Origin: Imbricaverruca yamaguchii
Lineage: Eukaryota > Arthropoda > Thecostraca > Neoverrucidae
Assembly (NCBI GenBank): GCA_034440575.1
Contig: JAOTOL010001560.1
Span: 248,001-312,000, forward strand
Reading direction: 5' to 3'
DNA length: 64,000 nt
Part shown: one piece after another, positions 1-64,000 of the stretch
Numbering within the stretch: position 1 is the stretch's first letter
How the letters are laid out: every line of letters starts with the position of its first letter
Translations under genes and position numbers: made by a program
The notes under the pieces: generated by a model
The model's input: the letters and a program-made list of their open reading frames with translations, nothing else
What the model was told of the DNA's origin: nothing
The model's database searches: none

Positions 1-1160
1 TCTGGCATTATTAGCGACCACACAATTCTACACAACCTAACACAATCCCACACAAACCAGCCAATATGCTTTTGAAACTGAATATATTTTGCAACGCTCC
101 AAATTCTGCCCTCCTCATTCATGTCAATATATCGGTTTCTTAGCTCACTCCGTTTCGGCGTGGGGTCTTTTTGATCCCCATCAAGTTTTTCTCGACAGTG
201 GGTAAACGGGGGCTCGCAGCGGCACAACAATTTCAGCACCTTCTCCTTCGTAATTTTACGTCTGAAGTGAAAATTTCAACCTCAAGTCATGTAAGGTCAT
301 TGATCTGGCTCAGGTCAAAGAGGGTCACCACCGAAAAACATTTGAAGATTGATAACTCATCCACATGAAGAAATATTGAAATGAAGCTTGCTATGTGTGT
401 GCAATCTGGCAGTATCTCTGAAATGTATATCTCGGATTTGTGTTTGAGGTCAGGTCAGCGGCCTGAAGTCACGGTCAGTATTGTCTATTTTTAACAAATT
501 TTCCTCTTCTTGTAGCATGCATGCTCTTCTAACATTATTGATAACCTGGGTATACACGTAGAAACATCAAGAAAGGTACCTTATGCAACTTGTCTGACCT
601 GCGCCATGTGACCTTAGGTTCGGTCACGATGAAGTGCGGGGTGTTGGCGTAGCCTATTTAGACATTGCAATTTGCTGGCTTACTTAAAGCTTGCATGACA
701 TAAACAGCATCAAGGTTGCATTACACGACCAAAACTACCCTAATAAGCCGATATCAAACGCGCTCAATAAATCGACCTTTTCACCAAAATCGACATCCTT
801 CAAGATTATCACCCAAATACAAGTCCACTTTTGACACAATTCATCGAGTGCTTTTCGATGTCGATGAAACCACGCAAGTCGTGCCACGCTTAGTTTAGAA
901 GCTGGGGGGATTTTTATGCCCCTGGAGACGGGATGTGAGGACCTGACCGGGGAGGCGGCGCGGGTTAGCCGCGCCGTGGAGCACTTTATTCTTTTCGTTG
1001 ATGTATAACTGGTGGAATGGTAATGTTCATAACCGGCAATCGAATCGGGGCAACAAGTTGAACTTTCAGTACTTCTCTCTGCATGCAGCACTCGCTGCTC
1101 TCGGTGAAAACGGCAAAGACAAATAAATTGTTTCTGTACATGATATATATAAATGTATAT

Positions 1161-1200
<40 letters not shown>

Positions 1201-1246
1201 TAAATATATGTAGATATATGTATGTTTATATATATGTAGATATATG

Positions 1247-1326
<80 letters not shown>

Positions 1327-2829
1327 TATATATATTTAATAAAGATACATGTAAAATATATAGTGTATATTATTGCATTGGCACAAGTCATGGCAGAAAA
1401 AGCAGTACCTTCCTGAATTACCTATGCAGAGTAGTCAGATCATACACCAAGCCTGATAGCCAGAAGTCCGGTACGTTCAAACGATCGCTGAATTATAATT
1501 CAGAGCAGACAATAACTTCAGGAGGTTCAAAAGTTAAAGGCCACTCGAGGTAGTAGGAGATCGCTTTAGATCACGTGAAGTGGAACAAGTCAGTGACCTC
1601 AGCCCACATTTCCAGTCGAACCCGGAATCACAAAGCAATTTGTGTTTTGTCAATGGGATGCCTACACCAGACTATAATTTAATAATTACTATGTATAAAT
1701 ACACCACAAGTTGAACATTCTCCGCGAATCAGCGTTGCCGTCATCCATTTGCAGCTTCGCTTTTGGGACTGTTAAGCGTGTCGACAAATTACTGACAAAG
1801 ACAGCCGTAGGTCGTATGTATAATACACACAAGCATCGATGAGCTATGATGATAACGGAATAAACATGGTGTATGCGCATTCTTCAAGTCTTGTCCAGAC
1901 TCAGCAAATGGTTGTGACCCAGTACCTTTAGCCATTCTGCGAACGGATGATTGGAACTTACCCCTCCCCACCCCGCCATGGCGAAGGTAGCGAGGGAGTT
2001 CACATCGAAGTGAAGTGGAATTCACTTGTTTTCGTTGGTTGATTTACTTTAGAAAGTGATTTTCTCGACATCGTCAAGTAAATCAATCGGTTGCAACAAC
2101 AAAAAAATGAACAGTGATAATTATAATGTTCAGATATTTAGAAAATAAAAATCATTCTACATTTTGATATGTTTCATGTTGCTTTCCGGCGTGTAGCCGA
2201 CTCAACACTGAAAGTGACACTTCATCCAACGCTGTCACTCTATAAATATAAAATTGTCAGCACACGTTCATGGGTGGGTAAAAATGGAAAGTGTGTGCTA
2301 GTTCTCACGAAATCATCATAGTTGCCTCTATTTTCTATTAAGTCAGATAAACGTGCTGATTTCTCCAAAATAATATAAGCGTGCTCATTCGCCTTTAACA
2401 TTCATGAACTCTGCAAATAACGAATACAAATGCAGAACGGCATACAATCAACAATTATAACGGAGGCCATTTTGCCAAAAACAATAAATATCGGTCATAA
2501 TGACCATGCACTTTTAAGTACATGATAGGTTACGCACACATGTACAGCTTACGGTTCGTGCTGTATTGTGCAAGACCTTGAGAAGCAGGCATGCTTGGGA
2601 CCATTCTATAGAAATTGTGATAGACCGTTGTATAATCTCCAACTCCAACGAGGTTAGCTGCTGGCGGTAGCTTTATGGTGTTAAGCTAGACAGCCAAAGC
2701 ATAGCTGCATACTGTACAGGTTCGGACATGCCGGCTGCTGCCCGCTGCATCGAAGTGCCTGGTGCGGCTCGCTAAGCTGTTGAGACGTCTCATGTGCCGA
2801 TGGCTGGCCAACGACCCCTCGTCACTTCT
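1..2829. other. No gene recognised
   Basis: AT-leaning unique DNA with TGACCT-type tracts near 290 and 450, a hairpin-like GGCGCGGGTTAGCCGCGCC near 958-976, and the TA microsatellite. No exon with family similarity was seen. Confidence 0.5.
1141..1335. repeat. (TA)n microsatellite
   Basis: Interrupted TA tracts with TATGTAGATATATGTATG inserts. The frames read through it are Tyr-Ile repeats of no coding value. Confidence 0.95.
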
Positions 2830-3793
2830 GCCGGATATGGGGGTCACATGGTGCGGTCGGTGATGTGCGGAAGGACGTGGAGCTCAGCGAGTGATACGGC
2901 GGGTCACATGGTACGGTCGGTGATGTGCGGAAGGACGCGGTGCTCAGCGAGTGATACGGCGGGTCATATGGTGCGGTCGGTGATGTGCGGAAGGCCGCGG
3001 TGCTCGGGGAGTGATATGGCGGGTCACATGGTGCAGTCGGTGATGTGCGGAAGGGCGCGGTGCTCGGGGAGTGATATGGCGGGTCATATGGTGCAGTCGG
3101 TGATGTGCGGAAGGACGCGGTGCTCAGCGAGTGATACGGCGGGTCATATGGTACGGTCGGTGATGTGCGGAAGGCCGCGGTGCTCGGGGAGTGATATGGC
3201 GGGTCACATGGTGCAGTCAGTGATGTGCGGAAGGACGCGGTGCTCAGCGAGTGATACGGCGGGTCACATGGTACGGTCAGTGATGTGCGGAAGGACGCGG
3301 TGCTCAGCGAGTGATACGGCGGGTCATATGGTACGGTCGGTGATGTGCGGAAGGCCGCGGTGCTCGGGGAGTGATATGGCGGGTCACATGGTGCGGTCGG
3401 TGATGTGCGGAAGGACGCGGTGCTCAGCGAGTGATACGGCGGGTCATATGGTGCGGTCGGTGATGTGCGGAAGGACGCGGAGCTCAGCGAGTGATACGGC
3501 GGGTCACATGGTACGGTCAGTGATGTGCGGAAGGACGCGGTGCTCAGCGAGTGATACGGCGGGTCATATGGTACGGTCGGTGATGTGCGGAAGGCCGCGG
3601 TGCTCGGGGAGTGATATGGCGGGTCACATGGTGCGGTCGGTGATGTGCGGAAGGCCGCGGTGCTCGGGGAGTGATATGGCGGGTCATATGGTACGGTCGG
3701 TGATATGCGGAAGGCCGCGGTGTTCAGCGAGTGATATGGCGGGTCACATGGTGCAGTCGGTGATGTGCGGAAGGCCGCGGTGTTCAGCGACTC
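2830..3793 (+). repeat. 60-bp minisatellite (16 copies)
   Basis: Exactly 60-bp units with GGTCACATGGTGCGGTCGG and TGATGTGCGGAAGG. Two subtypes (TCAGCGAGTGATACG and TCGGGGAGTGATATG) alternate irregularly. Because 60 is divisible by 3 and units lack stops, both strands show spurious frames above 330 codons. Confidence 0.95.
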
Positions 3794-4370
3794 GCTGAAT
3801 AGTTGTAGATGAGTGCAGACAGCCACCCTGGTTCTGAGCGATCGCTGAGCTTGCGTCGGCAACCGGGAAAGCATCCGGATGCAACCCATTGCCGTTGGGA
3901 ACTAAATCGAGGACAGATGGCAGCAGTTCTTTTGAATCAAGACTACGCGGTCCGGACGAGGTTTCTTTAGATGTCACAAGTCACAGAAACCTTGGGCCTT
4001 AAGTTGAAGCCGATTTCTCCACAATTGCCGCTCATGCTCCATACCTGTCCACATTGGTTGACACCAGTGCTGCTGGGAGTACCATCGATAGACCAGACGG
4101 GCGATCCACTGTTCAAAATAACATCAGCCAAATTTGTTAGGTGAACGTGGAAAGACAGAAGCTTGCTCATATGATGATCATAATGTCCTTGGTGTCGCCA
4201 TATACACAAACGTTATCGGACGGGCGACCGCCTGTGACTGGCTCAGATTACCAAATATCCAGTTCTTCTCTCAGATGCTAAGCATCTATCTCGGTTCGCT
4301 CTAGATAGCCAGCTCTTAATCAAAATGATGTGCTGGTGCCGTCACGCCATCTCTCACATCCTATGTTCAG

Positions 4371-4542
4371 CAGACACGCCATCCGAAGACTTACACCCCC
4401 TGCATGCACCAACACCTGGCCAGCTGACGACCCCAACGCCAGTGGTGGAGCCACCAGTGGTGGAGCCGTCAGTGGTGGAGCCGCCAGTGGTGGAAGACGC
4501 GCCGCGACGCAGCTTCTGGCGTGGCTGTGTTCAGGGCGGAAG
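4371..4542 (+). CDS. Possible coding exon of an unrecognised gene (low confidence)
   Basis: A pyrimidine-rich acceptor-like TCACATCCTATGTTCAG precedes an open frame with DTPSEDLHPLHAP, a Pro-Val-Glu repeat (PPVVEPSVVEPPVVEDAP) and RRSFWRGCVQGG, ending at GGAAG|GTACCG. The 36-bp array starts on this last stretch, as at the proven splice donors elsewhere in the window. No family was recognised and no partner exon was found, so it may be chance. Confidence 0.25.
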
Positions 4543-5428
4543 GTACCGGACAAATCTGGGCTGTGTTCAGAGGGGAAGGTACCGGACAGATCTGGGCTGT
4601 GTTCAGAGGGGAAGGTACAGGATAGATATGGGCTGTGTTCAGAGCGGAAGGTACAGGACAGATCTGGGCTGTGTTCAGAGCGGAAGGTACAGGATAGATA
4701 TGGGCTGTGTTCAGAGCGGAAGGTACAGGATAGATCTGAGCTGTGTTCAGAGCGGAAAGTACAGGACAGATCTGGGCTGTGTTCAGAGGGGAAGGTACAG
4801 GACGGACCCGGGCTGTGTTCAGGGCGGAAGGTACAGGACAGATCTGGGCTGTGTTCAGAGGGGAAGGTACAGGACAGATCTGGGCTGTGTTCAGAGCAGA
4901 AGGTACAGGACAGATCTGGGCTGTGTTCAGAGGGGAAGGTACAGGACGGACCCGGGCTGTGTTCAGAGCGGAAGGTACAGGATAGATATGGGCTGTGTTC
5001 AGAGCGGAAGGTACAGGACAGATCTGGGCTGTGTTCAGAGCGGAAGGTACCGGACAGATCTGGGCTGTGTTCAGAGCGGAAGGTACAGGATAGATATGGG
5101 CTGTGTTCAGAGCGGAAGGTACAGGATAGATCTGAGCTGTGTTCAGAGCGGAAGGTACAGGACAGATCTGGGCTGTGTTCAGAGCGGAAGGTACAGGACG
5201 GACCCGGGCTGTGTTCAGGGCGGAAGGTACCGGATAGATCTGGGCTGTGTTCAGAGCGGAAGGTACAGGACAGATCTGGGCTGTGTTCAGAGCGGAAGGT
5301 ACAGGACAGATCTGGGCTGTGTTCAGAGCGGAAGGTACAGGACAGATCTGGGCTGTGTTCAGAGGGGAAGGTAGAGGACAGATCTGGGCTGTGTTCAGAG
5401 GGGAAGGTACAGGACGGACCTGGGCCGT
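4528..5428 (+). repeat. 36-bp minisatellite (about 25 copies)
   Basis: Units contain GGCTGTGTTCAGAGCGGAAG then GTACAGGACAGATCT, with AGATAT and CGGACCC variants. The period is a multiple of 3, which explains the overlapping open frames. AAG|GTAC in each unit is donor-like. Confidence 0.95.
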
Positions 5429-6401
5429 GTATTTTGTGCACACTTGCTGTTCGCGTGTGGTTGTTTGCTTATTCCTTTACTGGTGTGCGTGTACCTGTGT
5501 GGGTGTTTGTGTGCGCGCACGCGCAAAGGCCAATAGACAAAGCCAAATTAACCTGAAGAAGATGCATACGGCATTGAATACGCGCACATCAGCTCATCAA
5601 TGCTAGTGGAGTGTCATAGTGAAAGTTCACGTGACAAATGGAGCTTTACATGTCATTCATTCTTTGCACAGCATTTTGCATGTCATTTCCACTCAATGCA
5701 CATGCCTCCCCACTCTCCTGTTCTTACGCCCATGGCGCCGTGACATTCTTCGCCCATGCTCAGTGACTTCGATGTTACCGAGAGGGAACAATTTCCCTTA
5801 ACACGCGCCCTGGAGGGCCTCTGAAAATTACGCGCACTGGAGGGGGGCGGATTCCGCACCCCTACGATTTCGGCTCCCATTAAGGCTATAGCAACGAAAT
5901 TCGCAGGGTGGATGGCCACGATAGTGCACTCTATTGTGTGCACATTTTGTGACCATAGGTCAATATCTTCAAGGTCAAATGAGGTCAAAATAGCAAAATG
6001 TTCTGGTTTTGCGTGCCTTAGCTTGTCATTGTTATGGATCGCTGTGATTGTGTTGAAATGCTCAAAAATTGGCATTGACGATGTTTTTGACATTACTAAT
6101 GATGCAATATATATGTCAGATCCGCCATTTGACCTCAGGTCACCGATATAGGAGCACTTTATCAGGTCATTACCTGCTCCAGTTACCGGAACCGGGCTGC
6201 CCACATGACTGATCCGTGGAGCGGCTCAGCACAATCGGCTTCGCAAGGAAAGGAGTGAAATACACGAATAAAGTATAGAAACGCTTAGGCACAAAATGAG
6301 AAACAGTAGATTTCGGTATGTGTAGGGAGTAACATGTAAAGCGATATCAATCGCATATTCGCATTTTTGACATTGAAGTTGACCAAATTTGGTTCCATTA
6401 G
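5429..6401. other. No gene recognised; old repeats
   Basis: (TG)-rich low-complexity near 5450-5530, then repeat-derived DNA with AGGTCAA tracts (5955-6000) and the GGGGGGCGGATTCCGC module (5842). Confidence 0.5.
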
Positions 6402-7113
6402 CCTGTCATGATGACCTCGGCGACCTAACATAACTTTTAAATTATATACATAACAATATGCATCAAACAAGTCACTAGTGTTGTCAAGAACACTTCCCTT
6501 TTACCAATATACGTGAAGCGCATCAGCGCCGATCTTTGTGGTCTGTCGCTGCGATTTTTTTAAACTTCAACGGCCCATGGCTTAGAATTTGTCGGCCGAT
6601 TTTCATTTTTCTTGCTTTAAACAATGCTCCGGACATTTCTAAGCAGGCACGGAAAAACTGGCGGTACAATATGGAGTTCTTTACGAAAAATCGGATGGGT
6701 GGGCGGATTTCGCCCTCCACTCCTCCAGGGCGTGTGTTAACCTGTCATAAACTTTACCTGACTTGACCTCGGTGACCTGACATGTCTTTGAAACAATGTA
6801 GCATAACAATATACATCAATCAAGTCGCTAGTGCTGCCAAGGACACTTCCTTTTTGGCAATGTACGGGAAGCGCATCAGCGCTGATATTTGTGGTCTGGC
6901 GCTGAGAAATTTGTTTGACTTTACCGACCCATAACTCGAGAGAAAAAAAATATTTCGGTCGATTTTCGTTTTCCGTACTTTAAACAACGTGCCATTCATT
7001 TCTAAGCAGGTACACAAACAATGGCTTGTGTCGGCCGGTAAAATCTGGAGTTATCTACGAAAAACCGGAGGGGTGGGCGGATTTCGCCCCTCCCCCTCCA
7101 GCGCACGTGTTAA
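6402..7113 (+). repeat. Two diverged direct copies of a about 355-bp dispersed repeat
   Basis: 6402-6742 and 6743-7113 share CATCAA(A/T)CAAGTC(A/G)CTAGTG, GAAGCGCATCAGCGC, TTTAAACAA and the end module GGGCGGATTTCGCCC…CGTGTGTTAA. A related end module lies inverted at 5800-5865 and 18600-18655, and weaker versions at 19550-19615 and 46180-46206. Confidence 0.8.
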
Positions 7114-7998
7114 AGGTGAGGAATACAAGGAAGGTGTTCACTTGAATTTACAAAAGGTCAGAATAGAGAGAAGCGTCGAAGAAGGATGACCATGCTGCAG
7201 GGACCCGACTAGTATGTTAAATGGAGGGGCGATTTCCCACAAAGGTGTAGTTTTATGCAAATTATTGGGAGTGCGCAATATATGAAAGCAATGGGCGTGC
7301 CCAAGTAGATTGGAGAGGGCATACCACGTAATGTTCCGTGTGAAAAGTCGAAATTATTTGGGGGAGGGTAGAGCCAACATTTGGGGTGGGCAAAGAGGCT
7401 TCCAAAAGCATCCAAAGTTTCACCTTTGATTGCCCTGTGATCGGATAATTTTTTTCATTTGCACCAGGATCATCGGATAAAATAACGGAATATTACACTT
7501 TCGCGTATCTGTATTCATAGCGCAATTGGCTCACCGAGGTGAAAATAAAATAGGCGGGGTACCGCCGAATTATTTGGCGGCATGTAATTCCCTGCATGTG
7601 CGCACACTACAGAACGCTGGGACATCAACCCAGATGGTTCTACACGGCTGCCCTCTGTCCACCAAAACGACAAGCCAAGGTATCATTGCAGCCACGAGAG
7701 GAATTGAAGGCGCCACCTCCGCTGCCGCGTCTGAGACTGCGACAGGTGGCGCCACCATTGCCACTCTACCTGCCGATTGGTGGCGCCACAGGCGTCACAG
7801 CGTCAACAGCGGAAAGCGGCCCGCACGCTGGCCACGACGGTGATGCCACGAGCGAGCAGCCATTCTACGACCGCGATCTGCAAGATCGGCCCGTCTCTGA
7901 CGTGCGCCGAATCTATGCCGGGAAGGCCACCGACAGAAGCGCCAGTCGCACGTAGCCCAGCGGTTCGAGTGCACTCTGACGACCCACCGCAGCACAGT
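7114..7998. other. No gene recognised; GC-rich right half
   Basis: 7600-7998 is GC-rich and open in more than one frame. Without SINE copy 1, the frame through HVAQRFECTLTTHRSTV continues on the far side (see findings). No family was recognised. Confidence 0.4.
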
Positions 7999-8603
7999 TT
8001 GTTTGTTTATTGGTTGGTTCACCACACACTTTTTTTCTTTTTTAAATGTCCGCCACCCAAGATCAGGTGACCAGGAGCGCCCCCTCCCCTTACCCAACGA
8101 CTGCAAGCACCTTACGTTAACACCATAAAATAAACAGTAAAGTTGCGGCACTTCCAGCTAAGAGATGGAAAACATATAAATAAGCATACAAAGCATCGGG
8201 TATTAGGGCAGGTAGACTAATAATAAAGAATGCTGTTAGTAGTCATATCCAAAGGAGGCATATGACTGACCCTGGATCCATCCCAACAAGAAATTAGGGT
8301 CTAAACTATAATGTTAGCAGCTGGTTTGTGGCCGGATGGTGGTGAGCACTCCTGATTTGTTTTTGTTTTTTAACTTTGGCTCCTCCCACAACTCCACTCA
8401 GCTAAGCATGGGCTTGTTGCTGGGTGCACATTCACATTCATTCACATACACATTCACTTTTTGCACATTCATGGCTAATGGCGGCGTCCGCACTGTTTCG
8501 CCGGTGGGCCGCGGGATTTGAAAATGTCCCGAGTGGCGCTAGAGTCGAACCCGGGACCTTTGGTACCCATAGCCCGACACCTTAACCACTCGGCCATCCC
8601 CGC
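7999..8603 (-). mobile_element. SINE family A copy 1, interrupted by about 390 bp
   Basis: tRNA-derived head on the minus strand: box A-like GATGGCCGAGTGGTTAAGG (8580-8598) and box B-like GGGTTCGACTC (about 8542-8552). Tail with AATAAACAAACAAA at 7999-8012. The whole is flanked by a perfect 16-bp duplication CCCACCGCAGCACAGT (7983-7998 and 8604-8619). About 8035-8425 is not in other copies, so it is a nested insertion. Confidence 0.85.
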
Positions 8604-8619
8604 CCCACCGCAGCACAGT

Positions 8620-10708
8620 CACAGCCGATTCAACGCTGACCGAGCTGCACGGACGCTGCGAAGTGACCGACGCGGGTCGACGACGCTGTGGCCCGCGGTG
8701 CTGAGGTCCGCGCCGCCAGCTGGCTGGAGGTGCCAACTGGTAGGTATGGCAATATACCAAGACCGAGAGACGTGTTTCGGATGTTAATTAGTAATTTTTT
8801 AGCTGATTACATATGCTTTAAGCACACACTAAAGGTTTCCAGCACTCAGCGGTTTAGAAACGTCGATAATAATAGGCTTGAAGAAATTATATTGAACGAT
8901 TACCCATTCGGGCGTGCTCACATCGACAACCAACCGGAATAGGTCACTTAGGTCACTGGGCTTCCTTAATTCTGTGGCTTGATCTTGATGGATTTCAGCC
9001 AAATAACGACTGGTACCCTATATGACCCCAGTCACAAGCCCAATATCGGATCACCAGCCCAATATCCATATATAGATATTAAGCTGGTGACCCGAAAATG
9101 AAGAGAAGATAGCTTTGAATAAAATCTACCCAACAGATGCCAAGACGCTGAATGCCTAAACGCTGAGTGGACGACTCACGGTGAGGCAGCTAGCACAACA
9201 CAGGACGAGGAGAACGAGTGTTAAAACACTCTCTCCGCCTTGGGCGGCCTTGGAAGAGACGAAGTTCTCGGTTCATTTGTGCTGTGTGTGAATCTGTGAG
9301 TTGTATTGGTTTCCAGGTGTGAATTTAGCTTTGGAGATCTGACTCGCCGGCTGCCAGTTTTGTCATTTACGCGCCGTATTTGTCGAAAAGCTGACGCCAT
9401 AAACTTTATGTTACGCGACAGCACAAGGTTAAATATAGATAAAAATTATCAAACCTTCAGCTTCTTTGCACGTGACGTCATTGAACCGTGGGGATTCGTC
9501 AAGTCAACTCGCACTTACATATCCCGATCGGTGTCATAACCATAAAACACGGATGCGACGTTGTTTATGTTCTTTTGGGAAAGGAAGTGCGCATCCAAGG
9601 AGGGGTAACATTGGTGGGATAAATGAACACTTAGATCATAAATCGAACAGTGCCCACTAAGCTCATGTAATATTGAATTAAACGTAATTCAGATACTGCA
9701 TTTAAAGCACGGTGGTTTTGCCATTTTTCATATTCAACCGGAAAATATGTTCTGAAATAATGACCTACACCTCTGATTTGGTGAGAGATGCCTATCCAAG
9801 CTTGTCCCAACTAAACTTTTTTTTAAACAAATTCCAAATGCGACCATCCAAGGAAATCTTCCCCTTTCCCATGAAGGTTCCTGGATTCGATCCATGGGTT
9901 GGACGAATATTGAAAGGATCGGTTTCAGGTTTAGGTGAGGGAAGCTCATTGATCTTACGTAGCGTTAGGAGTAGGAAACAAAGGGGATTACGACACCTAT
10001 TTTTGTGGTATCCAGCCATTACACCGAAGGCAATGACTTGAAGAAAAAAAATCTTCAGAATCTGCTATGCTCCTCCACAGGGGTGAATCTAGGGAGGGAA
10101 AGGCCCTCATCTCCCATATGACCGGTGCTTGCCAATATTTTGTACCTGTCCTATTTTACAGAAATCTAAGAACATTCTATATGAGATAAAAGTACAGCCA
10201 GTAAAACCAAGAAATGCTAGGTGTTAAAATCTGAACATCTTTCGACAGATATTTTTGCTTGAAATTCACCTTAAAGCCGGGCTTCTGGATGTGTCCGTGT
10301 TTCGAACTACACTCCCTCCCACCCGCTCATCAGGCCTCTCCGAACCCAAAATCAAATTACACATGCAATGATTAGGCGGGCGTGGGCTCTGCAACCAAAA
10401 CGGCATCAACGTCAATCTCGGCTTGAATAACCATTAGTTGTCTACAAATATTGTACAGCATTTTACTCAACATTTATTGCCATGCAAAATGAAGTGACGA
10501 CCTTGGAGGCGCAGCAATCCGAATTGTACGGTGACATCGTCGATTAGTTGACGTCAAATTTGGTAGCATTTGGAAATGCAACTTTCCCATCTACTTCTCC
10601 GTTGACGTACTTCAGAAGTGAGTGTTGTAGAATAGCGTGGGAGTGTATATGACATTCTGAACTGTATATATCCGTACCGGATTATTCAGTAATCTTCAGG
10701 CAGAAGAA
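8620..10708. other. Upstream region of EIF2S3, no gene recognised
   Basis: Should hold the EIF2S3 promoter and any untranslated first exon, but I cannot place them. No TATA-Inr arrangement was convincing. Confidence 0.4.
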
Positions 10709-10753
10709 ATGTTGAGTCAACCACATTTAGCAAAGCAGAGCTTGACTGATCTG
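10709..10753 (+). CDS. EIF2S3: eIF2-gamma coding exon 1 (residues 1-15)
   Basis: Encodes [15 protein letters not shown] and joins in phase 0 to exon 2, matching the N-terminal 'QPHL(A/S)(K/R)QxL' segment of the family. The donor is GTAAGT. The ATG has G at -3. An AG at 10698-10699 is preceded by a weak pyrimidine run, so these bases may belong to an internal exon with the true start further upstream. The exon contains no CpG. Confidence 0.8.
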
Positions 10754-13700
10754 GTAAGTGCATAATCGTGTTCAAGTGTGTTGCCGATGGTCCAAATTGC
10801 AGACTAAAAATGTGCGTGCATTGAATGCTGGTGGCGGCTATACTTACAATGTATTGCATTGGCGAATGTATTGCCGCCAAAAAGCAAACAAACGTTTGTA
10901 ACTAAAAGTGTGTAGTATTTACACCGACTGGACCTTCGACAAATTGTCATGAATTCTGGATGATATGAGCAAGTATAGGCCCGACAGCAACCGGAACCAT
11001 ATGGCAAGATGTAGGGTGAACCATTCATGAATATGACAGTTTATTATAGAAATACAAAGAAATAATTACATTTTTTCTCACCTAATGTTTCAATCCTTGG
11101 CATATCTTATTGCTCTTCCATTTTTTGGGTAAACATCTTGTCCCATTTAACCATAATGTAAGCTGGTGCATTTGTTTATATGTGTCTGTTGACTGTACAT
11201 GCAATGATGGTGTCATTGCCCATGTTGCATTAAAATAATGAGTGAAAAAGATTACTCATCTGAACAGGATACTAATAATACTTCCCCACTAACTGCATTG
11301 ATGAGCAGATTTCTTTAGGATGGTCAACAAATTTTGTGGCTATCAACAGACAAATGTGCATTCTATTTATGCTTCCATTTTCTCCAATTCTTGTAATTTT
11401 CCCCATGATTTTTCAACTTATGAAGTGTCAGTGGATATCATTGCCTGCACCAGGTACCTGTCCTCACACAAATCCAAGTATATATATTTATCAAGATAAG
11501 TTCATTTTTTGGGATTAAAAAGAAATAACATGCCTTTTGATGTGATTAAGATGATGTGGCCACTTATTTTCTTTACTAATTATCACTCTTCAGTTGGTAA
11601 AGAAATGCACCATCATAATCTTCACTCCACAAATATTGCCCACTGCCTATAATTATCTATGCCTGGTGTGTCACGGATTTGATAAAGAAGAAATTCAGTA
11701 CTTCATACACACAATTTAATACTCTTGGACATTGAAAACATTATGTTTCTGCCTTAATTAGACATTTATTCTCAAGAAGAGATACTTGCAGGCCAGTGAG
11801 TCAGTAACCTTTGATGAAGTTATGATATTGATAAAGGCACCATTGTAAATGTCATGTATATTTGATCATGTTGTGACCAAAAAAACTTGTTTTGGATGAT
11901 TCTGGTTTTCTGGTTAGGTTAGGTTGTTTATGCAATTATTTATTTATTTAGTTGTTGGTAGACAAACCACATGTATCAGTGTAGGCTTAGCATTTTGGTG
12001 CATTGGTTGTGCTGCAGTATCTTAGATAATCATTAAGCTTTATTTTGAGGACAAACATACAAGTTCATAATTTTTCTAACAACACAATGCCATTCCCAGT
12101 GGGGTTATTTTCTCAAATTGTTGTTGCTGGAATTCCACTGTCACAATATTAAGAATGTATGGAAGCATCTGGGCTATAAGCCACATAACTGTGTCTATGA
12201 CATCAATTGTATCAACCATTGTTGACTCATAGATAATCATATGCAGAGAAAATATGTGGTTGCATTGTCTTAATCACATTGTTAATGATCAATTCTGGTC
12301 AAAGCACCCCAAAGCCCAAATAACTAACTGACATCTTAATGGTAATTGAGATGTCAAAATTGAATGCTGAAGTGGCTTGCATCTGTTGAGTGTCTGTAAT
12401 GAAATTGTTAGTGTGATGCATTGTTTCTAAATGGTAGTCACCATTCCACATTATGTAATGTATTATTTTTGTTTGACCATATTGTATATGCTGTTTGCCT
12501 TGAGCACAAAAAAAGATGTTTTGGGAACAAAAACATATTTAATAATAATTGTTTGGTGAGAAAACCATTCAAAGTTTCAGAACCTTGAGAAGCTAGCAAA
12601 ATCACAGCCTGCTCTCAGGCTTTGTGGGTGCCTTCCTGACCATGTGAACCTGGACTGGTGTTGGACAACTGGTCCATGTTGCTTTGTAAGCAAAATATAA
12701 CCTGACAATGCTTTGCTACCACCATCTCCTTTAATCTGAATGACAAGAGTCTGGGATTAACCTCTACTATCAATACTTGACTGTCTTTGCTGGTGTCTGC
12801 CAATAGTGAATTGTCCCTTCTATACTCTTATGCCCATCCATCCTATACTTGCTCCCTGCTTCCATGCCTTTTCCACCATCCCCTCTGCCTGACATCTCTA
12901 TGCTATCCATGAGATGCTGTTGTGCATCAAAACTTGCACCAATGCAGCATTGGTTGGCTGCTGATGAGTTTCCTTCAATTTCAGGACATAGAAAAGTTAC
13001 ACCCACTCTCCCCAGAGGTGATCAGCAGACAAGCCACAATAAATGTTGGTGAGTGTTGCCCATGGGTACTCCACACATTTTGGATGGGCTTATCATGTGA
13101 TGAATGCTCTTTAGATGAGATTGGCATTCTTGGGTGGATTGTGTGATGTGCTAGGCATGGCAGCTGCTGCACCAATTGCTGTGGGAAAGTGATTGTTGTC
13201 AATTTATAGGTGCAATCCTGCCATTTTCCTTGGTTTTGTTGTGTTCATTTTTTATATTTCCACCAGGAGTAGCATTGGTGCTTCACAGATCATGCTGCCT
13301 GTATCCAGTGGTGTTCTTGCATCAGCACTCTATTAGTACTGCTGATGCATTGCAGTTTTATGAGTAGTGTCATTGTATCATGATGTTATCAGTATTGTTG
13401 AAGTGTTGTGGTTCTCTGGGTGATGTCAGTAGTGTTAGCAGCTGAGTGTAAAATGATAGATGTAATGGACACACTAGTAAAGTCCAAACTCACTCACCCC
13501 AGTTCTATTTGGGACTTTATTGCCATGGATCCATTCATGGGCATACATATATGATAATGCAGGCTTTTTGGATTAAGGGTTGGCCTAACTGCCTAGCCCA
13601 GTTCCTTTCTTGCAGTACTTCCCTTGGCTTGGTTTAGTGTTGCCCTGATTCCCAGTAGCTGAATTATATGTGGGAATCTTCCCCTTCAGAGTTCTGCAGA

Positions 13701-16700
13701 CTATCTGGCGTCGACGACGTTCCTTTATATCCCCACTAATGTCAAAGTACACCCTCTTCTTGTCACCGACATTGGTGTATTGTATGCACTTCCATGTGTG
13801 AATGTGTCAATGGATGCCTTCTAGTAACATATGGGACGAGTTGCCGCAAATCCCGTGTCGATGCCCTGCTTTCTGAGGACTTGTACCATTGGTGTCGTGG
13901 GTATCTATGGCTTCACCCACTGCACAACTGTTCACAAGCTCCACCATCCGTACACGTGCCTCTGCCGACAGGTACTATTGGCCACGTGGCGCACGGGAAG
14001 TCGACGATCGTCAAGGCGTTGTCGGGCGTTCAGACCGTCCGGTTCAAGAACGAGCTGGTGCGCAACATCACCATCAAGCTGGGTGAGAGGTTTAGCTTCT
14101 GCAGCCATTGCTCTGCAGACGGACTGGCGGCCAACAATGGCACCAAGCCAGCTGACCTGGTCACGTTCAGAAGCTATCCGTCTGAGCGCATATAAGTCAG
14201 GGATAGCAAGACATTCAGCAGTCATGTGTGGGAAGTATACTAATGAATTTTAACGAATAGAGCAAAATGGAAATTGTGAATAGATGTTCATAAATTGACG
14301 ATAATTATGGTTTGATGGAGTAATGCTGGATTATTTCGATGGAATTAACGAGGGCATCTTTTTCCTGATAAATTTATGCAGCAATAATATTCAGTCTACA
14401 GTGCCGCCGTGCCTGTGTTCCATATGGCATGGTACAGAACGTGTACGGTCTCGTCGTTGCGTTTCTCATAGTCGTGAGGGTTCGGGATGAATTTCTAGTT
14501 GGTGCCTAATGACGTCAAGACAATTTGGCAGTATGGTTTGGCCAAGTGCATGCAGATAATGATGCAGACAGATGAACACTGCATTCGCTGGCAACATTGT
14601 GGTGGCACAGAATATGTCAGGAAGTGAAAATTGTGAGAGTGCAGTTGTACATTATGAAGTTTGTTCGACATCAGTTTAGCAAGTCAACTCTGTACGCAGG
14701 TCAACACAGGTTCATTGTAGCTGCCACATAAATGTTCAACTCTGTACGCAAGTCAACACAGGTTCATTGTAGCTGCCACATAAATGTAGGCATTTCAGGA
14801 CATTGCTATGCAGCCAATCACATGGTAAAATAAACAATGCCTCACATGCCAGAGCTCCCACAACTTTGTAGGATAAATTGTGCCAAACGTTCCCAGGAAT
14901 TGTTTTATCATGACAACAGTACAGGGTTAAAATAATGGTTTTCCGTTAGGTGTGAGACGTCGAAACGGGCACAGAAAGATGCAAAAATGTGTCATGGAAT
15001 TAGCGTCAATTAAAATGCTTTCGATGCTTTTCAGACTCAAATTTGAGCCAATGGTTTGCACACTTATGACTGTACACTTGTCATTTGCTTTGAGATTCAC
15101 AATTTAGGAGCTATATATTCGGGACTGGGAGAAAATTACCTATACTATAAACTGGTACCGTACACCATATCACATCATAGTTCATCACTTTACTCGAAAT
15201 TACGTTGGAAAATGTTAGTGTATCACTGTTCCTTATTAGGAGCATTAACATGATATTTAGAAGCGAGATAAGGACACACAAAGACTTCACAAGCACGCAT
15301 CATGGAGCAGGATGTCGAAACTTCTTGGAGAAGGATGTCGATTGAGTGTTGAGAAAGTGGTATTTTCCACCTTATTTCACGAATAATTTATCACTGCAAC
15401 AGCATATGAAAAACGCATAATTTTCCACATTGGTGAGGAACACTCGTGCGTATCTCTGGCCGCCGGAGCAGCCCGGGGCCTGTGGTCTCCGGGTATTCGT
15501 GGCAGCGTTTTGTGTGTCGTGTGGGAAGGCTGACTGGAGTGTCTTGGGGGTTAGTCTGATAAACCATTTCGACAATCTGTAGCTAGGTGCTGTCAGGTGA
15601 GGCTTTGTGTGGAGACAGTCAGCTTTTGGTGTCCAGTTAATGGGGTTGGAGCCAAGAGTTGGGTGTCCAGTTTAATATAGCTCCACAGATAATGCAGCGC
15701 CTACATGTAAGCAAGGCAATCTGTTCTTCATGAACAAAGGATTTCTCCTCTTTTAAAGATATTTCCTTTCAACAACACCCTCTTTTAGTTTCGACGTCAT
15801 GCATTTGGAAAATCCTGTGTTTTGAAATAAGAAGCATTGAGTTCTTTGACGAACCTCTGAGCCTGTGCTATGCAACGTCGCGGCACTCCTGTGAAATTTT
15901 CGGGGGGGTGAAGGTTGGCGATGTCGGCGAGTTTCTAACCTGCAGCACTTGACAATGATCCGTGTTTGTTTACCACTGCACCAGTGGTTCCAGATCACAT
16001 GTTGCTCTCGCTGCACATGGTGCATGTCACAGTGGTGTCTTTACGATGCTTCAATGGCTTCAACGCCCATGTTTGATATGGTTGAGTTGCTATATGCAGG
16101 TTGATTGCTGTGTCCATTGACCAGTGAGTGTGCGTTCGCAGCTGTTCTGTGTTCATTATCCAGTGGGTGTGCGTTCTCAGCCGTGCTGTGTCTATTGGTC
16201 AGCGCGTGTGCATTAGCAGCCACTGCTGACTCGCTAGCTCCCCTTTCAGGCTATGCCAACGCCAAGGTGTTCAAGTGCGATAACGAGAGGTGTCATCGCC
16301 CCACGTGCTACGTTGCCGCTGGTTCCTCCAAAGAAGATAGCTTCCCCTGCAGCCGGCCGGCCTGCAATGGACAGTAAGTGTGGCGATGGCCAGGACACGC
16401 TGCCGCGTGGTCGATCTGGTGCCTGTGTCACGGATAGCAGACGTGCAGGGACAGCCGCCGTGTACCTGATGCGTTTGATTTAATTGGCTAAGTGTGAAGG
16501 CGACAGGCGGCGTTGGTGTGGTAGCCGCGGCCTGTGGTGGAGCCTGGAGCTAGGCTATTTGTAGTGCGGGGTTAGCGTGCCCATACTGTCAGCTCGGTGG
16601 AAGAACAGTTCGCTTTTTCATAGACTGCAGGTGTCCGCGACCACAAGTCCGCAATGGGCTCCCGGATTCAGAAGACGAACAAACGAACGCACGAATGAAT

Positions 16701-19700
16701 TATTTCGACCATTTCCGTAGTTTGCAGACAAATGTTAGGAGGAAGGAACATCCTAAAAATGGCATTGCCATGTTACCCAATTCTATGCGAGGCAGAGGAA
16801 TTGTATAGAAAGGATGGCATGGTGTTTGTGGAGGTCTGTGCTTGTGTGTCGTAACTTACGGAAGCGCTCTGACGTCATGTTGGTAATCCGTGCGTTTGTG
16901 TGCGCCAGTTTCCGGTTAATACGGCACGTCTCCTTCGTCGATTGTCCCGGCCACGACATCTTGATGGCCACCATGTTGAACGGAGCCGCCGTCATGGACG
17001 CCGCCTTCCTGCTGGTCGGTCAGTACTCTGTTCTACTGGCGCCCCCAGCTGGTCGGTCAGTGCTCTGTTCTGCTGGCGCCCCCATCTCCTTGCTGGTCGG
17101 TCAGTACTCTGTTGTACTGGCGCCCCCGCCTCCCTGCTGGTCGGTCAGTACTCTGTTCTGCTGGCGCCCCCATCTCCTTGTTGGTCGGTCAGTACTCTGT
17201 TGTACTGGCGCCCCTGCCTCCCTGCTGGTCGGTCAGTACTCTGTTCTGCTGGCGCCCCTGCCTCCCTGCTCGTAGGTCAGTATTCTGTTCTTCTCCCCCC
17301 CCCCCCCACCTTCCTGCTGGTCGGTTAGTGTTGTTATGTTAGCGCCTCCGTCTGAGCCATGCGTCCTGTAGGCCTATATTGCCTACAGCTGGAGTTCCAA
17401 TGTTCAAACTGTCCATGTTGCCCCCGTGGATGACACTTTCCTTTTGATTATCGTTATACCCCGATGCGGCGTCGGTTGCAATACATTCGCCTGTGAAAAG
17501 AATACACATTTTTATAAGGAATGCGGTCGAAGCCTAGTGTGCACTTCAGGCCAACTAAAATCACACAATAAAAATAGTTCTGCTTCCAGTCAACTGACTA
17601 AATTTATGCATTGAGATGCTCGGAAAATCTAGTGTCACCACGGAAAACGAGGTGGAGAGGCAAGTGCACGAGACGTTTTAATCTATGACCTCGGCGACGC
17701 AGTCGGCTGATGCGTCCGCTTCGAGTGTGGGGAGGTCCTTTGGTTAAGCCTGGCCCCAGGCAGACACTTCCTCCGCCAGCTCCCGCCCGGGAGGTGGCGG
17801 TAACTATGGGGTGTTCGCTGTGCCACTAGTGGTGGTGATCGGTGTGTGAACCGGCTGGTGACGGTTGGCATGTGGGCCAGGCCAGGTGATGATCGCTGTG
17901 TGAGCCAGGTGAGGTGATGATTGGTATGTGGGTTGAATGGTGGTGACTGGTTGGTGTGATGATTCCGCGTCTCTGCTCCACAGCTGGAAATGAGTCGTGT
18001 CCCCAGCCGCAGACGTCCGAACATCTGGCCGCCATCGAGATTATGAAGCTACGCCACATTCTCATACTCCAGAACAAGATCGACCTCGTCAAGGAGACCC
18101 AGGCTAAGGAGCAGTATGAGCAGATCCTCAAGTTTGTCCAAGGTTAGTGCTGGAAAATTAGCAGGTAGCAGAGTAGTGCGTGGGGGGGGGTTGGCAACAT
18201 TACTCCCCCATAATTAAAAGCAGGATATTGTGCTCACATTTTCCGGTACTCAGTTTTACAACTGCGTTTTCCCGACCATCCTGACTGCAGTCTATGGGTA
18301 TTGTACGTGTGATTAGTCTTTGAACCTGCGACCCGCGTGCATACTGGATTAGTGGTGCTTGGTGGTTTTGCCTCCTATATGTGTTAAAATACATAATTCA
18401 TGATCGCGTTTATAATTACCAGGATACCAACGCACGATAAGGTAACTAGGTCAAAGTAATCAGGTATTCCCGTTGTTTTATGACTGGCTTGCGACATGTT
18501 TGGTGATTCACGAAGACAGGGGCTCGAAGCCAAAACTGTCCATTGTTGATATTTACATTTTTTATTATCATAAGCATTTGTGCTAAATGACCTCGCAGTC
18601 GGCGCGCCCTTAACCCGCGCACGTCCTGGGGGGGGGGAGATATCTGCCCCCTCCGGTTTTTCCTCATTTTCCGCCAAACTAATCGTGTTAGCAAGGCCAA
18701 ATCTCCCATAGCTGTTCATTGGTCTTTTCCGCATATCCTCATACATTTTTAATACTGGGTCATCTCAGGTCAGGTCACCAGGTCAGGCGAAGTGACCCAG
18801 CTACACTCGGAGTTCTAGGTGGCATAACTTCCACAATAATTGGGCGATTTATTTCAAACTTATAGCATGTCATGATCTCATCAAGGACCATAATATGTAT
18901 ATCTGTTTTTTTCGCAGCATTGACCTTAGGTCAGGTCGCTGCCATGGCTTCCCCATTATAGGGCCATGGTAAAATATACAAATGTTTCCTGGCTACATAT
19001 TTGCGCTCGGAATGATCTCACAACGGTTGTGGCATGTAGATGGAAGCTATGCTCAATGTTACCGCTGACAATTTTGCTCAAGGTCTCTGAGGTCACCTGA
19101 GATCACTACACATTTATACGCATTACATCGCACTGCATTGAGATTGAAAGCTGAAATTACCGTCATTGTGCTTGTATCGTCAAGACGTGTCGATTGATAC
19201 ATTACATGACCACCTTGGGCCTTGACCTGAGTTCGTGACTTCATGACCTTGACCTGAGTTTTGGTTGACCTGGCCTTAAATTACACCGTCTATTGTCGGT
19301 AGCGCATTTCAAGGACTGTCGAATAGTGTTCGCCGTTTGTTTCTATCTGTTCCGGGCCCTGAGCTATGTGTCAATATCTGAGTTGCACCTGATCTGGTCG
19401 AATTTGACCTATGTATAATAACCCAGTAACCTGACTGTTGACCTGAGCGAAAAAATGAACGAAACACTTTCGATGGAGCCAGTCACCAGCTATCCAACGC
19501 CGTTTTCCGTCTGTCGCTAGCTAGCATAGTTCTGGAGATCTTAGGGGTACAGACATCCGCCCCCCCCCCCCCGGACATGCGAAGTTGGCACGGACCTCCG
19601 GACGTGCGAGTGTTAAGCCCAAATGGACATCAATCGATTATCAAAAGCATAAGATAATCTCGCTTAATTCCACGAAGTCCTATATCGAGCCTTGAAGCTA

Positions 19701-22700
19701 ATTTTAGCTGAATTATTTCACCTGATCTGGAGAACACTGTTTTTTGTTTTTATGTGCATTGACAATATTGACCTAAGCTAGAAATGGCGTTCGTTGTGAA
19801 TAGCGTTCGCAGGATGTTTACGATTACGTAATATAACATTATTTATTTTCCTTGATGATCTTCAGATTACTTTTTTTCTGAGTTAAATGACTGGGAAACA
19901 TCTTTGCATTCCTGTAAGCGCGATATGGCCGATTGGTTGGTTATTTGGGCTTAGGGGCGCATCGACTGCTTCGGTCATACAGCGCCCATCGCGATATAGC
20001 TGACGCCGACGGCGACCCGCAGGGACAGTGGCCGAGAGCGCACCCGTTATCCCCATCTCCGCCCAGCTCAAGTACAACATCGAGGTGATCTGCGAGTACA
20101 TCGTGAAGAAGATCCCGGTGCCGGTGCGCGACTTCATGTCGGCGCCGCGGCTCATCGTCATCCGGTCGTTCGACGTCAACAAGCCCGGCTGCGAGGTGGA
20201 CGACCTGAAAGGCGGCGTGGCCGGCGGCTCCATCCTGCGCGGCGTGCTCAAGGTGCGGCGGCCGACAGCCGCGCGGGTCGTGTGCTGCGGCTCGCCCGGC
20301 ACGTGTCTGTGCAGACACGTCACGTGTACGGGCAAACACATCACGTGTCCGGGCAGACTCGTCACGTGTCCGCAGTGATAAATTATTCGTGAAATGGGTG
20401 GAATATACCACTTTATAAATGTTCAATCGACATCCTGCTCCAAGAAGTATCGACATTCTGCTCCTTGAAACCTACATCATCAGCTCGAAATTGCGTCTGA
20501 GGCATCAAAAGCATTTTAAATGACACTGATTCCTTGGCAAATTTCTACATCCTACTGTGCCCGTTTCGACATCTCACACCTAACGAAAAACCAATGTTTT
20601 AACCCTGCGTGTCCGGATAGACACATATCGTGTCCGTCCAGACACATCACGTGTCCGGGCAGACATGTCACGTACGGGTACGTTATTCACGTGTTCGAGC
20701 TCGCATGTCACGTGCCCGATGAAGGGCCAGATATTTCAGGCATTGCTGGATGCGAGCTCTGGATGATAATAACAACCAGATATTCCTTTCGTTCACGCCG
20801 CTGTGTTGGCCCACGTGACCAAGCAACTGTGTGGCGACCGATCCAGTTCATTCGGTCGCCCAGACCGCAATGCGTTGCGGGGCGTATTTGTTCATTCGTC
20901 CTCCGGAGCGCCCAGAACGGTGCAGAATGTCCGGCGCTGGCATGAGCGGACCCGTCACGAGCGGGCGCACGCGCCGAGTGAGCCGACGCCGGCTGTCCGA
21001 CCTGACCTGACCTGACCTGGCTACGGCGCATCGACAGGTGGGCCAGGAGATCGAGGTGCGGCCGGGCATTGTGGAGAAGACGCAGGACGGGAAGCTCAGC
21101 TGCAGGCCCATCTTCTCTCGCATCCTCTCGCTGTTCGCCGAACAGAACGACCTGCAGTTCGCCGTGCCGGGTGGTCTCATCGGTAGGTGGCGCGTCCCGC
21201 ATTGTTCCGTCGATGTTTCCGTTGGGCTTCGTTTGTGTACACAGGGAGCATCGGCGTCGACTAACACTGGCAGTACTAGCTATTGTCATTGCAGATATTT
21301 GCATGAATAGGCGCGATGTGTAAATTTGATGAACGTCAAATTATGTGTGCATGTTGTTTTATGATTAGTGTGCTCCTTTGGCGGCTGGCCTTCGGCCGAT
21401 AGGTTAACGTCAGCTGTTGTCCGGCAGGAGTGGGGACCAAGATTGACCCGACCCTGTGCCGTGCCGACCGCATGGTGGGTCACGTGCTGGGTGCCGTCGG
21501 CGCGTTGCCGGACATCTTCACCGAGCTGGAAATCTCGCTGTTCCTGCTGCGCCGACTACTGGGCGTGCGCACTGAGGGCGACAAGAAGGGTGCCAGGGTA
21601 AGGCGTGATGGTCCTGACTGTAGTAAGGTGCCAGGGTAAGGCGTGGTGGTCCTGACTGTAGTAAGGTGCCAGGGTAAGGCGTGTTGGTCCTGGCTTAGTA
21701 AGGTGCCAGGGTAAGGCGTGGTGGTCCTGACTGTAGTAAGGTGCTAGGGTAAGGCATGGTAGTCCTGGCTGTAGTAAGGTGCCAGGGTAAGGCGTGGTGG
21801 TCCTGGCTGTAATAAGGTGCCAGAGTAAGGCGTGGTGGTCCTGGCTGTAGTAAGGTGCCAGGGTAAGGCATGGTGGTCCTAGCTGTAGTAAGGTGCCAGG
21901 GTAAGGTGTGGTGGTCCTGGCTGTAATAAGGTGCCAGAGTAAGGCGTGGTGGTCCTGGCTGTAGTAAGGTGCCAGGGTAAGGCGTGGTGGTCCTGGCTGT
22001 AGTAAGGTGCCAGGGTAAGGTGTGGTGGTCCTGGCTGTAATAAGGTGCCAGAGTAAGGCGTGGTGGTCCTGGCTGTAGTAAGGTGCCAGGGTAAGGCGTG
22101 GTGGTCCTGGCTGTAATAAGGTGCCAGGGTAAGGCATGGTGGTCCTAGCTGTAGTAAGGTGCCAGGGTAAGGTGTGGTGGTCCTGGCTGTAATAAGGTGC
22201 CAGAGTAAGGCGTGGTGGTCCTGGCTGTAGTAAGGTGCCAGGGTAAGGTGTGGTGGTCCTGGCTGTAGTAAGGTGCCAGGGTAAGGCGTGGTGGCCTGTG
22301 AATAAGGTGCGTTGTCAGGGTAAGGTGTGGTGGTCCTGGCTGTAGTACGGTGCCAGGGTAAGGTGTGGTGGTCCTGGCGGGTGGGCGCCAGGGTGAGGCA
22401 TAAGGATTTTGTGTGAAATTCGTGATGTGAGGGAGTGACTGGTATGTTGAGGTACGGCACACACGCGGGAAGCTTGGGTGAACTGACGTCGGCGATCTCG
22501 GCCGCCCAGGTGCAAAAGCTGACCAAGAACGAGGTGCTCATGGTGAACATCGGGTCCCTGTCGACCGGCTGCCGCGTGCTGGCCATCAAGGCCGATCTGG
22601 CCAAGATATCGCTCACGTCCCCCGTCTGCACCGAAGTCGGCGAGAAGATCGCCCTGTCGCGCCGCGTCGAGAAGCACTGGAGGTGAGTGGGAGGACGTCT

Positions 22701-23035
22701 GACTGCTGTATCTGCCGTGCCACTCACGCGTGGTCGGCGCAGTCCAGTCCGACTGCTGTGTGCATGCTGCCTGTCATGCCGTCAGGTTGACGCGCGTGAG
22801 GGTCTCATTGTGACGCAGGTGTGTAGGTCTGGATACTTCAAGTTGACGTGCGTGAGGGTCCGACTGTGAGGCAGGTGTGTAGATCTGGATACTTCAAGTT
22901 GACGTGCGTGAGGGTCCGACGGTGAGGCAGATGTGTAGGTCTTGAGATGTCTGACGTGTGCGTCTGCCGGTGTTTTGCAGACTGATCGGCTGGGGCGAGA
23001 TTCGGCGCGGAGTGACCGTCCGGCCGGTGGTGTAG
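10709..23035 (+). CDS. EIF2S3: Eukaryotic translation initiation factor 2 subunit gamma (eIF2-gamma), 11 coding exons
   Basis: GTPase subunit of the eIF2 complex, which carries initiator Met-tRNA to the 40S ribosome in the cytosol. Joining exons 10709-10753, 12985-13048, 13972-14082, 16250-16373, 16909-17018, 17984-18142, 20023-20252, 21038-21182, 21428-21597, 22510-22682 and 22981-23035 gives 1386 nt, i.e. 461 residues plus TAG, with all junctions GT-AG and in phase. Visible motifs: P-loop GHVAHGKS (40-47), switch I Thr70, DCPGH (126-130), NKID (182-185), SAQ (217-219), and a Cys-rich zinc-ribbon insertion (Cys83, 88, 94, 107, 112). Beta-barrel domains II and III follow, ending in a conserved [14 protein letters not shown] tail. 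Animal orthologues are about 460-475 residues, so the protein looks complete. The start Met lacks a few N-terminal residues found in relatives, so a small upstream coding exon is possible. Exon boundaries were read by eye from splice consensus and family conservation. Confidence 0.95.
11041..13680. other. CpG-depleted block at the 5' end of EIF2S3
   Basis: Reading each line I find one CG dinucleotide (near 11692) in about 2.64 kb, while TG and CA are abundant. The block covers most of intron 1, exon 2 and the start of intron 2, and ends abruptly at GGCGTCGACGACG near 13690. Flanking sequence is CpG-rich. This is the footprint expected of heavy cytosine methylation. Confidence 0.85.
12985..13048 (+). 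CDS. EIF2S3: eIF2-gamma coding exon 2 (residues 16-36)
   Basis: Encodes [20 protein letters not shown] and the following Val, then the first base of Gly37. '[14 protein letters not shown]' is a signature of eIF2-gamma just before the G domain. The acceptor TTTCAG is preceded by a T-rich tract; the donor is GTGAGT. The exon has no CpG, like the intron sequence around it. Confidence 0.93.
13972..14082 (+). CDS. EIF2S3: eIF2-gamma coding exon 3 (residues 37-73, P-loop and switch I)
   Basis: Carries the GTP-binding P-loop GHVAHGKST (40-48) and the switch I stretch RNITIKL with Thr70, the expected Mg-coordinating threonine. Acceptor GACAG, donor GTGAGA. The exon is rich in CpG and G/C-ending codons, a sharp contrast with exons 1 and 2. 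Confidence 0.95.
14684..14787 (+). repeat. Tandem duplication in EIF2S3 intron 3 (about 52 bp, 2 copies)
   Basis: TCAACTCTGTACGCAGGTCA through CACATAAATGT occurs twice head to tail with one difference (GCAGG versus GCAAG). Confidence 0.85.
14922..15396 (+). mobile_element. hAT-like MITE copy 1 in EIF2S3 intron 3
   Basis: Starts CAGGGTTAAAATAATGG and ends ATAATTTATCACTG, imperfect terminal inverted repeats. Flanked by CAACAGTA (14914-14921) and CAACAGCA (15397-15404), an 8-bp target duplication with one change, typical of hAT elements. It carries about 230 bp not found in copy 2. Confidence 0.8.
16105..16235 (+). repeat. Short tandem repeat before EIF2S3 exon 4 (about 42 bp, 3 diverged copies)
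   Basis: Three diverged units sharing GTGTGCGTTC(G/T)CAGC and GTGT(C/T)(C/T)ATT. The last copy is about 20 bp from the exon 4 acceptor. Confidence 0.65.
16250..16373 (+). CDS. EIF2S3: eIF2-gamma coding exon 4 (residues 74-114, zinc-ribbon insertion)
   Basis: Encodes [20 protein letters not shown] and a further Cys-rich stretch ending [11 protein letters not shown]. Cys83, Cys88, Cys94, Cys107 and Cys112 form the knuckle inserted in the G domain of eIF2-gamma. Acceptor CCCTTTCAG, donor GTAAGT; the last two bases (CA) combine with exon 5 to give His115. Confidence 0.93.
16909..17018 (+). CDS. EIF2S3: eIF2-gamma coding exon 5 (residues 115-151, switch II)
   Basis: Encodes the near-invariant [20 protein letters not shown] segment with the G3 motif DCPGH at 126-130. 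Acceptor GCGCCAG. The donor G|GTCAGTAC is the first of a tandem series: the exon end and donor are repeated about every 44 bp downstream (see the 17006-17335 array). The reading frame stays open through the array to about 17275. Confidence 0.94.
17006..17335 (+). repeat. Minisatellite seeded on the EIF2S3 exon 5 splice donor (about 44 bp, 7 extra copies)
   Basis: The exon end and donor CTGCTGGTCGGTCAGTAC recur near 17049, 17093, 17137, 17182, 17226, 17270 and 17318; the last two are mutated. Between them are GGCGCCCC and CTCC-rich segments ending in a pyrimidine run. Confidence 0.9.
17984..18142 (+). CDS. EIF2S3: eIF2-gamma coding exon 6 (residues 152-204, NKID)
   Basis: Encodes [20 protein letters not shown] followed by a stretch with NKID (182-185), the guanine-specificity motif, and the helix up to KFVQ. 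Acceptor CTGCTCCACAG, donor GTTAGT. Highly conserved across eukaryotes and archaeal aIF2-gamma. Confidence 0.95.
19945..19993 (-). repeat. Short dispersed repeat next to the EIF2S3 exon 7 acceptor
   Basis: GGGGCGCATCGACTGC and GGTCATACAGCGCCCAT match the inverted copy at 28765-28825 almost base for base. It ends about 30 bp before the exon 7 acceptor. Confidence 0.75.
20023..20252 (+). CDS. EIF2S3: eIF2-gamma coding exon 7 (residues 205-281, G5 motif to domain II)
   Basis: Encodes the SAQ motif (217-219) and the start of beta-barrel domain II ([20 protein letters not shown]). The exon ends in phase 0 at CTCAAG|GTGCGG. The acceptor (…GACCCGCAG) lacks a clear pyrimidine tract, and a dispersed repeat ends roughly 30 bp upstream of it. 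Confidence 0.94.
20285..20372 (+). repeat. 21-bp CACGTGTCCGG minisatellite, left part
   Basis: Four to five units of CACGTGT(C/A)CGGGCAGACAC in intron 7, interrupted by a MITE at 20373-20607 and continuing beyond it. Confidence 0.8.
20373..20607 (-). mobile_element. hAT-like MITE copy 2 inside the intron 7 minisatellite
   Basis: 235 bp, ends CAGTGATAAATTATT and …TTTTAACCCTG. Perfect 8-bp flank CGTGTCCG at 20365-20372 and 20608-20615 (the minisatellite itself contains this word, so the flank alone is weaker evidence). Internal sequence matches copy 1 in inverted orientation. Confidence 0.85.
20608..20700 (+). repeat. 21-bp CACGTGTCCGG minisatellite, right part
   Basis: Continuation of the intron 7 array beyond the MITE, with units such as CGTGTCCGTCCAGACACATC; degraded towards the right. 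Confidence 0.75.
21038..21182 (+). CDS. EIF2S3: eIF2-gamma coding exon 8 (residues 282-329, domain II)
   Basis: Encodes [20 protein letters not shown] and ends in AVPGGLI, the conserved domain II barrel. Acceptor TCGACAG, donor GTAGGT. The three-repeat ACCTG tract just upstream (about 21000-21018) may serve as the pyrimidine-containing region. Confidence 0.94.
21428..21597 (+). CDS. EIF2S3: eIF2-gamma coding exon 9 (residues 330-386, domain II-III)
   Basis: Encodes [20 protein letters not shown] through [12 protein letters not shown]. The exon ends GGTGCCAGG|GTAAGGCG in phase 0. This exon end with its donor is the seed of about 21 tandem 38-bp repeats in the following intron. Reading through the donor meets a stop at about 21639. 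Confidence 0.95.
21585..22385 (+). repeat. Minisatellite seeded on the EIF2S3 exon 9 splice donor (38 bp, about 21 copies)
   Basis: Each unit contains GGTGCCAGGGTAAGGCGTGG, i.e. the last nine exon bases and the donor, followed by about 18 bp of intron (…GGTCCTGGCTGTAGTAA). Variants change the last exon base (CCAGA|GTAAGG) but keep GTAAGG. The array occupies most of intron 9. Confidence 0.93.
22510..22682 (+). CDS. EIF2S3: eIF2-gamma coding exon 10 (residues 387-443, domain III)
   Basis: Encodes [20 protein letters not shown] and the [18 protein letters not shown] block, the most conserved part of domain III. Acceptor GCCGCCCAG, donor GTGAGT. The last two bases (AG) combine with exon 11 to give Arg444. 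Confidence 0.95.
22780..22950 (+). repeat. 57-bp tandem repeat in EIF2S3 intron 10 (3 copies)
   Basis: Three units sharing GTTGACG(T/C)GCGTGAGGGTC and AGGTGTGTAG(A/G)TCTGGATAC. Confidence 0.85.
22981..23035 (+). CDS. EIF2S3: eIF2-gamma coding exon 11 and stop (residues 444-461)
   Basis: Encodes [17 protein letters not shown] and TAG. Acceptor TGTTTTGCAG. The tail is shorter than in vertebrate or fly orthologues, which extend several residues past 'V(K/R)P'; such length variation is common at this end. Confidence 0.94.
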
Positions 23036-23141
23036 CGCGCCGCCGGCGGCCGTCCCGTGGTGCGGCCGCCCGCCAGCACCGCCCCCGGCGCTGTGCTGAG
23101 CCCGCCTTGTTAGGTACCGTTCGTGGTTCGCGAGACGTTCC

Positions 23142-23147
23142 AATAAA
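23142..23147 (+). promoter_or_regulatory. Polyadenylation signal AATAAA for EIF2S3
   Basis: A canonical AATAAA lies 107 bp after the EIF2S3 stop codon, giving a short, GC-rich 3' UTR. No other AATAAA lies between the stop and this point. Confidence 0.75.
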
Positions 23148-23967
23148 ACCGCTGCTGGACCGGGCGGCTGTCGTACGCCGCGTTGTCAGCCGGAGGTTCG
23201 TGGCCAGCGTCACACGGTCCGATCTTGAAGTCTGTACATAGTGTTTTCGCAGTGCGGACGAACACGTGACCTCTAAGACCTTCTCAGATACTGGAAGGCG
23301 TCCTCGATCCCCCAGCAATTCCAACATATTCACTTCTGCATTCATGGTTATGGTGGATTTCCGGTGAAGCTGCCAGGAGCTATTGGCGTTCGCAGTTTTG
23401 AGATATTGGTGACAATATAAAACGGTGCGATGAGATAAACTCCTGCAGAACATTTTTTCCCGTCGTAAACTCAGCCGTACGAGGTGGTGGTCGGGCTTAT
23501 TTTCCACTTCTCATGATTACATTCTTTTGCTCTGCTACTTTCACTAAGTTGAAACTTCGATCTTCATATGCTTTTTTTGGCCTGGCTGGAACGATATGTT
23601 ATATTACGCACCAGCCAGCATATGCTGCTGGAGTTTAAACAAGAATGCACCCACCATCATCTGCGTGGTGCAGATTGAGACGTGAAATTATTGAAGGTGT
23701 CTACTGAACAATTATGTTGGGGCTTGACGAAGCAACTATACTATTAGGTCCGACGCTTTCCCATGTGATCCAACAAATGATAAGGCTACTTTCTGAAGGC
23801 CGAATGACGTCTCTCCAGCACCCTAAAATGTTCACTATTATCCCATCCCCCTTGGAAACTATGACTCAGCCTGCAAGATATTGTAGCGGTCCAGCGGCAA
23901 AATTCGGTTACAATGCGGCCGATAGCGCCAACGTGCTGGCAACAGCGGTCTATGTAACACAACTGTT
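23148..23967. other. Intergenic 3' flank of EIF2S3
   Basis: Unique sequence without a recognised exon on either strand, between the poly(A) signal and SINE B copy 1. Confidence 0.5.
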
Positions 23968-23982
23968 GACGAGTTGGGAGCG

Positions 23983-24140
23983 GGGACGGGTGGTCTAGGG
24001 GTAAGTTGCCCGTCTCACAATCGAAAGATTATGGTTTCAAGCCTCGCCTGTCGCTACTCTTCGCCCGCAACCAATCGGCGTGAGAGATTGGCGACGCTAC
24101 ATGACTCAACGGTCGAGGTGTCGCAAAACCGATAACCACC
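23983..24140 (+). mobile_element. SINE family B copy 1
   Basis: tRNA-like head GTGGTCTAGGGGTAAGTTG with box B-like GGTTTCAAGCC, then a body with TTGGCGACGCTACATGACTC. Flanked by GACGAGTTGGGAGCG (23968-23982) and GACGAGTTGGAAGCG (24141-24155), a 15-bp target duplication with one change. Confidence 0.88.
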
Positions 24141-24834
24141 GACGAGTTGGAAGCGCCGCAAAAAAACCTGCTTACTGACCACATGAACCGTCGATTACCG
24201 AACATCGAACCCAGGTATTTGCTGCCAACGTTCAGTGCTATCAGCCGGGTAGATAAAAATCCCCCCCCCCCCCATCGCATCCAGTGACCAGCTATCAGTA
24301 TCTACCCCAACCGACTTCGCCACGCGTAACTGTCAACCAACAGGCCGTGTTGGAACCAGAGCTCGTCACCGCCCGACACCTAGTACTACTGACCACGGCG
24401 CGCGTGTAGAAACCATACCAGATACGCACACCAACTCCGCGAGGAGTCCACCGGATATATTGGAAATGCAGCCGTATCGATACACGAAACAACACACAAG
24501 AAGCAAACCACTAGTGAGCGAGTATCATTTCACTCGGTGCTTGCTACCGACAAAACCAATCAGCCACCCGAAAATCACGATCAAACGGTGGCCAACACAT
24601 CGACGTATGATTGCTCCTAATTGCCCCAGTGTGCGTTACACCCATCAATACACGTGCTACATCCATCGCGATGGCTCGACCGTCCACGCCCGGTATTTGC
24701 CAGCTCCCTGGAATTGCTTGTACGTGGGAAAATCTCCTGCCTGGGAGTCGACACCCTTTTCGCCCGAGCCACCCGCAGCCACACACACCATCAGCGGTCA
24801 CGGCAGTCCAGCGGGCAGTCCAGTCGGTCGGAGC

Positions 24835-25050
24835 GGACACGAACCACAGGCTGGCCCGGATACCGAACACAGATCACGGACTGGCCCGGATACCGAACAC
24901 AGATCATAGACTGGTCCGGACATCGAACGCAGATTATAGACTGGCCCGGATACCAAACACAGATCATGGACTGACCCGGATACCGAACACAGATCATAGT
25001 CTGGTCCGGATACCGAACACAGATTATAGACTGGGTCGGGCACCGAACAG
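24835..25050 (+). repeat. 29-bp minisatellite (about 7 copies)
   Basis: Units of GACTGGCCCGGATACCGAAC plus ACAGATCAT, diverging to the right. It lies between the two gene 3' ends. Confidence 0.85.
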
Positions 25051-25194
25051 TCCGCAGACTGGACCGGGGACCGAACAGTTCGCAGACCGGGCCTGGCAGA
25101 TTGAAGCCAGACTGGGACACACCATGGACTGCCGGACACCGACCACGCATTCGACCGGACCGAAACCGGACGGGAACAGACCGTGGACCGGGTC

Positions 25195-25490
25195 GGACAC
25201 TGACCGCCGACCTTACGCCAGTCCGGACACGGGCCACCGACCACAGACTTTACACCAGTCCGGACACGGGCCGACCACAGACCTTACACCAGTCCGGACA
25301 CGGGCCGACCACAGACCTTACACCAGTCCGGACACGGGCCGACCACAGACCTTACACCAGTCCGGACACGGGCCGACCACAGACCTTACACCAGTCCGGA
25401 CACGGGCCGACCACAGACCTTACACCAGTCCGGACACGGGCCGACCACAGACCTTACACCAGTCCGGACACGGGCCGACCACAGACCGTT
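25195..25490 (+). repeat. 34-bp minisatellite (about 9 copies)
   Basis: Nearly identical units of CCAGTCCGGACACGGGCCGA plus CCACAGACCTTACA, suggesting recent expansion. Confidence 0.9.
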
Positions 25491-26409
25491 CCGCACACCG
25501 ACAACGCAGCGCTGGTGACTGACTGTGGGATGACCGCGACGTTATCCACAAGGCAACCATGTTATTAATGCCACATCGCTACCCGCTGTCACTGTCACGG
25601 TGTACACTTGGTAACTGCCACTCTGCCTGTGTCTAACATGAAACCAATCGTTACCGAGCCGAAATAATCCCGTTGGCGGGCATCTGTAACACACCGGTAT
25701 CACAAATTCGCAATGGTAACGCCATAAGTGGTGCAAGGTGAAGCCACCATTTGGCACCAATCTCTCGCATGCTGACATTATTTACTAGGATCTGGATGGA
25801 AATGAAGCTGCTTCAAGGCTTACCGAAGAAAATATAAATAGTAGTTTTGCTAATTAAACGTGCGCCTGCTTCACAAATTCACACATTTCCCTGTGGTTGA
25901 AATTTAGGTTGCGTGGAAGCTGTGGTCGAGCTTGGAAAGTCTGCGCATTTAACTTCTCAAAGAACGTTTATGCAGTTGGTTCGCCACTAAGCCCCCAATA
26001 ACGACATGAAATTTACGTTCGAATGGGAGGGGTGGGGCACTTGTGAGAGAACCACCGAACGATGAGGTCGTAAAAAGGTTACTCGGGCTATTTTATGCAA
26101 GGACCAAATGACTGGGTGCGCAGGAATAGCACTGGATACCACTGAAATGCACAGTTCCATGGTCGGTGTAGGAGAGTTCCATTCCCACATGCAGACTGAG
26201 ATGTATTGCATTCACCATTCTGCCATGACCGTCCACAGGCCCGACAACGGGCGCCGCCTCGATGGACGAGGGAGAACGCGTCTCCCCAAACTTCGCGAAA
26301 TTTAGCTATACACCTATGACGTTGCATGAACAAAATGGACCTGCAAATTCTCTCGTTTACAATCTCCACAGAAATTCCCTGGCGACGCCCATGGCCTATG
26401 GCAGTTGGC

Positions 26410-27655
26410 GCCACAGGCGACCCCCACTGAATGGAGACAGCAGCCCACCTCACCGGACCGACGGCAGATGGCGCCGCATAGTCTCCACTGAGTGGAGAGA
26501 CAGCAGCCCACCTCACTGGGCCGACGACAGATGGCGCCACGGACGACCCCCACTGAGTGGAGGGACAGCAGCCCACCTCACCGGACCCACGGCAGATGGC
26601 GCCGCATAGTCTCCACTGAGTGGAGAGACAGCAGCCCACCTCACCGGACCCACGGCAGATGGCGCCGCATAGTCTCCACTGAGTGGAGGGACAGCAGCCC
26701 ACCTCGCTGGGCCGACGGCAGATGGCGCCGCATAGTCTCCACTGAGTGGAGGGACATCAGCCCACCTCACCGGACCCACGGCAGACAGCCCCCACTGAGT
26801 AGAGAGGGACAGCAGCCCACCTCACCGGACCCACGGCAGATGGCGCCGCATAGTCTCCACTGAGTGGAGAGACAGCAGCCCACCTCGCCGGGCCGACGGC
26901 AGATGGCGCCGCATAGTCTCCACTGAGTGGAGAGACAGCAGCCCACCTCACTGGGCCGACGACAGATGGCGCCACGGACGACCCCCACTGAGTGGAGGGA
27001 CAGCAGCCCACCTCACCGGACCCACGGCAGATGGCGCCGCATAGTCTCCACTGAGTGGAGAGACAGCAGCCCACCTCGCCGGGCCGACGGCAGATGGCGC
27101 CGCATAGTCTCCACTGAGTGGAGGGACAGCAGCCCACCTCGCTGGGCCGACGGCAGATGGCGCCGCATAGTCTCCACTGAGTGGAGGGACATCAGCCCAC
27201 CTCACCGGACCCACGGCAGACAGCCCCCACTGAGTAGAGAGGGACAGCAGCCCACCTCACTGGGCCGACGGCAGATGGCGCCGCATAGTCTCCACTGAGT
27301 GGAGGGACAGCAGCCCACCTCACCGGACCCACGGCAGATGGCGCCGCATAGTCTCCACTGAGTGGAGAGGGACAGCAGCCCACCTCGCCGGGCCCCACGG
27401 CAGACAGCCCCCACTGAGTAGAGAGGGACAGCAGCCCGCCTCACTGGGCCGACGGCAGATGGCGCCACGGACGACCCCCACTGAGTGGAGGGACAGCAGC
27501 CCACCTCACTGGGCCGACGGCAGATGGCGCCGCATAGTCTCCACTGAGTGGAGAGGGACAGCAGCCCACCTCGCCGGGCCGACGGCAGATGGCGCCGCAT
27601 AGTCTCCACTGAGTGGAGGGACAGCAGCCCACCTCGCCGGACCTCACGGCAGACA
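26410..27655 (+). repeat. About 62-bp minisatellite abutting the HACD3 3' end (about 20 copies, higher-order repeat)
   Basis: Units contain GACAGCAGCCCACCTC, GGGCCGACGGCAGATGGCG and CATAGTCTCCACTGAGTGGA. Subtypes (ACGGACGACCCCC versus CATAGTCTCC) recur with a 435-bp (7-unit) period: the block from about 26492 is repeated from about 26927. The array begins about 35 bp beyond the HACD3 stop. Confidence 0.92.
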
Positions 27656-27689
27656 GGCCCCACCCGGCGGAGACGGCAGGCTCGACAGC

Positions 27690-27775
27690 CTACCCTTCCT
27701 TCAGCTTGCTGGCGGAGTCTGGCCCCAGCACCTTGTTCCGTTGCCGGTGCATGTGCCGCATCACCAGGCACAGCC
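27690..27775 (-). CDS. HACD3: HACD3 coding exon 10 and stop (residues 346-373)
   Basis: Encodes LCLVMRHMHRQRNKVLGPDS then ASKLKEG and TAG. The basic RHMHRQR motif corresponds to the 'NFRHLYKQRRRR' tail of vertebrate HACD3. Acceptor GCCCCCAG. A 62-bp minisatellite starts about 35 bp after the stop and no AATAAA is visible on this strand before or inside it, so the 3' end is undefined. Confidence 0.88.
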
Positions 27776-30700
27776 CTGGGGGCGACGACAGATCGGTCAC
27801 CGTCGGCTTCAGCTACCCGTGCGAGTAGTCGCACAGTCAGCCGTACACCGTACAGTTGTTCCGTCACACCGGATGTGGATGGAGATACTTGGGAATGGCT
27901 ATGTGATATTCAGCTCTGGAGCCGAAGCATTGCAAAAGTTAGAAGTAGCATTTTTCAAAAACGATTTACCACCTTTGGATGCGTATAAAATGCCACTGTG
28001 CATGCGCTTTTTATAATCATAGCAACGAACCACTTGTGATCATTTTTTTTTAAACAGCATATAATTTAGCTCGTGTATGCTTTTATTTTCTATCAAGAAT
28101 ATAAACTTTGGTATAATCCAGAGATGACAAGAAAAAACGGGAGTTGGCGAGTACGTCGGAGAAAACTGCCCGTCCGTGCCCAAGGGTTGTCCAATACCCA
28201 GGGAATCGTACGAGGGACAAAGTTACATCTGATCGTTCCAGAAGGCGACGATAGCGAATTTTTCGCTTCTATTCCGTTTGGGGCATAGATTCCGAAAGTA
28301 TTGCCCAAGCCGTGTGCAATATCAGATGCTGGCACGTGCCTTCACATTTGGGCAGCGCGTAAATACCATCCGGTGTCTACTTTTGCATCCCGTAGGGGCT
28401 GTCGAAAATGCTGAGCGGATTGTCAGAAAGGTAGTCCGGCCGTCAGATAACCGGATGTCCTTGTGGAGCATATCATTTACCAACCTCAGACCCACGGCCT
28501 ATCATCACCACAAAACATGTGTGGAGCAGTATGAGCAAAGAGCTTACAAGACGCCTTTGTTTGTTGGATGATTCACGACGCACTTTACGCCGCACATTCA
28601 TAGCTAATGGCGCTGCCCTCGTTGTTTCGCTGGTGTGCCGCTGGATTGGGAAATATCATACGCAGTGCGAGTGTTGGACCTGGGACCTTTGGTACCCAGA
28701 TATCAACACCTTGATCACTTGCCATCCCCGCCCCTTTGCAAGACACCTATGGTATCGAAAGGAACCCATGGGCGCTGTATGACCAACGCAGTCGATGCGC
28801 CCCTGAGCCAAAATAACCAACCATCGAGAGGAACCACAATCCCACAGGACACTGGTAAACGTCGGTTGATTCAACAGCCCAGAGAAGTCAACCCGGTGTG
28901 ACGTGCTTACTCTGACACTTACCCGGCAAGAAGGCGATCAGCAAGTACCACTGGATGAAGGTGGGGAAGTGGAAGGCGAAGTTGTACGCGTTCGGCAGCG
29001 ACACACTGAACTTTCCCGTCTCTTCAAAGTACGGCATCGCCCTGCCAAAAGTAATATTAAGATAATGATTGTTCGCTTACTCAGCGATTATCGATTATAA
29101 TGATTATCGCTTACTTAGCGATATGTAGACAAAAAATTCGCACATCCCTAGCTCACACCATCATCGAAAGCAGTTATTAAATGCTTGCAATTTCGTTGTA
29201 GCTTGGATAAACAGCTTCTCGAAGCTTTTACGGCGCGGTTGCATGCTAACGCTATGCTATGACCTCGTGTAAATCGGCCTGAGGTGAAAAGCAAGTTAAA
29301 AGCATGGCTTCGAATTTACACCTGGTCAACGCTTGAACAGCCCTGCTATACAAACGCAGGCGAGCGCACCATTTTTGGCCACGATTACAACATTGCAAGT
29401 GTACACCCTAACTACCACACTCCGCCCAGTACGGAATCTAGCTCGGGCAGCAGCAGCGGCGGCGCGGCTGCATATCGCCAATCTGGGGTGGAAGTCAGCA
29501 GACCGTACGGCGCAGGGAGGAAATATTGCACGTAGTAATTGTGGCTGCGATATGAGGCATCAGCAGGGCAACTATTTCATACGTGAGCCGAGCATCAATC
29601 GACTTCACGACACAACACCCAGCGAATTCCAACCTATCGCTGCTCAAGGTTCGGCACTTTACATTTGTCACGCCAGCGCATGACCGCCGCTTTTGCCTGC
29701 GGAGACAAAACGCACACTACTCCCGCATAAACATCGCGAGCAATACACACCACACCAGCTGCAGAGCGTCAGTCTTGCCATGCTTGCATTCCTCCCTGAA
29801 ACTACGGATCCCATGGAAACGCTATTCAAGCTTCACTAGAATACGTGGCGATGTGGCGAAGACTGGGATGCGAACAGTACACAATGACACCATCGCACGG
29901 AATTTGAAGAGCCATTCCCTTCCTGTGGCAGAACTCACCCTGCCCACCGTCCCGCTCCTAACGATCCCTGCCTGGCTGCCTTCCGGCTGAAGGCCCGACT
30001 CTATCCACTGCCTCGCCTCCAGCGATCCCCTCGTGGCTGCCCTCCTGCGGCAGATCCCACCTACTGTCCCAACAACGCTTCCCTGACTGCCCGGCACCAC
30101 CATTCCCATCGCCAGCGCCGTGCGCCGACGTTCTGTGCACGGCTCGCGCGCGCGCTGTGGTGCCCACCTGATGTACAGCACGCCCTCGGTGATAAACCCG
30201 GCCGGGTAGAGCGGGATCCACAGCGTGTACCGCAGCCAGGTCAGGACGCCCAGATTGCGCCGCACCAGGCGCATCGTGTAGTACGGGTACCTGAAGCGGA
30301 GCACGTGGTGCACTACAGAACTGGGTACCCGACGTCGAGACTTATTGTAATGCGAGTGCTTGGGATGGAAAGGTTGCTTAATACTGGGACCTCAGAACAA
30401 TGTGGACTTGTAGCTATTTCAGCTCTAATCATTGTTACGTGGAAACATGATGGCAAAGCATGGCGTAATATTAATTGCATACACAGTAGCATAAAACCAG
30501 TGATTGAGCTGAACATACCACATAACATATTTACAAACATCGAACTCCTGGAATATATGCATGCACATCTATGACAGGCGTGTTTATTGGATAAGAAATG
30601 TCAACGTATAAGGTTGTATCCAATGACCCTAAACATCGCATATACGCGTACCTAAGGTAGATAATTGCGAAAATTGGATATCCCAGGTCGAACACGTGGC

Positions 30701-33700
30701 ACTGATGATCGAAGTTAAACGAGTGCACTCTACTGGCACCGAAGGTCGCCACATTGTGTGATATGGTCAGCCGTCTAAAGACGGCGATGATAACAAATCC
30801 TGGATAGTCATTACCGCATCCCACGCACCCTTGCCAACATAAGAGACGACGACTATCACCGTCTACCACGGAGCATCGCGAAGATGGAACGCATCGAATT
30901 TGCATCAGATCCTAGTAAAGTTTGTTTGTTTATTGGTTGGTTCACGACACACTTTATGCACTTTCACGGCTAATGGCGCCGCCCATACTGTTTCGCCGGT
31001 GGGCTGCGGGATTGGGAAATGTCCTGAGTGGCGCTAGAGTCGAACCCGGGACCTTTGGTACCCATAGCCCGACACCTTAACCACTCGGCCATTCCCCCCC
31101 TAGTAAAGTTTGTCAACAATTGCTGTCTCCAACTTTGCTCTGCGTCGTACAACTGCAGCTTGATGAGCACATCCTATATTATCTCTATATATAGCAAAGC
31201 AGTGAGATATCTGCAGAGAGCTCACTGTGTTACGCCGCTGCACGAGCCGCACGTGCTCGATCACCACGGACGCGGTCGACTGATGCTGGGGCTTGTGCAC
31301 GCGGTGCACGGCTCACACTGACTTGACAATCTCCGCCAGACTCCAGCACTGACCTGACAATCTCCACCAGACTCCAGCACTGACCTGACAATCTCCACCA
31401 CACTCCAGCACTGACCTGACAATCTTCACCAAACTCCAGCACTGACCTGGCAATCTCCACCAGACTCCAGCACTGACCTGACAATCTCCACCAGACTCCA
31501 GCACTGGCCTGACAATCTCAACCAGACTCCAGCACTGATCTGACAATCTCCACCAGACTCCAGCACTGACCTGACAATCTCCACCAGACTCCAGCACTGA
31601 CCTGACAATCTCCACCAGACTCCAGCACTGACCTGACAATCTCCACCAGACTCCAGCACTGACATGACAATCTCCACCAGACTCCAGCACTGACCTGACA
31701 ATCTCCACCAGACTCCAGCACTGACCTGACAATCTCCACCAGACTCCAGCACTGACCTGACAATCTCCACCAGACTCCAGCACTGACTTGACAATCTCCA
31801 CCAGACTCCAGCACTGACCTGACAATCTCCACCAGACTCCAGCACTGACCTGACAATCTCCACCAGACTCCAGCACTGACCTGACAATCTCCACCAGACT
31901 CCAGCACTGACCTGACAATCTCCACCAGACTCCAGCACTGACCTGACAATCTCCACCAGACTCCAGCATTGACCTGACAATCTCCACCAGACTCCAGCAC
32001 TGACCTGACAATCTCCACCAGACTCCAGCACTGACCTGACAATCTCCACCAGACTCCAGCACTGACCTGACAATCTCCACCAGACTCCAGCATTGACCTG
32101 ACAATCTCCACCAGACTCCAGCACTGACCTAACAATCTCCACCAGACTCCAGCACTGACCTAACAATCTCCACCAGACTCCAGCACTGACCTGACAATCT
32201 CCACCAGACTCCAGCACTGACCTAACAATCTCCACCAGACTCCAGCACTGACCTGACGATCTCCACCAGACTCCAGATGACCAGCAGGTAGAACACGGCC
32301 GGCTTGTTGTGCATCCTGGGCTCGGCGTCCAGCACGGCGAACAGGATCAGGTTGCGGCCGCTGACCTAACGACCAGCGGACGTTCGGTGGGGTGTCGCCG
32401 CCAGGTCACCAGGGCACGAGCGGTCCAGGGGTGAGTTACCCGTCTCACAATCGAAAGATCGTGGGTTCGAGTCTAACCTGTCGCTACCCGGCTTCCGCGA
32501 TCGATCGGCGTAAGATTGGCGACGCTACATGACTCGATGGCCGACGTGTCGTAAAAACCCAACAACCGACCAAGGTCGGCAGGCTGTCCAAGATTACTCA
32601 CCACCAGATCTCCAGTTAATCATTAGATTCGGTAGCGCAGAACTCGCCGGCGTATCCTATACAAGATCAGACGACATACTATTTCCGCTTACCCTGATCA
32701 CCAGACCAGGCGGCATACTATTTCCGCTTACCCTGATCACCAGACCAGGCGGCAGACCACTAGAGCAGTAGAGGAAGCAGACGAACACTTCCCAGTGTAC
32801 CATAACCACCATATCAAGCAGTAGAGTGCTTCAGTTTACCTTAGGTACTGTACCAGGCGACGCATTAATACGGGATGGGTGCAAAATGACCAACGCTGTC
32901 GACATGCTCTAAAACACAAATCCACCACTACCACCACTATCACCGGCATGCCGGTATGCCATAACGGTAGGCCAGACGGCTGGATACTTCTGGTCCACCC
33001 TCACCACTCGACAAGATGACGGCTATGCTAGGTACTGGATCAGACAGTAGGGCTCTCGGCGGTGACCCACACGGTCTTCCCACCAGCTGACGAGGCCCGA
33101 GGACCGGCGATCGGGGCCAGCCGCGGCGCACCTGCATCAGAGGCTCCAGTACTCCGCCCCGGGTCATGCCCAGCAGCGGGTGGAGCACCTCCAGCACCTG
33201 CAGACCCTGCACCATCTTGATGTTGGTGCCGGCCGTGTCGTACGCCCTCGTCATGGAGTCTGCGGCACACACGGAGCAACCACCAGCACCTGAACACAAC
33301 GGAGCAACAGACGGCAGTCGACTGATGCGGCGGGCATCGCACGGTCTCAGCCGAAAAAAAGGCGCGTATCCACCGACACCAAGGCGCAAAGCTGGGGCTT
33401 TGGAGCGCATCGATGAAAATTGGTGCTGCCGAGGAGCATCATAGTGAGGAATTAACACCAAAGTAGAAGCAGCGGCATTATAAGTTATACCGCGACGGAC
33501 CAATTAAGTTGCGATGTGCAATGGCGCACTTATGCACCTTAGAGTACCTACCACCCGCCGATAGATGTCCTGGCGCCACTATTCACATGCGGTACCTCAC
33601 CCAGGTGAGATGCAAGAGAACTGAGCGAGATACTGAAGGCGACCATTTGAACGTGGCTTACCTTCTCCCTCAAGATAATAGCGGAACGCTAGTTTGCCCA

Positions 33701-36700
33701 GGATGACGACGAAACCCAGCAGCTGCCACAGGTTGTACATGATCAGGTAGCTCTCCCGGAAATTCTCAACTGGAACATGTGTTTTACATGATCACTTAGC
33801 GTAGTACTCTGAGAAGCTATCCACTTTGAAACAAACAGTAAATGACTACGTAATTATCTGGAAATTAGCTCCTGCAACAAACAAAAAATTTGATATGCAT
33901 CGCAATTATGAACTGATAAACTTAAATATTTCAAGCGTCTATTGGTACGCAGGCAAACAAACCTCCATAAGCATCACTATTTAGAATGAAGACTACACCC
34001 GCATCACACATCTACAGCACCATACCAAACCGATTATATCATCGGATCACATTCATACATCACATCCAACGCCACCCCTGCCACCACACGTCCTCATACC
34101 ACGACCTGATCGTTACATCACATCCAACGCCACCCCTGCCACCACCACACGTCCTCATACCACGACCTGATCGTTACATCACATCCAACGCCACCCCTGC
34201 CACCACCACACGTCCTCATACCACGACCTGATCGTTACATCACATCCAACGCCACCCCTGCCACCACCACACGGCCGCATACCACGACCTGATCATTACA
34301 TCACATCCAACGCCACCCCTGCCACCACCACACGTCCTCATACCACGACCTGATCGTTACATCACATCCAACGCCACCCCTGCCACCACACGTCCTCATA
34401 CCACGACCTGATCGTTACATCACATCCAACGCCACCCCTGCCACCACCACACGTCCTCATACCACGACCTGATCGTTACATCACATCCAACGCCACCCCT
34501 GCCACCACAGCACGTCCTCATACCACGACCTGATCGTTACATCACATCCAACGCCACCCCTGCCACCACAGCACGTCCTCATACCACGACCTGATCGTCA
34601 CATCACATCCAACGCCACCCCTGCCACCACAGCACGTCCTCATACCACGACCTGATCGTCACTCCAACGCCACCCCTGCCACCACAGCACGTCCTCATAC
34701 CACGACCTGATCGTCACTCCAACGCCACCCCTGCCACCACCACACGTCCTCATACCACGACCTGATCGTTACATCACATCCAACGCCACCCCTGCCACCA
34801 CCACACGTCCTCATACCACGACCTGATCGTTACATCACATCCAACGCCACCCCTGCCACCACAGCACGTCCTCATACCACGACCTGATCGCTACATCACA
34901 TCCAACGCCACCCCTGCCACCACACGTCCTCATACCACGACCTGATCGTTACATCACATCCAACGCCACCCCTGCCACCACCACACGTCCTCATACCACG
35001 ACCTGATCGTCACTCCAACGCCACCCCTGCCACCACAGCACGTCCTCATACCACGACCTGATCGTAACATGACATCCTCCAGCGCCGGCCGCCATTTTCT
35101 GCGACTTGCCATCGCTCCCGCTGCCCCGCTGAATGGGGCGCTGTGTTCACGTCTCTGCCGCTGGAAGGGGTGTGATGGAGGGGCGGGTAGTCGGCCCCCT
35201 TCTGACCGGGGTGTGGGTGAGTTGTGCTCACGTCTCCGCCGCTGGAAGGGGAGGGATGGAGGGGCGGGTAGTCGGCCCCCTTCTGACCGGGGTGTGGGTG
35301 AGTTGTGCTCACGTCTCCGCCGCTGGAAGGGGAGGGATGGAGGGGCGGGTAGTCGGCCCCCTGCTGACCGGGGTGTGGGTGTGTTGTGTTCACGTCTCCG
35401 CCGCTGGGAGGGGAAGGTTGGAGGGGCGGGTAGTCGGCCCCCTGGTGACCGGGGTGTGGGTGGGTGTGCTGGGCTCACGTCTCCGCCGCTGGAAGGGGAG
35501 GGGTGGAGGGGCTGGTGTTCGGCCCCCTGCTGACCGGGGTGTGGATGGGTGTGCTGGGCTCACGTCTCCGCCGCTGGAAGGGGAGGGGTGGAGGGGCGGG
35601 TGTTCGGCCCCCTGCTGACCAGGGTGTGTGGGCTCACGTCTCCGCCGCTGGAATGGCTGCCCCGGCGGGAAGTCGCCGCCTTGTTGCAGCAGCTGGTCGT
35701 AGTCGGTCGACATGCCACCGCTGTCCTCCTCGTCGTCATCACTCTCGGAGCGCCACCGGTCAAAGTCCACCTGAGGCAGGTCCTCACGGCGTTTAGTCGG
35801 ACTACGGCCGCACGTCTCAGGCATGTTCCTCAAGTGGTGTGGGCCATCAGATATCCACCTCGGAAGGTGAGTCATCAAGTCTGTACTTCATGTCGCGTGG
35901 GTCCTCAGGTGACGGGCTCTGAGGTATGGTAGGTGTCGGTGTAGGTAGGTGGCGTGGGTTCTCAAGTCTGCATCCCAGGTCTTAGGTTCATACCTCAGGT
36001 GGTGTAGAAGAGAAGAAGAACCTTGGGTTCTTTTACGACGCATTCAACCGCTAGGTCATATATATAGGTCGCGGTTGGAATCGGTAAATGTTGTCGGTCA
36101 TGAAATTTGAACCCACAATCTAGCGGTCAAGTCCGACGCTCTACCAACTGAGCTACCCCCCCTCAGGTGGCGTGTACCATGAGACATGTGCCTCGGAAGG
36201 TAATAGTTAGCAGGCCCGTACCTCAGGCAGTGCGTGCTCTCATGCCATAGACAATGTAATACTAAGAATAAGATGCCAGAGTCATCCTCATTATCCAAAT
36301 ATTGCGATGCTTAAAAAAAAATACAATGCAATTCTAGCCCGAATGGTCTTGTAGGACCAGAGTCGCAACAGCTACGCTAGGCTCATCCCCGCGCACAAAG
36401 CCAGGAGCTACGAACCAATCGGGGACTGGCATACCGTCAGTAAAATACAAACTGAAACTAAGCGTATCGTCAGTACCCTGACAACGATACGCTGCTTAAG
36501 CTCATTCTGAGGCGTATGGGTCTCGCCAGGTTTTCACATGTCGTCAGTCGGTTGCGAATTGGCAGGAAACCCGGGGGGCTATCGCTTTAGTTGACATATG
36601 AACAGCATTGCCGACTGACAGACCGTCAATATCGCCCCGCTGTCAATGACTGACAGAAGGTCAGCACTGAACTGGACGGTGTGGCATAGACACGGCATCT

Positions 36701-38629
36701 GCCATGCCACACGTAGTCTGTAGTCTGTCCACACGTAGTCTGTCCACACGTAGTCTGTAGTCTGTCCACGCGTAGTCTGTAGTCTGTCCACACGTAGTCT
36801 GTAGTCTGTCCACAAGTAGTCTGTAGTCTGTCCACACGTAGTCTGTAGTCTGTCCACACGTAGTCTGTAGTCTGTCCACACGTAGTATGTAGTCTGATCA
36901 CACGTGGTCTGTGTCTGTCCACACGTGGTCTGTAGTCTGTCCACACGTAGTCTGTCCACGTGGTCTGTAGTCTGTCCACACGTAGTCTGATCACACGTAG
37001 TCTGTAGTCTGTCACACGTAGTCTGTCCACACGTAGTCTGTAGTCTGTCACACGTAGTCTGTAGTTGTCCACACGTAGTCTTACACGTAGTCTGTAGTCT
37101 GTCCACACGTAGTCTGTCCACACGTGGTCTGTAGTCTGTCCACACGTAGTCTGATCACACGTAGTCTGTAGTCTGTCCACACGTAGTCTGTAGTCTGTCC
37201 ACACGTAGTCTGTAGTCTGTCCACACGTAGTCTGTAGTCTGATCACACGTGGTCTGTAGTCTGTCCACACGTAGTCTGATCACACGTAGTCTGTAGTCTG
37301 TCCACACGTAGTCTGTCCACACGTAGTCTGTAGTCTGTCCACGCGTAGTCTGTAGTCTGTCCACACGTAGTCTGTAGTCTGATCACACGTGGTCTGTAGT
37401 CTGTCCACACGTAGTCTGATCACACGTAGTCTGTAGTCTGTCCACACGTAGTCTGTAGTCTGTCCACACGTAGTCTGTAGTCTGTCCACACGTAGTCTGT
37501 CCACACGTGGTCTGTAGTCTGTCCACACGTAGTCTGTAGTCTGATCACACGTGGTCTGTAGTCTGTCCACACGTAGTCTGATCACACGTAGTCTGTAGTC
37601 TGATCACACGTGGTCTGTAGTCTGTCCACACGTAGTCTGTCCACACGTAGTCTGTAGTCTGATCACACGTGGTCTGTAGTCTGATCACACGTAGTCTGAT
37701 CACACGTAGTCTGTAGTCTGTCCACACGTAGTCTGTCCACACGTAGTCTGTAGTCTGTCCACGCGTAGTCTGTAGTCTGTCCACACGTAGTCTGTAGTCT
37801 GTCCACAAGTAGTCTGTAGTCTGTCCACACGTAGTCTGTAGTCTGTCCACACGTAGTCTGTAGTCTGATCACACGTGGTCTGTAGTCTGTCCACACGTAG
37901 TCTGATCACACGTAGTCTGTAGTCTGTCCACACGTAGTCTGTAGTCTGTCCACACGTAGTCTGTAGTCTGTCCACACGTAGTCTGTAGTCTGTCCACACG
38001 TAGTCTGTAGTCTGATCACACGTGGTCTGTAGTCTGTCCACACGTAGTCTGATCACACGTAGTCTGTAGTCTGTCCACACGTAGTCTGTAGTCTGTCCAC
38101 ACGTAGTCTGTAGTCTGTCCACACGTAGTCTGTCCACACGTGGTCTGTAGTCTGTCCACACGTAGTCTGTAGTCTGATCACACGTGGTCTGTAGTCTGTC
38201 CACACGTAGTCTGATCACACGTGGTCTGTAGTCTGTCCACACGTAGTCTGTAGTCTGTCCACACGTAGTCACATGTAGTCTGTCCAACTTACCCGCAGCC
38301 AGTGAAGTTTGATTTTGTCCCGCTGTACCTGAGGCCAGCAGCCGTCCTCCTCCTTGTTCAGTGTGATCTGGACGCAGCGGTCTCCGACGCCGTATATCAC
38401 ATCCTGCCGCCAGACACGGGGTCACTGGGCGTCGCCTCTCGCTCGACATGCTGCAGCAACACCACACCCAGTCGCAGGCTGTCTCACGACACTGCACAAC
38501 ACAACACCATACTACCACCTGGTGCAGCGTAGCATAGCATCAGCTCCCGAAGGTCACTAACGAACACAGGTATAAATGTGTTTATACTCGCTCGCACGCA
38601 CGCACGCACGCACGCACGCAGATATATAT

Positions 38630-38701
<72 letters not shown>

Positions 38702-41700
38702 GTGTGCACACCAATGTGCGAATGTATCTCCATAATCTTTCAACGGTGTCGTGCTGAAATCAGGGCCCAAGTCATGCAAACTTCTTTAGTGCACCCTCAA
38801 ACCATTACACTATCTTGGAATTCACTTCAACGTCGAGAAATCAACCTATGGTTGAGAGTGGCTGTTTGCTCAAGACCCTAACTTTCCCAACAAATTCAAG
38901 TAGAATATAATTGATGGAAGCGTCGAACATCATGTGGGAAAACCTGTATAAGTGGGTTAGAAAACAATACCAAATTAACACCACCACATAGCAAACATTT
39001 TCAGACAACAAAATAATGGCGCAGCCGAATGCCACACAGTTGGTATTCGTGAATTGCCCTCCAATTGGGTCACGTTCTCGCGGCGCACTAGGCAGAATGC
39101 GTCCGACGTCAACTCGCCAGTCACAGGCGTACGTAATCCGCCGCTGGCCACACCGGCGCCGGGCCACACTCGTCACAGACCACGCCGGCGCCGCGTCGCT
39201 CTCGTCACAGATCACACCGGCACCGGGCCGCTCTCGTCACAGACCACGCCGGCGCCGCGTCGCTCTCGTCACAGATCACACCGGCACCGGGCCGCTCTCG
39301 TCACAGACCACGCCGGCGCCGCGTCGCTCTCGTCACAGACCACACCGGCGCCGGGCCGCTCTCGTCACAGACCACGGCGGCGCCGGCCCGCTCTCGTCAC
39401 AGACCACGCCGGCGCCGCGTCACAGATCACACCGGCGCCGGCCCGCTCTCGTCACGGACCACACCGGCGCCAGGCCGCTCTCGTCACAGACCACACCGGC
39501 GCCGCGTCGCTCTCGTCACAGACCACACCGGCCCGCTCTCGTCACGGACCACACCGGCACCGGGCCGCTCTCGTCACAGACCACGCCGGCCCGCTCTCGT
39601 CACGGACCACACCGGCACCGGGCCGCTCTCGTCACAGACCACGCCGGCGCCGCGTCGCTCTCGTCACAGATCACACCGGCGGCGGCCAGCTCTCGTCACA
39701 GACCACACCGGCGCCGCGTCGCTCTCGTCACAGACCACGGCGGCGCCGGGCCACACTCGTCACAGACCACACCGGCGCCGGGCCGCTCTCGTCACAGACC
39801 ACACCGGCGCCGCGTCGCTCTCGTCACAGACCACACCGGCGGCGGCCAGCTCTCGTCACAGACCACACCGGCGCCGCGTCGCTCTCGTCACAGATCACAC
39901 CGGCACCAGGCCGCTCTCGTCACAGACCACACCGGCGGCGGCCAGCTCTCGTCACAGACCACACCGGCGGCTCCGACCAGTGGGCTGAGACCGGCACAGG
40001 ATCGGGCGCTCGACACGCATCACGGGCCGCGAGAACTATCGGCCGCGGCGTCCCTCCAACACCGCGTTCTGGCTGTCGGCGGGAATACAATATTTTTGTT
40101 TAATGGTCCGGTCAAAATGGCACCAGAAGACGGGCACCGTTGCCGATTCACGACTGCAACTGCCGGGGGTCGAGTGCCCGTCGTCAGATTCGCCCGGCGC
40201 ATGGTTGAGCAAAATGGACATAAGCCTTGCCGTTCACTCATCAGGTACAAAAAAGCGGGCAAAGCGCGGGTTTCCGGGCGTGGCTCCATCAACACGCCAG
40301 GTGAGCCGGGACGTGCCCAGATTACAACTGCTGGTGGCCGGGCTGGGCGGCGGTCTACAACGCATCAGACCTGGAGGTCAGGCGACACGTCGAGCTGGCC
40401 AGTCTGGCCACCTGCCGCTGCCAAAGAACACGTGTCTGTGGCAGCCGTCAGGCCACGTCGGCGACTGTGTCCGCCTCTGGCTGCCGGCCAGAGTTCCCGT
40501 GTCACGGCGCGATACAGAGAGACAATATTTGCGGTACAGCAGTGTAAACTGCTATGCTGAGACGTCTGAGCACGTCACTGGCGAAATTGAGTCGAGGAAA
40601 CCCGACCAACGGCATGACGGTTAAGTTGTATCGCATTGGATTAGCAAAGAGTGGAGATGACGTGGGATAACATTCGAAGATGTGTAACACCACTGAACGG
40701 CGGGACTTCAGTTGACGTCATGCAGCAATGCATAGTCACGTTGGTTATCCCAGCAGAATGATCTGCTGGTCGCGGTACGCTCACGAGTTGCGACACCACC
40801 GGAGGAGTCTCGTGACACGGAGCCACTAGGTCCGCGCCAGCCACGAGTGACGGGTGGGTGACTCCGGATACACCACGGTAGCGGTGGCCGCATAGTGAGC
40901 GGTGGTCGTATACGCGTTGGCCAGAGTCGTGAAACTAATGTCATCGTCTGTAATGATGCAATGATGTATGCAGCAATATCACCGCCAGTAGCGATGATGA
41001 CACAAGGATGTTGTGTGTTACATATTTTAGCATTATCTTAGCATTAAGTATATGGGCAAATAGGACAGGGACAACGTCTCAATTTACAAATCCAGGAGAT
41101 CAACCGCGCATTCTTAAAGGGTTCTACTCGCTGTAGATAATCTCCGTTAATAGTTTTGCGGAAGTGACCCGAAGAAAAGATGAGATTCGACTCGACGAGC
41201 ATTCACAACAAGAGGCAAGCGGCATCCTCACGACTTAATCTTAAGTTCCGCACAAAACGCTAACTGTAATAACTGGTTGCGCGTATCAGTGTATCACATG
41301 TGGGAGGTATCGGGCACCAGTCGCCCAGCATCATGTGAATGGTGAAACACCGACCAAAATAGAGCTGCAAGGCCTCTGACTTGTTGATGTCCAAGTCTAA
41401 TAATGTCTTCATATTTAACTTCTAATAGTATCTCATTGATAATTATCATGTTTATACTCACCATTGCAAATCATGATAAACCTACATCTCCAACACAATT
41501 GAGAATATCTCTTAACACAATTCCAGGTAGGACTATCTATGATGTGGTATGTCATACAACACCAATTTGTATTTCACATCATTATCACTAGAGTAGTTAT
41601 CCATAAATTAGGCATCTGGCAACAAGTGAAAGATATACACATATAATGGCGTTGTTGAATCAAAATTGCGCTGGAAGAACATGTTCAACATCACTTCCAT

Positions 41701-42678
41701 GGCAAATTTCAACATTCTACAATGCTGGTTCTGACATCTCACACCTAACGAAAAACAATTATTTTAACACTGGACTACAAACTACAGAGAAATAGTCGAG
41801 GGTAGTCATACATCTTTCTATGCTATGGCTTCCACCTTAACAGTAACATAAGGTTCGGTATCAAATTGCCCCAATGACAGCAGAATGACGCCCACCAGTG
41901 GAGTGCGGGACGACGCAACAGACATCAATCACAACCTCAAATAAAACACCATCATGTGGCACAAGCTGATGCTGCCACCACAAGTCAGTATCCAGACCCT
42001 GGTGGCGTCCGCGCTCTGATGAATGCCATTACCTTCGGTGAAACGAGCTGGTAGAAATTCAACGTGAAGGTGTATAGCTGACTTCCAGAATTGCCAAGAC
42101 CATGGGCTTTAAATTCTATCTGTTCTGGCAGGATATTGATGTCTGGTTTCTGAAATGAGAACACTGATAAGTACTTGCTAAACTATTCATGTCAGTTTTG
42201 GACATGTTCCCACATGGAAACTTAGCATACTATATTTTATGCTTAGAATACTATAAAGCCTCCAACATTTTGAACAAAATTGATTGTAAGAAAGCAACCC
42301 ATTTGACAGCATGAGACATCTTATGTAATGCTGGATGCACAATGATCCATAGCAATCTTGACTCAGAACTGGGCATTCCATTGACTCAATGCATTTTGGA
42401 TCCAAATTCAATATATTGAAAACAAAATGGAGCAAGTGTTTCCAGAGTTAGCTTTCAATGTCAAGAAAGCAGCCAGACTTCACCCATATGCTTTCATATA
42501 CTTCCATGCAATGTAATGCAAGGCCAGTCAATGCATATGGGAAGAAGATATTCAGCACCAAACAAGTAATGTCCTCCAAATGACAAATACTTACATCAAC
42601 TTCCCTCAAGTCAATCTTGAGATGTATTGTTGATTTGGTCTGGGACCAATAAACAAATGGACAAACAGAATCTGTCAT
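27690..42678 (-). CDS. HACD3: Very-long-chain (3R)-3-hydroxyacyl-CoA dehydratase 3-like, CS domain plus HACD domain, 10 coding exons
   Basis: Removes water from 3-hydroxyacyl-CoA in the ER fatty-acid elongation cycle. Exons in transcript order: 42678-42595, 42149-42033, 38403-38293, 35770-35638, 33769-33662, 33259-33132, 32365-32253, 30290-30168, 29041-28923, 27775-27690. They sum to 1122 nt (373 residues plus TAG); all junctions are GT-AG and in phase. Residues about 7-100 form a CS/p23-like domain (FVYWSQTK start, WPQ…LHWLRVDFDRW end). Residues 111-148 are an acidic-to-basic linker. About 150-346 is the multi-helix HACD (PTPLA) domain with LLGRN-like SGRNLILFAVLDAE and LTWLRYTLWIPLYPAGFITE. 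The catalytic pair known from yeast Phs1 (Tyr and Glu seven apart) is present as Tyr293 and Glu300. A basic tail (RHMHRQRNK) ends the protein. Vertebrate HACD3 is about 362 residues. CS and HACD parts lie in one continuous phase-consistent exon chain, so this is one gene rather than p23 beside HACD. Confidence 0.93.
28558..28737 (-). mobile_element. SINE family A copy 2 (degraded)
   Basis: Shares TAATGGCG…GTTTCGCTGGTG and GGGACCTTTGGTACCCA with the other copies, but the tRNA-like head has decayed. Flanked by CAAGACGCCT (28548) and CAAGACACCT (28738), a probable target duplication with one difference. Confidence 0.75.
28765..28825 (+). repeat. Short dispersed repeat (copy 2)
   Basis: ATGGGCGCTGTATGACCAAC and GCAGTCGATGCGCCCCTGAG. 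Weaker copies sit at about 32870-32920, 43010-43040 and 57340-57375. Confidence 0.75.
28923..29041 (-). CDS. HACD3: HACD3 coding exon 9 (residues 306-345)
   Basis: Encodes AMPYFEETGKFSVSLPNAYN then FAFHFPTFIQWYLLIAFLP, the 'IPxFxxTGxFSxxLP…YL' loop and last membrane helix. Acceptor TTTTGGCAG, donor GTAAGT, phase 1. Confidence 0.93.
30168..30290 (-). CDS. HACD3: HACD3 coding exon 8 (residues 265-305, catalytic segment)
   Basis: Encodes RYPYYTMRLVRR and LTWLRYTLWIPLYPAGFITE. Tyr293 (in LYP) and Glu300 (in ITE) are spaced seven apart as in the catalytic pair described for yeast Phs1. Acceptor CTCCGCTTCAG, donor CAG|GTGGGC, phase 2. Confidence 0.95.
30926..31100 (-). mobile_element. SINE family A copy 3 (intact, in HACD3 intron 7)
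   Basis: About 175 bp with tRNA-like boxes on the minus strand and an AATAAACAAACAAA-type tail. Perfect 13-bp target duplication TAGTAAAGTTTGT at 30913-30925 and 31101-31113. It lies in the same orientation as the host gene. Confidence 0.92.
31318..32275 (-). repeat. Minisatellite seeded on the HACD3 exon 7 splice donor (31 bp, about 30 copies)
   Basis: On the minus strand each unit is the last 24 nt of exon 7 (TGGAGTCTGGTGGAGAT…) plus seven intron bases, including GAGATTGTCAGGTCAGTG. It runs from the exon edge to about 31318. A few units have GTTAGTG or an altered GTCATG instead of GTCAGTG. All three minus frames are open across most of it. Confidence 0.95.
32253..32365 (-). CDS. HACD3: HACD3 coding exon 7 (residues 228-264)
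   Basis: Encodes VSGRNLILFAVLDAEPRMHN then KPAVFYLLVIWSLVEIV, matching 'GRN(F/L)ILF…(Q/H)NK(A/P)VVF…WS(A/L)xEI'. Acceptor GTCGTTAG. The donor GTCAG|GTCAGTG, phase 2, is followed by about 30 tandem copies of the last 24 nt of this exon plus donor. Confidence 0.94.
32415..32575 (+). mobile_element. SINE family B copy 2 (HACD3 intron 6, antisense to host)
   Basis: GCGGTCCAGGGGTGAGTTAC, CGTCTCACAATCGAAAGATC and GTGGGTTCGAGTC match copy 1, as does the TTGGCGACGCTACATGACTC body. No clear target duplication was seen. Confidence 0.82.
32672..32752 (+). repeat. 40-bp tandem duplication
   Basis: Two copies of CATACTATTTCCGCTTACCC through TGATCACCAGACCAGGCGG, in HACD3 intron 6. Confidence 0.85.
33132..33259 (-). 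CDS. HACD3: HACD3 coding exon 6 (residues 185-227)
   Basis: Encodes YDTAGTNIKMVQGLQVLEVL then HPLLGMTRGGVLEPLMQ, aligning with 'YDT…MxxCQxLAVLExxHxxxGxxxSxVLPxLxQ' of HACD proteins. Acceptor GTGTGCCGCAG, donor CAG|GTGCGC, phase 0. Confidence 0.93.
33662..33769 (-). CDS. HACD3: HACD3 coding exon 5 (residues 149-184, first HACD helix)
   Basis: Encodes ENFRESYLIMYNLWQLLGFV then VILGKLAFRYYLEGE; 'YL(I/F)MYN(L)(V/W)QLLGF' opens the HACD membrane domain. Acceptor ATGTTCCAG, donor GTAAGC, phase 1, giving Asp185 with the next exon. Confidence 0.92.
34040..35065 (+). repeat. About 59-bp minisatellite in HACD3 intron 4 (17-18 copies)
   Basis: Units contain CACGTCCTCATACCACGACC, TGATCGTTACATCACATCC and AACGCCACCCCTGCCACCAC. 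Some copies lack ACATCAC, giving shorter units (about 34660-34730 and 35010). Confidence 0.92.
35130..35655 (-). repeat. Minisatellite seeded on the HACD3 exon 4 splice donor (about 80-85 bp, 7 copies)
   Basis: Minus-strand units share CAGCGGCGGAGACGTGAGC, the exon 4 end and donor, preceded by a CCCCTCCCCTTC pyrimidine run and followed by a GGTCAG(C/A)AGGGGGCCGA segment. The copy nearest 35640 is the real exon edge. Confidence 0.9.
35638..35770 (-). CDS. HACD3: HACD3 coding exon 4 (residues 105-148, acidic linker)
   Basis: Encodes VDFDRW, an acidic run (SESDDDEEDSGG), a Met/Gln-rich stretch (STDYDQLLQQGGD) and a basic end (PFQRRR). The VDFDRW motif ends the CS domain. The linker resembles the p23 tail more than vertebrate HACD3 does. 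Acceptor CTGCCTCAG; donor GAGAC|GTGAGC, phase 1, joins exon 5 to give Leu149. The exon end plus donor is repeated in the 35130-35655 array. Confidence 0.85.
36005..36160 (-). mobile_element. SINE family C copy 1 (tRNA-Lys-like head)
   Basis: Minus strand begins GGTAGCTCAGTTGGTAGAGC and has GTGGGTTCAAATTTC as box B. Flanked by CCTCAGGTGGTGT (about 35993) and CCTCAGGTGGCGT (about 36161). The 3' part cannot pair with the 5' end, so this is not a functional tRNA. Confidence 0.85.
36705..38290 (-). repeat. 22-bp minisatellite starting just after the HACD3 exon 3 donor (about 70 copies)
   Basis: Minus-strand unit about ACGTGTGGACAGACTACAG plus ACT. Variants GTGATCAG and CACGTGGTC alternate in a higher-order pattern. 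The first unit-like sequence (TTGGACAGACTAC) overlaps the donor's +5/+6 bases. Confidence 0.9.
38293..38403 (-). CDS. HACD3: HACD3 coding exon 3 (residues 68-104, CS domain end)
   Basis: Encodes DVIYGVGDRCVQITLNKEED then GCWPQVQRDKIKLHWLR. The 'WP(R/Q)L…WL' motif is the C-terminal signature of CS/p23 folds. Acceptor CTGGCGGCAG. The donor CTGCGG|GTAAGT lies about 6 bp before the first unit of a 22-bp array that fills most of the following intron. Confidence 0.9.
38588..38696. repeat. Compound microsatellite (GCAC)n, (CA)n, (TA)n
   Basis: GCACGCACGCAC, then CACACACACA and about 50 bp of TA, within HACD3 intron 2. Confidence 0.95.
39165..39972 (+). repeat. 32-bp minisatellite in HACD3 intron 2 (about 25 copies)
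   Basis: Units of CTCGTCACAGACCACACC plus GGCGCCG(C/G)GTCG blocks, with some copies shortened. No exon sequence was found in the unit. Long open frames across it are repeat artefacts. Confidence 0.9.
41660..41772 (-). mobile_element. hAT-like MITE fragment (HACD3 intron 2)
   Basis: CATCTCACACCTAACGAAAA and ATTTTAACACTG match one end of the other two copies; the opposite end was not found. Confidence 0.7.
42033..42149 (-). CDS. HACD3: HACD3 coding exon 2 (residues 29-67, CS domain)
   Basis: Encodes KPDINILPEQIEFKAHGLGN and then SGSQLYTFTLNFYQLVSPK, matching the 'I(x)F(K)A(x)G…Y(x)F(x)L(x)F' strand pattern of the HACD3 CS domain. Acceptor CTCATTTCAG, donor GTAATG, phase 0 on both sides. Confidence 0.92.
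42595..42678 (-). CDS. HACD3: HACD3 coding exon 1 (residues 1-28, start of CS domain)
   Basis: Encodes MTDSVCPFVYWSQTKSTIHL then KIDLREVD; 'P(F/H)VYW(A/S)Q' is the CS-domain opening of HACD3 orthologues, which place their Met at nearly the same distance. Donor GTAAGT, phase 0. An in-frame TAG lies just upstream, supporting this start. The exon contains no CpG and sits in the CpG-depleted block. Confidence 0.9.
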
Positions 42679-43079
42679 GACTAGTATATTGATTCACTTC
42701 CTGTGATCAATATTGCTCTGGAAGGATAAAAGGCATCATCATCAAATCACTTCATTAAAGCGAACAAATCTACCTCAAACTGTTCTGACTCATCATGCTT
42801 TAGGCAAGAGAATATGTAATTACAAAGGCACAAGAAAGATACTTGACAGATGACATAGACACCTATTACAGCTAAAACATGATGGTCAACTAAGTGCTCC
42901 TAAGTCTGGAAATAATTCATAAAATAGTTGAAGCACTGGATAAACTAATGTCATACCATACATACATAGAATAGGTAGAATAGGTATGATATGTAGGTGG
43001 TGCCAGATTTGAGCTTCAGGGCATATCAACTGCAGTATGATATGTACGAAAGGATACTCAACATAGGTTTAGAAAATGG

Positions 43080-43795
43080 TGATTGTGTACTATCTCTTGG
43101 ACTTTATAAAATATGCTATGGAACAACTTGATTGGGAAAAACTAGGCTGATCCTAAAACGCATAGAGTTGTGGCTTTCAGGTAGACAGCAGATAGTGATG
43201 CTAAATGGTACAAATGGCAAAATGTTCTTAGCAGGGTCCTGGGGTCAGTACTGGTACTACTATTGTTCATTATATTTGGAAATAACATTGAAAGTGGCCT
43301 AAGCAGTAAGGTTTTGAAATATGCAGATAACTTGGAGGTCTTTAGGATAATAACAGGACACAATGAGCATGTATTGCTGCAAAGACCTGGACAAATTTGT
43401 GAAGTGGTCTGAAAGGTGACAAGTGAAATTTAAGTTGGTAAGTGCAAAATCATGCATACAGATACAAACATAGAAAAGATCAATGCAACTATGAGCCACA
43501 AGGGCCCTTTGTTGATACCATTCTGACCAGAACCAGTTGCCCACCAAATTGACGATCAGCAATTTAATGGAAATGATGCAATTAGATCAATTCAGAGAAT
43601 TAAAGCTAATCACAGCAGGATGAGGCTGACATTCTTTCTTCACCAGCAGGGTAGTAGAACACTGGAACCAGTTGCCAGAAACCATTGTCCATAGCAGCAC
43701 AATAAGCATCTTTAAAAACAGCATAGACAATCATCACAAGAATAGAGGGCTTGCTTTTTGGTATTCCAGGGAGGAGTGATCAATGGATTTGGTGG
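43080..43795 (+). pseudogene. Decayed LINE (non-LTR retrotransposon) reverse transcriptase relic
   Basis: With frameshifts, the plus strand reads LDFIKYAMEQL, WLSGRQQIVMLNGT, then GSVLVLLLFIIFGNNIESGL and SSKVLKYADNLEVF, KWSERWQVKFKLGKCKIMHT, and later RVVEHWNQLPETIV…STISIFKNSID. These match the order LDFSKAFD, WL, GVPQGSVLGPLLF, (F/Y)ADD, and the C-terminal W(N)xLP…FKNxLD of LINE reverse transcriptases. The catalytic YADD is YADN. Stops and shifts make it dead; CpGs are nearly absent. Confidence 0.85.
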
Positions 43796-43853
43796 ACAAC
43801 TGGTTCAGTGTCCAGAGTGCAACCAATAGAGGGCCCCTGTGGCTCATAGTTGC

Positions 43854-44027
43854 TATTCCTTGGGTTATTTTATGACACTTTCAATAGCTAGGTTATATAA
43901 GGTTGCCAACGTCTCACTCCAAATGGTAGCAGGTAGACTCAGTAAATGATGTTAATTGTGAGTTTTGAACCTGCAATTTTGCAATCAAGAGTCTCAAGCT
44001 CTACCAACTGAGCTATTGTGGACCCTT
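43854..44027 (-). mobile_element. SINE family C copy 2, inside the CpG-depleted block
   Basis: Shares CTCAGTTGGTAGAGCTTGAG, GACTCAGTAAATGATGTTAA and the GGGTTATTTTATGACACTTT tail (all read from either strand) with copy 1. Perfect 13-bp target duplication GGCTCATAGTTGC at 43841-43853 and 44028-44040. CpGs of copy 1 appear here as CA or TG. Confidence 0.9.
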
Positions 44028-44681
44028 GGCTCATAGTTGCACTCATCTTTTATGTCTTTATACCATTTCATCAGCCACCTCCTATTGGTATCAGCTGAGG
44101 CACCATAATCAATATTATGCTTACAGGTTGCAGGTGCCCCTGGGCATCATTCCATGAAAATTATTGGAATGGTCTGAATGTCCAAAGGTGCCTATATAAT
44201 ATCATGCATGCACATGGGATGGAGGTGCAATTTCTATTCACAGATATAGCTGACATGACCACTACCACTGAACATAATTTTTGGAGTCAAATAATTCAAA
44301 CAATGTTAGCTTTCCATTATTTTGGTCAAAATATGTTGTTCAAAAGCAAGACATGCACAAAGGAACACTGACATTGATATGTGGTCACTCATTATGTGCA
44401 CAACCTAATGGTATGATTTGATGTGCATGCCCAGCTTTCAGAGCTCACCAGTTGTTTTTAACTAGGTGTACTTGCAATTGGCAAAAATGTGATGTTTGTA
44501 AAGCTACCAGCTTAGTAACTGTCATAGAATACACCATTCCATGGATTAATGCTTCCGATAATTCGGATAATGCACATTGAACACTTCAGGATGAAATAAT
44601 CACAATTTTGAGTGTTATAAAAAATGTAATACAAAAATAGACTTCTTTCTTTGAAACAGTTCAGGCTAGCTTGGCTCAGGT

Positions 44682-44815
44682 TAGGTTAGGTTTTCTATTT
44701 GAAATTTGTTTGTTAATTTTTGTTGTTGAAAATTTTCCATTTCTAAAAAAAGAATCAAAGCTGTCTAGCATGGAAGGTTCTGGTAGGCTAGGTTAGGTTA
44801 GGTTAGGTTATGTTA
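44682..44815 (+). repeat. Short TTAGG tracts
   Basis: GGTTAGGTTAGG near 44687 and TAGGTTAGGTTAGGTTAGG near 44793. TTAGG is the telomere unit of most arthropods; these short interstitial copies could be telomere-repair scars or part of a dispersed repeat. Confidence 0.6.
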
Positions 44816-44820
44816 CACCT

Positions 44821-46976
44821 TGTTTATATTGCTGCGTTACATAAGTTAAGAAGGCACTGTTGATAACCATAAAGTGCAATACACCCTCAATAGTACCCTA
44901 TTTTATATTACCTGATATTACATCCACCGGCACCCAACAAGGGTGTTCTTTATAGCAACGCGGGGCTTGAACGAAAGTGTTGACTGGCTCAATGTAACAA
45001 GTGCGGCCAGTTTGCCGTATGCCATGAAAAAAGTCATTGAAGAAGTATAAATGGAATATTTTATGAAAGAAGGGTAAAGATGGTATGTTCTAGGTGTTAC
45101 ACATGGCTATGGTTCTAGGCAATTGCATTGGCGAGCCCAGTGATGGAGGGCATCGGGGGCATGTGCATGGATGCAGATCCCGGGTAGGCCAGGGAGGGGG
45201 GTCTGGGCCCCCCTGGTTTGGCTAATTTGTGATTTTGCTTATTCAGTCTGATGTGTCCGGAAAGTAAGAACTTGGATCTCTCTGCCTTGGTGAAACATCT
45301 CCAGCCGTAGGCATGCGCCTCTGGGACCGGAGAATGATTCCTCCTTCGAAATAATCATGCCTCTCTGATCCACAAATGGCTCGTGGATTGCAAATTATTT
45401 ACAAATGGCAAGTTTGGAAAGCCTAACTGCACCCTTCGTCGAATTCCCCTTAGATTCTTACACCCCGTCTCGGGGGTTGATAGGAACCCTTCTAATATCC
45501 AAACTAAGCGTCGCACGAAAACGAAAAAGGTTTTCGTGCGAACCCCCCTCCCCGGAAAAAAAATCAGCCTGAAACTGACGTCACTAGAGGGTCCAGAGTT
45601 TCACGACATACGTCATGTTTTGGCTCTGGGGAGTTCATTTTCGAGGATATTTGAAAAAGAAAACTTATTTGGAACCAGAACTGGACAGGGAAATCGACCA
45701 GGACCATACAGCTTTTCGGCCACCTAAAAATCTTCTTTCTTTTTTTAAATTTTCAAGTTTTCTTTAATTTTCCTTTTCTATGGAGTAGAACGGACCAAAA
45801 ACGTTGTTCGAAGTCTACTTGCACTTATAAAACAAATGTTTACTTTAGCCAGAATCTACGAGTTTAACTCTAAGAAGCAAATATGCAACGCTAATAAGTA
45901 ATCAAAAACGGAAAAAATGAAAAATTCCTCCCGTACGTTTTGTTCCTTTCATAAAGATAAGCAAACGCTGTTCATTAAAATATCCCTATCCGTTAAAGCG
46001 TGACGACTGGTTTAACTTTTTTGGAGATGACCTCACTTGACCTCGATTAACTCGTTGACCCTAAATAACCTGACTTCAAAAATTGATACAATATTCCAAA
46101 TTGATGTGGGAAAAGGTACGCCAATATTTCGGCGTTCTTTCACTATCCGCGAAAAAAGCCTGAGGTGGGTGGTTGAAGAACACCCCCCCCGGACGGCGCT
46201 GGTTAAGCGGAAATCTGGGGCGGGTTCGCCATGCGGGCATTTCGGCAATACCAGTTGGGCCAGTGCTCTAGCCCGTTAGTGGGCAAGCGCCATGGGCTTC
46301 ACTTTGTAAAGTTGATTGAGGATCAAGCAATGCTTTTGATGGAATTTTTATCCGGAGCAGCACCATCGGCAAAAAAAAACTCGTTGATCGGGGACCGGAT
46401 GCACTAGATGGCTCTGGAAAGATGCCTCCATGGGCTCAATGGTTGAGCTTCGGTCTGACAGGGTCCTGTCAAATCATTGAATGCCCACTTATCAATAGGC
46501 CCCAAATTATTTGGGGCATATTAAATATATTGGGTACAGTTTTCACCTAAGCGCATGCAAAGTGACACCCTTGGCATTCCCGTGCCCGGCGATGGTCCGG
46601 CAGGTCGACTGTACAGTAGGTCGACTGTCCGGCAGGTCGACTGTCCAGCAGGTCGACCTGCGCGAGACAAAAATGCTCGAACCGGTTAAAGACTCAGCCC
46701 GCTTCTGGCCGAAGGTACCCTTGCGGTCTCAGCAAGACTGAAGCGTCCACTACGAACACAATTTGCAACGAAAACACTCCCCTTTGAATAAAAAATATGT
46801 CCCTTAGGGAGGCCCGAGTGCAAGGTATCGACCTTACCACTATCAGTGGAGCGACTGCAGGGAAATGGCCACCTCCACGGACAAGCATACCTCAGCCGAT
46901 GAAAATTGCTGGATCAACCAGTGTGCCGGAACCCAGGGGTGGATCCAAGGGAGTGGGCTAAGATGTTCACAGGTAC
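44821..46976. other. No gene recognised
   Basis: Contains the probable far-upstream region of HACD3, a 114-codon open frame at 45383-45727 of unknown meaning, TGACCTC tracts near 46027 and the GTCGAC repeat. Confidence 0.45.
46601..46665 (+). repeat. 18-bp tandem repeat (3-4 copies)
   Basis: Units of CAGGTCGACTGTCCGG with small changes, each containing GTCGAC. Confidence 0.75.
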
Positions 46977-47270
46977 ATGGCATGCAGTGGTACGATGAAG
47001 ACCACCGATTCATTTTTCATGACCGGCCACTCTATTCTGCTTGACTTTATCTACGAGATTTGCGGTGCCCTCCACCAGCAGCTCGAGCCAACGTTGATGG
47101 AGTCCCCATCAGCAGCCGGGTGGCAGAAGGGTAGCAACTTCTTGGACATGTGGCATTTCCAGAGCTGTAGCGATGCGATTTACGACAAGCACGTGATGCT
47201 AGCGAAGCCCGACAGCAGGAACTCCCTGGACTGCAACTATAGATGCTACGTAGTACTTGTGGCATAATTG
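46977..47270 (+). pseudogene. PIF/Harbinger transposase fragment (DDE superfamily)
   Basis: An open frame of about 96 codons contains SILLDFIYEICGALHQQLEP, MWHFQSCSDAIYDKHVMLAK and DCNYRCYVVLVA. This follows the Harbinger pattern 'IxxEVCxAI…W…W(N/H)FPxCxGAIDGKHVML…YNYKxYxSVVLxA'. The first catalytic Asp (GAIDGKH) is replaced (DAIYDKH) and the rest of the domain is missing, so it is inactive. Confidence 0.75.
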
Positions 47271-48771
47271 TTTCTCGGGCGTGAGTAGTGAGGGAATAAG
47301 TTAAGTGTAAAGGTAAAAGTTGTCCTAACCTAGCCATGTCATTTGACTGAGTGGCATCATAGCCGTATTGCAGCGAGTCATTCCCTGAGCAATACGTGTG
47401 CACCGTACACCATGTTCACCACATCGTAAACATACTGTAAAACTTACAGGGACATGGCAACCCCATGGAGATTCGGTGCCCCTATGACTGGAATAGCCCC
47501 TCCAGGACGCTCGAGTGCACATCGCCCCTGAAGTTGCCAGCCGAGTGTTGACCTCTGGGTAGAAAAGGCGCCCGTTTGGATATCAAAGGAGTTTCTGTAA
47601 CACGTTTGAGTGCAGCGCCTCCTCCCTCTCCCAGCACCACATCCGCCAATATTTTTCGTCTACAAATTGGTGGCACCCCTCCGGAGAAATGCTGTCCCCC
47701 AAACGAATGCCAGTCGTGGGGCGTTTATCGTTGCTGCTGGGATCTTCTCGGATTTTGACCGCCGCTTTTCGGAAGCGGGCACCTGTGGAAGTGTCTCGAC
47801 ACCTGAGGAGCTGCCGTTCAACCGGGCTGCTTGCAGATGTCAGAATGAGTCTCTGCCGCCGGAATGACTTCCAGCTGATGACAGGAATGAGTCTCCGGTC
47901 GGTCAAGCGGGCCGGTTCACAGGTGCTGGGAGAGCCATGGGGTCGTGGCAAAGGAGCCCGAAGGGCCTCTTTGGCGCTAATGGAGAACCATGTGCCCTCT
48001 GTGACCCTCCACTGGCTGCAGCTTTGGTCATGTCCGTTCCTATCATGATTTAAACAATCAATTGCGCAATGATCTGAAACCAATTAGCTGTCCTAGTATA
48101 TTAGTCGTGGAGTTTACCAGTTTTGTGCAACCAACTCCATTGGCGTCATGCGAAAACCAGAAGACATTGGCAAGGGAATGACCTATTTTGGGGGGTAATG
48201 CTGCACACCAATGACTAAGACGACACCTCCGATTCAACTAACCCATGAGTTCTGTTGTAATCGGACCACTAACATCCAGTTCACGCGTGGCGATCCACCC
48301 ATGCATTTGACGTGTGGTCTCTTGGTAAAGTCAATAAAGCGTGCCAATATTATGTCCATTTTATGACTTGACGGTTTAGCATCTTAGCAGCTGAACAAAA
48401 CATCGCACAAAAATGTTAAAACAAATAATACAGTGTTCAAAACGATGAAAACGGACACGACAGCCCGTCGATAAGAAACAAACTGATATTTTGTGCCGTT
48501 TGATAGCAAGCAGTACGCTCGTTTTGGATGATATCCCGACAACGAGCGAGCGACCGTCCGTCGCTCAGGTGACTAACGCAGCTTTGCTTCGGTAAAGCAC
48601 AACACGCTGATACGGGTATGCCGACTTGTTATTTCTCTAAGGCCCTTGGCACAGACTAGCCTCAGAGTAGCGTTTGCCCAGGACCTGAGGCGCGCTGATC
48701 ACACTGTGCGCTCAGATCCGGTCCGGGGCCAACTCGGTCCTGGTCCACAGTGAACTGCCGGCCCACCGGCC
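47271..48771. other. No gene recognised downstream of the Harbinger relic
   Basis: A 166-codon minus-strand frame (48083-47583) and an overlapping 119-codon plus-strand frame match no family I know; they could be further Harbinger remains. Confidence 0.4.
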
Positions 48772-48868
48772 ACCAGCGCATATCCAGCGCATATCCAGCG
48801 CATATCCAGCGCATATCCAGCGCATATCCAGCGCATATCCAGCGCATATCCAGTGCATATCCAGCGCA
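48772..48868 (+). repeat. 11-bp minisatellite (about 8 copies)
   Basis: Tandem AGCGCATATCC units, flanked by GC-rich unique DNA. Confidence 0.9.
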
Positions 48869-48930
48869 GCTAGGTCCAGGACCGGTCCTGCCTGGTCAGA
48901 CCCGATATCGGCTCAGTGTGTTACTGACCA

Positions 48931-49232
48931 CCAGCCGGTGTCGCTGGTCACGTGGCCGGTGTCGCTGGTCACGTGGTCGGTGTCGCTGGTCACGTGGCCA
49001 GTGTCGCTGGTCACGTGGCCGGTGTCGCTGGTCACGTGGCCGGTGTCGCTGGTCACGTGGCCGGTGTCGCTGGTCACGTGGCCGGTGTCGCTGGTCACGG
49101 GGCCGGTGTCGCTGGTCACGTGGCCAGTGTCGCTGGTCACGTGGCCGGTGTCGCTGGTCACGTGGCCGGTGTCGCTGGTCACGTGGCCGGTGTCGCTGGT
49201 CACGTGGCCGGTGTCGCTGGTCACGTGGCCGG
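48931..49232 (+). repeat. 24-bp E-box minisatellite (about 12-13 copies)
   Basis: Units of CTGGTCACGTGGCCGGTGTC plus GCTG-type joins; nearly every copy contains the palindromic E-box CACGTG in the context GGTCACGTGGCC. One copy reads CACGGGG. Confidence 0.92.
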
Positions 49233-51964
49233 TGCGTCTGCGTGTGTACGTGTCACCATGGGTGTAACCACGGACTCTAAATTGGGGGGGGGACAAACCC
49301 GGGACGCGGCAAGTTTGAACAGGATAGAGGTACCTAGCCTCGCCTTCCCTTCCCTCTCCCTCCCCCGAAAAACAAATATCCTCGGATTTCAGCCACCTCT
49401 TTTTCAATGCCATTTTCAGACACTTCAATTAAATGATAAGTAAGTGCATTTCAATTTTTAAGATCTATCGATGTCAAAAATTATATTTTTGGGACCAAAC
49501 GTTTCACGAGAATTAGGAAGTTTCACTACTTATCGCTACCTATAAACATCTAGTTTTACGTCATACGTGCTGGACCAGATTTCACGATCACCATAGAGCA
49601 ACGCTGTATGTTAAACTTTGCCCTCTGGCAGCAGGAAAACCATACAATTTTGAACGATGGTTTTATATGATATATGGTTGTAAATATGAACATGCAATTT
49701 CCTTTTCCATGCCATCCTGTTTTACGGGGACACATTTCGATGCAATGACAACCAGGGAGGTTAAAGGGTCTGAAACTGAGGGCATGTACCTCCCACGTGG
49801 AATGTGGCGTCCCTCAGGCTGGGAAAATGCGTCCCTCTGAAAAGGTTCTAGAGTACCCGCTCTAATTTTTCAGTCTGAGGCGCCCCTATGACATAAAAGG
49901 GCACTCCCTTGGAAGGAAAGGCGCCCCTTAGGGAAGTCTTGGACTCGCCCCTTAGGGCCGAGTCCAGCCTGCCCCCTCGAATTTTGCAGCCACAGGTGTC
50001 CCTTCAGGTGCTTTCACAGTAGCGGCGCTGCAAAGAAATGACGCCCTTCCAGGCCCACATGACAATTCCTGGATCTACCTCTGAATGCAACATTGTTCTC
50101 GCGGTTATGAACTCGGCTAGTTATACAATTGTGCGCATTCACGTGTGGCTTCGATTGCAAATTTAGCTTTTGACCTCTAGCTTTGACCTTGACATATTCC
50201 GGTTTAAAAATGTTACTCGAAGGTTCACCATGGGCTGTCGCTTGATAGTGGATCCGAGTAGGCTTGGGCGAAAACCACAAAAAAATGTGAGACGACTGAA
50301 GAAATCGGCTTGAATTTTGATCTGTCAAGATTATTTCTGAATTTCAACTTTCTGATACTATACAAGACGACACGAATAACAACACGAATGACATCCATTT
50401 TCTGCAAATTGAAGCCCTAGCGACGAAACGCGAGGAGATCGAAGAACTTAGTCACACCTTTGACCTTGACCTGTCCCAGTTTGAAATGTTGGTCAAGTGT
50501 TCACCACTGATTATTGCTTGATACCAGAATTGGGTAAGTTTAAGAGAAAACGGAAAAATAGGCGATCGAAGGATTAGTTTGGCCTTTGTTCTTGAAAAAA
50601 TGTATTACTTATCTGTCTGATACTGCAATGTCGAATGACGATCATTTGATGGAAATTGAGGCGAATGCAACTGAATCTCGCGTTTGGTCGATATCGCTTC
50701 AATATCGCTATCTAATAAATCAAGCAAACCTTCGACCTAGAAGTTTGACCTTGACATGTACCGATTTGAAATGTTGCACGATGGTTCACCACAGACTATT
50801 GCTTGAAACCAGATTTGGGCAGGTTTGTGTGAGAAAAAAAAGGAGACAACCGAAGAAACCGGCTTGCGTTGAACCTTGACTGGTAAAGTGGTACAGTGAG
50901 ACCTACGTAGTTCCTACCAGCATGTTCAGTACATGCAGAAGCATTTGTGGTAATTGATCCGAACGATCATAAACCCGTCGCTGAATGTCAATGTCAATAC
51001 AAATACGCCTCTGGCGAACTCGTCGCTAAATACGAAGACGAATATGACGTTAACTTAACGTACGTGTTTAAGGCTGTCCAGGATTTCCCTCAATAGTCTT
51101 CAAGGTATTCAAGTACACCCAGAGCCAAAACTGTTCAAGATATATCAATATATGGGCAGGGGAATGCAACCTAAGACGTATCAAGCCCAGCGATAATGCA
51201 AATGTGTTGCCTAGCAGAGCACAATTTTCCATCCAAACAAAAACAGAAGATGGTCAAGGTTTATGTTTAAAAAAGTAGATGTTATTCAAGCATTGGGTGG
51301 AAGCAGACGTTTTAAACATTCGCTGATTTCCCATTCGAATAGATTGTGCCGACAGACAACCTGTGAATCCCGTTGATTGGCTAGATCGGCTTTTAGTATT
51401 TTTGGTGATTCTGTTGCATATATATTTTCACTTTATAATGATTAAGTATAATTTTACGGCGATCATACTCAGGTAGTTGAGCTTTGGAGGGGACACGGAT
51501 AAAAATTTGAGGGGGGCAAATCGCCACTTCTCATAAATTGGGGGGACATTCCCCCCCCCCAATGGTTACACCCCTGCGTGTCACGTGTCTGACATCGGCC
51601 GACGCGTCGTGCCCGGTAGCGGAGCGGCTCGTCGTCATCTCCGTCCGTCGCCGACGCTTTCACCACGCCGGAGAGGCCGACCGACTCGTCGAGCGTAGCG
51701 AAAGTGTGCTCATGCAACGGAGCTAGGACTGGGCGAATGTGTGGCGTCACTGCCTTGGGAAAGGCGAGCGCGCCCTATTCAGCTGTGACGTAACGGCCGC
51801 CATCAGCTGACTCGCGCGCAGTCAATGTCGGAGCCTTTCTTGCCTGGCGGGCGCCTCTTGTGAATGTTTTCCTACGGCGGGGAAGATCAGTGTGCCAGTT
51901 GGCCGTCAGTGTAGCTGCGGCGCTCCTTTCACGCGCCGTCAGGCGACGACACGTCCTGTCGTCA
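49233..51964. other. Repeat-rich region, no gene recognised
   Basis: Carries a poly-G module (49285 and, inverted, 51540-51560: GTGTAACCATTGGGGGGGG on the minus strand), the 290-bp repeats and a CpG-rich stretch (51580-51960). A GC3-rich minus frame at 51600-51720 (LDESVGLSGVVKASATDGDD) could be an exon but runs into the repeat. Confidence 0.4.
50155..50880 (+). repeat. Three diverged tandem copies of a about 290-bp repeat
   Basis: TTTGACCTTGAC(A/C)T, GTTTGAAATGTT, GGTTCACCA and ATTGCTTGA(T/A)ACCAGA recur near 50170, 50460 and 50740. Similar TGACCT-rich tracts occur at 290, 5955, 6410, 6760, 18760, 19215 and 46025. Confidence 0.7.
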
Positions 51965-53200
51965 GAGAGCTGGCCGCTCCTGACTGACTGACGTCAGAGA
52001 ACTGGCCGCTCATGACTGACTGACGTCAGAGAACTGGCCGCTCATGACTGACTGACGTCAGAGAACTGGCCGCTCATGACTGACTGACGTCAGAGAACTG
52101 GCCGCTCATGACTGACTGACGTCAGAGAACTGACCGCTCATGACTGCCTGACGTCAGAGAACTGGCCGCTCCTGACTGCCTGACGTCAGAGAACTAACCG
52201 CTCCTGACTGCCTGACGTCAGAGAACTGGCCGCTCCTGACTGACTGACGTCAGAGAACTGGCCGCTCCTGACTGCCTGACGTCAGAGAACTGGCCGCTCC
52301 TGACTGCCTGACGTCAGAGAACTGGCCGCTCCTGACTGACTGACGTCAGAGAACTGACCGCTCCTGACTGAAGCTCCTGACTGCCTGACGTCAGAGAACT
52401 AACCGCTCCTGACTGCCTGACGTCAGAGAACTGGCCGCTCCTGACTGACTGACGTCAGAGAACTGGCCGCTCCTGACTGCCTGACGTCAGAGAACTGGCC
52501 GCTCATGACCGCCTGACGTCAGAGAACTGGCCGCTCCTGACTGCCTGACGTCAGAGAACTGGCCGCTCATGACTGCCTGACGTCAGAGAACTGGCCGATC
52601 CTGACTGCCTGACGTCAGAGAACTAACCGCTCCTGACTGCCTGACGTCAGAGAACTGGCCGCTCCTGACTGACTGACGTCAGAGAACTGGCCGCTCCTGA
52701 CTGCCTGACGTCAGAGAACTGGCCGCTCCTGACTGCCTGACGTCAGAGAACTGGCCGCTCCTGACTGACTGACGTCAGAGAACTGACCGCTCCTGACTGC
52801 CTGACGTCAGAGAACTAACCGCTCCTGACTGCCTGACGTCAGAGAACTGGCCGCTCCTGACTGACTGACGTCAGAGAACTGGCCGCTCCTGACTGCCTGA
52901 CGTCAGAGAACTGCGCTGAGGCTGACGTCAGAGATGGCCTTGACTGCCTGACGCCAGAGAACTGGCCGCTCCTGACTGCCTGACGTCAGAGAACTGGCCG
53001 CTCCTGACTGACTGACGTCAGAGAACTGGCCGCTCCTGACTGACTGACGTCAGAGAACTGGCCGCTCATGACTGACTGACGTCAGAGAACTGGCCGCTCC
53101 TGACTGACTGACGTCAGAGAACTGACCGCTCATGACTGACTGACGTCAGAGAACTGGCCGCTCATGACTGCCTGACGTCAGAGAACTGGCCGCTCCTGGT
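51965..53200 (+). repeat. 32-bp minisatellite carrying a consensus CRE in nearly every unit (about 38 copies)
   Basis: Units contain CTGACGTCAGAGAACTGGCC then GCTCCTGACT. TGACGTCA is the full palindromic CREB/ATF site. Two linker types (ACTGACTGACG and ACTGCCTGACG) occur, plus two disrupted units near 52367 and 52910. Confidence 0.93.
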
Positions 53201-53275
53201 GCTACGGCGGACCACGCCCACTCCCCGTGCTATATAGCTGTTCTCTCGCTCGCCGCACCACGTAGACTGTCCCCT
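53190..53275 (+). promoter_or_regulatory. Possible core promoter next to the CRE array
   Basis: Directly after the last CRE unit come CCACGCCCAC and TATATAG (53231-53237), then CG-rich sequence. The order resembles CRE, GC-box and TATA, but no coding exon was recognised downstream. Inference from motifs only. Confidence 0.25.
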
Positions 53276-54997
53276 CTCTCCACATCATATCAGACCATCC
53301 TGTCTTTCTTCATCACATCAGACCATCTCTTATCCTTCCACACTTTTCGTACCATCTTTCTCCTACCATCCCTCTCGTTGCATTTCAATTGTTATCCCAC
53401 ATCCTTGTACTACTACAGACCATCCCGTCTCCCCACACCACAGCAAGTTATCCCCCATATGCCTGTACAGACTACTCCCTCTCCCTGCATCACAGACAAA
53501 ACCACAGACAGAGCCCCGGAGCCCCCTCCCCCTTGTCAGCCAATAATGCACTAGATCAAACAAGGCATTTTTATATTTTCACCGCGCAAAACAAGAAGTA
53601 TTCCACTCGCTTCGAGCGCCGATAGCGGTCTCTGTTCCATGAAATTTGTATTTTGTCGGTCATCCTTAAAGAACATCCCGTCACAGAATGACATCCCCTC
53701 TTCCTGAACCGCAGCAGACCATTCCTGGCAAGGCGAGCCAGTGCTTCAGCGCACCACAGCGAAGCTAGTGCTATAACAATTAATTTTGGCGGGGTGGCTA
53801 TGCGGACGACCTTGGAAGCCGTGGCACCAGCGCACAGCTGTGGCTGCGCTGATCCTATCGTAGTCTTGGCAAAGGCGACGCAGGATGGACAAGGCCCGGC
53901 AAAAACCATGCATGCACATCGGCAGGGTGAAAGGCAGCCTGAAAGGCGTTCGGCTGATTATTCCGAGCGCATTCTTTCCAAGGAGACAGCCAAGGTCGAA
54001 CCAAGGAAGCGCATGCTCTGTGTTGGCTAATATAGCTGGTGGATAGATTTACTCCTGATCGTCAGGGAAAGAAACAAAAACTGTAGCAACTTCAACAACG
54101 GCATTCAGAGACAAGTCCAGAAGAATGTTTCTTGCATTGTTTTGTTTTATTCTGGAGCAGTTTTGAGTGGCATGCTCGTTTACTCTCTGCATAGCGCACT
54201 CTCCATTTGATAAACGCAGCTGTTACGTATATATCTCAGATATATATTTGAACTTCATGCGGTTATCAGTATCTCATCATGGATGTCGTGCTAGCCACGA
54301 ATGGTACAGGCAGGCCCAATTGCGTTTGATTAAGCATGCACCTGGTAAGCTATCTGAACGAAAGCACTATGCTAAACAAGTAGCACCGTACGAATAAAAG
54401 CATATGATACCTATTGCGTACCTTTTATGTAATTTTCACGGAGATGAATGGAGTCTGAAAACTAACCACGACGCAGAGAGTGTTTCAAATGCATCTATTA
54501 TTCTTAAAAGGACGACCGATTTTATTTGTCTGCCCTAGAACAATGATTGAGCTTGTTCATGTACCCACTCACTTTGTCACTCTTAAGTTTGACCGGCGGA
54601 CAACTTCACAAGCTTAGCTGCTTTCAATCCAGGGTTCGCACATTGTGATTTCAGCTAAACTGTGATGTATATCGGCACGTGATAAATATAGTATGCATTA
54701 GCATTCCTTAGAAAAACACGTTAAATAAAAAGCCATAACATTTGATCACTTAAGGGTCACACAGCTAGTAAAAAAACGCATAACAAAACACAAGACAAAA
54801 CACCCTGAATAGGTTATTTAGCGTATGAAATGCGCTTCGCAAAGAGTGTTGCCGCCATCAAAACAATGAGGAACAGAGAGAAGTGAGACACGCACATTGC
54901 AGGTGGCGGAAGCCGTCTTTTTGCTTCCTTTGGATAATAGCTTTGAGAGCATTGGCTCACTGAGGTAAGCTTTGTCACCTGAGCATTAATTCGTGCA

Positions 54998-55023
54998 AAC
55001 ACACACACACAGACATACATACA

Positions 55024-55064
<41 letters not shown>

Positions 55065-55066
55065 CA
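54998..55066. repeat. (CA)n and (TA)n microsatellite
   Basis: CACACACACACAGACATACA followed by a TA tract. Confidence 0.9.
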
Positions 55067-55189
55067 GTGCATGGTGATATTCCTGATACATCACACAAGG
55101 TGCATTTGCTTATACTTAGCCGTTGGTGGGGTTACAACCAACGCGTACACGTACTCTGTGCAGGGGGCTCGACTCGCCAACCCCCACCC

Positions 55190-55527
55190 CCAGCGTCGGT
55201 CCATTCTGGGCCGGGTAGGGGGTGGCGGCCAGTAGGACGGCCAGTAGGACCGCTGGTAGGACCGCTGGTAGGACCGCTGGTAGGACGGCCGGGCGGAAGG
55301 GCCGCGTTCCGCACGTTCCGGGCGCACGACGCTGCCGGCCGGCGCCGAGTGCGTCTGCTGGTGCTGCGTGACCTCGGACACGTGTGCCGCGTCCTCGCCC
55401 GGTGCCCGTCGTTTCGGGGCTGGCGTGACCTCGAGGTCGGAGCGTGTTGCCTGTCGAACGCTCGCCCCGCCGCTGCCGGGGACGTGCCGGGAGGTCGACT
55501 GGCGGGTCTGCTGGTGGGGCCCGCAGG
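55190..55527 (-). CDS. Possible coding exon, unrecognised (low confidence)
   Basis: On the minus strand an acceptor-like TTTGTCTGTGTCCAG (exon start about 55527) opens a frame with strong G/C third positions, including RSDLEVTPAPKRRAPGEDAA and a Ser-Tyr-Gln-Arg repeat (PSYQRSYQRSYQRSYWPSYW). No donor was clear and no family was recognised. Confidence 0.2.
55222..55297 (+). repeat. 13-bp tandem repeat (5 copies)
   Basis: Units of GGTAGGACCGCTG and GGCCAGTAGGACG in a GC-rich segment. Confidence 0.8.
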
Positions 55528-56263
55528 CTGGACACAGACAAAGACGCTTATTCACGCCTTCCACAATAAACTCGTGGCTATTACAGTCTATTGTCCAATT
55601 TTAAAACAGTGTCACGGAAAAAAGGCTGTCACAGACACACATAAAAGCATGTAACAGTTCCTCATACCAGCGACACGGAAAGTCAGGAGTTACGGTAAGG
55701 ATGATAAGAAATCAGCAAGTATGATAATGAGTCAGCAAGTTTGATAAGAAGTCAGATAGTATAATATGAAGTCAGGAAGTAGGTAAGATCAATCTGACCT
55801 GTCTCGTACACAAATACCGCCTAAGGCGCCAACCAAACGTAGGAACTTGCAGTTGCCTCAGTTCGTGTGGTAGGTCATCATGCAGAACAGGAGTTCTGGA
55901 GCAAAAACGGCGCATGCCCATCTCTGTTCGCGACCTGGGGACGTACAGGTCCCGGTCGTCACGGATGTGACGATCACGATGCCCGGCGACTGTTTTGATG
56001 GTCCCGGCTGATGAATCCGGCCCCTGTGGCGGCCACTCCAGGCCAGTGTCGGTGACTCCAGGCCGCGCTCCTGACTCCTGGAGCTGTCGTCAGGCGATGT
56101 CGGCAGCTGCAAGTTAAGTGCGGCCTAAGTGCACCTGTCGGTGTACTTAGGGCCTGGTCCGATGTTGTTGGGGCTCAGGCCGGTTCTGGCTGTCACTGCG
56201 CTGGTGTTGACTCCTGGTGTTGTCCTTTGCGGGGCGATGCTGGCACAGGCTTTTGCGGTGTTG

Positions 56264-56340
56264 ACGTCTGGGATGCTGACTGAGAGGCTGACGTCTGGGA
56301 GGCTGACTGAGAGGCTGACGTCTGGGAGGCTGACTCAAGG
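56264..56340 (+). repeat. 27-bp tandem repeat (3 copies)
   Basis: Three copies of GAGGCTGACGTCTGGGAGGC plus TGACTGA. Confidence 0.85.
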
Positions 56341-59159
56341 GATGGATTTGTGTTTCCTTATTACCAGTGATAAGACATTTTGGCTGCGCTCGTGCCAATT
56401 GGCGACTGTGGACCACCATCCGGGCAACCAGACTCCGTCGAAGGTTTTCACCTTGCACTGAGAACAACAGATGTTAACGGGGACTTTGTCTTTAACCGTT
56501 ACGTTTGCTCCGCGATACATACTTGGCCCAGATGCCTTTGTGGAGCATAAAGCCTTCTTCAGTGTTGCTGTCCAACGTCTCGGAGGTGAATGCCGTTACC
56601 TGACAAATTATCCGCTGGCATTACACGGCGGACGATGATGTTGGCTGTCCCCTAGTCTTCAACCTCGCTTAAGAGAAGCTTGGATTTATCTTGCTGGCGG
56701 TGCGCGCACCGAACGCCATGTTCAAAGGCGTGCACGGTAATTCCTTCAGAGTGATGAAGGGAAGGCCCGGTTATCGCCGACAATCTGACCACGTGCTAGG
56801 TGGTGAATTAATGTAGCACACCAGCGGACACGTGAATAAACTAGGTCCACCCAACTCGATCATCAACATTAGTCGCCCGTGTAATGGCGGATTCCGACCT
56901 GATTGATGTTCTCGGCATCATCGGTCGAGCGGTGCGAAGTCATTTGCCTGCCGGTGGTTCGGTTCAGACCAACGATGGGATAATAATTTCGTATTTGCTG
57001 ACGAACATAATGCTCGATACCATCACGCGAAGTGGACGAAAATACAATGCGGTATTACATCTGAGCACGACTTGGCCAATAATGGGGCCATCATTTGTGA
57101 ACATAATGTTTTTTTGCAAACTATGAACAAGGTTCATGGCAGTTTCGAAGAATCAGTGTCTTCTGGATAGCAAAACGTAAGCAAAGAATCGGGATGCATG
57201 CAAATGTTTGAACCCAGGATAAAATGCTTCCAAGTCAATTAATCTTCCTGAGATATAATAGGAGCTGACATCGGAGTGAAAAGGAATATCCAGCGATGCA
57301 AACTTCCCACGTGCCAACATTCTACAAATTGTGTTTGGGTTTTAGGGCGCATCAACTGCAGTGATTATACAGTACATACTGTGTTATGCTCTGGTCGGTG
57401 TGAAGAGTAAATAACATAATTAATCATACTAAACACAGAAAAGGACAAGCAAAAGAACTAGGATTTTGCCTGGGTTACAATTGGTCAGGTACTCGGAAAA
57501 GTACCTAACAACGTTTTCTAATCTGCCTGCATGTTAGGCTGCGAGACATAGATCAGTGCCTGATCTCACTGATTGCAACGGCGCCCATTTGTACCTGCGA
57601 CTATTGGCAATGCCCATGACTGACTTAGGGTTTCTCTAGCAGGTACAGGCAATGGTGCCACTGTACGACTTGATATATCAACGTGTGTGTGTGTGTCTTC
57701 TGTCACTCTTACGATTACCAAAGCCAGCCAGTGTGGACAAAAGAAGCAATGCTGAAAAACATTCCATCGTCCTTGATATTTATCCCGATGGCTGTGCCGA
57801 ACGCATGCCCGAAGGGCTCTGTGAACTTAACACACCGTGGTTGGAGGCAAATCTATTCTCTTCCATAACCAAACGTATTCGGTTATTTCAACGAAATGTG
57901 GTACATAGATTGGCAACATAATCGCGATGTCACCATGACATCGGTCAAAGCAGTCAATGTTGGGCTATTATTTCGTTCTTGAGACTCATAGGTCAGCGGG
58001 GAGACAGATGGAATTTCTAATTAGCAATTTTTAATCTGCAGTTACAATGCATGACGAAATTAATAGCATGGGAGCATGTGATTACTTGGATGGGATCAGT
58101 CAAAGTCAACCGAGGTTAAGCAAGCTTACTGAATGTATTCTTGCTTGATTTGCGACTTGACGTGTAGCAGTTTGACAGTCGTGAGCCTGTTTTTGCTTTC
58201 CACTTTTGTCGGCAATGTCATAGTCAAGAACATTAAAGTAATATGATCGTGTCTGGAATAGCTAGTTGTTCAATAACTAGTAAGAACATACTGCAACAAC
58301 AACAATGTAATCCAGATACAGTGCATTTGATCTGGATGCTGTTTTCTAATGACAAGTTGTGCACTTCCCGTGAAATATCAGCGGCAACCCATCTTGAGGA
58401 TTGAATATGATAGCACATTCTCCCGCTGCCATCTCACAGAGCTCACCCATGAATCCGTCGCTGGAGATAATGTGGCACTGTACAACGGAGCGAGACGCCA
58501 AAATACCAGGTGATTGCGCAGAGCCTGCATTGGGACGTCTCTGTCGGCACGCCTCAGGGAACTTTCAGGTCTGTGGTGAAGTGTATTCTTGTTAGCGCGA
58601 ATGATTTTTCCAACCCAAACCAGTCCATAACTACAGGCCGCGGAACATGTACAAGGGCATGTTGATAGCCATCACAGGAATCTATATCTAACGCTTGGTC
58701 GGGACAAAGGATCGGATAGCATTGCATTCTGACACGTCCTATTGATGAGCGTCCAGCCACACAATGGCTTTTGGATGTGATAATGTGCTGAATAGTCACC
58801 ACGCAGTATAGTGTTGAAAATGTCGCACCCCTACTCTTTTTGTAGAATGTTTGTGCATCAGTCCGAGAGAAGTGCTAAAGTAAGCAGCTAAAGCCGTGGC
58901 GGATATCGATTGATATCTTGTTGTGGATGGCTAGCTTTACGCGGAATTGTTGATGAAGTAAATGACATCTCTTCAGTTGGCCTCCTCCGACCTGGCTGAA
59001 CGGCATCTTGTGAGCGCAAACGCGCGCCTGAACGCGACGTTTTCTCGCGAGTTCGAGCGCGAGCTACCAACTGACTGACAGCTGGCTGACATCCTGACCG
59101 AGCGGCACCGCACGAGCTCAACAGCACACGGCGGTCGGAGCGTGGTGGCGTGACACCGG

Positions 59160-59452
59160 ACGGCGCGTGTCACGGACCGAGCGGCTCCCAGTCCACCGGA
59201 CGGCACGTGTCACGGACCGAGTGGCTCCCAGTCCACCGGACGGCACGTGTCACGGACCGAGTGGCTCCCAGTCCACCGGACGGCACGTGTCACGGACCGA
59301 GTGGCTCCCAGTCCACCGGACGTCACGTGTCACGGACCGAGTGGCTCCCAGTCCACCGGACGGCACGTGTCACGGACCGAGCGGCTCCCAGTCCACCGGA
59401 CGGCACGTGTCACGGACCGAGTGGCTCCCAGTCCACCGGACGGCACGAGCTG
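59160..59452 (+). repeat. 40-bp minisatellite with CACGTG (about 7 copies)
   Basis: Near-identical units of CGGCACGTGTCACGGACCGA and GTGGCTCCCAGTCCACCGGA. It leads into a very CpG-rich segment. Confidence 0.93.
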
Positions 59453-59930
59453 CGCCGAGAGGCCGGCCCGGAGCGGGACCGCGCGCGACGGCAGCGGCCG
59501 CCGCCCGGTGAACTGGGCCGGCGCGCCCGCCGACGGTGGGTCCGGCCGCGCTGCCCTTCACCACCGATGTTGCGGAACGTCCGCGGCCGGCGGCCGCCCG
59601 GTTGCCGGAACAGCCGGCGACGCGACGCACCTTCCCGCCAGTGACCCAATGCAGGTCAGGGACGCGCGTGCGCGCCGGCGCCGGCGCCGGCCGCCGGCCG
59701 CGCTGCACTCGCGGCTCTGCCGCCGCAGCCGAGCGTCAAAGTGAAAGTGTGCGCGCCGCCGCCGCGCCGCCGTGTCGACTGTGCACGGCCGGGTCAGTTT
59801 TCGACAGCCGCTCCACTCAGGGTCGTCGAGAGAGTGGTCAGACGTCGGCCGGCTGGACGGCGCTCGCCGGTGTCGGCTCAGGTCCGGCTGCCGGCCTCAC
59901 GCGCCGCGCCACGTCCTCACCACATCCGCG
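59452..59930. promoter_or_regulatory. CpG-rich segment, possible promoter region
   Basis: About 480 bp with very high CpG density (for example GCGGCCGCCGCCCGG and GCGCCGGCGCCGGCC) and an Inr-like TCAGTT near 59793. No exon was recognised on either side; direction is unknown. Confidence 0.3.
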
Positions 59931-60240
59931 CGACGTCCGCGCGACGTCCGCACCACATCCGCACCACGTCCGCACCACATCCGCGCGACGTCCGCACCAC
60001 ACCTGCACCACATCCGCACCACACCTGCACCACATCCGCACCACATCCGCATCACATCCGCACCACATCCGCACCACATCCGCACCACAACAGCACGACA
60101 TCCGCACCACATCCGCATCACATCCGCACCACATCCGCACCACATCCGCACCACAACAGCACGACATCCGCACCACATCCGCATCACATCCGCAGCTAGT
60201 CCGAGCTGCATCAGCACCACATTCGCATCACATCTGCGCT
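59930..60240 (+). repeat. 12-bp minisatellite (about 25 copies)
   Basis: Tandem CCACATCCGCAC-type units with CACCTGCAC and CAACAGCACGACAT variants; a 60-bp block with the CAACAGCACGACAT variant is duplicated. Confidence 0.85.
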
Positions 60241-61724
60241 CATCTGCACCATGCCCGTACCACCTTCACACTCGTATTATATCTCTTGAACACTGCCAAA
60301 TCCGACCGGTCAGCCCAGAGCCTCAGTTTTGTGTTCCCTACTAATCACCCGTGATATTCAACGGTCTATCCACAAAAACCACAAGTCATCCTCTCTTTTT
60401 CTCGAACGACACATCGCTTTACCGGACTCTCATACCCATGACGTACAAGAACCAGGCACCACCTCAATATGACTGTGACGAGAGTCATAAGTATGACCTA
60501 GATTAGGCCATCGCAATACATTGCATTAAAAACCATTCGTCAGACATTTTCTTTTACCTCCAAAACCAGCACTCAAGAACTCTTCCCTGTGATGAGAGAA
60601 CCTCGCTAAGGAAGTGTACAAGAATCTTAGAATCAGGATATGAACAGATCACAAATGTCATCGTGTAACCCGCATAATAAGAAAGGTTAATGGACACTTA
60701 GGACCAATCCATCTGATAATAACGATACTCGTCCCATTTCCAAGGTCAATTCATGACTAGATTTATATTACATTTATCAGATCACATTTCGAATACTTCG
60801 ACATATTTGTGATGAACTGAGAACAGCAAGGCATGTCCGCTTCCAGCATCGCAGGCTCCGTACCATTACGGGAATTTTACCACGAAATCGACAGGACTTG
60901 TAGCATGAGTTATTACAGGTAGGACGATCCGCCGTCAATGAGTTGCGAAAGCTCCGTCCGAAAGCACAAAACATTAGCTTCACCCTTCAGGAAGCGCGAC
61001 ATGCACAAATCGGTCAAACACCTACAAATTCAGCAGTACATGTCAATGCAGCATCCAAACCATACTTCAACATTCCGAAAATTGCTCAACCAATGAACAC
61101 ACAAAAAATGAACATGGGCGTCCTCCCAATTTCTGTAAGTCTATCAGCTTCCTCTCTTACCTGCGTGCAGTTGCCGAACGTTTACAGACAAGAGATGTTA
61201 AACTCATTCAGCTTCGGCTGAAAAGTGATTTAACACAACATAATTCGGGCTGGCAGCTCTGACCTAAACTCGCACCTTTTCCGATTTAAATCAATATATC
61301 TGCTGCCTTCACTTCCTCGTCTAAGTGCAGCTGTGGCTACCTGCTCGTAACTGTCGGGTATACACAATGTCCCCTTCTATATAATCTCTACAATGCCCTG
61401 TTGGAAAGTGTAGCACACGAAAAACTGATTCCGACTTTACTTTTCTACTGTAATCCAAGGAAATGGAAAGTGAACTCTCAGACCTCAGCCTCAAGCAGGG
61501 CGACAACCGCACCCACTCACACTGCCCCAACCAACACCCTGAGGGCTGTCGTAGCTACTGTTCTGTCCACCCTATGTTCTCCATCTCCCTCATACCATGC
61601 TCTCGGAAAGATCGCGGCCGCCCGAAGTAACTCCGATCCAAACGCCAAATCCATGGCCGGTCGCACGCTAGTCTCCAAGTTGGATCCTTCGTCTCCAAGT
61701 TCGGTTCCACCCTCCAGCTCGTCA
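60241..61724. other. No gene recognised
   Basis: AT-rich unique sequence between two minisatellites; short frames only. Confidence 0.45.
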
Positions 61725-62880
61725 CAACTGCAGCTCGTCACATTACAGCTCGTCACATCACAGCTCGTCACATCACAGCTCGTCACAACACAGCTCGTCA
61801 CATCACAGCTCGTCACATCACAGCTCGTCACATCACAGCTCGTCACATCACAGCTCGTCACAACACAGCTCGTCACAACACAGCTCGTCACAACACAGCT
61901 CGTCACATCACAGCTCGTCACATCACAGCTCGTCACATCACAGCTCGTCACAACACAGCTCGTCACATCACAGCTCGTCACAACTGCAGCTCGTCACATT
62001 ACAGCTCGTCACATCACAGCTCATCACATCACAGCTCGTCACATCACAGCTCGTCACATCACAGCTCGTCACATCACAGCTCGTCACATCACAGCTCATC
62101 ACATTACAGCTCGTCACATCACAGCTCGTCACATCACAGCTCGTCACATCACAGCTCGTCACATCACAGCTCGTCACATCACAGCTCGTCACATCACAGC
62201 TCGTCACAACACAGCTCGTCACATCACAGCTCGTCACATCACAGCTCGTCACATCACAGCTCGTCACATCACAGCTCGTCACATCACAGCTCGTCACAAC
62301 ACAGCTCGTCACATCACAGCTCGTCACAACACAGCTCGTCACAACACAGCTCGTCACATCACAGCTCGTCACAACACAGCTCGTCACATCACAGCTCGTC
62401 ACATCACAGCTCGTCACATCACAGCTCGTCACATCACAGCTCGTCACAACACAGCTCGTCACATCACAGCTCGTCACAACACAGCTCGTCACAACACAGC
62501 TCGTCACAACACAGCTCGTCACAACACAGCTCGTCACAACACAGCTCGTCACATCACAGCTCGTCACATCACAGCTCGTCACAACACAGCTCGTCACATC
62601 ACAGCTCGTCACAACACAGCTCGTCACAACACAGCTCGTCACAACACAGGTCGTCACAACACAGGTCGTCACAACACAGCTCGTCACATCACAGCTCGTC
62701 ACATCACAGCTCGTCACATCACAGCTCGTCACAACACAGCTCGTCACAACACAGCTCGTCACAACACAGCTCGTCACAACTGCAGCTCGTCACAACACAG
62801 CTCGTCATATCAGAGCTCGTCACATCACAGCTCGTCACAACACAGCTCGTCACATCACAGCTCGTCACATTACAACAACG
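61725..62880 (+). repeat. 15-bp minisatellite (about 75 copies)
   Basis: Tandem CAGCTCGTCACATCA and CAGCTCGTCACAACA units. The stop-free 15-bp period produces a spurious 536-codon frame and matching antisense frames. Confidence 0.95.
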
Positions 62881-64000
62881 GCAACAACGATGACGACCAC
62901 AAAGCACCCGCACCACATTCACGGCACATTTGCATCGCATTCGCACAATATTTACACAACACTCGCACCACAAACGCATCACGCCGGGGGCACATCTGCA
63001 TCGCATCCTGACCACAACCACACTGCATGCCCACACCACGGCCATATACACCCATATCGCAGCCGTACCACATCAGCAGTATATCTACACCAAATCTGCA
63101 CCACATCCACACCATACACCACATATGCATCACATCAGCGCTATGGCTTCACCACGTCTGCGTCACGTCCACACTATATCTACACCACATCTGCACCACA
63201 TCCGTACTATATCTACACCGTGTCGGCTCCATACCCAAGCAGTTTCTATTCAACTGAGCAAGATCACAACACATTCACACCATTTAATACGATGAGCCAT
63301 TGCATTTTGAAAACACCGGTCAGCTTTATACTCAATGGTTCTTCCTGAAGGCCAACCCAAGTATCTGTTCTTCTACTGTCGCGGTTGAAATTGATGTCAG
63401 ATGATGAATATTTGCATCACTTCAAATTATACGACTTCGAAAAGCCACAGAAATCTGCGTTAGGATGCAATTTACTTGCTCTGCCCCTATGGTGCAATCA
63501 AACATGGTTGCTTTATTGGAATGGTCGGAAGTGGACGAGCGAGTAATGGAACGCTACTGCGGAGAAGATGTTTGTTTTGGGCCGCAGCATTCAATTTAAA
63601 TTCCATGGCTCCACGAAGTATGCCAGAACTGGTTGTTCTAAAGATGAAGTCGTATTTCCATTTCAGCCAACAAGCAATGTGAGATCGCGTGTCGAGCACA
63701 TGCGACGTTAAATCTAAGCACGGTACATGACATGCGATTAAAAACAACCACGGGATTTCCTGCACTAAAAACAGAACGCGAAAAACGAGAATAGTTTGGT
63801 TGCGCAAAACTAGCACCCGTTGACTTTGCAAGTCGACGCTTCGTCTAACTTCGATGCGACCTCATGTAAATTGAAGCGAATATAGGGTGCATAGGCTTTT
63901 GTTCAATTCTATGTAGGAAGTTTAAGAGTCGCAAAACTCAAGATTTTATCATTCAATGCACGCCATTGTTTTGTGTCTGCTTAGAACTGTTCGGCGTGTC
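62881..64000. other. No gene recognised
   Basis: 62900-63260 is a degenerate CACCACAT/CATCGCAT-type low-complexity tract, probably a decayed minisatellite related to 59930-60240. The rest is unique. Confidence 0.45.

Follow-up and report, generated by a model that had tools for sequence, protein, structure and literature searches.

The window, a stretch of 64,000 nucleotides from the barnacle Imbricaverruca yamaguchii (contig JAOTOL010001560.1, positions 248,001 to 312,000), comes from an assembly of 767 Mb in 1430 contigs and contains two unrelated genes, EIF2S3 and HACD3. The modelled exons of EIF2S3, on the plus strand, extend from 12985 to 23033; HACD3 occupies the minus strand, from 38403 down to a stop at 27692. 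All introns in the exon models have GT-AG ends. The joined eIF2gamma protein (424 aa) aligned end to end with human eIF2S3 with 0 gaps. HACD3 has a PTPLA domain (Pfam), its best named matches were proteins of Pollicipes pollicipes (71%) and Amphibalanus amphitrite (68%), and its exon 7 aligned without gaps to two named barnacle proteins. Conservation of the protein thus fixes the splice positions in EIF2S3 and at HACD3 exon 7. The end of HACD3 exon 4 is poorly conserved, and the boundary of this exon is therefore less certain. Eight further open reading frames in the window had no Pfam match above the cut-off, and ARAGORN found 0 tRNA genes in the window. Putative tRNA-like stretches were spotted there by eye.

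A tandem-repeat search with TRF located four minisatellite arrays at the 5' splice sites of EIF2S3 exons 5 and 9 and HACD3 exons 4 and 7 (Table 1). A preliminary description of the window had placed arrays at these four exons, and the arrays exist as placed, with units of 44, 38, 81 and 31 bp, respectively. TRF, the exon models and the gapless proteins agree that the units hold the true exon end together with the donor, with less certainty for HACD3 exon 4. All four arrays start inside the exon end and extend into the intron only. In the EIF2S3 exon 5 array, copies 1 and 2 are spaced 37 bp apart, and TRF reported a 44-bp row from 17040 and a 132-bp row from 17001. The fifth array, which had been described as lying just past the HACD3 exon 3 donor, does so. 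Its unit contains no exon bases, and the array holds no copies of the exon 3 donor junction.

Table 1. Exons and arrays in the window, and junction-spanning cases on other contigs
Feature	Position	Strand	Description	Basis
EIF2S3 exon 5	16909..17018	+	donor GT 17019-17020	exon model, protein alignment
EIF2S3 exon 5 array	17001..17291	+	44-bp unit: final 18 nt of exon 5, GTCAGT donor and intron; about 6-8 copies	
EIF2S3 exon 9	21428..21597	+	donor GT 21598-21599	exon model, protein alignment
EIF2S3 exon 9 array	21589..22378	+	38-bp unit: final 9 nt of exon 9 and 29 nt of intron (GTAAGG donor); about 21 copies	
HACD3 exon 7 array	31316..32276	-	31-bp unit: final 24 nt of exon 7 and 7 nt of intron (GTCAGTG); 31 copies	
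HACD3 exon 7	32253..32365	-	donor GT 32252-32251	exon model, protein alignment
HACD3 exon 4 array	35142..35653	-	81-bp unit: exon 4 end (at least 16 nt), GTGAGC donor and intron; 6 copies	
HACD3 exon 4	35638..35770	-	donor GT 35637-35636	exon model, protein alignment
Fifth array, HACD3 intron 3' of exon 3	36707..38286	-	22/15-bp compound; starts 6 bp past the exon 3 donor	
HACD3 exon 3	38293..38403	-	donor GT 38292-38291	exon model, protein alignment
Donor case	C1012:116956		68-bp array, 8 copies	
Donor case	C1307:909178		39-bp array	
Donor case	C1314:1271508		32-bp array	
Donor case	C217:40685		96-bp duplication, two copies	
Acceptor case	C1012:109997		76 bp	
Acceptor case	C1333:1206389		41 bp; several copies	
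Acceptor case	C1420:2630478		several copies	
Acceptor case	C1379:2072357			
Acceptor case	C1273:569249		just 5 exonic nt	

The exon-derived codons in the units of EIF2S3 and HACD3 exon 7 are conserved with human or other barnacle proteins, which indicates that the array derived from the exon and not the reverse. Because the eIF2gamma and HACD3 exon 7 alignments are gap-free, the first array copy should be the real exon end. The arrangement with the first copy at the exon and the others in the intron is automatic for any tandem duplication across a donor. The idea that repeats fill much of the affected introns holds for the four donor-array introns, where 33-83% of 20-mers have nearby copies. 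Arrays cover 22% of the window, compared with 13% of the other loci. We also considered the HACD3 exon 4 array as an in-frame read-through protein. A stop occurs about three units in, and the array is not an open coding repeat.

In the window, tandem copies of the junction-spanning 20-mer were found at 4 of 16 donors and at 0 of 18 acceptors (Fisher P = 0.04). The window had been picked for exactly that pattern, and other genes of the same genome were therefore sampled. The independent sample consisted of exon matches of three families only, with 56 of 66 exon rows used for chaperonin, 52 of 72 for myosin head and 30 of 37 for adaptin. Exon pairs with a profile gap of more than 16 or an overlap of more than 40 positions were left out. 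Among 77 exon pairs tried, 11 were unresolved and dropped; one of these, on contig C912, has a 52-bp array of three copies on the acceptor side and would add one acceptor case. The remaining 66 introns had both ends resolved and, together with single-end junctions, gave 96 donors and 99 acceptors. Single-end junctions under the splice-score cut-off were excluded. Single-end calling was calibrated on paired junctions (agreement at 43 donors and 46 acceptors out of 49 each), so a few positions are probably wrong. The single-end donors C1012:105686 and C1272:99510 were discarded because their matches lay 1020 and 1337 bp off (chance, and a neighbouring similar exon). A junction was counted as spanned when an ungapped segment with at least 5 nt on either side and a score of at least 16 recurred within 800 bp.

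In this sample from outside the window, copies lay exclusively downstream at 11 of 96 donors, distributed over 10 contigs, and exclusively upstream at 8 of 99 acceptors, distributed over 6 contigs; in both cases this is the intron side. In total, 19 of 195 sampled junctions were spanned, about one in ten, and several of the sampled junctions belong to one gene and are not fully independent. Junction-spanning arrays are thus recurrent in unrelated genes of this genome, as had been suspected from the window. The accompanying claim that no array is seeded on an acceptor is true of the window, but the acceptor cases elsewhere show that it is untrue genome-wide.

The frequency of such arrays has to be read against the rate at which array edges occur elsewhere, for which a looser test was used (score 14, within 1500 bp). 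At non-exonic positions (n = 1453), 2.8% had downstream-only and 3.7% upstream-only copies. In an exon-internal control (n = 1248), 13 positions had downstream-only copies (1.0%) and 24 upstream-only copies (1.9%), with 38 in all, which sets the level of matches without any junction at approximately 1-2% per side. Raw repeat coverage (15% of non-exonic positions at the other loci and 32% of window introns) was set aside as a null in favour of the array-edge rate, because arrays do not expand by invading their flanks. Summed over both directions, the edge rate increased with local G+C, from 1% below 40% G+C to 3% at 40-50%, 7.5% at 50-60% and 11-12% above 60%. The mean G+C at junctions is about 60%, and much of the junction effect tracks base composition. 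Compared with G+C-matched positions over 100 bp away from any exon match, donors showed 11 cases against 3.9 expected (2.8-fold, Poisson P = 0.002) and acceptors 8 against 4.3 (1.9-fold, Poisson P = 0.07). When all non-exonic positions were used for matching, the expected numbers were 4.3 for donors (P = 0.005) and 4.7 for acceptors (P = 0.10). A strong excess of array starts at donors had been set beforehand as the result that would support a donor process. An excess over G+C-matched intron positions was indeed found, but it is modest, and acceptors show a similar trend.

Edges were not confined to the splice site itself. At both kinds of junction, the edge rate stayed roughly level over the first 75 bp or so of the intron, and on the exon side it was zero by 60 bp. 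Donor-side edges peaked at the donor (11.5%), with rates near that at +15 and +30 bp (8% and 10%), and acceptor-side edges peaked 30 bp into the intron (14%). Among positions in the 60-70% G+C bin, the edge rate was 16-18% within the first 100 bp from an exon, 12-16% between 100 and 400 bp, and 5-9% between 400 and 1500 bp.

The sample also contained arrays of different sizes. One CCT gene carries a donor array whose 68-bp unit is repeated about 8 times on contig C1012; on contig C89 the unit is 62 bp long and occurs at least 25 times, a lower bound because the array reaches the end of the fetched stretch. In other stretches the two contigs are 90-93% identical (93% over 1617 bp), which suggests that they are probably alleles of one CCT locus; recent paralogues are also possible. 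The youngest case, C217:40685, has only two near-identical copies, and TGTGCGTG was read by eye at both outer breakpoints. This single case fits duplication via short homology.

These data are best explained, in our estimate with a probability of roughly 70%, by minisatellites of the kind called mirages in amphioxus. They would arise by frequent tandem duplication that favours G+C-rich sequence and would be tolerated at junctions as the outermost splice site still works. Tandem duplication is common throughout the non-coding DNA of this barnacle and strongly prefers G+C-rich sequence, which is richest beside exons. A segment of tens of base pairs might by chance span an exon-intron junction and be duplicated in tandem, presumably by short-homology slippage or repair, and the duplicated unit might then expand via exchange between copies. 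After duplication across a donor, the first copy would stay the true exon end and the extra copies would lie on the intron side; after duplication across an acceptor, the last copy would be the true one. The gapless protein alignments suggest that the outermost site is the one used. Continued use of this site would explain why the duplication is tolerated, and as a consequence exons would truncate arrays and introns would lengthen.

Plain tolerance predicts no more than the background rate at junctions. The junction excess, however, persists after G+C matching, and the 60-70% G+C bin is richer in edges near exons, so an extra factor is needed, for example older exon-adjacent sequence or a true junction effect. 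The second option, in which splicing factors, pausing or chromatin promote breaks or template switching at both intron ends beyond base composition, seems to us unlikely. It draws on the residual excess at both donors and acceptors, on the G+C bin, and on one-sided edges that fall from 8-14% at 0-30 bp to 0-4% from 150 bp outward. Against it, the edges are spread over about 75 bp without a sharp splice-site peak, and the samples are small. In addition, exon-adjacent sequence is probably older than the repeat-filled intron interiors, which is expected to give the same profile and may account for some of the excess left after matching. On the most far-reaching form of the hot-spot reading we are doubtful: exon-intron edges would be true tandem-duplication hot spots at both intron ends beyond base composition, about one intron in five would carry a junction-seeded array at either of its ends, and these arrays would be a main engine of intron growth and would occasionally create new splice positions.

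The preliminary description had favoured a donor-specific process, perhaps linked to U1 binding, R-loops or DNA breaks at donors. The window counts agree with such a process, and the donor rate was also the higher one outside the window. That second difference is not significant in this small sample, as acceptors were spanned at a similar rate (11/96 vs 8/99, Fisher P = 0.48), and pooling the window with the other loci gave 15 of 112 donors and 8 of 117 acceptors (P = 0.12). Multi-copy arrays also occur on acceptors, as at C1333:1206389, C1420:2630478 and the C89 counterpart of C1012:109997. The U1 or R-loop idea gains nothing from the units themselves, since the sense-strand G/C counts of three window units (11/15, 17/6 and 13/4) have no common skew. 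A donor-specific cause is neither needed nor supported by these data, and we regard it as improbable.

Minisatellites with splice donors in their units have a counterpart in the human gene IFI6, in which several of the repeated donors are reportedly used. IFI6 is a single human gene, and the barnacle arrays were read from genomic sequence. The closest known system is that of the mirage minisatellites of amphioxus, described in Adh3 and the globins BflGb6 and BflGb9 (PMC3087553) and in troponin C and PGBD5 (PMC3902484). Their tandem units of about 10 to 160 bp lie across exon-intron boundaries, 5' or 3', and the BflGb6 copy number varies by haplotype, with 6 and 3 units; splicing is reported to be undisturbed, and intron gain has been proposed (PMC3087553, PMC3902484). 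The barnacle units likewise span real exon-intron boundaries at 4 of the 16 window donors and, in the other genes sampled, at 11 of 96 donors and 8 of 99 acceptors, and with the acceptors outside the window both 5' and 3' boundaries are duplicated in this genome. Copy number is likewise unstable at the CCT locus (about 8 vs at least 25), where allelism is suggested by the 90-93% identity. Unlike the amphioxus mirages, the barnacle arrays belong to another phylum and contain up to about 31 copies in the window, with 25 or more at the CCT gene. Their rate was measured over 195 junctions, from genomic sequence, whereas splicing reports accompany the amphioxus cases.

Internal tandem repeats at exon-intron boundaries have also been surveyed in human segmental duplications (PMC2812944). 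That survey too concerns minisatellite-size units at boundaries that affect gene structure and intron formation. The human repeats are tied to recent paralogues, whereas the genes that carry the barnacle arrays are conserved housekeeping genes. Models of intron gain through tandem duplication (PMC4974935; Rogers' model, cited in PMC3087553) involve, as outlined there, duplicated segments with splice signals, which the barnacle arrays share. Unlike such gain, the barnacle arrays lengthen existing introns, and no new intron position was shown. The titles and abstract openings of the literature searched contained no report of junction arrays in barnacles or other crustaceans, and the word 'tandem' is absent from the main text of the barnacle genome papers PMC8270832 and PMC8917513. 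The kind of array is therefore already known as the mirage; what appears to be new is its occurrence in a barnacle, the length of the donor arrays and the measurement of a rate.

The amphioxus mirages were described, in the papers cited above, from a handful of genes. In the barnacle about one sampled junction in ten is affected, and the cases range from two-copy starts to arrays of 31 copies. How junction duplications are born, grow and are tolerated thereby becomes directly testable, as does the proposal that introns lengthen and arise via tandem duplication of splice-site segments. The arrays may offer a live view of intron growth. They also raise the question of how one donor is chosen among up to 31 near-identical ones.

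Arrays might also be retained because they serve a function, for instance if the decoy donors slowed or tuned splicing, although we consider this very improbable. The GT of the decoy donors was intact in 4 of 4, 18 of 18 and 28 of 30 copies, the last two counts referring to the gapless copies examined in the EIF2S3 exon 9 array and to the post-exon copies of the HACD3 exon 7 array. Both EIF2S3 arrays had zero divergence at donor positions +1 to +6 among the examined copies, compared with unit means of 0.068 and 0.048. The longest array, at HACD3 exon 7, differs in that its GT was no less divergent than the remainder of the unit (0.033 vs a unit mean of 0.017), and the copy number of the CCT gene array differs widely between its two assembled versions. 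Because the copies share ancestry and are homogenised, donor invariance is weak evidence, and we do not read selection into it. Assemblers err at arrays, but an assembly artefact has a negligible probability here, given that the seed in the CCT gene is common to two contigs with differing unit variants and that the window arrays contain copies with distinct mutations of their own.

The terminal stretch of HACD3 exon 4 is poorly conserved, and in the alignment it exceeds its counterparts in two other barnacles by approximately 6 residues. The end of this exon resembles the array unit, and it may therefore have shifted along with the array. The share of sequence occupied by minisatellite arrays, with overlaps counted, is 22% in the window (34 merged arrays) and 13% in 270 kb from other loci of the same genome.

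A 39-bp unit within a HACD3 intron (see table) includes the donor-like CAGGGTAAGC, although no exon of the model ends at that place. Another 39-bp repeat ends 28 bp upstream of the EIF2S3 exon 4 acceptor (16250); it is close to this acceptor and does not span it. A 63-bp array lies in the 3′ untranslated region of HACD3 or downstream of it, starting approximately 30–40 bp after the stop codon (27692).

By eye, two stretches resemble short interspersed elements derived from tRNA; ARAGORN reported no tRNA gene. On C1272, another contig of this genome, the same myosin-head exon is present in three neighbouring copies (L032, L035 and L036), which look like alternative exons of a muscle myosin gene.

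Features discussed in the text, in window positions unless a contig is named
Feature	Position	Strand	Remarks
HACD3 exon 4	35638-35770	minus	
39-bp unit	32664-32754	minus	2.3 copies; within HACD3 intron
39-bp repeat	16106-16221		3 copies
63-bp array	26424-27653		higher-order period 435 bp
tRNA-derived element-like stretches	~36090-36160, ~31040-31110	minus	
L032, L035, L036	C1272:95309-99684	minus	myosin-head profile positions ~376-439
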